Shown here: piece by piece, positions 1-64,000 of the stretch | Layout: every line of letters starts with the position of its first letter | Position numbering within the stretch: the first letter of the stretch is position 1 | Assembly: GCA_030765065.1 (NCBI GenBank) | Contig: CM060979.1 | Span: 16,769,001-16,833,000, forward strand | Source of the DNA: Deroplatys truncata | Taxonomy: Eukaryota > Arthropoda > Insecta > Mantodea > Mantidae | Direction: 5' to 3' | DNA: 64,000 nt | Translations under genes and position numbers: made by a program | The notes under the pieces: generated by a model | Told to the model about the DNA's origin: nothing | What the model saw: only the letters and a program-made list of their open reading frames with translations | Databases searched by the model: none

Positions 1-115
1 GGCTGACTAAAACAGACGCTAAAGTGGGCGCAATTTGTTAACCATCAGCAGTTATATTATGTTTAGGCAATTGGAGGTGAAGGAGTATATATTCTCGAGC
101 CATAAGCAAGTATCG

Positions 116-187
116 CACAGTTTTGAAGAATCTCTCACGAGGTGCACGTCACACAGTTTTGAAGAATCTCTCACGAGGTGCACGTCG
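116..187. repeat. Tandem duplication, two 36-bp units
   Basis: Two adjacent 36-bp units, each beginning CACAGTTTTGAAG, differ only at the last base. The flanks (1-115 and 188-616) show no gene, element end or RNA that I can support. This is probably a local slippage or duplication. Confidence 0.85.
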
Positions 188-616
188 CAGGGATAGTTAC
201 AAAAATGTAAAGTACGCGAAGTAATTGGTGCGCGGCAACTAAAACGACTGTAGTTGCATTCAGAAATATCACAGTTTCAGTCAGGCGTGTATAAAGATTA
301 AATATGTCAATTATTAATTACGTGTGACGGCAATAAAAGTGTAGATTCAGATTTGTTTATCAGTGTTATCTTTTAGCAACAACTCCTTTCCGTTTACACG
401 TCCTGCTTAGAGACACTTGCTCGACTGAGTTATAATAGCTAGCCGGAGGACAAAGAACCCAAATTTAATAAAATAATTAAACAATAAGCGCCCAACAAAC
501 AAGATAACACAAGCCATTCAGAACTGCGACAACATGGAATATATTAATATTTGATAGTTGAATTTTACTATTTAAATCTTACCTGGGCGTTTACTTCCCT
601 ATATTTGTTAATATTT

Positions 617-860
617 GTCGACCTCAGTGATTACCGTGCTAGCCTCTAGTTCGGAGGCCACGGGTTCAAGCCCGGCGGAGGGCGATGTATTTTTTCGGGG
701 GTAAAATCCTTAGCATGGCTTCCATCGGAAGGGAAGCAAAGCCGGTGGTCCTGTGTCGTAGATTAACGGCACATAAAAGAACCTCAAACCTGATAAAGAG
801 GCCTCTGAGCAAAATTACAGGTTTCGCACGTCCAACATAGAATGAGACGCTAAGGCCGCA
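617..860 (+). mobile_element. tRNA-derived SINE
   Basis: A tRNA-like head is followed by a non-tRNA body. The RNA polymerase III B box GGTTCAAGCCC lies at about 664-674 and a weak A-box region starts near 620. The body carries a stretch around 740-790 (guanine-rich, then GGCACATAAAAGAACC) that resembles the conserved core found in many invertebrate SINEs; that resemblance is from memory. The 3' end is not sharp. It is not a functional tRNA gene because no closed acceptor stem follows the T arm. Confidence 0.6.
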
Positions 861-869
861 GCAGTTAAA

Positions 870-2035
870 GAGCGTCCATAAATAAAACCAAAACGGACAA
901 AAAAAAAAAGACATCGCTATGACGTGAACTCGAAAGAGCGAGTACTCGAACGGGCAAACGCCCATTTCCCACACGAGGGCGTATAAACCAGAAGCTCGAC
1001 CATATTTCGTTATATTGGTTACTGCTTTCCGAACGAGTTGGGGCGGAAGAAATAAGCGAGTCTGGTCATGTACCATACGAAACAAACGACAGGTATAACA
1101 TAAACAAGACTCTACTCCCTCAACAATACTACTGCCACTGCAAGAGTGGCATGGGGGAACGGTTGCAAAGCCGGGAAAAATAGCCTTGAGTGGACTGGCG
1201 TAACTGAAAACCTATTGTTTTTAATTTTAAGTTATGCTTACGCTTAATTTTCATTGTGAATGGGCCTAACCCAGCATAAGTTCAACTGCCGAGACATATG
1301 CGCTCTGTTCCACAAAGCAGGAGCGTAACTCAAGTTTTAACAGCAGAAGTTAGTACCTACAACCATACATAAGAAGAGCTAAACGTCTTAACTTATGTAG
1401 CACCGGCCCTACCCAGAGTCAAGGTGCTGTTTCCAAGTTTCCCAACCGCGATGTGATTTTGTCCGCACATGTGTCACGTAAGGGGTGGCTATACCGCAAT
1501 AAAGAACCGCTTTCTTTTTTAACTAAAAGAAACAGACTGTATATATAAATCTAGGGTTACATCCCTGGGGAGATTTACCTGCACAGCTGGTACCGCCGCG
1601 CTCCGTGACCCCCACCCCCAATCTAAATTATTGCCGAGGAAAAGAAACCGACCATTTTCCGCAGGCGTTCGGGACGAGAGAAACCTTAAATCTTCTGTTG
1701 CGGAAAAAACCTGTGTGACTTCACCGTCACGTGCTGTCATATGAGACTTCGTGACCACTACTAACATAGTGTTATGTTTTATGTAGCATTTTTACTGTCA
1801 CGTCTCGACATATGATATGGCGAATTTTGGTTTGAGCTCCGGTGCCCTCCTCGTGTTTCCAGAAAACGATACGGTAATAGGCAATAGTAATGATCTTTAA
1901 ATGAGGTGATTTTTTTTGCCGCCTTTAACATCACAAGTCATCGACGGCTTTGCGTTTATAGCAATTGCTCATCAGCAATGATATTCACTCGTTTTACCAT
2001 TCTGTTTAATCTTTGGTTTGTTTGTATTCGGATTT
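870..2035. other. No supported gene or element
   Basis: I see no coherent coding frame, RNA or recognisable repeat. Short ORFs in this stretch lack any domain signature and overlap one another on both strands. Weak poly-A and poly-T tracts occur near 900 and 1,910. Confidence 0.5.
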
Positions 2036-2039
2036 CTTT

Positions 2040-2222
2040 TTAAACATTAAATTCGCACGCGCACACACCCACACATTTACCACTTTCACTCACACCTACA
2101 GACTCTAGGGAGGACGGGAAATAATCCTGGATAAGAAAACGTCCCATCCTCCAGCCGGGAATCGAACCCAGGTCTCTGGATTTGCAAGTCAGCATGCTAA
2201 CCACCAGACCACTAGAGGCAGT
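2040..2222 (-). mobile_element. tRNA-derived SINE, minus strand
   Basis: Read on the minus strand, a tRNA-like head with A box TAGTGGTCTGGTGG (about 2,201-2,214) and B box GGGTTCGATTCCC (2,158-2,170) is followed by an unrelated body ending in a TG-rich tract and an A-rich end near 2,040. The layout is that of a tRNA-derived SINE. The head differs from the SINE at 617, so it belongs to another subfamily. Confidence 0.65.
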
Positions 2223-2524
2223 CTTAAATGATTTTGTTTGATTGTGCAATTAAAATCTTAGTCTAATACAGAAAGACAGGGAACAAGTTACAGACACACT
2301 ACTTCAGAGCGTTCACAAATAAAACTCAATTTAATTTAATTTACACGTCAGTATTGGCTAAACTGAGGAGCACATTGCAAGAAAACGACCAGAACTTCAC
2401 CAGATTGGATGGCGACAACCGGCGACCTTAAGTCGCCAATCAAGCCATGCACTGTTTGGCTAAATTGAATATTACCTGTGCACCTCAACTGCCTTATAGC
2501 TCCAATCTAGCACCCTGTGATTTC

Positions 2525-3530
2525 TTACTTTCTCTACTACGTATAGTAAGTAGGAGAAGTATTGTATTCCACCCAAAAATTCGATACCGAGATTTCACCG
2601 GAAATACATGTTTTGAGACTCCCTGAATCCAAAAAAAGCATTTTTGGAAACATGTCCGTGTGTGTCTGTGAACAGCATAACTCAGAAATGAACAGTCGGA
2701 TAAACACCAAACTTGGTATTTAGGTTCAGTATCTTACAGAGATGCAACACGAAAGTTTTCAAGAAAATCCCCCCATCCCAATTTACCCTTTACATGGAAC
2801 ATTTTTCGAAAATTTTAATTTTCTCAAAAATGTTTCTAACGATTTTGATTAAAATATCATATGTTTAAGATATTTTCATGACAAATGAAATGTATATCTC
2901 GAATTTTCTGGGAATGTCTCCAAAAGTATTCTTCATTGTGAACGACTTTTTCATAACTGGTAAACCATAAGAGATAGACAAAATTTTACTACACAGAAAA
3001 TGTAGATTATTTATGTCATATACATTTTTACTTTCTCTACTACGTATAGTAAGTAGGGGAAGTATTGTATTCCACCCAAAAATTCGATACCGAGATTTCA
3101 CCGGAAATACATGTTTTGAGACTCCCTGAATCCAAAAAAGTCATTTTTGGAAACATGTCCGTGTGTGTCTGTGAACAGCATAACTCAGAAATGAACAGTC
3201 GGATAAACACCAAACTTGGTATTTAGGTTCAGTATCTTCCAGAGATGCGACACGAAAGTTTTCAAGAAAATCCCCCCATCCCAATTTACCCTTTACATGG
3301 AACATTTTTCGAAAATTTTAATTTTCTCAAAAATATCTCTAACGATTTTGATTAAAATATCATATGTTTAAGATATTTTCATGACAAATGAAATGTATAT
3401 CTCGAATTTTCTGGGAATGTCTCCAAAAGTATTCTTCATTGTGAACGACTTTTTCATAACTGGTAAACCATAAGAGATAGACAAAATTTTACTACACAGA
3501 AAATGTAGATTATTTATGTCATATACATTT
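2525..3530 (-). repeat. RF1, two tandem 503-bp partial copies
   Basis: Two almost identical units (2,525-3,027 and 3,028-3,530) each start with the RF1 palindromic end (ACTTTCTCTACTACG on the plus strand) and stop at the same internal position. Both share a small deletion next to the position of the ATCGCGTTAAAATACAC stretch of full copies. The next copy begins immediately at 3,531. The shared deletion and constant 503-bp period show that one truncated unit was duplicated in tandem, rather than two independent insertions. The open frames within are by-products of the repeat and show no sign of being genes. Confidence 0.85.
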
Positions 3531-3660
3531 TTACTTTCTCTACTACGTATAGTAAGTAGGGGAAGTATTGTATTCCACCCAAAAATTCGATACCGAGATT
3601 TCACCGGAAATACATGTTTTGAGACTCCCTGAATCCAAAAAAAGCATTTTTAGAAACATG

Positions 3661-3701
<41 letters not shown>

Positions 3702-4392
3702 GAACAGCATAACTCAGAAACGAACAGTCGGATAAACACCAAACTTGGTATTTAGGTTCAGTATCTTCCAGAGATGCGACACGAAGGTTTTCAAGAAAAT
3801 CCCCCCACCCCAGACTACCCTTTACATGGAACATTTTTCGAACATTTTAATTTTCTCAAAAATGGCTCTAACGATTTTGATTAAAATATCATATGTTTAA
3901 GATATTGGCATCAGAAATGAAATGTATATCTCGAATTTTCTGGGAATGTCTCCAAAAGTATTCTTCATTGTGAACGACTTTTGCATAACTGGTAAACCAT
4001 AAGAGATAGACAAACTTTTACTACACAAAAAATGTAGATCGCGTTAAAATACACAATTTATGTCATATACATTTCTTTTGTTGAGTGAACCGTTTTCAAG
4101 ATATTGCTTGTTATTCCCTTAAATTTTCCAATACTTATACTTTTTCTCAAATTCGTTATTCATTTTTTTATGCCCTGGACATGCAAAGAGAATGGAATGC
4201 GCCACATAGCAACCAGCGCTTAAAATATTTGACTATCGCTTAAAACCTACCATATTCCCCTTGAATCTACAAGAAAATTAGCTATAATATTAACGTCTCG
4301 ATTAACATGAAGCATATGGAGAATAACCGTTTGTAAAAATAGTTTGTACAAGAGTAGAAAAAGTCATGTGAGTGTAACACATCAGGTTTTTT
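3531..4392 (-). mobile_element. RF1 repeat, full-length copy
   Basis: A complete RF1 copy. On the plus strand it starts at the ACTTTCTCTACTACG palindromic end and runs through a TG microsatellite. It ends at the opposite terminus, which reads CAAGAGTAGAAAAAGTCATG followed by GTGAGTGTAACACATCAG. RF1 is the commonest repeat in this window. Its class is unresolved: it encodes nothing recognisable, has only a short shared inverted motif (ACTTTCTCTAC) near both ends, and shows no clear target duplication. Confidence 0.85.
3663..3700. repeat. (TG)n microsatellite inside RF1
   Basis: About 18 TG units at the same internal position where every RF1 copy carries a CA/TG run of different length. It accounts for the runs of alternating His and Thr codons in local reading frames. 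Confidence 0.9.
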
Positions 4393-4719
4393 TAATCCCA
4401 TAATTAAAGGCAAAGCTCCGGGGCACTCGATTTGAGAACTCTGAAGCAGTGCTCTAGAAAAGTGAGACTATTCTCAAGGACCTCACAAAGAAGGCCTGCA
4501 CCATTTGTATGAGGATAAAAATGCATTGAAGCAGGAGGCGATTACTTTGAAAAAGATCTTGTAAGCATTGAAATGTAGTGATAAACATCTGTTAAAAAGA
4601 ATCAGTCTCTGTCTTTGTTGATCAGCTCTCGTATTTCAAATTACATGTATTGAGCTCAAAATACAATGCTAATGTTTTCAGTACAGGACACTATTATAGA
4701 TTATAGCAGCCTTTAGAAT
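4393..4719. other. No supported feature
   Basis: This is AT-rich sequence between an RF1 copy and an RF2 LTR. I see no coding frame or repeat end in it. Its last bases supply the GAAT target duplication of the LTR that follows. Confidence 0.4.
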
Positions 4720-5673
4720 TGAGGCAGTATTTTTAACACTTAAATGATTTCAGTCTAATTATATAATATATAAATTCAATAACAGCCCACCTTAAAGAAT
4801 TTGTGTATGTAACAATATATAAAAATGTATGTAACAATCATTGTATATGTTTGTATTATTGTGTACATGTGTAATAATGTTATGTGAATGTATTACGTAA
4901 TTTAATAATGTAGGAGCTGTGAGAATAATAGGTCAAAAGTTGCTAACAATGAGGTAACCTTAAGGCAATAATGAATTTGAAAGTTTAAATGCTACTAGTC
5001 ATTACTGGAGCAACAATAACGTAAATTTGAGACAGTTTAAAAACAGCCAATCAAGAATCAGAAAAAGCTTTAGTTAAATGAAGGTATTCTATTGGATTAG
5101 CAATAGCCGATCAGAGACTTGAAATACAGAAATTTACAAGTTTAGGCGGTTGAAATCTATTCAGTTGGTTGCAGACAGCGTTACTAACCAGACGCAAAAA
5201 GTGTCCTCAAGAAATTTAATACGCATTCGTGTGAAACAAAAAAACATAGTTTACGTGTTAAAAAGTGGAAGCAATTAATCAAAAGAATCTCACAGCTCTA
5301 TATCAGTGAAGTGTTATTTAAATCGTATCAAGCATTAATAAAAGGAGTGATTTAAAATTATAATCCGTGTAAGCCTACATTCTTCAGTCGCACCACAACC
5401 CTGCCAAGACATCCATGTCTCTAAAATAAATACTGACGCAGCCGAGGCAAACATAAATATATAATATTTAAAGAAACAGTTAAATTACAAAGCTAATATT
5501 TTTTTAAACTTGGGGCAAAGGCCACCTGAAAGTACATTTGGGGCGAAGACTACCGGAAACTGTTTACTATATGTGCGGTTGCAACTACTAAAGTTCGGCT
5601 CCCCAACAGTTGAACTACAATACAACTGCTACTTCAAATTGGCTTTCCATACGTGTAGGAACAAACTACTTCA
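4720..5673 (+). mobile_element. RF2 solo LTR with 4-bp target duplication
   Basis: A 954-bp unit with LTR-type ends, TGAGGCAGT at the start and CTACTTCA at the end, so it begins TG and ends CA. It is flanked by the direct repeat GAAT (4,716-4,719 and 5,674-5,677). The same unit recurs at 18,036-19,791 (minus) and 44,247-45,993 (plus) with matching boundaries. No coding region is present, as expected for an LTR left by recombination between the ends of a full element. A gypsy-like origin would fit a 4-bp duplication, but the family is not identified. Confidence 0.7.
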
Positions 5674-5679
5674 GAATTA

Positions 5680-6609
5680 AAGTTGTAATACTAGGATTCA
5701 TTTAAAATAATTCTTTCCCTAACATTAGCTATAATAAACATATTGACAATCTCTAAATCTTCTGCATTTAATTCTACAGTAGATAATTTTATTGATGTTA
5801 AGTTAATTTAAATTCGATAAACATTATAAAGGTTCGGTATTGGATATGCCTTGAAGTTAAGTTACCTTGGCTGAGGTTTAATTAATGGTATTAACAGTGC
5901 AACCTATAATTATTGTTCTATCAATCTTTTTCAATAAAATCATCAAGCTATGGAGATGTTACTAAACTAAAGCCCTCCAGCTCTGCAAACTAACCGAGTC
6001 CATTACAATTAGGTTTATGATGCTGTCAATGTTAACAGACCCATAGGCAATGTTTAAACTTATTTGACTGCACATCAGTTATTAAACTGCCATTGTGGGA
6101 AGCTCTGCTTTCTATCAACAAGATCGACAAAGCAATCATTTAATTCCAACATTTAAAATTATTCTCAAAAGCTCGATATGGTTTACAGTGAGTGTGCGCA
6201 TTAAAGTATAAATAAAACTTTAATGCATTTTATATGATGTTGTGCATTCAATAACATTATTTACGGAGTTTGGATATAGGCACATAATTCTATATTTTTA
6301 TATATAATTTTGTATCCCTTTTCTCTTTCCCCTTTCGTTTTGCAAGAGTTTATTTTAAAATAATGTAGGTCATATATTTGGACCTAAGCTAGTTAATTTA
6401 TACATTTTCATGTGTCGCATACATTACAATATTCTTTTCCAAAAAATGTTGTATACTCCAGCAAACTGCATATGATTAAGAACCTTATGAAGAGTTACAT
6501 AATATACACATATATAGTTCCAACAAATTAGAATTACTTGAGACAGTTTGTACACTTCGTCCATATACAGTCAAAAACCCCACATCACCTAAATAATTTT
6601 CTATTAGTG
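5680..6609. other. No supported gene or element
   Basis: AT-rich sequence without a coherent frame. No terminal repeats, tRNA-like boxes or similarity to the other repeats of the window were seen here. Confidence 0.4.
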
Positions 6610-7248
6610 GTATACAAACTGTTCTTACTAAAGCTTATTTTTATCTGCTACATTTTAATCCAAATAAAACTTTGTGCAGAAATAGTTACATTACACATTT
6701 CGTTATAGATACAAAGGCAACAGCGACAGTCAAATGTTTAACAACTGGACGTTATATGCTGGCCTTAAAATTACATATCTACTGTTTCCATGACATCGAG
6801 AGAAACAACTGAGTGTTGACAGGACTTAAAAGAATGTCCAAGATATGAACATTTCGAACCTTTAATAATGGATATCTCAGAAATGGCTTATACCACAAAA
6901 AATTATTTGAAATAAATTGTAAGACTTAAAGAGATCTACATTATTTGTGTAGTACTTTTTCGTCTATCGCTTAACGTTCACTTATTATTAAAGATTATAC
7001 AATTCCTTCCCCGAAAATTTTAAGATATACATTTTAGTTGTCATGTAAATAATATACGACATTTTAATCAAAATTGTTAGAGCCGTTTTTTAGAAATAAA
7101 AAAAGTCAAACAATGTTCTAAATAAAGGGTGGTTTGTGGTAAAGGTATTTTCTTGAAAATCTTCGTGTCTAATTCTTCAAAGATATTGAACTTACATTCC
7201 AAGTTTGGTGTTTATCAGATTTTTAGATTTTAAGTCATGCTGTTCACA

Positions 7249-7303
<55 letters not shown>

Positions 7304-7446
7304 GCGGACCTTTTACTAAAAAAATACTTTTTTCATTCAGGGGACCTCAAAACATATACTTCGGGTGAAATCTCCGCATCGAATTTTTGGTTGGAGAGCA
7401 ATACCTTCTCCACCTACTACGTATGTGCTAGATAAAGTAAAAATGT
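6610..7446 (+). mobile_element. RF1 repeat, diverged subfamily 2
   Basis: This aligns along most of its length with the RF1 copy at 60,487-61,346 (opposite strand), including a shared stretch TTCGTTATAGATACAAAG. It ends at the RF1 palindromic terminus (CTACTACGTATGTGCTAG). Both differ from the main RF1 subfamily in the first 300 bp. The internal CA microsatellite is at 7,249-7,302. Confidence 0.7.
7249..7302. repeat. (CA)n microsatellite inside RF1
   Basis: About 25 CA units followed by CGCGCGG. This is the longest CA run in the window, at the standard RF1 position just after the GCTGTTCACAGA motif. Confidence 0.95.
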
Positions 7447-7529
7447 GATGTACTAGGAGTAGACAGACGGAGGGGCTTCCAGTAACTCAAGCACAGCATT
7501 GCACGTGGCCCTTTGTGCTTCAAACGTGA

Positions 7530-7905
7530 ACTATGGGAGGAAAGGATGAAACGATGACCTGCAGGAGATCCAGAGGTCCTCTGCCCTCTATAACTGCGCA
7601 GGACTTCACAAACAACGCGGACACTTCACAATTCCATACGATGCTGCGCAAGCCCTCCGGGCCTCCCTACAGGAAGTACTAAACCTGAGCTGTAAGGTCA
7701 CAGCAATGGGAAAAACCCTCAGAAATGTGCCCAAGCACAATGATGGCACGGTTACGACCACCAGACACTAACTTCAAGCTATCGGCACCATGGTCACGGA
7801 AGTTCACGCCTCAACGACTAACAAGCGCCAGCAGAAACTGGAAGCCATCAGCACACAACTATCAGCCACCGAAGAAGAGCTGAACAAAACAATTAACACA
7901 GGCTC
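7530..7905 (+). pseudogene. Possible retrotransposon ORF1 fragment
   Basis: A GC-richer patch reads as a broken polypeptide with a leucine-rich section and then a likely coiled coil (KLEAISTQLSATEEELNKT near 7,827-7,885). It has the composition and coiled-coil character of the C-terminal part of the ORF1 at 21,245-22,425. I cannot show homology by eye. No ORF2 or RT follows. It lies between an RF1 copy and a transposase relic, so a retrotransposon fragment is the simplest reading. Confidence 0.3.
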
Positions 7906-7984
7906 CTGTCTGTTATCAGATAACTAACAGCACCACAAGCAGCATACACAGCCCCGATCATAGCGACCTCGACACCATCACCAA

Positions 7985-8334
7985 ACCGAATCTTAGTACG
8001 TGAGGTGTCTGGGGACAGAATTATTAGTAGAGGTTTGTGGTCCCCCTCGGTCCCCCGGGTTAGCACTCTGCGATTTCTATCTCTGGGGTAACTTAAAGCA
8101 AAGTATACAAGACAAACGCACACGCCCTGGAAGAATTAAAACAAAATATCCGCCAGGAAATTGCCAGCATTTCCTTTCATAAAGTTGGTAAGTAAAGACT
8201 TTAAAAGTAGTTTTTAAAATGTTGTATGGTTTCACCCGTGCCTTCTATGATAGCGGCAGACGGCAACGAGCGCCGAGGACGCGGACAGGAAAAAAACACC
8301 GCGCAGCCGGTTCGTAGTTTTTTGGCTCTCTCTG
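7985..8334 (+). pseudogene. Tc1/mariner-type transposase, C-terminal relic with right TIR
   Basis: The plus strand encodes a degenerate C-terminal part with GDRIISRGLW and CDFYLWGNLK, matching the region around the third catalytic residue of insect Tc1/mariner-like transposases of the DUF4817 type. It runs into a 3' untranslated part and a terminal repeat that ends at 8,334, followed by TA. The same end, in the opposite orientation, begins at 63,471. The N-terminal two-thirds are missing and the C-terminus has a deletion. Confidence 0.65.
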
Positions 8335-8337
8335 TAT

Positions 8338-9290
8338 AAGGTCGCCTGCCTACTCACCAATTGCTAGCACAGCCGATGTAGTTTACAGTCACCCATTTAC
8401 CCCCGGATGCTTAGGTAATACCTGACATATTACCGTGATTAAATAATGATAGCGCAATTATTGACAGAAAGATATAAATAAGTAAATAAAGAAATGATAG
8501 TAAGAAACTAAAGCGATGTATAATGTAACATGCCTGAGTTTAAAGATTTGTCCAGAGAAAAAGGTAATTAGCGAGTTGAGTTAACGGAAGTCATTACTGA
8601 CAGCCGAGTAACGAACGCGTTAGCATAAAAGTTTCCTGAATGCAGTAAGATTAAGCTCAGTACGTTTGGAAAGTCACATAGGCAGGAATTCTGTAAATTG
8701 GTGAGGGAATGAAATTCTGAGATACGAGGAAGGTACCGCATGGAAACAGTGTCATATACACATACGCAGAGTTTTAAGATTGGTCCGCATGTGTAGGAAC
8801 ATTGTTAGGGGCCGCGATATGTGGGCGGAGTTTAAGTTTAAAAACGTTCGTGCATTATAATCAGAGACGCATTCGTGCATACATCCGAGATATATTCCTG
8901 ACTCTCCTGAGAGCCGGAGTTCCGAAGATTTAGCGGCTATTAGAGGGATGTTTCCAAGTATAATTTCTGCGACTTACGGCAAATGACGCTTCGCTTAATT
9001 GTTGTTATAGAAGTAATTAATTCGTAAATTCAACCTTCGACGACTCTTCTGAAACTGAACATTTTAGTCAACATTAAAATTTATCAGCTAACTAAACCGG
9101 TGTTATCCTTTCAGATTACACACACGCATAACCTGAGATAAAACACTCGTAGCTTTACCACTGAAGCAGCTGGCAGGTCCTTCCTTGGGCTGGTTGGAGT
9201 ATAACATCTTGTGCGGAATGTACCCATGTGAATAACATTGTATTTCAAAATATTTATGCGGCATTTACCTGTGTGCTTCAAAAGAGGTAG
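8338..9290. other. No supported gene or element
   Basis: Mixed-composition sequence without domain-bearing ORFs, tRNA-like boxes or recognisable repeats. The downstream edge is the 5' truncation point of the LINE at 9,295. Confidence 0.4.
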
Positions 9291-9294
9291 GACA

Positions 9295-11240
9295 AGGAGG
9301 AATATTCAATGAAAAATTAGATGGTAAAATCACGGAGCTGGAAGTTTACTAGCAAATAAGGAATATAAAAAACACAAGGCAGTAGGAATAGATGGAATAC
9401 CAGGGGAATTTTGGAAAATGCACAATGGTTTAAAGGTGATGACAAAATTATTAAATAAAATTAAAGGAAAAAATGATGTGCCAGATTGTAGGAAAATAAG
9501 TATGGCGGTACCAATCTACAAAGAAAAGGAAGAGAAAATAGACCAGAAAACTATAGGGGAATGAGTTTACTATCAATATTAGGAAATATATGCACAGGTA
9601 TATTGACCGACAGATTAAGAAGCTGGGTGGAAGAGGAAGGAAAATTATCAGAATATCAAGCAGGATTTAGCAAAGGTAAACAAACAGTAGATAATATACT
9701 TATAATAAAGACTATAATAGATAAGTATCTGAGCAGGAAAAGAGGAATATACATGTTTTTGCAGATTTTGAAAAAGCATTTGATACAATAAATAGAGAAG
9801 CATCAGCTTATAAATTAAGCAAGAAAGGGGTAAGCGAAAATTTTATAAAAAGAAATCAAGAAGATTTATAAAGACATAAGACTTTGTATAAGATGTAAAA
9901 ATAATGGAATTACAGAAATGACGAAGCAAAAAAATAGAATTAAGACAAGGGGCAAATTGAGCCCTATATTATTTAATATATTCATAGATGACATTAGGAA
10001 GAGTGAAATAAAAAATTTGCACTGCCCCATAATAGCAAATAGAGATACCAGGTTTACTATACGCGGAAAGCAATCAACGGAATACATGAATTCTGCGAAG
10101 AATGGGGAATAAAAGTAAATATAAATAAATCAAAAGTTATGGTATTTAAAAAAGGAAATAAACCAAACAAGAGAAGAAAAATGAAAGATGGGAGGTTTAA
10201 AGTTAGAAGTTGTCAAGTAGTTTGATTATTTGGGGTGAGGATGAGCAGTAATGGTGAATGGGGAGCGCATAGCAGGAAGGTTATGGCTAAAGGAAAGGTG
10301 GCAATGACAGGAGTAAGGATGTGCAAATACAAATTAGAAATGCCAACTAAATGGATAGAAAGAATGTATGAAGCATTGTTAGAAGCAAGAATGCTATATG
10401 CAATAGAAATTTGGGGGGGTCTGAATTAAGCAGAAAAATAGACCAGAGCTATAGAACGTGCTGTAAAGAGCTATTGGAATTACCAAGATCAGCACCAGGG
10501 GAAGTAGCATTAGTGGAATTAGGAAGAACAAGAAAAAAGGGAGTGATACTGGAAAGAAATGTTGGTTTAGAAAAGATGAAGGGGAAATTTTAAAGATATG
10601 CATGGAACAGCAAAAGAGTACGAAAAATAAAAATAGGTGGTTATGGAGAAGTTAGGAATGGGAGATATTTGGAGAACAGGAGAAAGAAATAGCAACGGCT
10701 TCTGGATAACAGTAAGAAATAGTGGAGGACAGAGAAAGACAAGAGATTTGGGGAAGCTTAGAGAATAAAAAATCACTGGGGTTCTATAGATTAGTAAAAA
10801 GTAAATGGGGAAGAGAAGGGTATATGTGGATTATTGTAAAAGAGTCGAAAAAGAAGCGTTTGCATGGACGAGAACAGGATCATTGTATCTGAGAGGGCTA
10901 AGAGGTAGAAAAAACGGAATTTGTGAGTTATGCGGAGGTAGTGAAAGCACAGAGCATTGCAAAGAATTAGCAGAATGGAGACAAGAAGTATGGGAGGAAA
11001 AATTGGAAAAAATGGATGGAAAAATAGTAGCAATTAAAATGTTAACAAGAAAACAAAAATAAGAAGATGGCGGAGTTCTTAAAGAAAGTAAAGGAGAAAT
11101 GGATTAGGAAAGTAAGAGATAAGAAAGGTAGAAGGGCAAACGGAGGAGGGAGAGGATGGGCAATAGGGATTAAGGTAGCAAGGGATGCTCAGATGAGCCA
11201 GAAGGCCAGAGTGCCAGACAAAATGAGCAGCATACCTGTA
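9295..11240 (+). pseudogene. Degenerate LINE reverse transcriptase (ORF2)
   Basis: A 5'-truncated non-LTR retrotransposon ORF2 in several frames. In order I see KAVGIDGIPGEFW (RT motif near 9,379), DRLRSWVEEEGKLSEYQAGF (near 9,609), AFDTINRE (9,776), KLSPILFNIFIDDI (9,953), a thumb-like stretch IKVNINKSKVMVF (10,111) and a C-terminal CELCGGSESTEHC zinc-finger-like motif (10,923-10,961). The YADD catalytic motif is missing: the text passes from PGLLYA directly into the following segment, indicating a deletion of roughly 20 codons near 10,060. The plus strand is strongly A-rich. The last readable residues stop at 11,240, where an RF1 copy begins. The clade is unresolved (CR1/L2- or L1-like). 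Confidence 0.85.
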
Positions 11241-11241
11241 T

Positions 11242-12090
11242 GAAAGAATCTGATGTGTTACACTCACATGACTTTCTCTACTCTTGTACAAACTATTTTT
11301 ACAAACGCTTATTCTCCATATGCTTCATGTTAATCGCGATGTTAATCTTTATTGCTAATTTTCTTGTAGGTGTAAGGGGAATTGGTAGGCTTTAAGCGAT
11401 AGTCAAATATTTTAAGAGCTGGTTGCTATGTGGCGCATTCCATTCTCTTCGTATGTCCAGGGCAAAAAAAAAAATGAATAACGAATTTTCATTTCAGAAA
11501 AAGTATAAGTAATGGAAAATTTAACGGAATAACAAGCAATATCTCGAAAATGGTTCACTTAACAACAAAAAATGTATATGACATAAATTGGTATTTTAAA
11601 GCGATCTACATTTTTTGTGTAAAAGTTTGTCTGTCTCTTATGGTTTACCAGTTTTGCAAAAGTCGTTCACAATGAAGAATACTTTTGGAGACATTCCCAG
11701 AAAATTCGAGATATACATTTCATTTGTCATGAAAATATCTTAAACGTATGATATGCTAATCAAAATCGTTAGCCATTTTTGAGAAAATTAAAATTTTCGA
11801 TAAATGTTCCATGTAAAGGGTAATCTGGGGTGGGGGGATTTTCTTGAAAACCTTCGTGTCACATCTCTGGAAGATACTGAACCTAAATACCAAGTTTGAT
11901 GTTTATCTGACTGTTCGTTTCTGAGTTATGCTGTTCACAGACACACACACACGGACAAGTTTCCAAAAATGTTTTTTTTGGATTCAGGGGGTCTCAAAAC
12001 ATGTATTTTCGGTGAAATACCGGTATCGAATTTTTGGGTGGAATACAATACTTCCACTACTTACTGTACGTAGTAGAGAAAGTAAAAGTG
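11242..12090 (+). mobile_element. RF1 repeat, full-length copy
   Basis: It starts with the TCTGATGTGTTACACTCACA terminus and ends at the palindromic TACGTAGTAGAGAAAGTA end, with a short CA run at 11,940-11,952. It begins one or two bases after the LINE stop, so it inserted at or defines the LINE 3' boundary. Confidence 0.85.
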
Positions 12091-12842
12091 TAGACCAACC
12101 TGAGGTTTTTTCGGGACTTGCCCGGCTTATGCGACGACGCACTCCAAAACCGGAAAGATTGCGGTTCTCTTCAACACACAAGGTGTTACAAGTTCTAGGA
12201 GTAGATCTAGGAATGTCAGCTTGAGTCAGCAGTTTCCGCAATAACGGCGCTGATATTATTAAGCAAGACAAGAACGTGGCCGTCGGCGACGCACTCAAAC
12301 CTCATTACAAGGATGTCCAAGGGCTCAATAAAGAGAACGCTGTGTTCTGTATGTAGAACACTCGAAAAGGGTTATCGAAAACGTTAATATCGGCACAAAA
12401 CATACATAATATGAAGGGGAGAACAGAGAAGAAGAAAAAGACGAGCGGGAGGGCGTTCGCCTCAGGCTAACGAAATCAATTAACGACTCATGTCGAGACC
12501 CAGGGTGCCTCACAGGAAAATATTCAGCCCACAGCACGGTTCATTAATTGCGATAGCGTTCCTTGTTTTCTGCCATTAAATTAACAGCAACAATGCGACG
12601 GGCGTGGCAATAGGTTTTCCAAAGCCATACAGCCACAGCCTTGTTATTCTCCTATCAAGTTGGTTATAAAAATTTTAAGAGCGCACAGAATGAAGCTCTG
12701 AAACCAATAATTAATATTTGAAATTAGGCAGTGTTATTCAAATCACAGAGTAAAAACAAATTTCGTTGAAATAAGGGTCTGTCAATAAAAGAAAAAGAAT
12801 ACTCAGTTGAATCGTGGCAATTATAGGTTTTTAAGCCTTTAT
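12091..12842. other. No supported gene or element
   Basis: GC-richer sequence at 12,100-12,310 contains overlapping ORFs of about 100 codons on both strands. None has a domain, a compatible start context or a homologue I recognise. Confidence 0.4.
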
Positions 12843-13428
12843 TTACTTTCTCTGCAACATATCTGTATTCCACACAAAAGTTCGATATGAAGAGTTCACC
12901 GGAAATACTGTTTTGAGATAACTTTAAACCCCACCCTAAAAATATTAGAAAAAGGCGACCGCGCGTGTGCTTGTATGTGTGTGAACAGCATAACTGCAAA
13001 ACCAAAAGTTCGACGAATACAAAATTAGTATATAAGCTCAATATCTCCCAAGGATGCCAAATTCCCCAGCTCCAAATACCCTTTATATGCCACTTTTTCG
13101 AAATTTTGTATTTCCTCAAAAAACGTTTCTAAGGATTTTGATTAAAATACTACAGATAAAGATTTTTACATGAAAAATAAAACGCATATTTTGAATTTTC
13201 TGTGAATAGTTTGTGAAGTCCTCTTCATTCTGAATGAATTTTGTATAATTGGCAAACCTTAAGAGAGAGAGAGAGAAAATCTTACTACACAAAAACTGAT
13301 ATCATTAAAGCACACAATTTACATGCTCATTTTTTTTTTTGTTAGCTATTTTCCAAATATTCCTTCTTATAAGTTTGAATTTCCAAATTACTTTTCTCAA
13401 CCAGGAAGTCTTTATTAGCTTTTGACTT
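12843..13428 (-). mobile_element. RF1 repeat, old diverged copy
   Basis: It starts at a degenerate ACTTTCTCTGCAACAT terminus. It shares the order of conserved RF1 blocks (CACCGGAAATACTG, GTGTGAACAGCATAACT, TTTCTCAA) with many substitutions, and ends where the next RF1 copy begins. This is the first of four pieces lying end to end. Confidence 0.7.
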
Positions 13429-13954
13429 TTTCTACTATGTACAGTAAGCAGATGAAGTATTGCATACATGTTTTGAGCCCATTAAATAAAACAAAAGCAG
13501 TTTTAGCAAAAGGTCCGCGCGCGTGTGTGTCTGAACAGCATAACTCAAAAACGAAAAATCGGATAAATACCGAACTTCGTATTTGGGTTCAGTATGTTTC
13601 AAAGATGCGACTCGACTTTCGAGAAAATCCCCCACTCTAGACTACCCTTTACATGGAACATGTTTATTATAATATCATATATAAGATATTTTCATGAAAA
13701 TTAAAATGTATATCTTGAATTTTCTGGGGATATTCCTAACAGTCCTTTTCATTCTGAATGACTTTCGCACAACTGGTACACCGTATGAGATAGACAAAAT
13801 TTTTCTGCACAAAAAATATAGATTTCATTAAAACACACAATTTATATCCAATACATTTTTTTAACGAGTAAACCATTTCCGAGACATTCCTTGTTATTTG
13901 TTTGAATTTTCCAATACTTATATTATTTCTCAAGTGAGAATTCGTTATTCTTTT
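13429..13954 (-). mobile_element. RF1 repeat, diverged copy with internal deletions
   Basis: The palindromic end is preserved as CTTTTTCTACTATGTACAG. The block between that end and the microsatellite is shortened. It stops where the full RF1 copy at 13,955 starts. Confidence 0.7.
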
Positions 13955-14848
13955 TTACTTTCTCTACTACGTATAGTAAGTAGGGGAAGTATTGTATTCC
14001 ACCCAAAAATTCGATACCGAGATTTCACCGGAAATACATGTTTTGAGACCCCCTGAATCCAAAAAAAGCATTTTTGGAAACATGTCCGTGTGTGTGTGTG
14101 TGTGTCCGTGTGTGTGTCTGTGAACAGCATAACTCAGAAACGAACAGTCGGATAAACACCAAACTTGGTATTTAGGTTCAGTATCTTCCAGAGATGCGAC
14201 ACGAAGCTTTTCAAGAAAATCCTCCCACCCCAGATTACCCTTTACATGGAACATTTTTCAAAAATTTTAATTTTCTCAAAAATGGCTCTAACGATTTTGA
14301 TTAAAATATCATATGTTTAATATATTTTCATGACAAATAAAATGTATATCTCGAATTTTCTGGGAATGTCTCCAAAAGTATTCTTCATTGTGAACGACTT
14401 TTGCATAACTGGTAAACCATAAGAGATAGACAAACTTTTACTACACAAAAAATGTAGATCGTGTTAAAATACACAATTTATGTCATATACATTTTTTTTT
14501 GTTGAGTGAACCATTTTCGAGATATTGCTTGTTATTCCCTTACATTTTTCAATACTTATTTTCTAAAATGGGAATTCGTTATTCATTGTTTTTGTCTTGG
14601 ACATGCAAAGAGTATTAATCTGTGGCAAAGGGAATGGTGTTGCACCTAGCAACCAGCTATTAAGAGATATGTATGTGCTTAAAGGCTACTGTATTTATAT
14701 ATTCCCCTTACATTTACAAGAAAATCAGCAATAAGAGTCTGCAAATGTTTATCTCGTGTAACATGAAGTAGATGGAGAATAAGCGTTTGTAAAAATAGTT
14801 TGTACAAGAGTAAAGAAAGTGGTGTGAGTGTAACACAGATTTTTTAAT
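13955..14848 (-). mobile_element. RF1 repeat, full-length copy
   Basis: Complete copy from ACTTTCTCTACTACGTATAG to the opposite end GAGTAAAGAAAGTGGTGTG. The TG microsatellite (14,088-14,118) is interrupted by CCG. It is close in sequence to the copies at 3,531 and 42,724, so it is younger than its two left neighbours. Confidence 0.85.
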
Positions 14849-14965
14849 TTGTTTTTGTTCGGAGGACCTCAAAACATGTATTTCCGTTGAAATCTCCATA
14901 TTTAATTTTTAGGTGTAATGGAAGACCATCTCTACGTACTATGTACGTAGTAGAGAAAGTAATAA
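14849..14965 (+). mobile_element. RF1 3' end fragment, opposite orientation
   Basis: Only the last ~115 bp of RF1 in plus orientation. It includes the palindrome CTACGTACTATGTACGTAG (stem CTACGTAC/GTACGTAG around a 3-base loop) and the terminal TAGAGAAAGTA. It abuts the 5' end of the previous minus-strand copy. Confidence 0.75.
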
Positions 14966-15556
14966 AGTAAACGATAGTGGGGAATTTGAATTCTGTGCAG
15001 TTGAGGTATTTTTATGAAGAAAGAGAAGTGGTTGGTTCTACTCATAGCTGCCAAGCAGGCTTATCCTGCAGACCAGAAACATCAAGTCTCAAAAAGTAAG
15101 GCAATATTGCTCATGAGATGCACATATACTTGTGTTTGCTTCGTTGAATAGCATCATGAAAACGAGAACACGCAGAGCCGTATTCTTTATTTCAGAATGA
15201 GGCTCCAGCAGCTATAGAATATAAAGAGAATGAAAAGTCATTTGGCAGGATGTTGCTGCTTCTTTCTTTCCACGCGGTTCCTCTCTACATTCTGTAACTT
15301 TTCTTTATTTCACTTACAGCCTTCGCAGATTCTGTTCCACCCATAAACAGACATATTTCTTCATTGTAACGGGAGAAAATAAAAACCTCAGAGCACATCC
15401 GATGTTTAGGTGATTTAAGAGCCACGTCACTCTAATCTCCATACTAGTTACTTTAATTTTAAGCAGATTGTAATTCCTACAATACTAAAATATAATGCCA
15501 TAAGCGTACAGTCCAAAGGTAAACAAATCCTAAGTAAGGTTAAACTGAGCAAGCTA
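14966..15556. other. No supported gene or element
   Basis: There is no convincing coding frame here. The stretch ends at the TA (15,555-15,556) used as the target site of the mariner that follows. Confidence 0.4.
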
Positions 15557-16758
15557 CGAGGGCGGATCGAAAAGTAAGCACAATAATTTTTTTACAAAAA
15601 AGTTTAATAGTTAAAACAACAAGCACATTTATCCCATCGTGATACCAGTGTCAATATGCCCCGTTCGTAGAAGTCGGAGTATAGTCATCTGCGGACTGCT
15701 GAACTCACTTCCGCATCTGTCGCCAGGCGTTGGCCGGCCAGGAATTTCTTCATGGGACCAAACAGATGAACGTCCGACGGTGGGTGCTGAATCACCACCC
15801 AAACAAATTTGGTGATTTTCTAACGAACAGCAGCAGCAACATGGGGCGAGCATGGTCATGAAGAATTTTGACATTCGTCAGCATTCATGTTGTGGCGTTT
15901 GTCACGAAGGGCACGACGCAACTTCACCAAAGTTTTCATGTAGGCTTCAGCATTCACAGTGGTCCCGTGTTCAGCAAAGTCCACCAATACAACACCATGC
16001 ATATCCCAGAACATCGTCACAAGCACTTTCCTAGCAGATTGAGTCACTTTGATTTTTTTCTACACAGGGGAACCATCATGTTTCTACTCCATACTTGTCT
16101 GATTGGTTTTGGGCGTGTAGTGGTATGCCCATGACTCATCACCAGTGACGATTCCTTTCAGAAAGTCATGCTCTTGTGCGGTGTACCGCGTTTAGTGATC
16201 CAAGCTCATCATTCACTGGCCCTTGTGGATGTCTGTCAGGTTCTTAGGCACCCAGCACTAACTTTAAGAAATTTCAACGTGTCATGAACAATATTGTACA
16301 CCGCACCATAGGAAATGTTCAACTGTTGCGATAAGGTTCGCAGTTGCACACGCCGGTCGTTCGGAATTGTCGTCTCAATGCCTCCGACGTTCTGCGGGGT
16401 TGCAGCTGTTACCGGTCTCTAGGAGCGTGGCGAATCACTAAGGTTCTCACGGCCCTCTAGGGAGAATGCACACCACTTGGAGACATTACTACGGTCCATA
16501 CAATCATCCCCATACACGCCGCACATGTCCCTGTGAATATCACTCGGTTTATGCCCTTTGGTCCACAATTATCGAACCACACGTGGACGACAGTAACATG
16601 CGCGCCATCTTTGTTGCGGAGTTCACGCTTCTCTCGCCAGAGCTGCACATGAAACAAACGATACCCTCTATAGTGAGAACTTCAAAATGTATCTGTGTTC
16701 CAGCTGCAATGCCAAGGCAGAAAAAAATTATTGTGCGTTACTTTTCGATCCGATCTCG
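15557..16758 (-). mobile_element. mariner element with degenerate DD34D-type transposase
   Basis: A 1,202-bp element flanked by TA on both sides (15,555-15,556; 16,759-16,760). Its terminal inverted repeats begin CGAGGGCGGATCGAAAAGTA and, at the other end, CGAGATCGGATCGAAAAGTA, and match for about 35 bp. The minus strand carries a broken mariner transposase: an N-terminal HTH region, IVTGDESWAYHYTPK (first catalytic Asp, near 16,150), KVTQSARKVLVTMFWD (near 16,045), an intact-looking block to 15,856, and a C-terminal part ending near 15,600 with a KFLAGQRLATDAEV block. Several frameshifts and stops make it inactive. The length is normal for mariner. Confidence 0.9.
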
Positions 16759-16760
16759 TA

Positions 16761-17602
16761 GATGGATCTGCGGTAACGTGTGAGGCACGTATTTGGAGGT
16801 TCCGGGTTTGATTCCCGTCGACCGTCTCGAGGTTTTTCTTGGTCGGTAGGAGAATGCTGGGATGGTTTCTCATCTACCACGATTTCTTTTCCATCTTTTC
16901 CCTTTCATTTCGTTTCTTTCTCATCTTTTAGGTTAGGTGCTGTTAGGTTTCGTGCCGTATGGCGCTGCCGGACAGAACGAGTTGTTCATCGCCCTCTCCA
17001 GGCACCTCCAGTAGTGGGACGGGTCTTCGAGCCTGGAAGTGTTATTGACTTCCGCTACTCTCTGTCTGTCTGTCTGTCTGCCTATGAGCTTCCCGTAAGG
17101 GGGGTTCCGACCCCTTCAGCTGCCGTGATGCGGGCGCTGCGTACCCTGAGCACTCGTGGTAGGTACATCTGACGTTACGAGAAGTACGCTGGGCCGAACA
17201 TTCGAGCCCCTCCCGTGGGAGAGTTGTTCGGATTGGGTTGGACTCGGCAGGGCAATGGTTCCCGAAACCAATGGGAGATTGGGTACGTCTATATAGGTTT
17301 CCATACCGGCGGGGTTGTGAGACTCCTCAATGTCCTTCGGTACCGCCCTGGATTGCCGGTAGACGGCTTGCTAGATTGCTGTCGGCCTTACTGAGGTTTT
17401 CGGTAGTCGTTCTTTCGGGATGACGCGCGTAAGTGACGTAACCACTTCCATCATCGCGTGAGCCTCATGGGAAATACCCTCGGTGGGAGAGCCACACCCT
17501 GGGCTAGGAGGGGGGCTCTACCTCGGGTAGACCTTCGCTCTTAACTAAAATAACTGTCTGCCTATGAGCTGTAGCCCCCTGTGGTCCTTCACTTTATACT
17601 GG
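16761..17602 (+). mobile_element. tRNA-derived SINE-like unit, split by an insert
   Basis: The tRNA-like head has B box GGGTTTGATTCCC near 16,804-16,816. It is followed by a body that matches the unit at 61,922-62,300 over long stretches (for example GAGAATGCTGGGATGGTTTC against GCGAATGCTGGGGTGGTTTC, and TCCAGTAGTGGGA in both). A third copy is on the minus strand at 39,020-39,110. The body is interrupted at 17,091-17,553 by a separate insertion. The 5' edge coincides with the mariner's right TA, so the mariner may have landed in this unit, but the left flank does not prove it. Confidence 0.6.
17091..17553. mobile_element. 463-bp insertion with 17-bp target duplication
   Basis: The sequence CTGTCTGCCTATGAGCT occurs at 17,074-17,090 and again, perfectly, at 17,554-17,570. 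It bounds a GC-rich 463-bp segment that is absent from the sister SINE-like unit at 61,922. The segment ends in a short A-rich tail (TTAACTAAAATAA). A long perfect target duplication plus an A-rich 3' end is the signature of target-primed reverse transcription, so this is a truncated LINE or a SINE. No coding frame or Pol III box was recognised. Confidence 0.7.
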
Positions 17603-17845
17603 TTCACACGAAGATATTCAAGAAAATCCAGTACCTCAAACTACCCTTTACATGAAAACGTTTTCACTATTTTTAATTTTTTCAAAAATGGCTACAAGAA
17701 TTTTGATTAAAATACCATACTTTGGGATATTTACATGGAACAAAATGTATATTTTGTATTTTCTGCGAAAAGCTTCTGAAGTCTTTTTCATTCTGAATGA
17801 CTGCTGTATCATTCGTAAACTATAAGAGATGGGTAACAATTTCAT
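17603..17845 (-). mobile_element. RF1 internal fragment
   Basis: A diverged internal RF1 piece on the minus strand, recognised by the blocks CTACCCTTTACATG, ATTTTGATTAAAATACCATA and ATAAGAGATGGGTAAC in RF1 order. Both ends are missing. Confidence 0.65.
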
Positions 17846-17847
17846 CT

Positions 17848-18035
17848 CTTCAAGGGTTAGGAGTTTTCTCCTGTTCCGGCCTCAAATGTCTTTCCATCTC
17901 TCATTGGTCTTCCAATGTATCTTTTTCCAAGTGGTTGATAATTATATACCATTTTGGAGTAGGCGAGTTTTTTCTCCATCTTCTGAGCTTGAAGGGGTTT
18001 AATTGTTGCGGTTGCATCACGTTTGGACACCAATA
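17848..18035 (-). pseudogene. LINE ORF2 C-terminal relic (downstream part)
   Basis: The minus strand reads YNYQPLGKRYIGRPM in one frame. This fits the basic C-terminal tail (GKR.IGRP.RW-like) seen at the end of many insect LINE ORF2 proteins. It probably continues the RT relic at 19,855-20,060 across the RF2 LTR between them. The fragment is short and frame-shifted. Confidence 0.4.
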
Positions 18036-19791
18036 TGAAGCTGTTTTAGACCACGCACGTAATGGATGCCAATTTGTGGGCGTTATGTACGGTACGGTAC
18101 AAACTTTCTGGTGGCCTTCGCCACACGTTTAAGAACCAACTTTGTATTTTAATGTTTATTTTATTTAAATATTATATATGCCTCGGCTTCGTCAGTAGTA
18201 ATTTGCAGAACACGTATCTCTTAACAGAGCTGGTACGGCTAAAGAACAAGACTTACACAAATTATAATTGTACTCCACTCCCTTTATTTATCCTTCACAC
18301 GATTAAATAACACTTCACTGATGTATCCTACTGTGGAGCTGTGAGATTATTGTTAAATTGCACTTTTAACAGGTAAACTTTATACTATCCTCACCGCAAT
18401 GAATTTTCATGTCTCACACTGACCCATACCGAACCTAACTGCTTGGGTACGTTTTCTTGTAGCGTCTACCGCCTCTATTTCTAGTATCTGATTGACTAAT
18501 CCTACTCCAATAGAATACTTTTATTTAACTTTTAGCTATTTTTCTAGTCTTTGATTGGCTATTTATAAACTGTTTTAAACATTACATTATTATTGTTCCA
18601 AGAACTATTAGTAGCCTTTTTAAACGTTCATTGTGCAAACTCTTGCCATATTGTCCATCACATGGTTCACAGATGAAGCACAGTTGCATTTATCCGGCTA
18701 TTGGGCCAGTGAAAATCCACATGTTATTCATGAAGCACCTATGCAGCCGGTTAAAATCGGAGTTTGGTGCGCAATATCCGCACAGAGAGCAGTGGCACCA
18801 ACTTTTGTTGAAAACAATGTGAACACTGCAGAGTACCGACGGATTTTCATGGAGTTTGCTGAGCAACTAGACGATGAAACCAACGACAATAATTCATTGT
18901 CATGAAGAATTTTGACATCGTCAGCATTCATGTTGTGGCGTTTGTCACGAAGGGCACGACGCAACTTCACCAAAGTTTTCATGTAGGCTGCAGCATTCAC
19001 AGTGGTCCCGTGTTTAGCAAAGTCCACCAATACAACACCGTGCATATCCCAGAACACCATCACAAGCACTTTCCTAGCAGATTGAGTCACTTTGAATTTT
19101 TTCTTCACTGGGGAACCAGCATGTTTCCACTCCATACTTGCATGCTTGGTTTCGGGCGTGTAGTGGTAAAATAGGCACAACTCAACACGTCGTTCCATGT
19201 TACTGGCCACTCGTTGGAGGACTCTGTTGTCAATAGCTTGAATCTCCTGTGTAATGTTGTGCTTCAGATCTTCCAATGTCTGGGGACGTGTGGCATAAAC
19301 CCTGTCATTTAAGTAACCCCACAGAAAGAAGTCCGGCGATGTCAAATCCGGAGATCTCGGTGGCCACAGGTTCTTGGAAACTATCCGGTCGTCAAAGAAA
19401 CTTGCAATTAATGCCATGGATTCATTTCATGTATGATATGTAGCACCGTCCTGCTGAAAATATCCTTGACTCAGCTCTACATCGTCTAGATGTTCTAATT
19501 TATTGTTGTCTCAAGGTTACCTTATTAGCAACTTTCGGTTTCTACTTTATGATTCTGTTTGCTACGGTAAGCAGCTTGCTTCTATTCTCACAGCTCCTAC
19601 ATTGTTAAACTACGCAATACATTCACATAACATTGTTATATATGTACATAATAATATAAACATAATACACTGACTTTAATATACACTTTATATATTATAT
19701 TATACACATATTGCTTTAAGGCGGGCTGCTATTATTTTTTATATTAGGTATATTAGACTGATATCATTTAAGTGATAAAAACACTGCCTCA
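18036..19791 (-). mobile_element. RF2 LTR, minus strand, interrupted
   Basis: Reverse-complement copy of the 954-bp RF2 LTR at 4,720, matching from TGAGGCAGT (ending at 19,791) to AGCTTCA (18,036). It is more diverged than the other two copies. It is split between about 18,624 and 19,495 by rearranged transposase sequence. No matching target duplication is visible at its ends (CAATA on the left, AGTTC on the right), so it may be an eroded copy or one end of a larger element. Confidence 0.65.
18624..19495. pseudogene. Rearranged transposase mosaic (two Tc1/mariner families)
   Basis: Four blocks are joined. At 18,643-18,877 (plus) lies the central part of a DUF4817-type transposase: WFTDEAQLHLSGYWASENPH through EQLDD. 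At 18,878-18,898 a ~20-bp piece of the same element is inverted. At 18,899-19,165 (minus) lies part of a mariner very like the one at 15,557: HYTPETKHASMEWKHAGSPV and KVTQSARKVLVMVFWDMHGV. At 19,166-19,495 (minus) lies the C-terminal part of the first family: YFQQDGATYHT, SKNLWPPRSPDLTSPDFF and GYLNDRVY. The plus and minus pieces of the first family both break at CTAGACGATG. No terminal repeats are present, and the mosaic sits inside an RF2 LTR. Confidence 0.75.
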
Positions 19792-19854
19792 AGTTCTCCA
19801 TTTGTTCCTGTAATAATCAGTCTTCTCATTTATTTCACAGATATTCTTTCCTTA

Positions 19855-20060
19855 TTTCTTCATTTTTATTTTGTTAACTACTGTATATTATTTAATTTCT
19901 TTCAGATATCTCATTTCAGCCGCATTTATTTTACCCCATTCACTTTTTTAATAGTCCATGCTTCACAGCCATACAGTAACACTGGAACTGTCATTGTTTT
20001 ATAGGACTTCATACTTTTTTCTCTTCTTGTTTTCCTTTTAGTGTCCTTGCTAATATTTCG
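19855..20060 (-). pseudogene. LINE RT C-terminal relic (upstream part)
   Basis: The minus strand reads KSYKTMTVPVLLYGCEAWTI and then INAAEMRYLKEIK. This pattern lies just after the RT domain in several insect LINE families. The fragment has no start and is followed, after a short gap, by the RF2 LTR; a likely continuation is at 17,848-18,035. Confidence 0.6.
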
Positions 20061-20101
20061 CAGATCTTCTAAAACTTACTTTGTTATTTAAATCTGGACT
20101 G

Positions 20102-20216
20102 TGGTAATATACCAGCAGGCTCAACCTCGCACATAACACTTCGTGCGTTAAAAGATTTGCAGAACTCAACGGGGCAAATCCAATTAAACACGCGTCAGTG
20201 GGGAACTGGCGCATTG
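20102..20216 (+). repeat. ~115-bp dispersed segment, copy 1
   Basis: This segment matches the reverse complement of 23,335-23,457 (for example TGCAGAACTCAACGGGGCAA and GTCAGTGGGGAACTGGCG in both). Neither copy has terminal repeats or a coding frame that I can defend. Confidence 0.7.
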
Positions 20217-20496
20217 GCGCCCTATAACCTACTACTAACTGCAACTACTACATCAGTGATTCTCAGAAACGTCTATATGGATACACGAGACGGTTGGAAT
20301 ATCGTATCAATCAACAGGAGCAAAATTCCGAACTCATATTTAATGAGCGAGGTCAGCATAACAGTACCGTTAGATGATAATAACAATAACGTATATAATA
20401 GCAAGCGAAAAACAATGGCAGTGAAACACTGCGTGCTCTCATGTTTGTTGCTTATAGTCCGTAATGTTAGACAAGAATAGCGTAAACACAATTGAA
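20217..20496. other. No supported feature
   Basis: A frame of about 100 codons crosses this stretch but has no domain, and an antisense frame overlaps it. It lies between the dispersed segment and an RF1 copy. Confidence 0.4.
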
Positions 20497-21154
20497 AAAA
20501 ATTTGATGTATTACACTAACATGACTTTCTCTACTCTTGTACAAACTATCTTATTGCTAATTTTCTTGTGGGTGCAAGGGGAATATGGTAGGCTTTAAGC
20601 GATAGCCAAATGTTTTAAGAGCTGGTTGCTATGTGGAGCATTCCATTCTCTTTGTATGTCCAGGAGATAAAAAAAAAAGAATAACGAATTCCCATTTCAG
20701 AAAAAAGTATAAGTATTGGAAAACTCAAACAAATAACAAGGAATATCTCGAAAATGGGTCACTGCACAAAAATGTATATGACATAAATTGTGTGTTTTAA
20801 CGAGATCTACGTTTTTCTGTGTACTAAAATTTTGCCCATCTCTTACAGTTTACCAACTCTGCAAAAGTCATTTAGAAAGATGAAGATTTTTGGGGAAATT
20901 CCCAGTAACTTCAGCATATACATTTCATTTTCCAGGAAAATATCTTAAACATATGACATTTTAATCAAACTCGGAGCCATTTTTGAGAAAATCAAAATTT
21001 TCGAAAAAGTGTTTCATGTAAAGGGTAGCCTGGGGTGGGGTACTTTCTTGAAAATCTTCGTGTCGCATCCTTGGAAGATACTAAACCCAAATAGCAAGCT
21101 TGGTATTTATCCGAGTTTTCGTTTTTGAGTTATGATGTTCACAGACAGGCAGAC

Positions 21155-21195
<41 letters not shown>

Positions 21196-21230
21196 CATGC
21201 TTCCAAAAATGCTTTATTTGGATTCAGTGC
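20497..21230 (+). mobile_element. RF1 repeat, 3'-truncated
   Basis: RF1 in plus orientation from the 5' terminus (TTGATGTATTACACTAACAT) through the CA microsatellite (21,153-21,193) to GGATTCAG at 21,228. There the usual 3' end is replaced by the ORF1 element. The remaining RF1 end does not reappear downstream of that element. Confidence 0.8.
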
Positions 21231-22740
21231 ACCTCAGCTCCGAGATGGCAAAGAAAAAGGTTAGATCAGTCGCCGCTCCTGCTAAGGCAGGAACCTCTTC
21301 GTCTCCTCCGGCACCCGCCGAGAAGATCTCGCCGCAGCCGCCGCAGCCTAGGGCAACCTATGGCTCAACCGCCGCTTCGACGCCAGCTAGCACAGCTTCG
21401 CCGCGACTGCCTCCGCAGCTGCCGCCACCATCACCGGTGCCTACGCCGCCTAACCTGGGAAGTTCCCAGCCTGCGCAGATCCAGCCTGTACTTCATGCGA
21501 GGTACAGCGCTGTTATTCGAGGGCTCCCGAGGGACCTGCCAGTCAGGTTCCTCACCAGCGCTGCACACCAGCAGTGGCCTTCAGCCTTGAAGGCCGCTCG
21601 GATCTACGGAGCACAAGGACCCACATCGCTCGTTAGGATCGAGTTTGCAGACCCTGGTGACCACGAAGCGGCCTTGAGGGCGGGCCTGCCCTTATTAGGG
21701 CGGTGCTTACGCATCAAGTCCAGCGGAGTGGAAAGCCAGGTACCCTGGCGACGCTGCACAACGAGAGTTCCTGCACGGCGAAGCCCAGGTGCCACTACTG
21801 TGGCGCTTCCAGCACTACGTCTACGTGCAAACAGCACGATCTACACCGCCGTCGACGGTACTGTGCAACTTGTGGAGGGTCGTCTCATTACACCGGCCAA
21901 GCGCTCTGTCCCCTGCATCCTCGCAGGAAGGCAACGCCGAAGCCACCAACACCTACATCGCACCCAACAACAACTCCACAGCCCCCGACACCAGCATCAT
22001 CGCAAACACTGACACCAGCACCTTCACCAGCGCCGATCATCGAGGAAGTCCAGGGCCTACACGACGCCGTTCAGGATCTCCACACGGAGTTCCTGAACAT
22101 GACGACGAAGCTGACAGCCCCGGAGGAACTCATCCGAGACCTTCAAGACACCACAGCTGCTCAGCAAGTTTTTCTAGCTGGGTAGTTCGAGACCATCGCA
22201 TCCAGTTTCAGCACCATCGACAACTCCATCTATAACTCATCTCCAGCTTCAGACACCATAGCTCAACACCTCGATACCATCGACATGACACTACGATCTC
22301 TGGAAGCACAGCAGCATCAACATCGAGCCCACTTCCAGCAGCCAATCAACCGCCGAAGGCCTCCGAGCACCACAGCTTACACCGATGAATTCCACAGCCG
22401 AACTCTTCAGTTTCACCAGAAGTAAGTTCTACAATTACCATTTCCATTCCTTCCTAAATCCTCGCTATTTTCACTAGTGTTGCAGTCAGGTTTCATGGCT
22501 GTAACCTAATATCTACTCCCGCCCAAGGGCGGCAGCTAACATCCTTCACATACTAACGCGGGTGCTATGCGGGACCGCACAAAGCCACGCCATTCCACTT
22601 TTCCTTCTTCCTTTTTCCATCCAGTGGAGGAGTTTTTAGTGGGTATGCCAACTATTGGCGAGTCCCACACTCTCAGTCCCGACTCCCATCGGGGCTGGGG
22701 TTAGTGATTAAATCATTTTCTCCTCCACTCGAAAAAAAAA
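21231..22740 (+). mobile_element. Non-LTR retrotransposon with ORF1 only, poly(A)-tailed
   Basis: A GC-rich 1.5-kb unit carries a gag-like ORF1 (21,245-22,425), about 300 bp of 3' untranslated sequence, and an A9 tract at 22,732-22,740. No endonuclease or reverse transcriptase lies between ORF1 and the tail. That makes it a half-LINE: either an internally deleted copy or a non-autonomous lineage mobilised in trans. It is inserted into, or fused with, the RF1 copy on its left. No clear target duplication was found. Confidence 0.65.
21245..22425 (+). pseudogene. Gag-like ORF1 with two zinc knuckles, frameshifted
   Basis: The frame starts at ATG 21,245 with a proline/alanine-rich basic N-terminus. 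An RNA-binding-like domain with VIRGLPRDLPVRFL (near 21,511) and VRIEFADPGDHEAALRAGLP (near 21,634) has the layout of the PRE_C2HC region of Jockey-type gag proteins. A frameshift near 21,785 leads into CHYCGASSTTSTCKQH and CATCGGSSHYTGQALCPLH, two cysteine/histidine knuckles. A coiled-coil-like C-terminus follows, with one in-frame TAG at 22,183 and a final TAA at 22,423-22,425. The product of about 390 residues would be an RNA chaperone of the retrotransposon RNP. The two lesions make this copy inactive. Confidence 0.75.
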
Positions 22741-23005
22741 CAATTACTTATAGACTTATATACATAATCGAGAATGTAAAAATAGGTCAAATAAAGACAT
22801 TTTAATTATTTGTGAGTTTAAAAAGTGAGTTTATTCCCTCGAAAATAAAGCCTGTGTGACTAAAGTGGAAAATATTCCAAGACCTTTTCGGTCTGTTTTT
22901 GTCTATCATCATACACTCTATTGCAAGCCTGGGAAGTGCCTCTCAATGAGCGCGATCCGCTCATCGCCTTTGCTGATAAGCAAGAGGAGTAGTAGGAAAC
23001 TCGTC

Positions 23006-23310
23006 TGGCCCCCGTAACTGAGTAGCTAGAGCTCTTGTCTCCTGTGAGAGGGGTCCCGGATTCGATTCCCAGCTGAAATATGGGAAATGTCCTCTAGCCA
23101 AGAGTATTCCCTATCCTCTTCAGTCTGGAAGTATGAATGTACGTATGATCTAATGATTAAAGCCCAGTGTTTGCTAGAAACCTAAAGACAAACGAATACG
23201 AGTTAACATTTGCTTATAGACAATGTTCTAAAGGAAATACCGCCGATAAGACCACTGTAGTTAAAGGCGTGGTATAAATGGAACTTAAAAGAAAGAAAAG
23301 AAAGGGGGGG
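23006..23310 (+). mobile_element. tRNA-derived SINE
   Basis: The tRNA-like head contains TAACTGAGTAGCTAGAG (A-box region, about 23,015-23,031) and B box GGATTCGATTCCC (23,058-23,070). It is followed by an unrelated body and an A/G-rich tail (AAAAGAAAGAAAAGAAAGG) near 23,290-23,308. It differs from the SINEs at 617 and 16,761. Confidence 0.65.
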
Positions 23311-23334
23311 AAAATCCGAAGCTCGCTTACGCTA

Positions 23335-23457
23335 ATTCGCCAGTTCCCCACTGACCTGTGGGAATTGCCCCGTTGAGTTCTGCAACTATTTTAACGCATG
23401 GACGGATATATGCACACTTGAAATGCGGCGCGTTGGCCCACCTGGTATAATATTACA
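23335..23457 (-). repeat. ~115-bp dispersed segment, copy 2
   Basis: Reverse-complement partner of 20,102-20,216, here directly downstream of a SINE tail. The match spans the whole segment with short gaps. Confidence 0.7.
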
Positions 23458-23597
23458 GCTTAGATAATTAATATGTTATACTTGTTCCAAGGCTATATTG
23501 TTTATAGCCATTTTGGATCCGAGCGGAAACTTTCTTGAAAGGCCATTATTTTCGGTTTATTGGTAGAGATTTTAAGTCCATAGGAAACTAGCCGGTC

Positions 23598-23695
23598 GGG
23601 CAAAAACTTATTAGACAAAATATATAGATCTCGTTAAAGCACATATTATGTCTAATAAAATTTGTTGAAGCGTTAGCCATTGACGAGATTTCTTT
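23598..23695 (-). repeat. RF1 internal scrap
   Basis: About 100 bp resembling the RF1 section around the AGATCTCGTTAAA and AATTTATGTC blocks, too short and diverged to place its ends. Confidence 0.4.
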
Positions 23696-23944
23696 TGTTC
23701 TTGGTTTCCGTACACCTTTTTCAAGTGGTAACTTGCTATCTGTATTCACAACGAGTAGATAGAAGAACAATTTGCAGAGACATTGGAATCCTAAAGAACC
23801 GAGCAGTTGGTGACAACAAGATACAAATGTCTTGATTGTTCGTCCTCCAGGGAGCAGCATGTACCGTGATCACTCTAGGGATCTAGATAGGCAGAAAGCC
23901 AGAGTAGAAATTAACTCATGGCCGGTAGAAGCCCCAAGAGTAGC

Positions 23945-24170
23945 GCGGAGGTAGGACTTGTACTCTTGTGTTTCCTCGCAATTACAGAGATCAACAGTGC
24001 TTGAGGCAGTTCTGTCTCCCTAGGGGCACCGTGTTCGATCCATGCCTGTCATTGTGGGATTTGTGGCCAGACGCGAGATTTCCCTTGGCACTTGATATCA
24101 TCAATCATTGCTCTGGCTCTTGGTACCATTATCTCCACCTCAATGATTATCCTCTTATCCTCCCATACCA
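23945..24170 (+). mobile_element. Possible degenerate SINE
   Basis: A B-box-like GTGTTCGATCC (about 24,030-24,040) is followed by a body (GGGATTTGTGGCCAGACGCG) ending in short C/T/A-rich runs near 24,170. The A box is poor. An unrelated sequence with a chance B box is the alternative. Confidence 0.35.
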
Positions 24171-24174
24171 TTAA

Positions 24175-24562
24175 AATCATTTTTGAAAATAATTCTATAT
24201 TCTCACACCTACTTGATTACGCAAAGATTTTACTTTATACAGTCCATGGCTACCTGAATTATCTAGAACTGTTACAACACCTGCAATGACCAATGAACTT
24301 TGTTACCAAAATACTTTTATCATTCGTAATTATAACCAGCTTCATGTATCGGACGGGGTACAAATTACTTCACTACAATTATAGTGAATTATAAATCCCA
24401 TTTAATTATAAGTGCAAGCCGGTCTTAGGTCAAAGATAGATAACATTTATTCAACAACAAATAATTAAAAAAAACAAAGATAATTCAACTAGAAACTGCT
24501 TCATAAATTTATCACAGCACTCCAAAAATCCAAGCAATTTTATATTCCGGTATTCAATCCTT
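24175..24562. other. No supported feature
   Basis: AT-rich sequence with no conserved frame. It ends at the RF1 terminus at 24,563. Confidence 0.4.
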
Positions 24563-25092
24563 ATTACTTTCTCTACTACGTATAGTAAGTAGAGGATTTT
24601 GAACAAAATATATATGTTTAAGATATTTTCATGGAAAATAAATGTATATCTTGAAGTTTCTGGGAATGGCCCCAAAAGTACTTCATTGTGAATGAATTTT
24701 GCATGACTGGTAAACGTTAAGAGATAGACAAAATTTTACTATACAAAAAAATATAGATCTCGTTAAAACACACAATTTATGTCATATACATTTTTTTGTC
24801 GAGTGAACATTTCCGAGATATTCCTTGTTATTTGTTTGAATTTTCCAATACTTGTTCTTTTTCTGAAATGGGAATTCGTTATTCGCTTTTATGTCCTGGA
24901 CATACAAAGAGAATGCAATGCTCCACATAGTAACCAGCTCATAAGCATTTGACTATCGCTTAAAGCCTACCATATTCCCCTTGCACCTACAAGAAAATTA
25001 GCAATAATGATTAACATGAAGTAGATGGAGTATAAGCGCTTGTAAAATAGTTTGTACAAGAGTTGAGAAAGTAATGTGAGTGCAACAGATAA
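24563..25092 (-). mobile_element. RF1 repeat, internally deleted
   Basis: Both RF1 termini are present (ACTTTCTCTACTACGTATAG at the left, TTGAGAAAGTAATGTGAGTG at the right), but about 300 bp including the microsatellite is missing just inside the palindromic end. A copy with intact ends and a gutted interior shows that the ends define the unit. Confidence 0.8.
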
Positions 25093-25239
25093 GAGTGTTT
25101 ACGTAAAATACTCACCACGCAGTATACGTTTACTAAAATAAATAATTCTCATCACCTCGTCAGTTCCTCAGCATTTCATATATTTGTTAGCAGTTTCGCC
25201 ACGTACTCTTGTTATATTAAAACAACAGTAAAATGTGTA

Positions 25240-27193
25240 ACTGGCGCAAAACTTCTGGAATCGAGACCTTGATTGCCTCCCCAGCTACCGAGCCTAGGAA
25301 TGGTTTATGTTTAGCTTAATCAACGAAAGCGATATAATACCTTTGCTTACTCACAGTGCGTAACACATACAGTCTGCATAGAAAGTGTCCGCATCTTGTA
25401 ATTTCAAAGAGAGCAGTACGTAAATAGTGCTTATTTTATATTTGTTATATTTATAACCATGGCTCCTACGTTTTCAAAGTTAAATGCTAAGGTATTACGT
25501 ATTCAAAGCAGGGAAATAATTGCAAATGTCCTCGACTTCATGAACCAAGAAGCAGAGATGAAGGAAGAAAATATATGTTTACCCGAGTTCCACAAAAGCC
25601 TTAAGAGAGTGAAAGAAAGAGTAGCCAAAGCAACTGTTGTTTCACTGAGTTCCGTTTCCAGAGTTCTCAAAGATAAGAAAAACCATATGGATGAAAGAGT
25701 ACCATTTGACACACCTGTGAAGAAACATAAGGTCCCTAAACGTATTACAGAAATAGACGATTTGGACTAATGCGTCATTCGGTGCACGATTCACAATTTC
25801 TATGTGGAAGAAAAAACTGTGCCAACAATAAGCAGATTGCTCATCAATCTGAAAGATGTCATAAATCTTCAAGGTGGTGCTACAATCTCAAATCCCGGCT
25901 ATGGCAATGAATTTTGCAGTCTAATACTAACTTTCCAAATGACTATAATTTTATATGTACTTATATCAGCATAAATTTTCAAGATGCTGCTAAAAATCTC
26001 AGAAAAATTATAAAAGATTTAGGGTTTAAGTGGAAGAAAACGAAACCGAACAGAGTTCTAATAGAAAAGCACAACATACGATCTCAGCTGGAAGAGTACT
26101 TTACTCAGAGGTACAAATTAGAGGGTCAAACTATTGTGTATGAAGATGAGTCGTACATACACAGCAGTCACACATCTAAAAGTTGAAGTGACGATAGCGA
26201 ATTAGGTTTTCAGGCAGCTGTTGCCAAAGGGCAAATACTTATTATCGTTCATGCTGTTCGTTCCAAATGCCCTTCTTTTACAAGTCGCAACAAAAAACAG
26301 GAGATTTTCATCAAGAAATGAATACAGAAAATTGCATGAAGTGAATCAACACCATGTTGATACCTAATAAGCCTGCTGGGTCTATTCTGGTTATCGACAA
26401 TGCTTCACAATGTGGTAACACTCAAATTGACAAACAACCTACCTCAAATTCCTTGAAAGAAGAAATAAAAACTTGGTTGCTTAGGCATAATATAGCTTTT
26501 GATGAAAGCATGAGTAAAATAAATATAACTTAGTTAAAGCCAACAAATCCCTTCAGAAGTCATAACTCATAATACTTGGCCAGATATTAATACAACATCG
26601 CCATAATGTACTTAGACTGCCACCGTATCACCCAGATCTAAACCCAATCGAATTAATCTGGGCTGATGTCAAAAACTGGGTGGCCTGCAGAAATATCACT
26701 TTTAAACTAAAAGATGTGGAGCAGTTATGTCGCCAGCGATTTGCAGAAATTGGAAGCCCAGAATGGGAAAATGTATATCGACATGTTGAATAAATTGAGA
26801 ATCATTATTTAAAAAAATACGGAATTGCAGAAAATCAATTAGAAAAAATTCTCATCCAGGATAATGGTGCAGAAAGTAGCGACAGCAGTGATGGCGGCAA
26901 TGAAGTGAGTGATTCCGCAGAAGAGGAAGGGCTGTCAGGTGTGGAAGAACTGGAGGCAGATGGTTGACAGCGTTTTTATATTAAGGGCATTTTACATCGG
27001 TGGATTTAAATATACTGTGTATACAACTAAGTTTATCGTGTAGTGCAGTGCATAAGCGGTGTGTGGATATTTGACAATGACTGTCCCACGCACTCCTGCA
27101 GCATGCAGACGACCGATCACCTCCTGATCTGGTATGTAACTCGCTTCATAGCTGTCATTAAGATTTTCACGTGTCTAGAACTGTTGCGCCAGT
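25240..27193 (+). mobile_element. DDE_3-type transposon with TIRs (about 1.95 kb)
   Basis: The terminal inverted repeats read ACTGGCGCAAAACTTCTGGA at the left and, reverse-complemented, ACTGGCGCAACAGTTCTAGA at the right. Each is flanked by TA (25,238-25,239; 27,194-27,195). The enclosed transposase relic is described separately. The size and TA duplication fit the IS630-Tc1-mariner superfamily. Confidence 0.8.
25459..26967 (+). pseudogene. DDE_3 transposase relic
   Basis: The first 103 codons are open: MAPTFSKLNAKVLRIQSREI, then an HTH-like region and KRITEIDDLD. Frameshifts follow. Recognisable later blocks are LGFKWKKTKPNR (26,022), VYEDESYIHSS (26,136; first Asp), ILVIDNAS (26,386; second Asp), PPYHPDLNPIELIWADVKNW (26,619; third acidic residue Glu), and an acidic serine-rich C-terminus to 26,967. 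The order and motifs match a transposase type common in insects, here without its native frame. The related element at 52,311 keeps only the N-terminal part. Confidence 0.8.
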
Positions 27194-27370
27194 TATAACA
27201 TTAAAGGATGCAATAATCACTAATCTCTCGGTTCATAGATGAAGTCCATTTTGCGATCCTTCCTTCACTAGCCATTTAAGGTTACTCTTATGATAGTGTT
27301 CTCTCTTTTTAAAACGTAATGTTGCTTTAGGATACATCAGTTGAGTCTTTATAGTGGAGGAGTTTCTTAT

Positions 27371-28674
27371 CAGGGTGATTTATGAAGAACTGACACATTA
27401 ATTTTTTAATTGTTTCAAAACGAGTTATGCTAGCGACAACTTATTACAGATGAAATGCAGAGGAATTTTGGGAGATTATTTACCTTTATACCTAATGTTG
27501 AAAATGTCCTCCATCCTGCATAACGCACAACTCGACACGTCGTTCCATGTTACTGGCCACTCGTTGGAGGATTCTGTTGTCAATAGTTTGAATCTCCTGT
27601 GTAATGTTGTGCTTCAGATCGTCCAATGTCTGGGGACCTATGGCATAAAGCCTGTCTTTTAAGTAACCCCATAGAAAGAAGTCAAATCCGGAGTTCTCGG
27701 TGGCCACAGATTCTTGGAAATTATCCGGTCGTCAAAGAAACTTGCAATTAGTGCCATGGATTCATTTGATGTATGACATGTAACACCGTCCTGCAGTAAA
27801 TATCCTTGACTCAGCTCTACATCGTCTAGTTGGCCAGCAAACTCCATGAGAATCCGTCGGTACTCTGCAGTGTACACATTGTTTTCAACAAAAGTTGGTC
27901 CCACTATTCTCTGTGCGGATATTGCGCACCAAACTCTTATTTTAAACGGGTGCATAGGTGCTTCATGAATAACATGTGGATTTTCGCTGGCCCAGTAGCC
28001 GGATAAATGGAACCATGCTTCATCTGTGAACCATGTGATGGACAATATGACAGGATTTTGCACGATGAACGCCCGAAACCAACGACAATAATTCAGTCGT
28101 CTATCCTTATCTGGTTCCTGTAACTAATGGATAACCGTAATCCTATACGGCTTTAGACTTGTACTTTTCACAGCTCTCGGACACATTGAGTAGCTGTACC
28201 CTGTCTCCTGCGACAAACATCTTAATGGTATTTTGGGTGACTGATCCAGTCAACAACCGTGGGAAGCCTAGATAAACGAGTTTTGCCTTTTTCACTCACC
28301 AGATGTCCAGTTGTTTTCATTTTGTTTACCAGTCCCAGTATTATGTTTCTTTGGGGAGGATTCGGAACAGCAAATTCTCTCTGATATGCCCTTTGAGTAG
28401 CTGTAATTGAATTCGTAATCCAGCATTGCTGTACAAGGAAGAGTCGTTCATTGAATGTGTACTCCATTTACACGTTGACTAGAACAAAATCTCTAAAACA
28501 GTTGCCGACAGTAAAACTAACAATTACGAATAAAACATGAACATCTACGCATATACTGACAGGCAATCGAAATTCCACATTTTGCTGAATTTGGTGCTAA
28601 AATTGGGCCACTGAGTGAATTTCGAACATAATAATTAAAGAAATAAATGTCTCAGTTCTTCATAAATCACCCTG
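27371..28674 (-). mobile_element. DUF4817-type Tc1/mariner element, near-complete
   Basis: A 1,304-bp element whose ends read CAGGGTGATTTATGAAGAAC in inverted orientation and match for about 40 bp. The right end is followed by TA; the left has TAT. The minus strand carries a full-length but frame-shifted transposase. The N-terminus is EYTFNERLFLVQQCWITNS with a DUF4817/HTH-like region (28,467-28,222). Then come WFTDEAWFHLSGYWASENPH (first Asp, near 28,030), LLQDGVTCHT (second Asp) and LWPPRTPDLT with a following FFLWGYLKDRLY (third acidic site; broken at the frameshift). The C-terminus is ASNMERRVELC. It is the best template here for interpreting the mosaic at 18,624. Confidence 0.88.
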
Positions 28675-28689
28675 TATAACACTATCCGT

Positions 28690-28912
28690 GGAAAACTTCA
28701 AAGTTGTGCACAAGCCAAAGAGTACTTATAGACAATACAGCATTTGGAAGACGTTGGGGAGAGGATAAGGAACTCGGATGTTTCGCAGATGTTCCACATT
28801 CTTTTGCGTAAATATCAGGGGATTTTTCATCCGTTAATAGGAAAAGCCGGGACTGTAGGGTATTACAATTATAAGGGGTAATCCGGAGAATTCACTATAA
28901 AACCCTCTATAT
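28690..28912 (+). repeat. Dispersed repeat, left part (pairs with 34,718)
   Basis: This segment matches 34,718-34,930 (shared GGATTTTTCATCCGTTA and TACAATTATAA blocks). Its continuation resumes at 29,518-29,620 after the LTR-like unit, as in the uninterrupted copy at 34,718-35,010. Confidence 0.65.
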
Positions 28913-29060
28913 TGTGACGCAGCGGCTTTGGTCCAAGGTTATCGGGAGGTCGTGCCGAGAGGTCGAGTAAATAACGACAACGCCGCTTGCCAGCGTAAAC
29001 ACCGGACAGGCTATCTGGAATTTTTATCTCCTCCCTACTCCAGAAAGTGTGACGAAATAG

Positions 29061-29078
29061 TTCTAGAAGGTTCGAGAA
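29061..29078 (+). promoter_or_regulatory. Perfect four-unit heat shock element
   Basis: The 18 bases TTCTAGAAGGTTCGAGAA contain four inverted NGAAN/NTTCN pentamers in perfect register, the binding site for an HSF trimer. The TATA box starts 25 bp downstream, a spacing typical of heat-inducible insect promoters. A further partial unit (CCAGAA) lies at about 29,039. Confidence 0.7.
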
Positions 29079-29102
29079 CCCTGTAAGGAAGATTTCACTG
29101 CC

Positions 29103-29138
29103 TATATAAGCGAGCGCTCTCGCAGGCAGTCAATCAGT
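29103..29138 (+). promoter_or_regulatory. TATA box and initiator
   Basis: TATATAAG at 29,103-29,110 is followed by the arthropod initiator TCAGT with its A at 29,136, about 33 bp from the first T of the TATA box. This is an RNA polymerase II core promoter by sequence; activity is untested. Confidence 0.65.
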
Positions 29139-29754
29139 GCCAATCGAGGCAATCCGAGTTGAAAGCGAGTCGAGTGTGACACTCAGTGCGTGTGAGCCGC
29201 GAGGTGAGGAGTGGCGACGTAGAGCGAGTCACTTCGGTCAGTCGGTGAGGGCTTCCCGTGCGACATCATGAGCGAGTTGGTGTAGACTTCTGTGACGTGC
29301 AGCGAGTGTACCGCAGAGCGACGGTTGTGGAGGACTTGTGTTCGGCTCCCGAGTGACGTGAAGGGGCTGCGTCACGAAAAAAGTGAACTAACGGAGAACT
29401 GAACTACTTCATCTGAGTGGAGTGACATTGTGAAGTGAACCCGCAGTGAAGCTGAACAGATGAGAACTAAGAACAGTGACAGTTGAAAAACTGGACGAAG
29501 TCACAATTAATTGTACAATAACTTTATAAAGAATGAGGGCGGTAAATGAAATTAATTCCATAGTGGAGTTTTTAAAAAGCGTGCAATATGGGATAAACCA
29601 ACTAGTAGATTTGTAAATAATTTATTAAATAGTCAATGACTATAGTAGAAAGTACCGCCATTATAAAGCTTAAGTTTGAAGTTTGACGATGCTACGTTGT
29701 TTACTAATTGCTTGGCAGCCATCAATAGTGAACTCTCTCAGCGAATTTGTAAAC

Positions 29755-30787
29755 ATGGCTAAAACTGGCCATCGTTATGTGATACAACTCTTTCATTTGA
29801 AAGGTCTTAGTCCAACTGATATTAAAGCTGAGTTCGATTCTACTTTGGGGGAGTCTGCTCCTTCGTTTACAACAGTAAAATATTGGGTGGCAGAGTTTAA
29901 GCGAGACCGTACGAGCTGCCAAGACGACCATCGCAGTGGTCGACGAAATGAGGTGACCACGCCAGAAATTTTGAAGAAAATCCACAAAATGGTATTGATT
30001 GACCATCGACTGAACGTGCGCGAGCTAGCAGACTTCGTAGGCGTTTCAAAAAGTGCTGTACATCGCATACTAACTGAAAACTTAGACATGAGAAAGCAAT
30101 GCTCAAGATGGGTACCCCGTTTACTCACAACGGAACAAAAGCAGCGTCGTGAGGGTGCTTCAGTCAAGTGTTTGGCGATGTTTCGCTGCAGTAAAGTCGA
30201 GTTTTTGCGTTGATTCATAACCATGGATGAAACATGGGTCCATCGCTTCACACCTGAGACGAAGGAACAGTCAAAACAGTGGATTGAAAGGGGAGAATCG
30301 GTTCCAAAGAAAGCGAAGACAGTTCCATCTGCAGGCAAGGTCATGGCGTCAGTTATCTGGATGTGTGTCTAATAATTTTCATTGATTATTTCAAAAAGGA
30401 AAAACAATCAATGGAGAGTATTATGCAAACTTATTGCAACATTTGAATGATAAAATCAACCAAAAAAAGGCTCCATTTAGCAAAAAAGAAAGTTCTGTTT
30501 TATCAAGACATTGCACCAGTTCACACATCCATTATCGCCATGGCCAAAATCAATGAGTTAAATTTCGAATTGCTTCTTCATGAACTCTATTTGTCAGATT
30601 TAGCCCCCTCTGATTATTTTCTATTTCCAAAGTTGAAGAAATGGCTTGGTGGTAAAAGATTTGCCAACAATGAAGAGGTGGAGTCTGCAGTTGATAGCTA
30701 TTTTACAGAACTCCACGGTTCTCACTATAAACAGGGTATCGAAGCTATTGAACACCGCTGGGAAAAGTGTATCAAGCTAAAAAAGAC
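29755..30787 (+). pseudogene. mariner transposase, frameshifted
   Basis: The open N-terminus is MAKTGHRYVIQLFHLKGLSP, and the HTH and linker are clear (VKYWVAEFKRDRTSC, VRELADFVGVSKSAVHRIL). After a frameshift near 30,212 come TMDETWVHRFTPETKEQSKQ (first Asp) and SAGKVMASVIW. Stops follow near 30,370. Then a second open block has FYQDIAPVHTS (second Asp), LSDLAPSDYFLFPKLKKWLG (third Asp) and HRWEKCIKLKK. The normal GDYVEK-like end lies beyond the Tc1 insertion. It is a DD34D mariner of the SETMAR-related type, inactive. Confidence 0.88.
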
Positions 30788-30789
30788 TA

Positions 30790-32027
30790 CGCGACGTGAT
30801 CAAAACTATCGGGACACCTGGCTGAAAATGACGTACAAGTTCGTGGCGCTCTCCATCGGTAATGCTGGAAGTCAATATGGTGTTGGCCCATCCTTAGCCT
30901 TAATGACGGCGTTCACTCTCGCAGGCATACTTTCAAGCAGGTGCTGGAAGATTTCTTGGTGAATGGCAGCCCATTCTTCACGGAGTGCGGAACCGAGGAG
31001 AGGTATCGATGTAGGTCGGTTAGGGCTGGCACGAAGTCGGTTTCCAAAACATCCCAAAATATGTTCTATAGGATTCAAGTCAGGACTCTGTGCAGACCAG
31101 TCCATTACAGGGATGTTATTGTCGTGTAACCACTCCGCCACAGCCCGTGCAGTATGAAGAGGTGCTCGATCGTGTTGAAAGATACAATCGCCATCCCCGA
31201 ATTGCTCTTCAACAGTGGGAAGCAAGAAGGTGCTTAAAATATCAATGTGAGCTGTGATCGTGCCACACAAAACAACAAGGGGCGCAAGCCCCCTCCAGGA
31301 AAAACACGACCACACCATAACACCATCACCTCCGAATTTCACTGTTGGCACTACACACGCTGGCAGATGACGTTCACCGGGCATTCGCCATACCCACACC
31401 CTGCCATCGGACCGCCACATTGTGTACCGTGATTCGTCACTCCACACAACGTTTTGCCGCTGTTCAATCGTGTAATGTTGACGCTCCTTACACCAAGCGA
31501 GGCTTCGTTTGGCATTTTCCTGCGTGATGTGTGGCTTGTGAGCAGCCGCTCGACCATGGAATCCAAGGATTCTCACCTCTCGCTTAACTATCATAGTACT
31601 TAGAGTGGATCCTGATGCAGTTTGGAATTCCTGTGTGATGGTCTGGATAGATGTCTGCCTATTACTGTTTACGAACCTCTTCAAATGACGGCGGTCTCTG
31701 TCAGTCAACAGACGAGGTAGGCCTGTATGCTTTTGTACTGTACATGTCCCTTCATGTTTCCACTTCACTATCACATCAGAAACAGTGGACCTAGGGATGT
31801 TTAGGAGTGTGGAAAACTCGCGTACAGACATCTGACACAAGTGACACCCAATCACCTGACCACGTTCGAAGTCCCTGAGTTCCACGGAGCGTCCCATTCA
31901 GCTGTTTCACGATGTCTAATGACTACTGAGGTCGCGGATGAGTACCAGGCAGTTGGTGACAGCACAATGCACCTAAGATGAATAACGTATGTTTGTGGGT
32001 TGTCCGGATACTTTTGATCACATAGTG
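30790..32027 (-). mobile_element. Tc1-family element with complete transposase ORF
   Basis: A 1,238-bp element flanked by TA (30,788-30,789; 32,028-32,029). The inverted termini read CACTATGTGATCAAAAGTAT (right, reverse-complemented) and CGCGACGTGATCAAAACTAT (left), matching through GGACA. It inserted near the 3' end of the mariner transposase, close to the stop codon. It is the youngest-looking transposon in the window because its ORF is intact. Confidence 0.92.
30872..31897 (-). CDS. Tc1 transposase (DD34E), intact ORF
   Basis: 341 codons without a stop, the usual length for Tc1 transposases. It would bind the element ends and cut and paste the DNA in the nucleus at TA sites. The N-terminal paired-like HTH spans about residues 1-110 ([40 protein letters not shown]). 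The catalytic domain has [20 protein letters not shown] (first Asp), [11 protein letters not shown] (second Asp) and [12 protein letters not shown] (Glu); I count 34 residues between the second Asp and the Glu. It ends [17 protein letters not shown], typical of the family. Two family-conserved spots differ: HDR where HDN is usual, and HILG where HLWD is usual. The ORF is intact but activity is uncertain. Confidence 0.93.
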
Positions 32028-32100
32028 TATGTAGAGAAATAAAAACTATTTTTTCCCAAAATGTTTGTGTTTTCTTTGTTAGGTGTGGTACTTTTGGAAC

Positions 32101-32565
32101 AACCCTCATAAGTACATGCGAGCTTTAATCTCTTTAGATAATAAATACCCTCCCGCTTCAGGGTCGACAAGATTATAGATCTCGTGGTATTACCTAGGAT
32201 AGTTCACCCCAACCGAGATTCGAACTCGGCTTAGAACATGTAACAATTTATGGAAAAGCATCATTTAGGTTCGCAAAATGGAACTTTTATTGTGTGTGTG
32301 CAAGGCCAAACAAACGCGCGATCGTGCAAAAAACTCATTTTTCAAAAGTGTAATTAATCAAATTTACTTCTACACCGATATTATATTACACTGGTCACGT
32401 GATATATGTCCCAAATGCATGTGGTTACCTTCGTAATCTTGGTGAGCTGCAAATGAGGCAGAACCAAGGTTTGTTAAGAACAATGTTGCTGCAAAATCGA
32501 GCTTCCAAATGAAGTGTTTGCGGAGAAGGAATGACGTCACAAGTGATATTCGCATGAATATTAGT
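32101..32565. other. No supported gene; one B-box-like motif
   Basis: On the minus strand GAGTTCGAATCTCGGTTGG (about 32,210-32,230) resembles a tRNA T arm, but no A box or body supports a SINE. Otherwise nothing is recognised. Confidence 0.4.
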
Positions 32566-33317
32566 AAAATCTGATGTTTTACTTTCCCATGACTTTCTCT
32601 ACCCTGCATCATTTATTAATGTATATAAAAACTTATTTTAGGAAAGCCTATTTTTGGTCTACTTAATTTTAATCGTGATAAACCGTTGCGCAAATAACTG
32701 CAAACGGAATACCGATAGTCAAATGTTTCAGAACTGGACGCTATATACTGGCCTTGTATACTCATTCCGTGCAATCGCGGTAAACAACTGAATGTCGACA
32801 GGACTTCAAAATAAAGGCAAATTATGGCTTATGCCATAAGTTATTTGAAATAAATTGTGTATTTTAAAGCAAACCTACACCTTTTGTGTAGTGCGCTTTC
32901 GTTATCGCTTAACGTCTAATAGTTATACAAGATTATACAAAATTCCTTCCGAATGAAGAGGACTTCCTAGGCTATTCCCAGAAAATTCAAGATATACATT
33001 TTGATTTGCCATGTAAATATCTTTAATATATATTATTTTGAGCTATTTTTGAGAAAATCGAAAATTTCGAAAACTGCTCCATTTAAAGGATAGTTGAGGA
33101 GAGCGGCTTTTTTTTGGTGGGGGGGAGAATCTCCTTGTCGCAACTTTGGAAGGTACTGAACCTAAATAAATTTTCGTCTTTGAATTATGTTGTTGACACA
33201 CACACACACACACACACGCACGGACCTTTTTCTAAAAATGCTTTGGATTCAAGGGTCTCAAAACATGTATTTCCAAGGAAATCATGGTATCGAATTTTTG
33301 GATGGAATACAATACAG
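32566..33317 (+). mobile_element. RF1 repeat, subfamily 2, 3' end replaced
   Basis: It starts with TCTGATGTTTTACTTTCCCA followed by ATGACTTTCTCTACC, shares the subfamily-2 block (TCAAATGTTTCAGAACTGGA), and carries a CA run at 33,195-33,217. It stops 20-30 bp before the palindromic end, where a SINE begins. Confidence 0.75.
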
Positions 33318-33430
33318 TCTGGGTGGCTCAATTGGTTAGGCACTGGTCTTCTGATCCGAAGTTCGCGAGTTCAAACCTGGCCCAAACCGAGGCACTGGTG
33401 GCGCTCATATGACTCTCGCAATTGACAGCG
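33318..33430 (+). mobile_element. tRNA-derived SINE, compact
   Basis: A tRNA-like head has A box TGGCTCAATTGG (about 33,323-33,334) and B box GAGTTCAAACCTG (about 33,366-33,378), followed by a ~45-bp body. The head folds on paper more like a tRNA than the other SINEs here, but the acceptor ends do not pair well. I call it a SINE and not a gene. It sits exactly at the broken end of the RF1 copy. Confidence 0.6.
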
Positions 33431-33924
33431 TCGTTAACAAACAAAACGGTAGGTTTTTTAAAAAAATACAGAAAATTATTTTCGAAATACTTCATTATTT
33501 GTTCTTGTTTCACATCATCGTCGTTGAAATGTTTTCCACCAAGGAATTGATCAAATTGTTCCCAGCCAAATAATGCAATCAGATCTTGAGTTGGTTTGGC
33601 CGGAAGTTGTCACTCATTACTGCTTCCCCATAAACCTCACACAATTGACAATGATTGTTTGCTGGCCTGAAATTCCACGCAATTCAAAAAATGAATCACT
33701 GATCTGACTTTACAGTCGGCGGGTCGTTCGACTGTTTTGAACATTTCAAAACGCTCTAAAACAGGAAAACACAAAGTGACGCTCGCTCACAGCTGCGTCA
33801 GGCTTCCTATTAAATTGAGGAGGCGATTGCGCATGCTCAAATTCGCGACTACAGCGCTACAGCGGCAAAGTATTAAAACGGCACTTACTTTAAAAGCAGG
33901 ACTCGTACTATGCGTAGTACATAA
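33431..33924. other. No supported gene
   Basis: Unassigned sequence. Its last bases (GTACTATGCGTAGTACATAAAGTAA) look like a worn RF1 palindromic end abutting the next RF1 copy, consistent with end-to-end insertion. Confidence 0.45.
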
Positions 33925-34710
33925 AGTAAAAATCTGATGTGTTACACTCATATGACTTTCTCTACTCTTGTGCAAACTATTTTTACAAACGCTTATTCTC
34001 CATATGCTTCATGTTAATTGAGATGTTAATCTTATTGCTAATTTTCTTGTAGATGCAAGGGGAATATGTTAGGCTTTAAGCGATAGTCAAATGTTTTAAG
34101 AGTTGGTTGCTATGTGGAGCATTCCATTCTCTTTGCATGTCCAGGACATAAAAAAACGAATTATGAGTTTTCATTTGAGAAAAAGTATAAGTATTGGAAA
34201 ATTTAAGGGAATAACAAGCAATATTTCGAAAATGCTTCACTCAACAAAAAAAAATGTATATGACATTAATTGTGTATTTTAACGCGATCTACATTTTTGT
34301 GTAGTAAAATTTTGTATATCTCTTATGGTTTACCAGTTATGTAAAAGTCGTTCACAATGAAGAAGACATTAATCAAAATCGTTAGAGCCGTTTTTGAGAA
34401 AATTAAAATTTTCGAAAAATGTTCCATGTAAACGGTAATCTGAGGTGGGGGATTTTCTTGCAAACCTTCATGTCACATGTCTGAAAGATACTGAACCTAA
34501 ATACCAAGTTTGGTGTTTATCCGACTGTTCGTTTCTGAGTTATGCTGTTCACAGACACACACACACACACACACGGACATGTTTCCAAAAATGCTTTTTT
34601 TCGGATTCAGGGAGTCTCAAAAAATGTATTTCCGGTGAAATCTCGGTATCGAATTTTTGGGTGGAATACAATACATCCCCTACTTACTATACGTAGTAGA
34701 GAAAGTAAAA
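33925..34710 (+). mobile_element. RF1 repeat, near full-length
   Basis: Both termini are intact (TCTGATGTGTTACACTCATA; TATACGTAGTAGAGAAAGTA). A deletion of about 70 bp lies near 34,360, in the block that follows GAAGAA in other copies. CA run at 34,553-34,574. Confidence 0.85.
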
Positions 34711-34717
34711 ATAATTT

Positions 34718-35010
34718 GTGTATTCCTATGATGATTGTTCCACCGCGAAATGATACTTATAGACTTGGAAGACTGTCCGGGGAGGTTATGGAAGCCAGAG
34801 GTTGCGCCGATGTTTCAGATCTTTTTGTGTGAATATCTCGGGATTTTCATCCGTTATTAGGAATAGCGGGGCCTGTGCGAAATTACAATTATAAGAGGTA
34901 AAGGGGAGGAATAATTTAATAAAGAACGCGGGGAGGTAAATGAAATTAATTAAATCATCATTCGAGTTCAAAAAGCTACCCGTGCAACATCGGACAGCCA
35001 GTTAGTGTTA
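34718..35010 (+). repeat. Dispersed repeat, uninterrupted copy
   Basis: Partner of 28,690-28,912 plus 29,518-29,620. It is continuous here, and this is what shows that the 605-bp LTR-like unit at 28,913 is an insertion. No coding potential is seen. Confidence 0.65.
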
Positions 35011-35760
35011 TCATATAATGGAATTGCCACAAAATTCATTTTAATTTTAAAACTAACTTTCAGTATGCCTAGGTAGGCAGCCAGGTAATTTGTATTAATT
35101 CAGAAAATACTTGCTCTGGTGTTAATAAGCTAAATGGCTGTGGAAGCAAATACAGTGCGATATTTTCGCAACAAATCTTAAATTAATGCCATTTGATGAA
35201 AATAAAAGGCATATAGTAAATATTAAGCTTGCATTACATTACAGGAGATTTAATTATACATCATAATGATTGGAAAGAAGGGTAAACCAACATCAAAGGA
35301 TTTTACAATAAATGTTTCAACAGTTGAAACAAAATTAATGTGTATTCTAAAATTAAAATTACAGCAAAGCTGATGCTAATTTACATTTGAACACCCTTGC
35401 ATAAAAAAGAGGTCTGCTACAAGATGACTGCAATGCATGTACCGGATAGAACATTGTAGAATCCAACAGGATATATAACACTAGTCTGCATTTTCAAACC
35501 TTTTGTCAAATGATTTTTTAAAAACAGGTGATCTTGAATCAAGTGTTTATGCTGATTCCAGAAATAACGTCGGTTTTTTCTATCACGTCAGGTTTTTACA
35601 CAAAATAATAAAAAATGTTTTGACAATTTTACTAATGAGCGTAGAAAAGTATTCAATTACCATTTCATACAAGGCAAGTTTTTATTCAAGAAACATTTTA
35701 AAAAAGCTCTCAAGAACTCCCCTAATTTATTTCACGACTACATTTTAACAAAACAAGAAG
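35011..35760. other. No supported gene or element
   Basis: AT-rich sequence. An 81-codon frame at 35,503-35,748 has no domain or homologue that I recognise. Confidence 0.4.
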
Positions 35761-35764
35761 CCAA

Positions 35765-36290
35765 AGTGTTTCATTTAATTTTTTTCAAACTTTCGCTTCT
35801 TTGACTTCCTTGCAGATCCTTGAAGATGACTGTCCCTCCTCAACATCCAACAGTAGTCGACCATCATAGTTTCATTCCATCTCCCCTGGCACCTCCTCTC
35901 CTTTTCCTTAATATCTTGGTGAAAACGTTCACCCTGCTCTTTCTTCACTATAATGTCCCAGAAAGTAGTCGATATGTGAATGCACCTTTACACTCATGTT
36001 ACAACCCATCTTCTTGAAATTTTCCAACATTGTTTCGACATTGGCCTTTGTAATTAGGATCTTTGTTGTTGCCTAAGAAGTTTTCAGTAACTGATCGGAA
36101 GGTGGTCCATGCTTCTATTTCTCTCTCATTCATTGTCTTCTCAAAATCTTCATTCTTCATCAATTTCTTTATTTGAGGACCAACAAAAATTCCAGCCTTT
36201 AATTTGTCTTGTGTAATGAAGGGAAATTTCTTGGAAAGGTACTTGAAGCAGGGTCCATCCTGTGGTACAAATTGCTTCATCAAGCCAATT
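35765..36290 (-). pseudogene. Relic of a widespread arthropod protein, function unknown
   Basis: The minus strand reads MKQFVPQDGPCFKYLSKKFP, then KAGIFVGPQIKKLM and AWTTFRSVTENFLGNNKDPN (36,283-35,999). After frameshifts follow ERFHQDIKEKERRCQGRWNE, MMVDYCWMLRRD and KSKKRKFEKN (to about 35,780). From memory this layout (FKYL..FP, GIFVGPQI, FLGN, GERFHQDI, YQGRW, MADYCW, KSKKRKF) occurs in many uncharacterised arthropod proteins present in high copy. I know of no established function. This copy is a fragment with at least two frameshifts and no start upstream. Confidence 0.65.
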
Positions 36291-36299
36291 TTATCTGTA

Positions 36300-38684
36300 G
36301 TGGCGGAAGCAATATCTTTATAATTCTATATTTTTGAACTGAAATTGTGAAAAACTGTACGTGATAGAAAAAAACTAAAAGTAGTTCTGAAATCAGCATA
36401 AAAAGTGAATCAGAATCACTTATTAGTTTTCAGTCATCCAATATCATGCAGAATAGTGTTATACATTAATGCAAGACATAATGTGACGGCGCCTTCACCA
36501 GATGTCATGTAATGGCCTCTTAACCCGATCCAACGCCTTTGCCGGAGGTGACGAGAATGGGGACGTAGCACAGGGGTGACATCGAAAGGTTTATAGGTGG
36601 CGGGTAGCTGGAAGGGCGACACTATTAGTAGACGTGCAATTCTACTTTCAAGAGAGACTTTAAACTTTCTAATAACTAATCTAAACTACATTGCAAGAGG
36701 GAGAGAATTAGATAGCTTGGGTAGTCGGAAGAAGTCCGGTGTTCCATGTTCGTCGTGGCTAGGGCCTCCGGCGAAACTGTCAGCACAGAATAAATTTAAG
36801 GAGCCGACCGGCACAGATTCCTGGAAGGCAATTGATCGACCGAGCGCGAGCCGTTAAAAATAATAATAATAAAAAAGTTTAAATACCACACGAGAATGCT
36901 GACTAATGCCTTCGCTAGCGCTGATGTATTGCGCATGTCACCAGAATTGCATAATCTACCTATGTGTGGGACATGAGGTGGTTCTTACCCTAAAATCATG
37001 TTGTATTGTCACGTATGTGATTGAGTACACATTTTATATTAGTTTATATCCTTTTATTAGTCTGTCACAATCTTCTGAATTTATGAGAAATCTATTTAAC
37101 ATTTTCTTATCTTGCCGAACAAGTGGCTTACCACCACCACTATGGTAGTCCCAATGAACTTTACCGTGACATCACTTCTGGACAGAAACTTGTAGAAGAA
37201 TGTTGCATCATGCAACTTAACAGGTGCCACGTGTCTCTAGGAAAATGCTGGAAACCCACGCAAAAGCAAGGTGGTGGCATACCATATATGGTAAAAGCCG
37301 CCATTACAATAGAGTGACCCCTATAGGGAAATAACCGGGGCTCTGGTCTTGCTCGGGTGACTGACTGAACTGTCTGTCCGTCAGGCTATGGCTGATTATG
37401 GTGCTAGTCGCCTCGACTGGACCGTCTAGACGCCAGCGACACTCCTCCGCACATCTTGACATACCCTTGAAGGTAAGTCCCATAGGGGAAGAGTTACTAA
37501 ACCATGTAAGTTGAACTAACTAACTGATCCAGCCCCATATTGTAAACCCAACACTCACTTAATTGAAGTTCTGCTATTATCAGAAATATAATAGGATCGT
37601 TCAAGCCAAGCTTCAGGTTGTCTCTAACCTTTCCTTGTTCCAATCAGCTATTCCCCCCAGTCGCGCCCCCTATGGTTGTGACACTATATTATTGGTGGAC
37701 TTATTGTTATGTAGCTAAGCAATGTCAGATAGAACAATTGGAGGGAAAACTTCTGTGGTCAAGAAGCCTGTTTTAGCTGCTCGCCCATGCGCGGCTGGAG
37801 GGACGTGCTTGCGTGAGCGTGGGGTTTGAACCAGTCGTTAGCCAGCTACCGAACAGTGCACTGGATGTGATCCTCGCGTGCTGAGGCGACGGGCCCGTTT
37901 GGGCTGACCAGGCGGATGCAATCCTGAACCTGTGCGGAATGTAGGAGAGCATATAATAAATAATGTGTGTCGTGTAAATTAACTATCTTCTTTTCATTCT
38001 TCTAACAAGCAACTTTAGGTACATCCCGGAATCCCTCTCAGCCAAGCGAGTGCTCCCTGAATGATGAACCATTCCTTATTTCTTTAACAAAACTGTATAG
38101 GCAGGGATTTTCAGGTCACCGTAATATCCATGGTTTGACACCCGACGAGAAGATTGGATTTGCCACCAGCATTCATAATCGGGTACGGAACAATATCACC
38201 AAACCCCTGCTTACGTAAGTATCCGGGAAATGACTCACAAGAATTATCACATTCTTTTAAAATGAAACTATAACCGTCACAATACGTATCCTACATGTGT
38301 AAATACCCATATCTACTATTTCCTAATGTGGGAACAGGTACCAAGGATATAAATCCAAAGAAGAAAACGATATTGGTTAGCTGTTTTGAAAGATTCAGAA
38401 CTTAGGGTGGTACTAGTCGGCCACGATATGAGTACGGGCGGTGGCAAGATAAACTAAACGGAACAAGTGGGTGGAGCATTGGAAGGACAGTTGGATAAAG
38501 AAAACATCTGCAATTCCGAATTGCATTTACTCGCTGAGGTTGTTCATTGTGCAACTGTACATTTCCCTATCGCCTTGCCCCTCACTCCCCTCTAATCCCA
38601 AGCCTTGATGACGTTCGTATTGTCAACAAAAACCATGGCGCCCTCCTCCAAGCGCAATCATTACTTTCTTCCTTCACCTTTAGT
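36300..38684. other. 2.4 kb without a supported gene
   Basis: Several short ORFs are present, none with a domain. A stretch from about 37,677 (TGTGACACTATATTATTGG) to 38,008 (CTTCTAACA), with AATAAATAATG near its end, could be a short LTR, but no target duplication or second copy supports it. A short ATA/AAT run lies near 36,861-36,873. Confidence 0.35.
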
Positions 38685-39018
38685 AAGATTCCATTGCATT
38701 CCACCCAAAAGTTCGATACGAGAGTTTACTGGAAATACACGTTTTGAGGTTCCCCGAGTCTAAACAAAGCGTTTTTAGTAAAAGGTCCGCTCGCGTCTGT
38801 TTTCTGTGAACAACATAATTCTGTGAACGGCAACATTGCTCATATGAATACCAAACTTGGCATTTCAGTTTAAGTATTTCGCAAAAATGCGATTTTCAGA
38901 AAATCTTCAACCCCAAATTACTCTTTAAAATGAAAATTCCTCCTCATTTTTTCTCTCAAAAAAGGCTAACGATTTTGATTAAAATACCATATCTTTATGA
39001 TATTTGCAATGACAAATC
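38685..39018 (-). mobile_element. RF1 repeat, partial
   Basis: The palindrome-end half of RF1 on the minus strand. The first ~20 bp are eroded and the copy stops in the GATTTTGATTAAAATACCAT block where the SINE fragment begins. Confidence 0.7.
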
Positions 39019-39019
39019 C

Positions 39020-39110
39020 GTGGTAAGAAAAACCCAGCATTCGCCTACTCACCTGGATTCGAACCCGATATCTCTAGGATGCGAGCCTCACAGTTTGCCG
39101 TGAGGAATAA
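39020..39110 (-). mobile_element. tRNA-derived SINE head, third copy of the 16,761 family
   Basis: The reverse complement carries ACTGTGAGGCTCGCATCC and B box GGGTTCGAATCC (about 39,054-39,066), then GTAGGCGAATGCTGGG. These match the units at 61,922 (GCGTGTGAGGCTCGCAC) and 16,761. Only the head and the start of the body are present, and it abuts the RF1 fragment. Confidence 0.65.
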
Positions 39111-39582
39111 CTTTGGTGTGCCGTGTCCGTCCTCATTAGTTCAATCGGGTCTTGAAGGGCTTATATAACTTCTGATTTACGATAAGCTAATTGGCGTTTA
39201 CGACAAGCCAATTAATTATGGCAAGACAAATATCCGGCCCACGTGCATCATTAGGAGTTTTCCAAATATGCACGTGATATCTGATCATAGCACGTGGCGA
39301 TGCGTGTACGTGATCCGAAGTACGGACTTAGGAATTAATATATCGCTTTGATATTCCTATTATGGTAGTACTTGACGTGCAGTAAAATGTGAATATTGGA
39401 CATTAAATTATTACATCTTATGTGAACTCGGTTAAACTAACAGTGGCTGGTCTCTTGAACAGTTAAATCCCTTCGAGTGAGCGCGCGGTTCACAACCATT
39501 AACTTCTGTGCGTCGCTTTGGCTAACTCTATAATACAAGCCACAAGGCACTGATTTGGAGCACTTCCACATCGTGCTTCAGG
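39111..39582. other. No supported gene
   Basis: Unassigned sequence next to the 3' end of a minus-strand LINE. No frame or element end is recognised other than the LINE tail. Confidence 0.4.
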
Positions 39583-40605
39583 TGGAGCAGTGGAGTGGAG
39601 TCGATCTGGTAGGCTCGTGGTGAACCTAAGTGAGTTCTTCTATGTACCTACACTTGGAAGGGCTTTACCATAGGCAACATGGATTGTTGTAGGGTGACAG
39701 TTTGTTGTTGCAGTTGGGGGTGTGATGGGAGGTAGCGCTATGTTTTTATAGGCTCCTCATGGTTGCATTTTCATGAAACAGCGCCAGTGCTCTGCTCCGC
39801 TGCTGTTTATTTTTGTTTAAATTTTGTTGACCACTCCCATATGGGAGGGGGGATACTTAGTGACAGCACGTTTTTGCTGTTGGCAGGTTTAAAGCCTTCG
39901 TTACCGGGGGTGCCCGCAAGCCATGCGAGGAACCCGGTAGCGTCTGTATTCACGTTCTTGAGGTAAGTAGTCCCCCAGGGATCTGACAAGGGCGTTCTCG
40001 TGGTAAATCAATTTGCCGTAAAATGTTGTTCCCGGTGTCTAATCACATCCTCCATATATAGAAGGGTCGAGGTTTCATGTAGTAGCCTGACTGGAAAGCG
40101 ACGACAGACAGAATAGATGCACCGAAGTCCCCTATTCTGAATCCGCTGAAGCCAGAGAAGGCAGGAATTTGCTGCCAGGCCCCACACCTCACAGGCGTAG
40201 AGCATCAGAGGTAATATAAGAGCTTTGTAAAGGCGTAATTTTAAGTGAACCGGCATGTTGGAAGTTAGAACCTGGTATAAGGCAGCTACAGCCCCCTTAT
40301 CCCTGTTCGTTGTTCACTGCACGTGTTCACGAAAGGTTAGGCCCTTATCTAGTGTGACACCTAAATAGCGTAAGGAAGTCTCCCGCTCTCTCCTTTGGCA
40401 CCGATGGGTGAAGGTTGGTCTGTTTGCAACGGGGATTCTTCTCTTGGCGAGCAGGACAGCTTGGCTTTTGCCCGCCACTGCCTGCACCAGAGTTCGAGAC
40501 GGAGGTGTCGTTGTATACGGTTGAAGGCTCTGAAGGTGTGTCTGTTGGTCGTGTACTACAGCAGGACGTCATCAGCAAATGGAGCCGTGGTTATGCTACT
40601 TAAAT
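39583..40605 (-). mobile_element. 5'-truncated LINE, copy 1 (minus strand)
   Basis: The minus strand starts just before FADDVLL (RT catalytic motif, near 40,585). It runs through a frame-shifted C-terminal ORF2 (PVHLKLRLYKALILPLMLYA at 40,253; WLQRIQNRGLRCIYSV; RFPVRLLHET) and a 3' untranslated region, and ends in a few CTCCA-type repeats near 39,583. It is the same family as 46,985-48,101, about 7 kb away in the opposite direction. Multiple frameshifts make it inactive. Confidence 0.88.
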
Positions 40606-41312
40606 TGTATGCAAGTAGCTCGAGTTCCATTCTTCATAGTGGACTGCTATCTTTTATTTTCACAGCTCGTTTTACTGTAGTATAGTTAAATAATACTGCG
40701 TGTATTACTTCATTTTACTTAAAAGTACATATAATTACAATATTGGTGAAATTTATGGTTGTAAAATTAAACTGAGTGAGTATGAAACCTCCTCCCGAGC
40801 GATAAATTAATGTCACAGTTGCCATCTACCGGTATGACGGACTACTAAATAATAACATTACGAGAATCTGTTACAATTTTACTCGTGTATTTAAAATGTA
40901 AGGGGGGAGGTTGAGTAACTCCACAGAGAATTGAGCTTGAGTAAGCTAACTCACTACCACTGTGCTGCGGTAACGAGCGTTAGTCATACTCCACTTGAGA
41001 CCATAAATCAATAAAGTGTGTGAAACACCCTGGAACATTTGTCCGTGTAAAAGCTCGTGTATGAGTGATTTTCTTGGAGGACTTTAGTGATTATATTTGT
41101 GTTCCCCATTACAACTACTACAAGAATATACACAGTCTTATGAACAAAGCCTGGCTGTCGCGAGCGTTCAATGAAGTACCGGATTCAAGCTCTCACACAC
41201 CGCTCAGCTTCAAATTGACCAGTGTACCCATTTTTTTACGAAATATTTTTCCACCGTTTTCTCCACTGTGTTATTCTTCTTCACTGGATTCATTTCTATG
41301 GATTTTAAACTA
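40606..41312. other. No supported gene
   Basis: A 101-codon frame at 41,065-41,370 crosses into the palindromic element and so is not a gene. Nothing else is recognised. The TA at 41,311-41,312 is the left target duplication of the next element. Confidence 0.4.
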
Positions 41313-42012
41313 CGAGGGGCGTCCAATAAGTAAGATTCCCTATTTTATAAAAAACATTACACACAATTGATCATGTTGAATTAATGTTATTTATATTATA
41401 CAATCCTTCTGTTACTTTTCTACATAGTCAACATGTTTTTTTCAAGTATTTTTGGGGACGTGACACAAGTTTTTCCAAACCAGTATTGTACCAGGCCGGG
41501 TCCTGTGCTCGTAACCAGCTTTTCATTTCTGATTGATCTTCGTCGCGGTGTTAAAGTGCTTAAATCCATGATGACCTTTGAGTCAGGGGAACATGTGAAA
41601 ATCACTTGGGAAAATATCTGGTGAATATGGAGGATGCGAGAAAAATTCCCAGTTGAATCTTCTGAGCTCCGCCTGGGTCAAGATTCAACTTGGAAGTTTT
41701 CTCGTATCCTCCGTACTCACCGGAGCTTGCCCCAAGTGATTTTCACATGTTCCTCCAACTCAAAGGTAAGCACTTTTAACACCGATGATGAAGTCAAATC
41801 AGTGAACAGCTGGTTGCGAGCACAGGACCCGACCTGGTACAACACTAGCTTGGAAAAACTTGTGTCACATCCCCAAAAATGCTTGGAAAAACATGTTGAC
41901 TATGTAGAAAAGTAACAGAAGGATTGTACAATATAAATAAAATTAATTCAACATGATCAATTGTGTGTAATGTTTTTTTTATAAAATAGGGAAACTTACT
42001 GAACGGCGCTCG
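41313..42012. mobile_element. 700-bp palindromic mariner derivative
   Basis: Two inverted arms, 41,313-41,661 and 41,680-42,012, are separated by an 18-bp spacer. The whole unit is flanked by TA (41,311-41,312; 42,013-42,014). Each arm is the end of a mariner. The right arm encodes, on the plus strand, WLRAQDPTWYNTSLEKLVSH, then QKCLEKHVDYVEK and a stop, which is a transposase C-terminus, then the 3' untranslated end and the TIR. The left arm is the same in reverse with a worse frame. The arms differ by small indels, so the structure is not a recent assembly artefact. It has no transposase of its own. Confidence 0.92.
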
Positions 42013-42723
42013 TACATACGCATATATCCTTGTTCCGGCTCATAAAATATTGTCTTCTAACAAACACAGCAATAACATTTGGTCTCTTAAGTGGAAATTA
42101 AAATGTTAAATCTGTTAAATTTATGACTCATTATCTCGGAAATTATTTAAAATATCAAACTGAGATTCTTAAGGCCTTCTTAGTCCATCGATCAACTTTT
42201 ATCCAGTAAGTTTGTTAATTAACCTATTAATACCGAATTTAGTTTGCTACATTTGCCGCTCTTCGTGTAATTCCTAAATCCGCTTTCATATCCCTTTCAC
42301 GGCCAGCAAAACCGACGCGATTCATATAGCCGTGATAGTTAATTTTAGACGACATGGACTGGACATCCATTCGAAGTCAAACGTCACGAGTCCGAATCCC
42401 AGCAACTGCAGTCAAATGTGCCTATGGTACCGGACGGGGAGAGCCCACGTAAAACAAATAGTGTGATGGCACGCTAGGATGCTGACTGGAGAAGCAAGGT
42501 TTTGTTTCTTATTCTTTAAAAAACACTACAATTTTTTTTGCAAAAAGATTCATATTTTTACAATATAATACAGCTATAAATTTGTAATTTATTGTTGAAG
42601 GTTAGTATAACAGCAAATTTAAATTATGGTATCATATGGGGGCATAATCGTAATGTCTGTAAGGATTTGAGGCAACGGTATACAGTATTTATTTTGCTGT
42701 TTGTTAATAGCTCTAATTATATT
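42013..42723. other. No supported gene; weak SINE-like stretch
   Basis: At 42,330-42,500 a B-box-like CGAGTCCGAATCCCAGC follows a poor A-box region, possibly an old SINE. The remainder is AT-rich and unassigned. Confidence 0.35.
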
Positions 42724-42853
42724 TTTACTTTCTCTACTACGTATAGTAAGTAGGGGAAGTATCGTATTCCACCCAAAAATTCGATACGGAGATTTCGCCG
42801 GAAATATATGTTTTGAGACACCCTGAATAAAAAAAAGCAGTTTTGGAAACATG

Positions 42854-42887
<34 letters not shown>

Positions 42888-43562
42888 CAGCATAACTCAG
42901 AAACGAACAGTCGGATAAACACCAAACTTGGTATTTAGGTTCAGTATCTTCCAGAGATGCGACACAAAGGTTTTCAAGAAAGTCCCCCCACCCCAGATTA
43001 CCCTTTACATGGAATATTTTTCGAAAAATTTAATTTTCTCAAAAATGGCTCTAACGATTTTGATTAAAATATCATATGTTTAAGATATTTTCATGACAAA
43101 TAAATGTATATCTTGAATTTTCTGGGAATGTCTCCAAAAGTATTCTTCATTGTGAAGGACTTTTGCATAACTGGTAAACCACAAGAGAGAGGCAAAATTT
43201 TACTACACAAAAATGTAGATCGCGTTAAAATACACAATTTATGTCATATACATTTTTTTTGTTGAGTGAACCATTTTCGAGATATTGCTTGTTATTCCCT
43301 TAAATTTTCCAATACTTTTTCTCAAACGGGAATTTGTTATTCATTTCTTTATGTCCTGGTAATGCAAAGAAAATGGAATGCTCCACATAGCAACCAGCTC
43401 TTAAAACATTCGACTATCGCTTAAAACCTACCACATTCCCCTTGCATCTACAAGAAAATTAGCAATAAGATTAACATGAAGCATATGGAGAATAAGCGTT
43501 TGTAAAAATACTTTGTACAAGAGTAGGGAGAGTCATGTGAGAGTAACATATCAGATTTTTTT
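42724..43562 (-). mobile_element. RF1 repeat, full-length copy
   Basis: Both termini are intact; the TG microsatellite lies at 42,857-42,884. It is close to the consensus of the copies at 3,531 and 13,955. It ends next to a FLYWCH-like fragment. Confidence 0.87.
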
Positions 43563-43565
43563 TAG

Positions 43566-43790
43566 ACAACGCCATTAAAACTTCGTCTTCTGCTACATTG
43601 GCTATTCCAGCTTTATATGTAGCAGCCAGAGGTTTATTAGGTGCTTCCTCTGCCCTCCGTTTAATTCCAAGCACAACATCCTGTGCAACAATTGCTACTG
43701 GATCACCCTCATGAGTGTGTGCAGGATAATCAGACAGGATTGTAGTATCTCCGGTTACATTGAACTTTGTTATACACTATCCATTACAGA
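43566..43790 (-). pseudogene. FLYWCH-like zinc finger end fragment
   Basis: The minus strand reads SDYPAHTHEGDPVAIVAQDV, then LGIKRRAEEAPNKPLAATYK and IANVAEDEVLMALS without a stop. A His-x-His followed by a proline-poor linker and an IKRRAEE helix is what I expect at the end of a FLYWCH finger and the region after it. The upstream cysteine part is not visible. FLYWCH fingers occur in host genes and in MULE-type transposons, and I cannot tell which this was. Confidence 0.45.
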
Positions 43791-44246
43791 TTTCGCGTTT
43801 AACACAACGCCAGAACTTAACGAGTATGTTTCTGGCTTTTTCCATGGCACTAGTACTAGTAATTATTATACAATGTGTCCATAAAAATAGTGTCATACTT
43901 TGAACTGGTATTGCGTCGCTTTGGATAGTCGTATTTGTGTGAAGTTGGTGACATTCGAAAGAAAAACTCAAATATTTTTTACTATATATCATAGACACTG
44001 AATGTGGTCTCCACGAGTGACGCTACAGACATCAAGGCGATATTCCCATTCACGCCACACACGCTCCAACATATGTGATGACTGATGAAATGGACTGGAT
44101 GGCAGCGTAATACGAAGTTGCACTTCTTGCAGGTTTTGAGACAATGTGGGTACATAGACACAATCCTTTATGTAACCCTAAAAGTCAAGTCAGGCGACCT
44201 CAGCGGCCACTTGTAGGCGACATTATCATAATTTCCTACATGTCCA

Positions 44247-45993
44247 TTTAAGGCAGTATTTTTAACACATAAATGATTTCAGTCAAATTATATAATAAAA
44301 AATATAACAGCCCGCTTTAAAGCAATAAGTATTTGTAATAATATATAAAAAGTGTATATTACAGTCATTCTATATGTTTATATTATTGTATACATGTAAT
44401 AATGTTATCTGAATGTATTACGTAATTTAATACTGTAGGAGCTGTGAGAATAATAGGTTAAAAGATGCTAAAAATGAGGTAACCTTGAGGCAATAATGAG
44501 TAAGAAAGTGTAATAATGCTACTAGTCATTCTTGGAGCAACAATAATGTAATTTTTGTGACAGTATATAAAATAGCCAATCAACAACCAGAAAAAAGCTT
44601 AAGTTAAATAAAAGTATTCTATTGGATTAGAAATAGCCAAAAAGAGACTTGAAATACAGAAATTTAAAAACTTAGGCGGTAGAAATCAAGTCAGTTGCTT
44701 GTAGACAGTGCTCATAACTGGACGCGTTGGTTGTAGACAGTATTCTGTGGCAGTCACCTCCTCCTGTCCGTTGCTGTTGGCTTACCTTGATGCATCTTCC
44801 ATGTTGCTTCCAGAAGTTCGCAGTGTGCTGGTTCTCTGCAATTTTATCCTCGGCTAGCTGCAGTAATTTTCTTTAAACTATATGGGAGCATGGACGTATC
44901 CTTGGTAAAGGAAGCGTCCATCTCGGGTGGTGATATAAGAAGACATAGACGTGCTTTGGTTATGAAAAGATGACACTGCCGTTTCTTTTTATTTAACTAA
45001 CCCACGAAGTACACAACACTGATATTGCCGCCGTTAAAATACTGTCCGCCGCTGTTGAAACACGGCGCGGATAGGACGCGAAGTTTAGATATGCTCCTTA
45101 ACTCTTTACTAGTAGCGATTCTAATGTCTGTTTCGAAAACTGTCTCTATTCCCTTTTGGCGCGATATCTCTTAAACATTCTGCAGCATCTCTCCCTGCCC
45201 ACACATGACAAAGTGCCCGCAATTTCTTTCTAGCTGGCCCATTTATAGTCGCAGGCTTCTGGGGCTGCTTCGTTTCCTATTGGTCCATTTTTAGCGCCAC
45301 TCGACGCGTCTCACTATTTCGTATAAACTTACAGGGATCTCATTGGTCCAAGTTTAACGTAAATCGCGGCTTTTCCTAAGTTTACGGTTAAGCTATCTGT
45401 CTCTCTCACTTGGTCACGGCGAATTATCAAATAAAGGGACAAAGCGCTACACCCTCGCTGTATGAACAATACCCCTGCGACCAGAGAGACGTCGTAAAAC
45501 TAGATTTTCTGCTTTCGATGACACTATTCCTGTAGCTAAAACATTTCGTGGACAGTATTTTAACATAGCGCTTCCTCGAGAAATTTAATACGTATTCATG
45601 TGAGACGAAAATAGTTTACGTGTTTAAAAAGTGCAAGTATTTAATAAAAGAATCTTACAGCTCTCTATATCAGTGAAGTGTTATTTAAATTGTGTGAAGA
45701 ATTAATAAAATGTATTGAAGTAAAAATTATAATCTGTGTAAGCCTACATTCTTCAGCCGCACCACGCATTACAAAGAAATCCATGTCTCTAACAATAATA
45801 CTGACGCAGCCGAGGCAAACATAAAGAAACAGTCAATTTACAAAGTTAATATTTTTTTAAATTTTGGGGCGAAGGCTACCGGGTACCCTACGCGCGGTTG
45901 CAACTACTTCAAGTTCGGATCCCCAACAGTTGAACTACAATACAACTCCTACTTCAAATCGGCTTTCCATACGTGAAGCAACAACCTACTTCA
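44247..45993 (+). mobile_element. RF2 solo LTR inside the transposase
   Basis: It matches the LTR at 4,720-5,673 end to end (start TAAGGCAGT, end CTACTTCA) apart from an 806-bp insert. The possible target duplication is worn (CATT at the left, CAAT at the right). It interrupts the mariner-type transposase precisely, so it inserted after that element. Confidence 0.8.
44745..45550. mobile_element. 806-bp insert in the RF2 LTR
   Basis: The direct repeat GACAGTATT at 44,736-44,744 and 45,551-45,559 bounds a GC-richer segment absent from the LTR at 4,720. The minus strand has a TATA-like GACTATAAATGGGCC (about 45,237-45,251) and no ORF. The ends start CTGTGG and stop TTCGTG with no inverted repeat. 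It may be another solo LTR or a DNA element with a 9-bp duplication; the class is open. Confidence 0.6.
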
Positions 45994-46984
45994 CAATACA
46001 TCTTCCTGGAAGCCGCTCATTCAGATGTTCCCGAACACGTAAATGCCAGTGAGGAGATGCTCCATATTGTTGGAAATAAATTGGTTGCCTTCTTATTCTT
46101 CTTCTAATTGTGGAAATAACCATTCACTGAGCATGTCAAGATAAGTTGGATCCTTGACAGTGGCCTTTCGAAAGAAAAATGGGCTACAGATCTGACGTTT
46201 CGATACGGCACAAAAGACATTCACTTTAGGGGAGTCTCTTTCAACTTCCAAAATGGCATGTGAATTCTGGCTCCCCCCAAATCCTAACATTACGCCTGTT
46301 TACTTTTCCACTAACGTGGAATGTTGCCTCATCACTGAAAACTATTTTTCCTGACAGATTATCCTCCATTAATACCAATAAATGTTCAGAAAATTCTAAT
46401 CATATTGCAGGGTCATCAGATTTCTACTTATGCAGTAATTTCAGTCGCGTACGCAGGATCTTAGATACGGTGGATTTAGGGATGTTTAACTGCTGACTAG
46501 CTCTACGGACACACTTCTTAGGACTACGTACAGATGCCTCCCGCACTGACAGATGGTCTCCCTGAATGGTCTTTCCTTTGATGACAAATGCAGCCACGAT
46601 CCACAAAATCACGTACCACTTCAAAATTGACGTGTGTGTAGAAGCTTGATGTTGAAACCTTCGCCTTAAAGCACGCTGAACCTGCACCAGACTCTGCGTG
46701 CTATGATATTCCAAAACACACCAACTACGTTCTTGTGGGCTCGCCATAATTCCTTAAAACTTCTTTAATAACAGCACAATTTTAAAAGCAAACATTCACA
46801 TGTAACCTGCCTGCTAAAATTCAACAATGAACCCATATCGACTAACCAAAAAACGTGAGTGAATTTAATTTCTGGGTTTGATTCCCGCGATCCCGTCCAT
46901 TGTTGACATGCAGAAAAATATTTGATTCTTTCTTTCGAATGTCACCAAATTCATTTAAATACGATAATCCAAGGCGACGTGATG

Positions 46985-48101
46985 CTAAACCCATACGAGA
47001 CGGAGTCCCCGAAGGCTCTGTATTATCTCCCACACTATTTTAATCTGTACATGACAGACTTTCCAGTGGTGCAGGGCGTCAATATAACCCAGTTTGCTGA
47101 TGACGTCCTGCTGTACACTACCAACAGACACATCCTCAGAGTCTTCAACTCTATACAACGACACCTCCGTCTCGTTGAACTCTGGTGCAGGCAGTGACGG
47201 GCAAAAGCCAAGCTGTCCTGCTCGCCAAGAGAAGAATCCCCGCTGCAGACAGACCAACCTTCACCTATCGGGGCCAAAGGATAGAGTGGGGGAATTCCAT
47301 TCACTATTTAGATGTCACCTTAGATAAGGGCCTAACCTTTCGTGAACACGTGCAGGGAACAACGAACAGGGGTAAGGGGGCGGTAGCTGCCTTATACCCG
47401 GTTCTAGCTTCCAACATGCCGGTTCACTTAAAGTTACGCCTTTACAAAGCTCTTATATTACCTCTGATGGTCTACGCCTGTGAGGTGTGGGGCATGGCAG
47501 CAGATTCCTGGCTTCTCTGGCTTCAGCGGATTCAGAATAGGGGACTTCGGTCCATCTATTCTCTCTTTCGTCGCTTTCCAGTAAGGCTACTACACGAGAC
47601 CGCCCTACCATATGTGGAGGATGTGATTAGACACCGGGCTACAAAATTTTACGGCAAATTGATTTACCATGAGAACGACCTTGTCAGATCCCTGGGGGAC
47701 TACTTACCTCAAGAACGTCAATACAGACGTTACCGGGTTCCTCGCATGGCTTGCGGGCACCCCCGGTAACGAAGGCTTTAAACCTGCCAACAGCAAAAAC
47801 ATGCTGTCACTAAATACTCTCCCCCTATGGGAGTGGTCAACAAAATTCAACCAATCAAACTTTAAACAAAAATAAACACTGGCGCTGCTCCTGAAAAGGC
47901 AGCCACTGAGAAGCCTATAAAAACATAGAGCTACCTCCCATCACACCCCCAACTGCAACACCAAACCGTCACTCTACAACAACCCATCCTACCTATGGTA
48001 AAGCCCTTCCAAGTGTAGGTACATAGAAAACTCACTTAGGTTCACCACGAGCCTACCAGATCGACTCCACTCCACTCCACTCCACTCCACTCCACTCCAC
48101 G
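46985..48101 (+). mobile_element. 5'-truncated LINE, copy 2, with target duplication
   Basis: Plus-strand fragment of the LINE also seen at 39,583. It carries the RT motif GVPEGSVLSPTLF (near 47,006; one extra T near 47,040 breaks the frame), TQFADDVLLYTTN (47,088), a thumb-like stretch with TLDKGLTFREHVQ, PVHLKLRLYKALILPLMVYA (47,419), a 3' untranslated region, and a CTCCA repeat tail at 48,066-48,101. It is flanked by ACGTGATGC (46,977-46,985) and ACGTGGTGC (48,099-48,107), a 9-bp target duplication with one mismatch. Insertion is into the right TIR of the mariner-type element. Confidence 0.9.
48066..48101 (+). repeat. (CTCCA)n tail of the LINE
   Basis: About seven units of CTCCA form the 3' end of the LINE in place of poly(A). 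The other copy, at 39,583, has only two to three units plus a variant, so the tail length varies between insertions. Confidence 0.9.
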
Positions 48102-48238
48102 TGGTGCCAGCTTGGAGTATGACAGTATGTTTTTGGACACACTGTATTCTAACATGTCTTTACCCTTTGTAGTTGAGTAATTCTGGCATCCACAATTGAT
48201 GTGAAGTTAGAAACTGATTACATGCATCATCATGCATA

Positions 48239-49535
48239 CGAGGTGTGGTAAAAAAATAAGGGGAATTTTTTAATTTCGCGAGCTTTATGCATCCGATGTT
48301 CAAAACCTTTGTTTTGTGGTGCACATGTTCCGATATATGTTTGCATTTTCAGCTGTTTTGAATAATTAGTTTATTGTTGACAGTGGAAAAAGTAATACGT
48401 GTTTTCGAGTTCTCGGCGAATGTTTACTTTCGAAAAAGATGGATCAAAGAAATGCATTAAATGTTGCTTGAAAAACGGAATAAAGTGCAGCACCGCATTC
48501 GAAATGATGACTGTTGCTTTTGGCGAATCTGCTATGAGTAACACAAGAGTTTACGAGTGCTATATACGTTTTGAAGACGCTAAAGACGACGACCGCCCTG
48601 GACGACCTAGCACATCAATTACTGAATACAATGTGGAAGAAGTATAGAAAATGGTTCTGGAAAATCGCCGAATCACCATGAGAGAGGCTACTGATGTGTC
48701 CTTTGGCTCATGCCAAGCAATTTTTTTTGGAATGATTTGGGCACGAAACGTGTAGCAGCAAAGTTTGTTCCGAAATTGTTGAATTTCGAACAAAAACGAC
48801 ATCGCGTAGACATCACTCAGGAATTGCTGAATGAAATCGAAAACGATCCAGAACTTCTAAAGAGGGTTGTAACAGGTGACGAAACATGTACGTATGGATA
48901 TGACGTCGAAACTAAGGCCCAATCGTCCCAATGGAAAGTGCCTGAACAGCCAAGACCGAAAAAAAATTCGACAAGTTCGATCACATGTAAAGGTTCTTTT
49001 CACTGTTTTCTTTGATTACAATGGGATAGTGCATCAGGAGTTCCTGCCTTATGGTCGTACGGTCAATAAGGAATACTACCTGGAACTTATGCGCCGTTTG
49101 CGTGAAGCAATTCGAAAAAAGACCAGAATTGTGACAAAACCACTCGTGGAAATTGCATCACGATAATGCACCCACTCACACCTCAATGCTTGTTCGTGAC
49201 TTTTTGGCAAAAAAAACAAAATTGTTATGCTGTCTCAGCCACCGTATTCGCCGGACATGGCTCCCTGCGACTTCTTTCTGTTCCCGAGGCTGAAGAGAAC
49301 ATTGAAAGGACGACGTTTTGCCATCATTGACGAGATAAAAACAGAATCGCTGAAGGAGTTGAACACCATAACGAAACGTGAGTTCCAGAAGTGCTTCCAA
49401 GACTGGAAAAAGCGCTGGCACAAGTGTATTTTATCTGAGGGGGATTACTTTGTAGAGGACAAAGTTGATGTTGATGATTGAATAAAAATTATTTAAGAAA
49501 AACAAAAAATTCCGTTACTTTTTTATAACATCTTG
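48239..49535 (+). mobile_element. mariner element with degenerate transposase
   Basis: A 1,297-bp element with TA at both sides (48,237-48,238; 49,536-49,537). The inverted ends read CGAGGTGTGGTAAAAAAATA and CAAGATGTTATAAAAAAGTA, matching on through GGAATTTTTT. The transposase is spread over frames: an N-terminal HTH (KKCIKCCLKNGIKCSTAFEM), DDDRPGRPSTS, VVTGDETCTYGYDVETKAQS (first Asp), FFDYNGIVHQEFLPYGRTVN, HHDNAPTHTSMLVRDF (second Asp), PPYSPDMAPCDFFLFPRLKR (third Asp) and a C-terminus ending at the stop at 49,481. All three catalytic Asp codons survive, but at least four frame changes inactivate it. Confidence 0.92.
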
Positions 49536-49930
49536 TACATAACAGTTGCTGTAGCGAGCACAAAATGTTTCATGGGCGAAAAATCCAGTAGGTGTAAATA
49601 GCCTATACGGAAAATGTTATGGGCAAAAAAATTCATGAGCCTTAAACCGTAGGGGAAGTGATCATGGGCGAAAAGACTTGCAAGGTATACCTACTCTATG
49701 GAAGCACCCAGCGACTATTGCCTGCTCGCAAGTCTCAAAAGAAAGCTCCAGGGAAAGAGATTTGGTACAAATGATGAAGTTATATCAGAAACAAGCGTTT
49801 TTTCGTTCTACAGGAAAGGCATCGAAATGTTAGAGAAGCGTTGAAATGAATGTATCACTCTTAGAGGAGACTGTATTGACTATGTGTTTTAGTAGTTAAC
49901 CCGGAACTTTTCGACCGATGTGTTTTTCCT
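49536..49930 (+). pseudogene. mariner transposase C-terminal relic
   Basis: Immediately after the previous element, one plus-strand frame reads LKRKLQGKRFGTNDEVISET, GIEMLEKR, a stop, then NECITLRGDCIDYVF and a stop (49,733-49,893). This is the end of a different mariner transposase. It is followed by a TIR-like end (CCCGGAACTTTTCGACCGAT) near 49,900-49,919. The 5' part is missing. Confidence 0.7.
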
Positions 49931-50747
49931 ACACAATTTTGTGCGGAATTATATGTTTGAAGAACAGGAGAGTTAAAAGCAAAGCTATTCTTCGTGACAA
50001 AAACTGCTTCCCAATAAAGGTCAAGCATCAATATTTTATATCTCTAAAGCTGCAGAAGTTACACACATATTAGCTGTTACGTGTTTTATTTTATAACCTT
50101 TCTGGCGGTATATTTTCCTTTTATTTGCGCGTTGTTTGGGATTTTCTCTCATTAAATCCCCAGCATTCAGTAATCAAGCAGGAATCATTTATGAAACACT
50201 GTTGTGGGACGTTTTAACATATTAGTGAAAACAGAGTTTGAAAACCCGTTGGGAATTTCCCTGTACTAATGGTTTGCAATCAGGAGTAGAGATGGCTCTC
50301 TCGCCCACTTCCCAACTGGCTGGTAAGGGGAGGAGGGTCCCACATCACAAATAGTGGCACGCATTATTTTTACATCTGCGCACCAGAGTGAAGCCATATT
50401 CGGCAAAAGTAAACACCCAAGCGAAAACAAAAGAGGCTCGATTATTGTTTGTGCGCGCATGCATGACAAAGCCCCCGCCGTTTGCACGCGAAAAGCTGCC
50501 AACATTGACTAGATCTCACAGTTTGTTTCCCATTTCTTTAATGGTCAGAGTATTTTTACTGCGCCAGTGATAACGGTTAACATTTGTAGAGAGGAGGAAT
50601 TCGGAAAATATGCAAATGGAGTGTCCGTTATGAGATAATGCGTTTTTTTTTTTAAAAAAAATAAGACCAGTGGCGGCTAGTGTATAAGAGCACAAGAGAA
50701 CGTGAACACCACTGTCTCTTGACACCCTGCGGATTTATTGGTTATTA
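49931..50747. other. No supported gene or element
   Basis: Overlapping short frames on both strands at 50,266-50,725 lack any domain. Nothing else was recognised. Confidence 0.4.
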
Positions 50748-51204
50748 CTTTTTCTACCACGTGCATAGTACACCACCCAACAGTTCTATATCGTGATTTC
50801 ATCGAAAATACATGTTTTGAGAGCCCCTGAATAAAAAAAATTACCAAAACGGTCCCTGTGTGTGTGTGTGAACACTATAACTCAAAAACGAAAAGACGGT
50901 TAAACACCAAACTAGATATTTAAGTGTATTTATAACTTCGAAGGATACAACTCAAGATTTTCAAGAAAATTTTCGCATTCCAAACTACCCTGTATATGGA
51001 AACTTCTTCGAACATTTTTATTTTCTCAAAAATGGTCCTGATGATTTTGAATAAGGTCCATATATACTAAAGATATTTACATAAAAGGTACAATGCAAAG
51101 CTTGAATTTTCTGGGAATAGCCTGTGAAGCTCACTTCTTTCGGAAGGAATTTTGAATAACTGGAAACGTTAAGCGAGAGACGAACACGTGCTACAGAAAA
51201 AATG
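50748..51204 (-). mobile_element. RF1 repeat, diverged partial copy
   Basis: It begins with a degenerate palindromic end (ACTTTTTCTACCACGTGCATAG), retains the TG run (50,861-50,872) and block order, and stops where the next RF1 copy starts in the opposite direction. Confidence 0.7.
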
Positions 51205-52010
51205 TGATGTGTTACATTCACATGACTTTCTCTACTCTTGTACAAACTATTTTTTACAAACGCTTATTCTTCATATGCTTCATGTTAATCGAGATGTTAA
51301 TCTTATTGCTAATTTTCTTGTAGATGCAAGGGGAATTGGTAGACTTTAAGCGATAGTCAAATATTTTAAGAGCTGGTTCCTAAGTGGTGTATTCCATTCT
51401 CTTTGTATTACCAGGACAAAAAAAATGAATAACGAATTTCGATTTGAGAAAAAAGTATAAATATTGGAAAATTTAAGGGAATAACAAGCAATATCTCGAA
51501 AATGGTTCACTCAACAAAACAAATGTATATGACATAAATTGTGTATTTTAACGCGATCTACATTTTTTGTGCAGTAAAATTTTGTCTCTCTCTTATGGTT
51601 TACCAGTTATGCAAAAGTCGTTCACAATGAAGAATACTTTTGGAGACATTCCCAGAAAATTCGAGATATACATTTCATTTGTGATAAAAATATCTTAAAC
51701 ATATGATATTTTAATCAAAATCGTTAGAGCCATTTTTGAGGAAATTAAAATTTTCGAAGAATATTCCATGTAAAGGGTAATCTGGGGTGGGGGGATTTTC
51801 TTGTAAACCTTTGTGTCGCATCTCTGGAAGATACTGAAACTAAATACCAAGTTTGGTGTTTATCCGACTGTTCGTTTCTGAGTTATGCTGTTCACAGACA
51901 CAGACACACACACACACACACACGGATATATTTCCTTCGTAAGAATATTTGTATACAAACTAATAAAGGGTAGAGCGTAGAAAGTCATGTGAATGTAACA
52001 CACCAGAATC
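51205..52010. mobile_element. RF1 copy with the same terminus at both ends
   Basis: The left end is the usual 5' terminus (GTGTTACATTCACATGACTTTCTCTAC). The copy runs in plus orientation to the CA microsatellite (51,900-51,921). Beyond it, in place of the palindromic 3' end, comes an inverted 5' terminus (GTAGAAAGTCATGTGAATGTAACACACC). So the unit has long inverted ends of the same type. It could be a fold-back rearrangement or two insertions sharing a deletion. Confidence 0.7.
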
Positions 52011-52310
52011 TTTTTCCTTTGAATCCTTTACCGTATACGCGGTAAAAGCGGTAATTTACAATCGGCAGCGTTGAAATCTACCCCGCTACTCCACTAAACT
52101 CGGCGAAACATGACAACATGTTCGCTAGCACGTCTTGATATGTGCACGTTTTAAAGAGCTTTTGCGCATGCGCCACTGGTATGACGTAAGCACCTTATGG
52201 GTCCAATACATACGGCTCGTGCCCACTTGAAGGCGTGCACTAGCGCGGCTAACTACTCCCGCGATGCCTCCATAGCTACTAATCAGTAGAATTTTACGTC
52301 AATGCCACTA
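52011..52310. other. No supported feature
   Basis: Unassigned sequence with CpG-rich patches, ending at the TA (52,309-52,310) that marks the left target site of the next element. Confidence 0.4.
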
Positions 52311-53311
52311 CTCTGTATTCACGCTTAGGTTGATACGCAGCAAAACAAACCCCGTGGTCAGTGCACCATGGTGCAAGACGGTAGCAATGCGCGCAGGAAA
52401 GTAGTCCCATGCTAATAATCTGAAATTTAGATTGAATTTATCCTTAAATAGTATAATACTCTATACAAATACCTAAGGTTTTATTTAACGCTGATTTATA
52501 CCGTAAAACAGAGCTAAAAGTCCCTTGATGCAATTCGTATGAGTCGCCTGACATCCGGATAGGCGCAGAATATTGTTTACAGCCAGAAACCAGCAGTTGT
52601 GTTTAGTATCATGGCGGACAGTGAATTTGCTCTTGTGTTTTCGTCGAATTACGTAAAGCATTAGTCGCGCAAACCATTGTCTAGTGGTGAAAAAACAATA
52701 GTGTTGAATCTTTATTATAAGTTATGTGAGAAATATCCAGCACTTACCGCGAAAGAAATTGTGAAATTAACTTCTAAGTTCAGGTATTTCGAGTACAAGT
52801 ATAAATAGTGCTTGTGCAGAAAAATCTGAAACGGCAAAAGTGGTTACACCCGGAAAATAAAGAAAGCATATGAAATACGCGATACAAGAATGTAGTGATT
52901 TTAAGAAGAATGCAATTCGCCTAACAGTGTACAATTTCTTTTTTAAAATGAGCCGCCAACAGTTAATAAAGTGCCGCTTCCAGAGAGCGAATAAATTAGG
53001 TTATCGCATACCTGTTACTTTATTTTTCGCTCATTTATTTTAGAATTAACTATTATTATATGTGCAAACGATTATTTTGTTGCAACTATCAATCTTATCA
53101 CCTTTAACCCTTAACAGAATATGCTAGTCACCGTTTCAGTTGTCGAAATAAGGATTCTTGTTCTTTTTCGCACTACATGCCGCTTGTACTCGCCACATGG
53201 TCTGAAATGTGACAGTATTTCTAGTGTGAATGGCGGAAGGATACATTACAGCGGTGCACTGGTCACCTAGCGTTTGTTATGACGCGGATCAACCTAAGAG
53301 TGAATACAGAG
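52311..53311 (+). mobile_element. Non-autonomous DDE_3-type element with TIRs (1.0 kb)
   Basis: The inverted ends begin CTCTGTATTCACGCTTAGGT and CTCTGTATTCACTCTTAGGT and match for roughly 60 bp with indels. TA flanks both sides (52,309-52,310; 53,312-53,313). From ATG 52,611 the plus strand encodes MADSEFALVFSSNYVKH, a stop, then RKPLSSGEKTIVLNLYYKLC and EKYPALTAKEIVKLTSKF. After a frameshift come ISSTSINSACAEKSETAKVV and KNAIRLTVYNFF. This is the N-terminal DNA-binding half of a transposase related to the one at 25,459. No catalytic part is present, so the copy is internally deleted. Confidence 0.82.
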
Positions 53312-53501
53312 TAGGTGGTAGCCACAGACAACGGCAGAAGTAGGTAACGTGCACGAGAGCGGAAACTTCCCTCGATTTCCCCGTACCATCCATACTCTCA
53401 ATACAATTTAATTTACACATTACTTCGTTCTTGCCCTAAAACGTACTTATTTCTTTACACAACACTCATACACATAAGCATTCCTTACTTTCGGCAGACA
53501 A

Positions 53502-53570
<69 letters not shown>

Positions 53571-54132
53571 GGAGTGGCTGCAGTTGTATCAATTGTTCAT
53601 AATCATATGCCGCATATGCTATTTCACATTTTCATGGCTTCTAAAATTTTATGAACACGCAAAATGTACAATAGGTTGAATTTCCTGGTGTTATTGATGC
53701 AATTTATTTGTAGAAATTAACACAAAATAACAATGTTTGTACGTGAAAGTCAGAGAATTGAGATGCTAACGGTGATTCGGTATCGTTACAGGAACGTAGA
53801 CAAGACACAGCAAAATAAAAGACAATCAGATAAGCTTATAACGTTATGATTTGCATTTCTAACTTACTTATTTTAATGTTAGCGATGTAACTGTTCGGTA
53901 GACATACATAAATAAAGGTTCTCTTTCAACTATTTATTTGGTTACCATAGCAACGTTTGTTGTATAAAGCAATTGATAGCTTGTACAATCATACACAATA
54001 ATAGCATTTTTGAGATGGTATACAAAATAAAAATTAGGGTGCCATTTAAAATTTTTTCCGAGGGGTCACAGCTCGCACAACAATGATATTAAGAATTGTT
54101 TGTGTGAAAATAGTGTCTTTTAAAAGATACTA
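53312..54132. other. No supported gene; contains a long TTA microsatellite
   Basis: Apart from the microsatellite at 53,503-53,570, this is AT-rich unassigned sequence. It ends at the TA used by the Tc1 element at 54,133. Confidence 0.45.
53503..53570. repeat. (TTA)n microsatellite
   Basis: Sixty-eight bases, almost 23 perfect TTA units, with no interruption. It is expected to be length-polymorphic. Confidence 0.97.
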
Positions 54133-55477
54133 CACTGCTGTTTGTGAAAATTGCTACACCAAGAAGGAATTTCCCGAATAACTCCAAACTTGGTGGAAGT
54201 GTAGAAGAGTGTGCAAGCAATAAGTGATCAGGTTTGCAGAGAGATGGGTTACACGTAGGCCAAGGAGAGCCCTCTCGTGTCGGTCCGACAAGGTCAGTGT
54301 TGCGCCCAGTGTAATCAGTGCAGAGCTGTCAAACAAGGTGGAAACAATAAAGAGAGTGTCAGTTTGCCTCGGTGACGTCAGAGGAGCCATATCGGCATGT
54401 GAGTGAGTTCGAACGGGGTAGAATGATCGGTCTCCAGGAAGCGGGTTTGTCATACCGTGATATTTCGGCTCGTACAGGACATGCTGCTACGTCAGTGATG
54501 CGTGTGGAAGCAGTGGATAGATGAAGGTCGTACACAGCGACGAGCGGGTACTGGACCACGGAACATGACCACAGCACGGGATGACCGTCATCTTGTCCGC
54601 ATGGCCATGACGGACCGTACAGCTTCATCCACAGTGTTGGCTCGACGCTGGAGCACTGCAACAGGTGTGAACCTGTCTGCATCAAGGGTTCGTCGGCTTT
54701 ACTGCAGGTTGGACTGGTTGCATGCATGCCATTACGTCGGCGTCCATTGTCCAGAAACCACAAGGTCCTGCGACTGCAATGGACACGTAAACACTGTCAC
54801 TGGGGTGCTGAGTGGCAAAATGTAGTCCCACTTCAATGTCCTACAGTGTTAGCCACATACGTGTCCAGCGGTACCGTGGTGAGCGCAACCTGGAGGACTG
54901 CATTGTTGAACGGCATAGCGGTCAAACACCAGGTTGATGGTTTGGGGCGCCATTGGTTACAACAACCGATCTCGCCTCCTACGAATTGAGGGCAATTTGA
55001 ACAGCAACCGGTGGTTGTAGAGCCTGAGGTACACCCCCTATTTCAGGCATCTCCACAGGCCACATTTCAACAGGACAATGCTCGCCCACATTTTGCGTGA
55101 AATGTACACTATTTCTTCGAAGAGCAAAGGGTACCATTGCTTCCCTGGCCTGCGCGTTCGCCTGACATGTCTGGGATATGGTTGGTCGTCACCTGGTGCG
55201 TCACGGTCCTCCAGTAACCAGTGTCACGGATTTGTGGGCTCGAATACAAACTGCGTGGAGGGGAATCCCTCAGGAGCTTATTCAGAACCTTTTTGATTCA
55301 ATGCTATAGCAGCTCTAATTGCAGCGCATGGAGGCCACACCATATACTGAATATTAGGGCTCAAAGGTCATGTATAGATTTGAAAAGTTTATCATTTGTT
55401 ACTTGTCATGTACCTAACCTGTGGTATTAAATTCATGCGTTTCCTTCTTGGTGTTACAATTTTCACAAACGCCAGTG
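54133..55477 (+). mobile_element. Tc1-family element with degenerate transposase
   Basis: A 1,345-bp element flanked by TA (54,131-54,132; 55,478-55,479). The ends read CACTGCTGTTTGTGAAAATT and CACTGGCGTTTGTGAAAATT and remain similar through ACACCAAGAAGGAA. The transposase is broken: an N-terminus around 54,405 (EFERGRMIGLQEAG-like over two frames), an open block WKQWIDEGRTQRRAGTGPRN (54,505) to ASRVRRLYCRLDWLHACHYV, FQQDNARPHFA (second Asp, near 55,070) and LPWPARSPDMS (near 55,143), after which the frame is lost before the expected PIEH motif. It is a different Tc1 lineage from the intact element at 30,790. Confidence 0.9.
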
Positions 55478-56435
55478 TATTTGACGAGTCCGAGCTTTTT
55501 TTTTAATAACCTTTCCATTATTTAGCTCTAGCGGAAGAAATGGGAACTTTTGATACGGACTGTATGAATTAAATGTTTGGTGTCTTCAAAATGGGAAAAG
55601 TTGGCTGTTAAAAAATTACTGCTCATAAATTTTATGCTTGTACCAAAACAATGCTGTGGCTGAAATTTCCACGTGGGCATATCATTTAAGCACCACTGCG
55701 CGTTTTCTTCTATGTCAAGTTTTAAGTCCTTCAACACATAACTTCACAGATATGATGTATAATTTCCTCATTTTAATGTATTCCATTCCACTTTTACTTT
55801 TCACAATTTTAACCTGTGAGATTAAAATGACACGAAGAGCGATATGATTTGTGAAGCCCCTTTGCCTCCCATGTGATATTAATTATACGTATATGAGTGT
55901 AGATGTAAATTATCCCCTAGTGAAAGTAATAAAAGGAAACGGACTTGTGATCATACATTACAGTGCAAATCGCTATTGTTGACTCTTCATGTTAATTAGA
56001 CATTAAAGATTCGTCTCTCCCGTTCATTATATCAGGGGAGTACATTTCCCTTACATTCACAGCAAACTTTACATAGGTACCGAAGTGCAATGAGGTGAAA
56101 TATTCAAGAAATCGTTAGTACAAGTCTCAAGTACCGGGGGAGGCATTCCCTAGTGAATTTTTCATCAACTCTTGAATCTGCCAGGATTACGAAAACAGTA
56201 AAGCGTTCTCGAGAAAAAGAATTGCGGTGATGCAAAGCAAGAGGGGAAGAATACTTGTCAAATTTTAATGGCGGCAAAAATCATAAGAGTTTTCGATTCA
56301 ATAAAAAAATAAAACAGAGAGGGAATGAAACGAGATAGGGTAAAAGTGGTGCAAGTTTTTTTCCAATGGAGTTCTATATCCGGTTTTTTTTCACCCGATT
56401 ATACAGGGCGAGTCACGTTAGAAGTTCCACCACAA
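55478..56435. other. No supported gene or element
   Basis: Antisense and sense frames of about 70 codons overlap at 55,528-55,847 without any domain. Nothing else was recognised. Confidence 0.4.
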
Positions 56436-56612
56436 ATAAAAATCTCATGTGTTACATTCACATGGCACAGCTTCTACATACTATCTTATGAAAGCTTACT
56501 AGTTTTTTTACCACCTATCTATACTAGGTAAAAGGAAATATTGTATTCCATCCAAAAATTCAAAGTACAGATTTCACCAGAGATACACATTTTGAGCCCC
56601 CTCAATAAGGGT
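56436..56612. mobile_element. RF1 composite fragment
   Basis: It begins with the RF1 5' terminus in plus orientation (TCTCATGTGTTACATTCACA). After about 80 bp it continues with the palindrome-end half of an RF1 in minus orientation (ATTGTATTCCATCCAAAAAT, ATTTCACCAGAGATACAC). It is a fusion of two ends with the middle missing. Confidence 0.6.
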
Positions 56613-57088
56613 TCCCACAAAAATGTAAATCTAACTTCCCTGATCAAAACACGTATTTCCCTGACCACAATTTTGTATTTGCGCAACTTTTACCGGGTTT
56701 GGTAATGGTTCCATATATACCCTCCAGTTCAGTGCGGAAGAAAGATGATTTACAGGAAAGTGCGTATATTAGACACTTGAAAAGGAGATGTGAACAGTTA
56801 GAGAGCCTGGGTCCACCCATTTTAACACACTTTCTTATATACAAAATAAATGGCTATATGTCAATAAAGTACTGTGTTTTGTTACTTTTGCTCATACCGG
56901 ATGAAAGTGCCCACCGAAGAGTACTAGCGAAATCCCCCAAAATAGGGATGTTTTACTTATTCCAAACATTCTCGTTACTTAGTGTATCTATACTACCAAA
57001 TAGTGTTATACTTCTTCATTAGGGTTTAGCCTCACACATCCTATGGCTTCGCCGTTGTTGTTACTCTGGTTAAAAATATATTCCTCGG
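56613..57088. other. No supported gene
   Basis: A 107-codon frame at 56,699-57,022 and an antisense 66-codon frame share this region. Neither has a domain I recognise. Confidence 0.4.
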
Positions 57089-57918
57089 CTACGCTTTGCA
57101 GCTTAGGGCCCTCAACCCTGGACTACGCTTTGCGGCTTAGGGGTCTCAACCCTGGGCTACGCTTTGCGGCTTAGGGCCCTCAACCCTGGACTACGCTTTG
57201 CGGCTTAGGGCCCTCAACCCTGGGTTACGGTTTGCGGCTTAGGGCCTAAACCCCGGTCTATACTTTGCGGCTTAGGACCCTTAACCCTGGCCTACGCTTT
57301 GTGGCTTAGAGCCCTCAACGTTGGGCTACCCTTTCCGGCTTAGGACCCTCAACCCTGGCCTACGCTTTGTGGCTTAGAGCCCTCAACGTTGGGCTACCCT
57401 TTCCGGCTTAGGGCCCTCAACCCTGGGCTACGGTTTGCAGCTTGGAGCCTCAACCCTGGGCTACGGTTTGCAGGTTGGAGCCTCAACCCTGGGCTACGGT
57501 TTGCAGGTTGGAGCCTCAACCCTGGGCTATAAATTGCAGCTTAGGGCCCTCAACCCTGGGCTACGGTTTGCAGCTTGGAGCCTCAACCCTGGGCTACGGT
57601 TTGCAGCTTGGAGCCTCAACCCTGGGCTACGGTTTGCAGCTTGGAGCCTCAACCCTGGGCTATAAATTGCAGCTTAGGGCCCTCAACCCTGAGCTATGCT
57701 TTGCGGCTTAGGGCCCTCAACCGTGGGCTACGCTTTGCAGCTTAGGGCCCTCAACCCTGGGCTACGGTTTGCAGCTTAGGGCCCTCAACCCTGGGCTACG
57801 GTTTGCAGGTTGGAGCCTCAACCCTGGGCTATAAATTGTAGCTTAGGGCCCTCAACCCTGAGCTACGCTTTGCGGCTTGGAGCCTCAACCCTGGGCTACG
57901 CTTTCGGCTTAGAGCCCT
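57089..57918. repeat. Minisatellite, about 24-25 units of 33-34 bp
   Basis: Tandem units built on CTACGCTTTGCGGCTTAGGG followed by CCCTCAACCCTGGG. Several unit types recur in order: a CTACGGTTTGCAG(C/G)TTGGAG type in runs of three, each run followed by a CTATAAATTGCAG type, which points to a higher-order period of about 130-170 bp in the right half. The left half has an alternating CTACCCTTTCCGG / CTACGCTTTGTGG pair repeated twice. Open frames across the array result from the unit lengths and are not genes. Confidence 0.93.
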
Positions 57919-58375
57919 GACTCGCCTCACTGGCCGATCTCCTCTAGAACAATAGCCATTGTATGCTGCTTTCCCGCTCCAGAGGATTCCCTTGGGCCGT
58001 TATAAGTAGCTTCCGCTTCTAGAAGACTCCGCTTTGTATACGGCTCCTTTATAAAGGGCTGCTCTTGCCGGGCAGTGAGTGCAGGGTTAAGAAGTTCCGA
58101 AGCGAAAAGAAACAGTGACAATAAACAGTGCCAGTGCAGATCAGTTGTGCGTTGTGTTCCGAGTGTGTACCAAAACGTACTCAAGTGTAACCTTTGTGCT
58201 ATGCTGAGTGCTTAGTAATAACTGGTCTTCTCGATTGTTATAATACTTTATCATTGTTTATTTATTTTTTTTAAAGTTTAAGTTTCTCGGGATGCAATCA
58301 ACCTATTGCGATGCAACAGAAGTCATTCCTTATTTATGCTTTAAGTTGCGTCAAAAATTATACGGTGTTTGTATT
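57919..58375. other. Promoter-like stretch, no gene
   Basis: CTTTATAAAGGGCTGC (TATA-like at 58,050-58,056) is followed after about 25 bp by GGCAGTGAG and then a GTG/CAG-rich leader resembling in style the leader at 29,134. An upstream CTTCTAGAAG (58,016-58,025) is a two-unit heat-shock-type inverted pair. It may be an LTR-like or cellular promoter fragment. No ORF follows before the RF1 copy at 58,376. Confidence 0.3.
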
Positions 58376-59224
58376 TTAAAAAATGTGTTACACTCACATG
58401 ACTTTTTCTACTCTTGTACAAACCATTTTTACAAACGCTTGTTCTCCATATGCTTCATGTTAATCGAGATATCGAGATGTCAATCTTATTGTTACTTTTC
58501 TTGTAGATGCAAGGGGAATTGGTAGGCTTTAAGCGATAGTCAAATATTTTAAGAGCTGGTTGCTATGTGGAGCATTCCATTCTCTTTGTATGTCCAGGAC
58601 AAAAAAAAAAGTGAATAACGAATTTGAGAAAAAGTATAAGTATTGGAAAATTTAAGGGAATAACAAGCAATATCTCGAAAATGGTTCACTCAACAAAAAA
58701 AAATGTATATGACATAAATTGTGTATTTTAACGCGATCTACATTTTTTGTGTAGTAAACGTTTGCCTATCTCTTATGGTTTACCAGTTATGCAAAAGCCG
58801 TTCACAATGAAGAATGCTTTTGGAGACATTCCCAGAAAATTCGAGATATACATTTCATTTGCCATAAAATGTCTTAAACATATGGTATTTTATTCAAAAT
58901 CGTTAGAGCTATTTTTGAGAAAATTAAAATTTCCGAAAAATGTTCCATGTAAAGGGTAATCTGGGGTGGGGGATTTTCTTGAAAATCTTCGTGTCGCATC
59001 TCTGGAAGATACTGGACCTAAATACCAAGTTTGGTGTTTATCCGACTGTTCGTTTCCCAGTTATGCTGTTCATAGACAGACACACATACGGAACATGTTT
59101 CCAAAAATGCTTTTTTTGATTCACGGGTTCTCAAAACATGTATTTCCGGTGAAATCTCGGTATCGAATTTTTGGGGGGAATACAATACTTCCCGTACTTA
59201 CTATACGTAGTAGAAAAAGTAAAA
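58376..59224 (+). mobile_element. RF1 repeat, full-length copy
   Basis: Both termini are present (GTGTTACACTCACATGACTT; TATACGTAGTAGAAAAAGTA). The CA run is short and impure (59,077-59,090). It is followed directly by another RF1 piece in the same orientation. Confidence 0.85.
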
Positions 59225-59690
59225 AAGTTGTTTGTAATAAATGGTGGGTTTTGAAGAGATCCACATTTTTCGTGTATTACGCTTTTGTCTACCGCTTAAC
59301 GTTTACCAGTTATATACGATTATATAGATTTCCTTCCGAATGAACTGGAGTTGACACTTATTCCCAGAAATTTCAAGATATACATTTTGGCGTGTAAGCA
59401 ACTTTAATATATAGTATTTTAATAAAAATTGTTACAGTAATTTTTTAGAATTTAAAATAAATTTAAAAATGTTGCATATAAAGGGTAGCTTGGGGTGAGG
59501 GAATTGCTTGAAAACCTTTGTATCGCATCTTTGGAAGGTATTGAATTTAAATACCAGCTTTAGTATTTTTCTAAAAATGAATTTTTTCAGGGGCCTCAAA
59601 ACATGTATTTCCGCGGAAATCCCGATATAACTTTTTTTAGTGGAATGCAACACCTTCTCTACTTTCTAAGTACGTGGTAGATAAACTACC
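59225..59690 (+). mobile_element. RF1 repeat, subfamily 2, partial
   Basis: The second half of RF1 in plus orientation, lacking the CA microsatellite. It ends CTAAGTACGTGGTAGATAAAC. It lies head to tail with the preceding copy. Confidence 0.7.
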
Positions 59691-60486
59691 TAGTTCTCAA
59701 GAAGTTTTCAAATTAAAAAATCTGAAGCCTAGTTTGTAAACACGTAAAACAAATTTACCGTGAACCTTCTAAATCTTGTTTTTGTTTCATTTTCACGGAT
59801 GCAGAGTTTAATGCCACTTACCACATCACGTTTTAGTTGTACAGTTCGTATGATACACAATTTTCTAAATGGCGCCACGCTGAAATAGCTTTCGGCTGTG
59901 GATATAATCCCTACTGGTTTGGAAACACGTTGCTACGCAAGTCGGTTCTTGTTTTTAGCTTTGTAGCCCTTGAACCGCCCTATTACTGCGGTTCAAAGCC
60001 ATCGCCATGCGGTATTTAGGCGTCGAGCACTTCCCCGACGGTCGTCAAGAGATGCAAATGAGGATCCGCAAGTAAAGACGTGGATGCTCGTCTAAATGCT
60101 CTTTTCACTACATTCTCCAAGCTACGACTTCTCTCGCCTGCACCAACCTGACATATGCACATTACAAACACAAACTAACAAGTGTGCAAGTACTTGATTC
60201 AGCTTTAAGGAGGGAAAAATACTTTAAATATCTATGAAAATAATTATTAAACCTTTATGTCCTATATTTTCGATAATTTGTACTTTAGAGGTTGACATAT
60301 TTTGTAAAGAAATTTCAAAATGAATGCAAATGACTATTTCTTAAGGATACCTCACTAGTGAAATTTCTAAAAATCCACAATTACACTTCAATTCATTGTA
60401 ATTTAATACAAGAATCAGATTTTAATGTATATTATATAGACCATATTACATGTATGTCTTTAAATTAGCACGCGAGATATTAATTC
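59691..60486. other. No supported gene or element
   Basis: A GC-richer stretch at 59,860-60,180 contains a 60-codon frame without domain. The rest is AT-rich and unassigned. Confidence 0.4.
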
Positions 60487-61346
60487 TTACTTTCCCTACC
60501 CGTACATGGTAGATAGAGAAGGTATTGCATTTCACCCAAAAATTCGATACCAGATTTCACCGGAAATGCTGTTTTAAGGTCCCCTGAATAACAAAGTATT
60601 TTTTAGAAAAAGGTCCGTGTGCGTATGTGTCTGTGTCTCTGAATATTATAACTCAAAAACCAAAAGTCAGATAAAAACCAAACTTGGTATTCAGATTGCG
60701 ACACTAAGATTTTCAAGAAAATTCCCCAACCCTGAACTTCCCTTTACATGGAATATGTTTCGAAAATTTTAATTTGCTAAAAAACTGCTAACGATTTTTA
60801 AAGTACCATATATTACAGATATTTACACGACAAATAAAATATATATCTTGAGTTTTCTGGTAAAGGCCTGTGAAGTCCTCTTCATTCGGAAGCAAATTTG
60901 TATAATACTGTATAACTGGTAAACGTTAAGCGAAAGACGAAAACGTGGCTCACAAAAATTGTAGATAAGTTTAAAATACACAATTTATTTCAAATAAATT
61001 TATTGTTACATCAGCCATTTCCGAGATATTTGTTATTAATGGTTCGAATTGTGCAATACTTAGCCATTCTTTTAAAGTCCTGTCGATTTTCAATTCTTTC
61101 TCGCGATGTCATGGAAACAGTATGGAATTATAAGGCCAGCATATAGCGTCCAGTTGTTAAACATTTGAGTGTCGCTGTTCTCTTTGTATCTATAACGAAA
61201 TGTGCATTGCAGCTATTTCCAAAAAGGCTTATCTCGATTAAAATGAAGTAGATAGGAAAACAAACTTACCTAAGCATAATTTGTGTACTCATAATAAGCG
61301 ATAGATGGTAGAGAGTCATGTGAATGTTGCATTCAGATTTTTAAAA
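60487..61346 (-). mobile_element. RF1 repeat, subfamily 2, full-length
   Basis: From CTTTCCCTACCCGTACATGG to the opposite end (GGTAGAGAGTCATGTGAATG). It shares its distal 300 bp with the copies at 6,610 and 32,566, which defines the second subfamily. Confidence 0.78.
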
Positions 61347-61369
61347 GTAGCTCGGGAGATATTAATTTT

Positions 61370-61910
61370 TTACTTACTCTACCGCGCGCGCGCGCGCGTG
61401 TGTGTGTCTATGAATAGCATAAGTCAAAAGTGAAAAATCGGATAAATACCAAACTTGGTATTTACGTTCAGCATCTTCCAAAGATGCGACACCAAGATTT
61501 TCAAGAAAATCCCTCGGCCCTAAAGTATCCTTACATGGAATATTTTTCGAAATTTTTTACTTTCTAAAAAGTGGCTCTAACCATTTTGATCAAAATATTA
61601 CACATTAAAGATATTTACATGACAAATAAAATGTATATCTTGAATTTTCTGGGAATAGCCTGTGAAGTCCTCTTCATTCGGAAGGAATTTTGTATAATCT
61701 TGTATAACTGGTAAAGCGATCGAAGACAACGTGCTACACAGAAAATGTAGATCTCCTTAAAACACAGAATTTATTTCAAATAGCTTTGGGACATCGGGCA
61801 TTTCCTAGACTTATTTCAATACCTTTTCATTTTTTAAACTATTTGTATGAACGCTTATCTCAATTATTCATCCAAAATCTAAAAGTGACAAGAAAATTTT
61901 GTGTTAAGAT
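61370..61910 (-). mobile_element. RF1 repeat, partial, with CG/TG dinucleotide run
   Basis: It starts near the RF1 microsatellite, the palindrome-end block having been lost (TTACTTACTCTACCGCGCG). It continues through the conserved internal blocks to about 61,910. It lies in the same orientation directly after the copy at 60,487. Confidence 0.7.
61384..61410. repeat. (CG)n(TG)n run
   Basis: About eight CG units pass directly into five TG units, giving a 26-bp alternating pyrimidine-purine tract. It has replaced the plain TG run of other RF1 copies. Confidence 0.9.
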
Positions 61911-61921
61911 ATGTCATATGC

Positions 61922-62300
61922 CACCCAGCGAGATAGCTCCGCGGTAGCGTGTGAGGCTCGCACTTGTTTTTCGTGGATTTCAATGGTCGGTAGGCGAATG
62001 CTGGGGTGGTTTCTCATTTACTACAATTTCCTTTCCACTCCGTTTCCTTCTCGTCTTTAAGTGTGCTAGGTTTCGTGGCGTATGGCGGTGCCGGATAGAT
62101 GGCGCGGATGCTTGCTCAAAGGAAAGAGTACTCCCCGTGGATACTAGAGGGCTGCTTGGTCGATGAGCCATTCAGCGCCCTCTCTAGGCAGCTCCAGTAG
62201 TGGGATGTGTCTTCGAGTCTGGAACTGTTAAAGACTTCTGCGCGTCTCTGTGACCTGTATCCTACTGTGGTTCCTTCACTTCATCCCTTCCTCCTGGGGA
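61922..62300 (+). mobile_element. SINE-like unit, partner of 16,761
   Basis: The head AGCGAGATAGCTCCGCGGTA with GCGTGTGAGGC matches the other two copies, but its B box has decayed (CGTGGATTTCAATGG). The body matches 16,830-17,072, with a 50-bp stretch near 62,095-62,160 not shared. It supplies the empty site that exposes the insertion at 17,091-17,553. Confidence 0.6.
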
Positions 62301-63470
62301 TGGTATCTACAATAGATCTATGTAGGTCGCAGGGCGCTGTATAACCTATACGCATATCATATGTCTATATTAATATCGTGTCTCCTGAGACCTTTCAATG
62401 ACTTACAGAGGACGACGGGACGAGAGGCGGCGAGTGCCAAAGGCTGATACAGGCTTCAGCTTGTTTACAGCGCTGGCGGCCCGTGCACGCACCAGAGCGC
62501 CAAACATTTTATTTCCTCGCAGAGAAGTGAGTGGAAAGCGGAAGTGAGCGCAATTGCCTACACGCTCCTGGAGCGAAGAAGATACCGGAAACGGCCAGTG
62601 TACAGGGGTGGTGGGAGTGAATACCGGTTCCCATTGTTTTACCCATCCCGGTCCACTGATTGTGTCCCCCGCCCCACCCTCTGCTGCTGCCGGACCAAAC
62701 TCGGCGGGTTATTACTCCATCCAAGTCAAACTTTGTCTGCTTGCAAAATTAATTGCTCCTGTTTCTGTTTGTGAAACTGTCCCAGTGCCTGATGCTGGAA
62801 CGGACCTTCGTGCCTTGTTCTAATGCAATTTGGACATATGCAGGCCTGTGACGTCATGCTAGAACTATGCACCATGAAGACACCATTATGTTCTGCAGAG
62901 CCGCCCAACAAAGCTCAAAATAATTAATGCATATGGAAGTGACACGCTGTATACCTCTGCGCCCCACACATTGGGGGCTTTCTCATACCGCCACTTGCAG
63001 CAATTTGCAATAATTAAAAAGCATTCACTGCTGTTTTCCCTTTTTTGGAGACTAAGTTCTACTTGCCAACTTCGTGAAATTGAAAGCCATAAAACTTTTC
63101 CTCCTCCAGCAAAGTGTAATCATCTTGCAGTAGCATTTAAATTTTAGAATTCGTAAAATGTTCACCTAAGAAAATATACAAAAATGAAATGGGAATTCTG
63201 TTGTATAAGACTCCTTGAACACTTGAAAGTATTTTGATTCTTTCTGTCACACTGAAATTCTTCCCGTAGAAGAATATAGACGTATTAAAGCAAAGAACAC
63301 TACTTCCTATAATGTGTCTCAAACTAGAACGATCCTATTGAAAACAAATGGCAGGTTAGAAAGATAGGGATATTGAGACGGAACGCTGTAAGGCAATTGA
63401 TTGGTGGAGGAAAGTTCTTTTATTTGTTATCGTACAATAACAGCCTCTGAGAAGTACAGTATTGTAAGTA
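62301..63470. other. 1.2 kb without a supported gene
   Basis: A GC-rich block at 62,400-62,720 carries overlapping frames of 60-90 codons on both strands with no domain. A first exon or promoter of a host gene cannot be excluded, but nothing specific supports it. The rest is AT-rich. Confidence 0.4.
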
Positions 63471-63835
63471 CAGGGAAGCCAAAAAATTACGAACCGACTG
63501 CGCGGTATTTTTCCTGTCCGCGTCTTCGGCGCTCGTTGCCGTTATCATAGAAGGGCGCGGATGAAACCATACAACATTTTTAAAACTGCTTTTAAAGGCT
63601 TTACTTACCAACTTTATGAAAGGAGACGCTGAAACTGGCCACCGTCGTTGTCCATACATTTTTGGCACCTCTTTAGGAAACTATCCATCACTCGCCGTAG
63701 TTCACGTTGAGAAATGCTGGCAATTTCCTGGCGGATATTTTGTTTTAATTCTTCGACGGTGTGTGTGTTTGTCTTGTACACTTTATGTTTTAAGTTACTC
63801 CAGAGATAGAAGTCGCAGAGGGGGTGCCCCCTTTT
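63471..63835 (-). pseudogene. Tc1/mariner-type transposase C-terminus with TIR
   Basis: The minus strand reads LCDFYLWSNLKHKVYKTNTH, EELKQNIRQEIASIS, LRRVMDSFLKRCQKCMDNDG and a stop near 63,617, then a 3' end with the TIR CAGGGAAGCCAAAAAATTAC starting at 63,471 after TA. It is the same family as 7,985-8,334 and less decayed. Confidence 0.75.
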
Positions 63836-64000
63836 TTAGAGAATTAACAGACAAGGAGCGTGATTTTGCCCTTTCTGCAACAGCTCATACGACCGACATT
63901 TCGATGAGAACAACTGAAAGTGTGTTTGAGGACAGAATTCTTAGTAGAGATTTGTGACCCTCTCGGTCCCTCGACCGAACCCCCTGCGACCTCTCTCTCT
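63836..64000 (+). pseudogene. Inverted transposase fragment, runs off the window
   Basis: The plus strand encodes TAHTTDISMRTTESVFEDRI followed by LSRDL, a stop and PSRSLDRTPCDL. This is the region from the second catalytic site to the RSPDLTPCD site of the same family as the adjoining minus-strand piece. The two pieces converge, so part of the element has been inverted. The sequence continues beyond 64,000. Confidence 0.7.

Follow-up and report, generated by a model that had tools for sequence, protein, structure and literature searches.

What kind of element is the abundant repeat that recurs along this locus, where does it begin and end, and how did its head-to-tail arrays come about? In the 64,000-nt stretch of DNA analysed here (the window, to which coordinates refer unless consensus positions are named), this repeat, termed RF1, constitutes a dispersed family of 33 BLAST pieces covering 13,156 bp with an 862-bp consensus as the query. 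Mapping was started from the copy at 13,950-14,965, eight long copies were aligned, and the consensus obtained from these eight was searched back over the window. An initial annotation had counted about 24 pieces in roughly 14 kb; the repeat family is real, and its counts now stand at the values given above. RF1 is, very probably, a family of non-autonomous Helentrons (HINEs), gene-less rolling-circle transposons of the Helentron/DINE-1 kind.

HINEs have been described as elements with subterminal inverted repeats (subTIRs), a 5' inverted repeat or a palindromic subTIR, and a 3' palindrome (PMC4067079). They insert into T-rich targets without duplication and often contain a microsatellite (PMC4067079). 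According to the published criteria, the subTIR measures 11-15 bp, its 5' copy lies about 2-4 bases from the terminus and its 3' copy about 38-60 bp from the 3' end, the palindrome lies about 8-35 bp from the 3' end, and at least two T are found at each end, an internal microsatellite being typical and not universal; further criteria used for RF1 come from PMC7492417. Among the criteria in the accessible text of both papers that can be read without genome-wide data, RF1 displays, or is compatible with, the features listed. The likeness to Helentron/DINE-1 elements that had been guessed at is supported by a perfect 12-bp subTIR, a 5' inverted repeat in the consensus, an internal microsatellite, T runs at most ends and the lack of a target duplication in nine insertions.

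Read from its 5' side, RF1 consists of TTTTT, the 12-bp subTIR ACTTTCTCTACT, a partly complementary stretch AGTAAGTAGGGGAAGT, a left part and a GT run. A body of about 660 bp comes next, after it the inverted subTIR AGTAGAGAAAGT, then the hairpin ATGTG-agtgtaa-CACAT and finally CAGA with a T run; the end sequence is GTAACACATCAGATTTT. The body holds two long T runs, at consensus positions 537-544 and 634-640. Both ends recur in the window far above expectation: the 17-mer of the 5' tip occurs 15 times at up to three mismatches (0.15 expected in shuffles), and the 34-bp 3' end five times (0.00 expected). The subTIR is a perfect 12-bp inverted match between consensus positions 6-17 and 824-835, a length that shuffling of the 3' 60 bases reached 3 times in 5000. 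At up to one mismatch the 12-mer occurs 21 times in the window against 0.26 expected, and by position 20 of these occurrences are subTIRs, the remaining one (59652) falling within a copy's 5' inverted repeat. In the consensus the 5' subTIR comes after TTTTT, i.e. five bases from the terminus if all Ts belong to the element. Counted from the end of the 862-bp consensus, the 3' subTIR starts at the 39th base and stops at the 28th, with 27 bases after it, a distance which is borderline, at or below the published 38-60.

The 5' 60 bases of the consensus form a single hairpin that takes in the subTIR, AGTAAGTAGGGGAAGT folding back on ACTTTCTCTACT; of 19 single 5' ends, six surpass their shuffles in folding at p <=0.05. 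The 3' palindrome, ATGTG-agtgtaa-CACAT, is short and stops nine bases before the consensus end; with 2 of 13 single 3' ends folding better than shuffles at p <=0.05, this 3' hairpin is weak and borderline. Folding is better in the consensus than in single copies. The internal microsatellite, said by the initial annotation to be fixed in place, was found at the same site as a pure GT run of 6-52 bases in 16 of the 19 units examined, a degenerate GT-rich stretch occupying the site in two others and the site being lost in one.

The orientation of the element had to be reversed. The palindrome reported at 14,930-14,950 beside TAGAGAAAGTA exists, not as the terminal hairpin of RF1 but as its 5' inverted repeat read backwards; it sits in an inverted 116-bp piece of the 5' end (14852-14967, minus strand), and the end previously taken for the terminal-hairpin end is the 5' end. 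The opposite end, given as TCTGATGTGTTACA, is likewise present and corresponds to the 3' end read backwards. Long TIRs are absent, as had been stated, the 12-bp subterminal inverted repeat having been overlooked. A first BLAST search pointed to a 115-bp TIR at 14,852-14,965, which we rejected: of nine 3' ends compared, the eight others have no such sequence after them, so the stretch is a separate inverted 5' fragment.

The existence of two subfamilies, A and B, was borne out by the identities to the A consensus, which amount to about 85-96% in A copies and about 70-80% in B copies, with the exception of one 43-bp piece at 84%. Outside the arrays, full A copies lie at 11244-12087 (minus strand) and 42722-43560 (plus), and an A-like copy at 20497-21227 (minus) is 5' truncated and bears a small internal deletion, its 3' end being present. 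Subfamily B is represented by a copy with a 52-base GT run and a degraded 3' end (6613-7443, minus), by a copy that has lost its 5' tip (32566-33316, minus) and by a fragment (38693-39017, plus). Further pieces comprise an internal fragment (17606-17830, plus), a copy lacking consensus positions 37-337 and with a degraded 3' tip (24561-25094, plus), and two end fragments at 56438-56606, a 3' end (56438-56464, minus) and a 5' part (56534-56606, plus). The lack of ORFs noted earlier also holds: the GT/CA site is traversed by each of the four ORFs of at least 110 aa mostly within RF1, starting from 12724, 33087, 42619 and 58960, which on inspection look non-coding.

Insertion sites were assessed in nine insertions with both ends, including three arrays and one interrupted copy. 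The longest word common to both flanks averaged 3.4 bases against 3.9 in 72 mismatched flank pairs; no shared word thus exceeded the control, and the data agree with the earlier claim in indicating no fixed target duplication. At least two T precede the 5' subTIR in eight of the nine insertions and stand at the 3' end in seven, in three of these after one A. A search within the window with the joined flanks of 13 insertions found no empty site, giving only self matches, partial flank matches and chance-level matches at the joint. One case is more complex: a B copy at 50742-52012 (plus strand) is interrupted by a 5'-truncated antisense A copy (51198-51937, minus), whose 3' end adjoins an A run within the B copy. 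The 3' end of the host resumes at about 51938, with about 300 bp of B missing. The junction at an A run counts in favour of the reading of RF1 adopted here; the truncation of the nested copy and the loss from its host are not predicted by the simple insertion model.

These features are consistent with a mechanism in which a Rep/helicase/endonuclease encoded elsewhere in the genome would move RF1 in trans. The 12-bp subTIRs would serve this transposase as recognition sites, together with the 5' inverted repeat and the 3' hairpin; rolling-circle replication would copy one strand, and this strand would insert into T-rich DNA without target duplication. A Pfam scan of 20 of the 26 stop-to-stop ORFs of at least 110 aa in the window detected no Rep/helicase, three of the 20 matching as transposases or HTH domains, and no Pfam match came from the one plus-strand frame that was scanned, with X in place of stops, over the first 30 kb.

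Two other class assignments deserve mention. A MITE-like cut-and-paste DNA transposon would also be short, gene-less, AT-rich and present in many copies, as RF1 is, and HINE-like elements were annotated as MITEs in the past (PMC4067079); this assignment is nevertheless very improbable, given that the asymmetric 12-bp inverted repeat is the only one that RF1 has at both termini and that its insertions show no target duplication, so that the TIRs together with a fixed-length duplication by which a MITE would be identified were not found. Less credible still is a derivative of canonical Helitrons (Helitron1), with which RF1 shares the lack of target duplication and a hairpin near one end, but from which it departs in having subTIRs and, by inspection, neither a 5' TC nor a 3' CTRR in its aligned ends. 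The initial annotation had rightly remarked that CTRR is missing, yet had read this as a reason for doubting a Helentron, when in PMC4067079 CTRR belongs to canonical Helitrons.

Comparison with described families places RF1 in familiar company. Like RF1, the HINEs of Metaseiulus occidentalis and Culex have palindromic subTIRs of 12-15 bp a few bases from the 5' end, a palindrome near the 3' end, border T runs of variable number, a T-rich target without duplication and, in some copies, microsatellites (PMC4067079); the comparison was made on descriptions, and the 3' subTIR of RF1 lies slightly nearer the end. DINE-1/INE-1 of Drosophila, again compared by description, shares the subTIR with a short 5' inverted repeat, the internal microsatellite, the 3' stem-loop and a preference for TT (PMC4067079). 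Cg_HINE of Crassostrea gigas has an 11-12 bp subTIR, a complementary inverted repeat in its left module, a microsatellite, a 3' subTIR and palindrome, and a T-rich target, but repeats central satellite-like monomers of about 165 bp, RF1 instead forming arrays of whole units or 5' parts (PMC7492417). The FoHeli Helitron2 elements resemble RF1 in their 12-bp inverted repeat, in the ATTTT at which FoHeli1/2 end, in a 3' repeat with a hairpin that lie some 30-40 bp before the end, and in that some copies have several 5' termini but one 3' terminus; they differ in their target, between TNAT and T, and in duplicated 5' parts typically <200 bp long, against about 500-570 bp in RF1 (PMC5148889).

No relatives of RF1 were matched in viral_contigs, genome_contigs or phages, which are non-animal collections, so this result carries little weight. 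Some of the patterns used on viral_contigs and genome_contigs were based on a generic microsatellite-flank motif of invertebrate repeats. A search of the accessible literature returned no account of RF1, which does not prove that none exists. We regard RF1 as a new family of a known kind, the HINEs.

The head-to-tail arrays noticed earlier were recovered at 12,843-14,844, 58,376-59,688 and 60,484-61,816, and a further one was found at 2,521-4,396. Three of them are composites with several 5' tips and one 3' end each. The first (2522-4391, plus strand; three tips) joins two truncated A units of 503 bp (2522-3024 and 3025-3527) to a full A unit (3528-4391), the second (12843-14844, plus; three tips) joins two B units (12845-13416 and 13420-13951) to a full A unit (13952-14844), and the third (58376-59688, minus; two tips, from 59688 to 58383) joins a truncated B unit (59688-59221) to a full A unit (59225-58383). 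The fourth array, on the plus strand, differs in that its first unit, a full-length B copy (60484-61341), has its own 3' end; the second B unit (61365-61816) retains the tip and the GT run and has its 5' internal part deleted, and a similar 18-base stretch precedes both units. At 33905-34711 (minus), an A copy with an internal deletion (34711-33928) reaches a full 3' end at 33928, and another copy's 5' tip (33927-33905) adjoins it without a gap.

The inner junctions of the three composites fall in or close to T runs of the element. At junctions 3025, 3528 and 59225 the truncated unit ends at consensus positions 541, 541 and 542, inside the T run 537-544, and at 13952 it ends at position 638, inside the run 634-640; at 13420 it ends at position 631, two bases before the latter run, with TTTT at the junction. 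Of the five junctions, four are thus inside one or other of the two longest internal T runs; the remaining one lies within three bases of such a run. Since the first two units of the 2522 array are 98.4% identical and have a deletion in common, four distinct junction events were counted. The two runs occupy 15 of 840 positions, giving a chance of (15/840)^4, or about 1e-7, for four such events, and about 1e-6 when a margin of three bases is allowed on each side; as the junctions, only four of them distinct, were found through their 5' tips, these figures concern only the position of the upstream break. A search of the accessible literature did not find T-run junctions described for Helentron arrays, which is not proof that no description exists.

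The origin of the arrays is something we infer rather than observe. Their simplest explanation, to which we give about an even chance, is that copies landed in T runs inside older RF1 copies. A younger copy would insert into a T run within an older one, in an orientation set by the T-bearing strand. Transposition of the composite would then start at the 5' tip lying furthest out and stop at the first 3' end it met, which would account for the several 5' tips and the single 3' end. Fusarium Helitrons that combine multiple 5' termini with one 3' terminus have been explained in this way, as products of self-insertion and a subsequent transposition running from the outer 5' end as far as the first 3' end (PMC5148889); the RF1 arrays fit this composite model and add to it the position of the junctions in T runs. 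Nested insertion with a retained remainder is disfavoured as the source of the three arrays, because no 3' remainder of the outer copy was found downstream of them in the window with A or B queries.

A rather doubtful alternative is read-through or template switching during rolling-circle replication, through bypass of the end or premature termination at internal T runs, with no self-insertion. Bypassed termination signals are mentioned for tandem Helitrons (PMC4067079), and the near-identity and common deletion of the first two units of the 2522 array imply that at least this step was a duplication. In the 12843 and 59688 arrays, however, identity to the A consensus is about 70-75% in the truncated units (84% in one 43-bp piece) and 90-92.5% in the last unit, so that their units belong to different subfamilies, a mixture not expected if a single donor had been replicated once; that two of the three arrays combine subfamilies argues against bypassed termination as the sole cause. 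Microhomology-mediated duplication or deletion between T runs by host repair, without the transposase, is improbable: all five inner junctions do lie in stretches of 4-6 or more T common to both partners, but the partner at each is a 5' tip and not another RF1 T run, a pattern that arises partly by construction, the junctions having been found through tips.

Landing in T runs of older copies leads to a broader proposal, which we put forward tentatively, as somewhat less than evenly probable: the arrays may be composite Helentrons arising by strand-specific self-targeting, in which RF1 would offer its own long plus-strand T runs as landing pads for its kind. Because these runs sit on the plus strand, new copies would take the same orientation, and the resulting composites, in which many 5' tips share a single 3' end, could spread and seed satellite arrays.

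Our results assign a repeat that was abundant but unclassified to a known class of transposons, and define its ends. The arrays offer in addition a small, checkable rule, namely junctions in T runs, an orientation given by the T strand and a single 3' end, which bears on how Helentron-type elements give rise to satellite DNA.

In RF1, the dispersed gene-less repeat family, the 23 bases at 33905-33927 represent only the 5' tip of a second copy and directly adjoin the complete 3' end of a subfamily A copy. At 56438-56606 an RF1-like 3' end and 5' part are divergently arranged and separated by about 70 bases.

Other features include transposase sequences, namely a Tc1-like ORF of 341 aa lacking inner stop codons (30875-31897, minus strand), a piece with a Mos1-type HTH (29680-30210) and a Transposase_1 piece (18731-19426), as well as a GC-rich minisatellite with about 25 copies of a 34-bp unit (57083-57918, 84% matches). 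A tRNA-Cys (gca) gene, or else a tRNA-derived repeat, lies at 2147-2218 on the minus strand. The stretches at 16760-16893 and 61931-62037, which we take to resemble tRNA-derived SINE heads, are similar to each other, at about 84% across a 67-base segment and 83% across one of 30 bases, and one of them closely adjoins an RF1 array.

In an array of two RF1 subfamily B units, near-identical 18-base stretches (60468-60485 and 61350-61367, 16 of 18 bases matching) each lie 5' of one unit. The shared bases reflect either an old tandem duplication that included the 5' flank or a target effect resembling duplication, and this repeated flank sets the array apart from other RF1 insertions.
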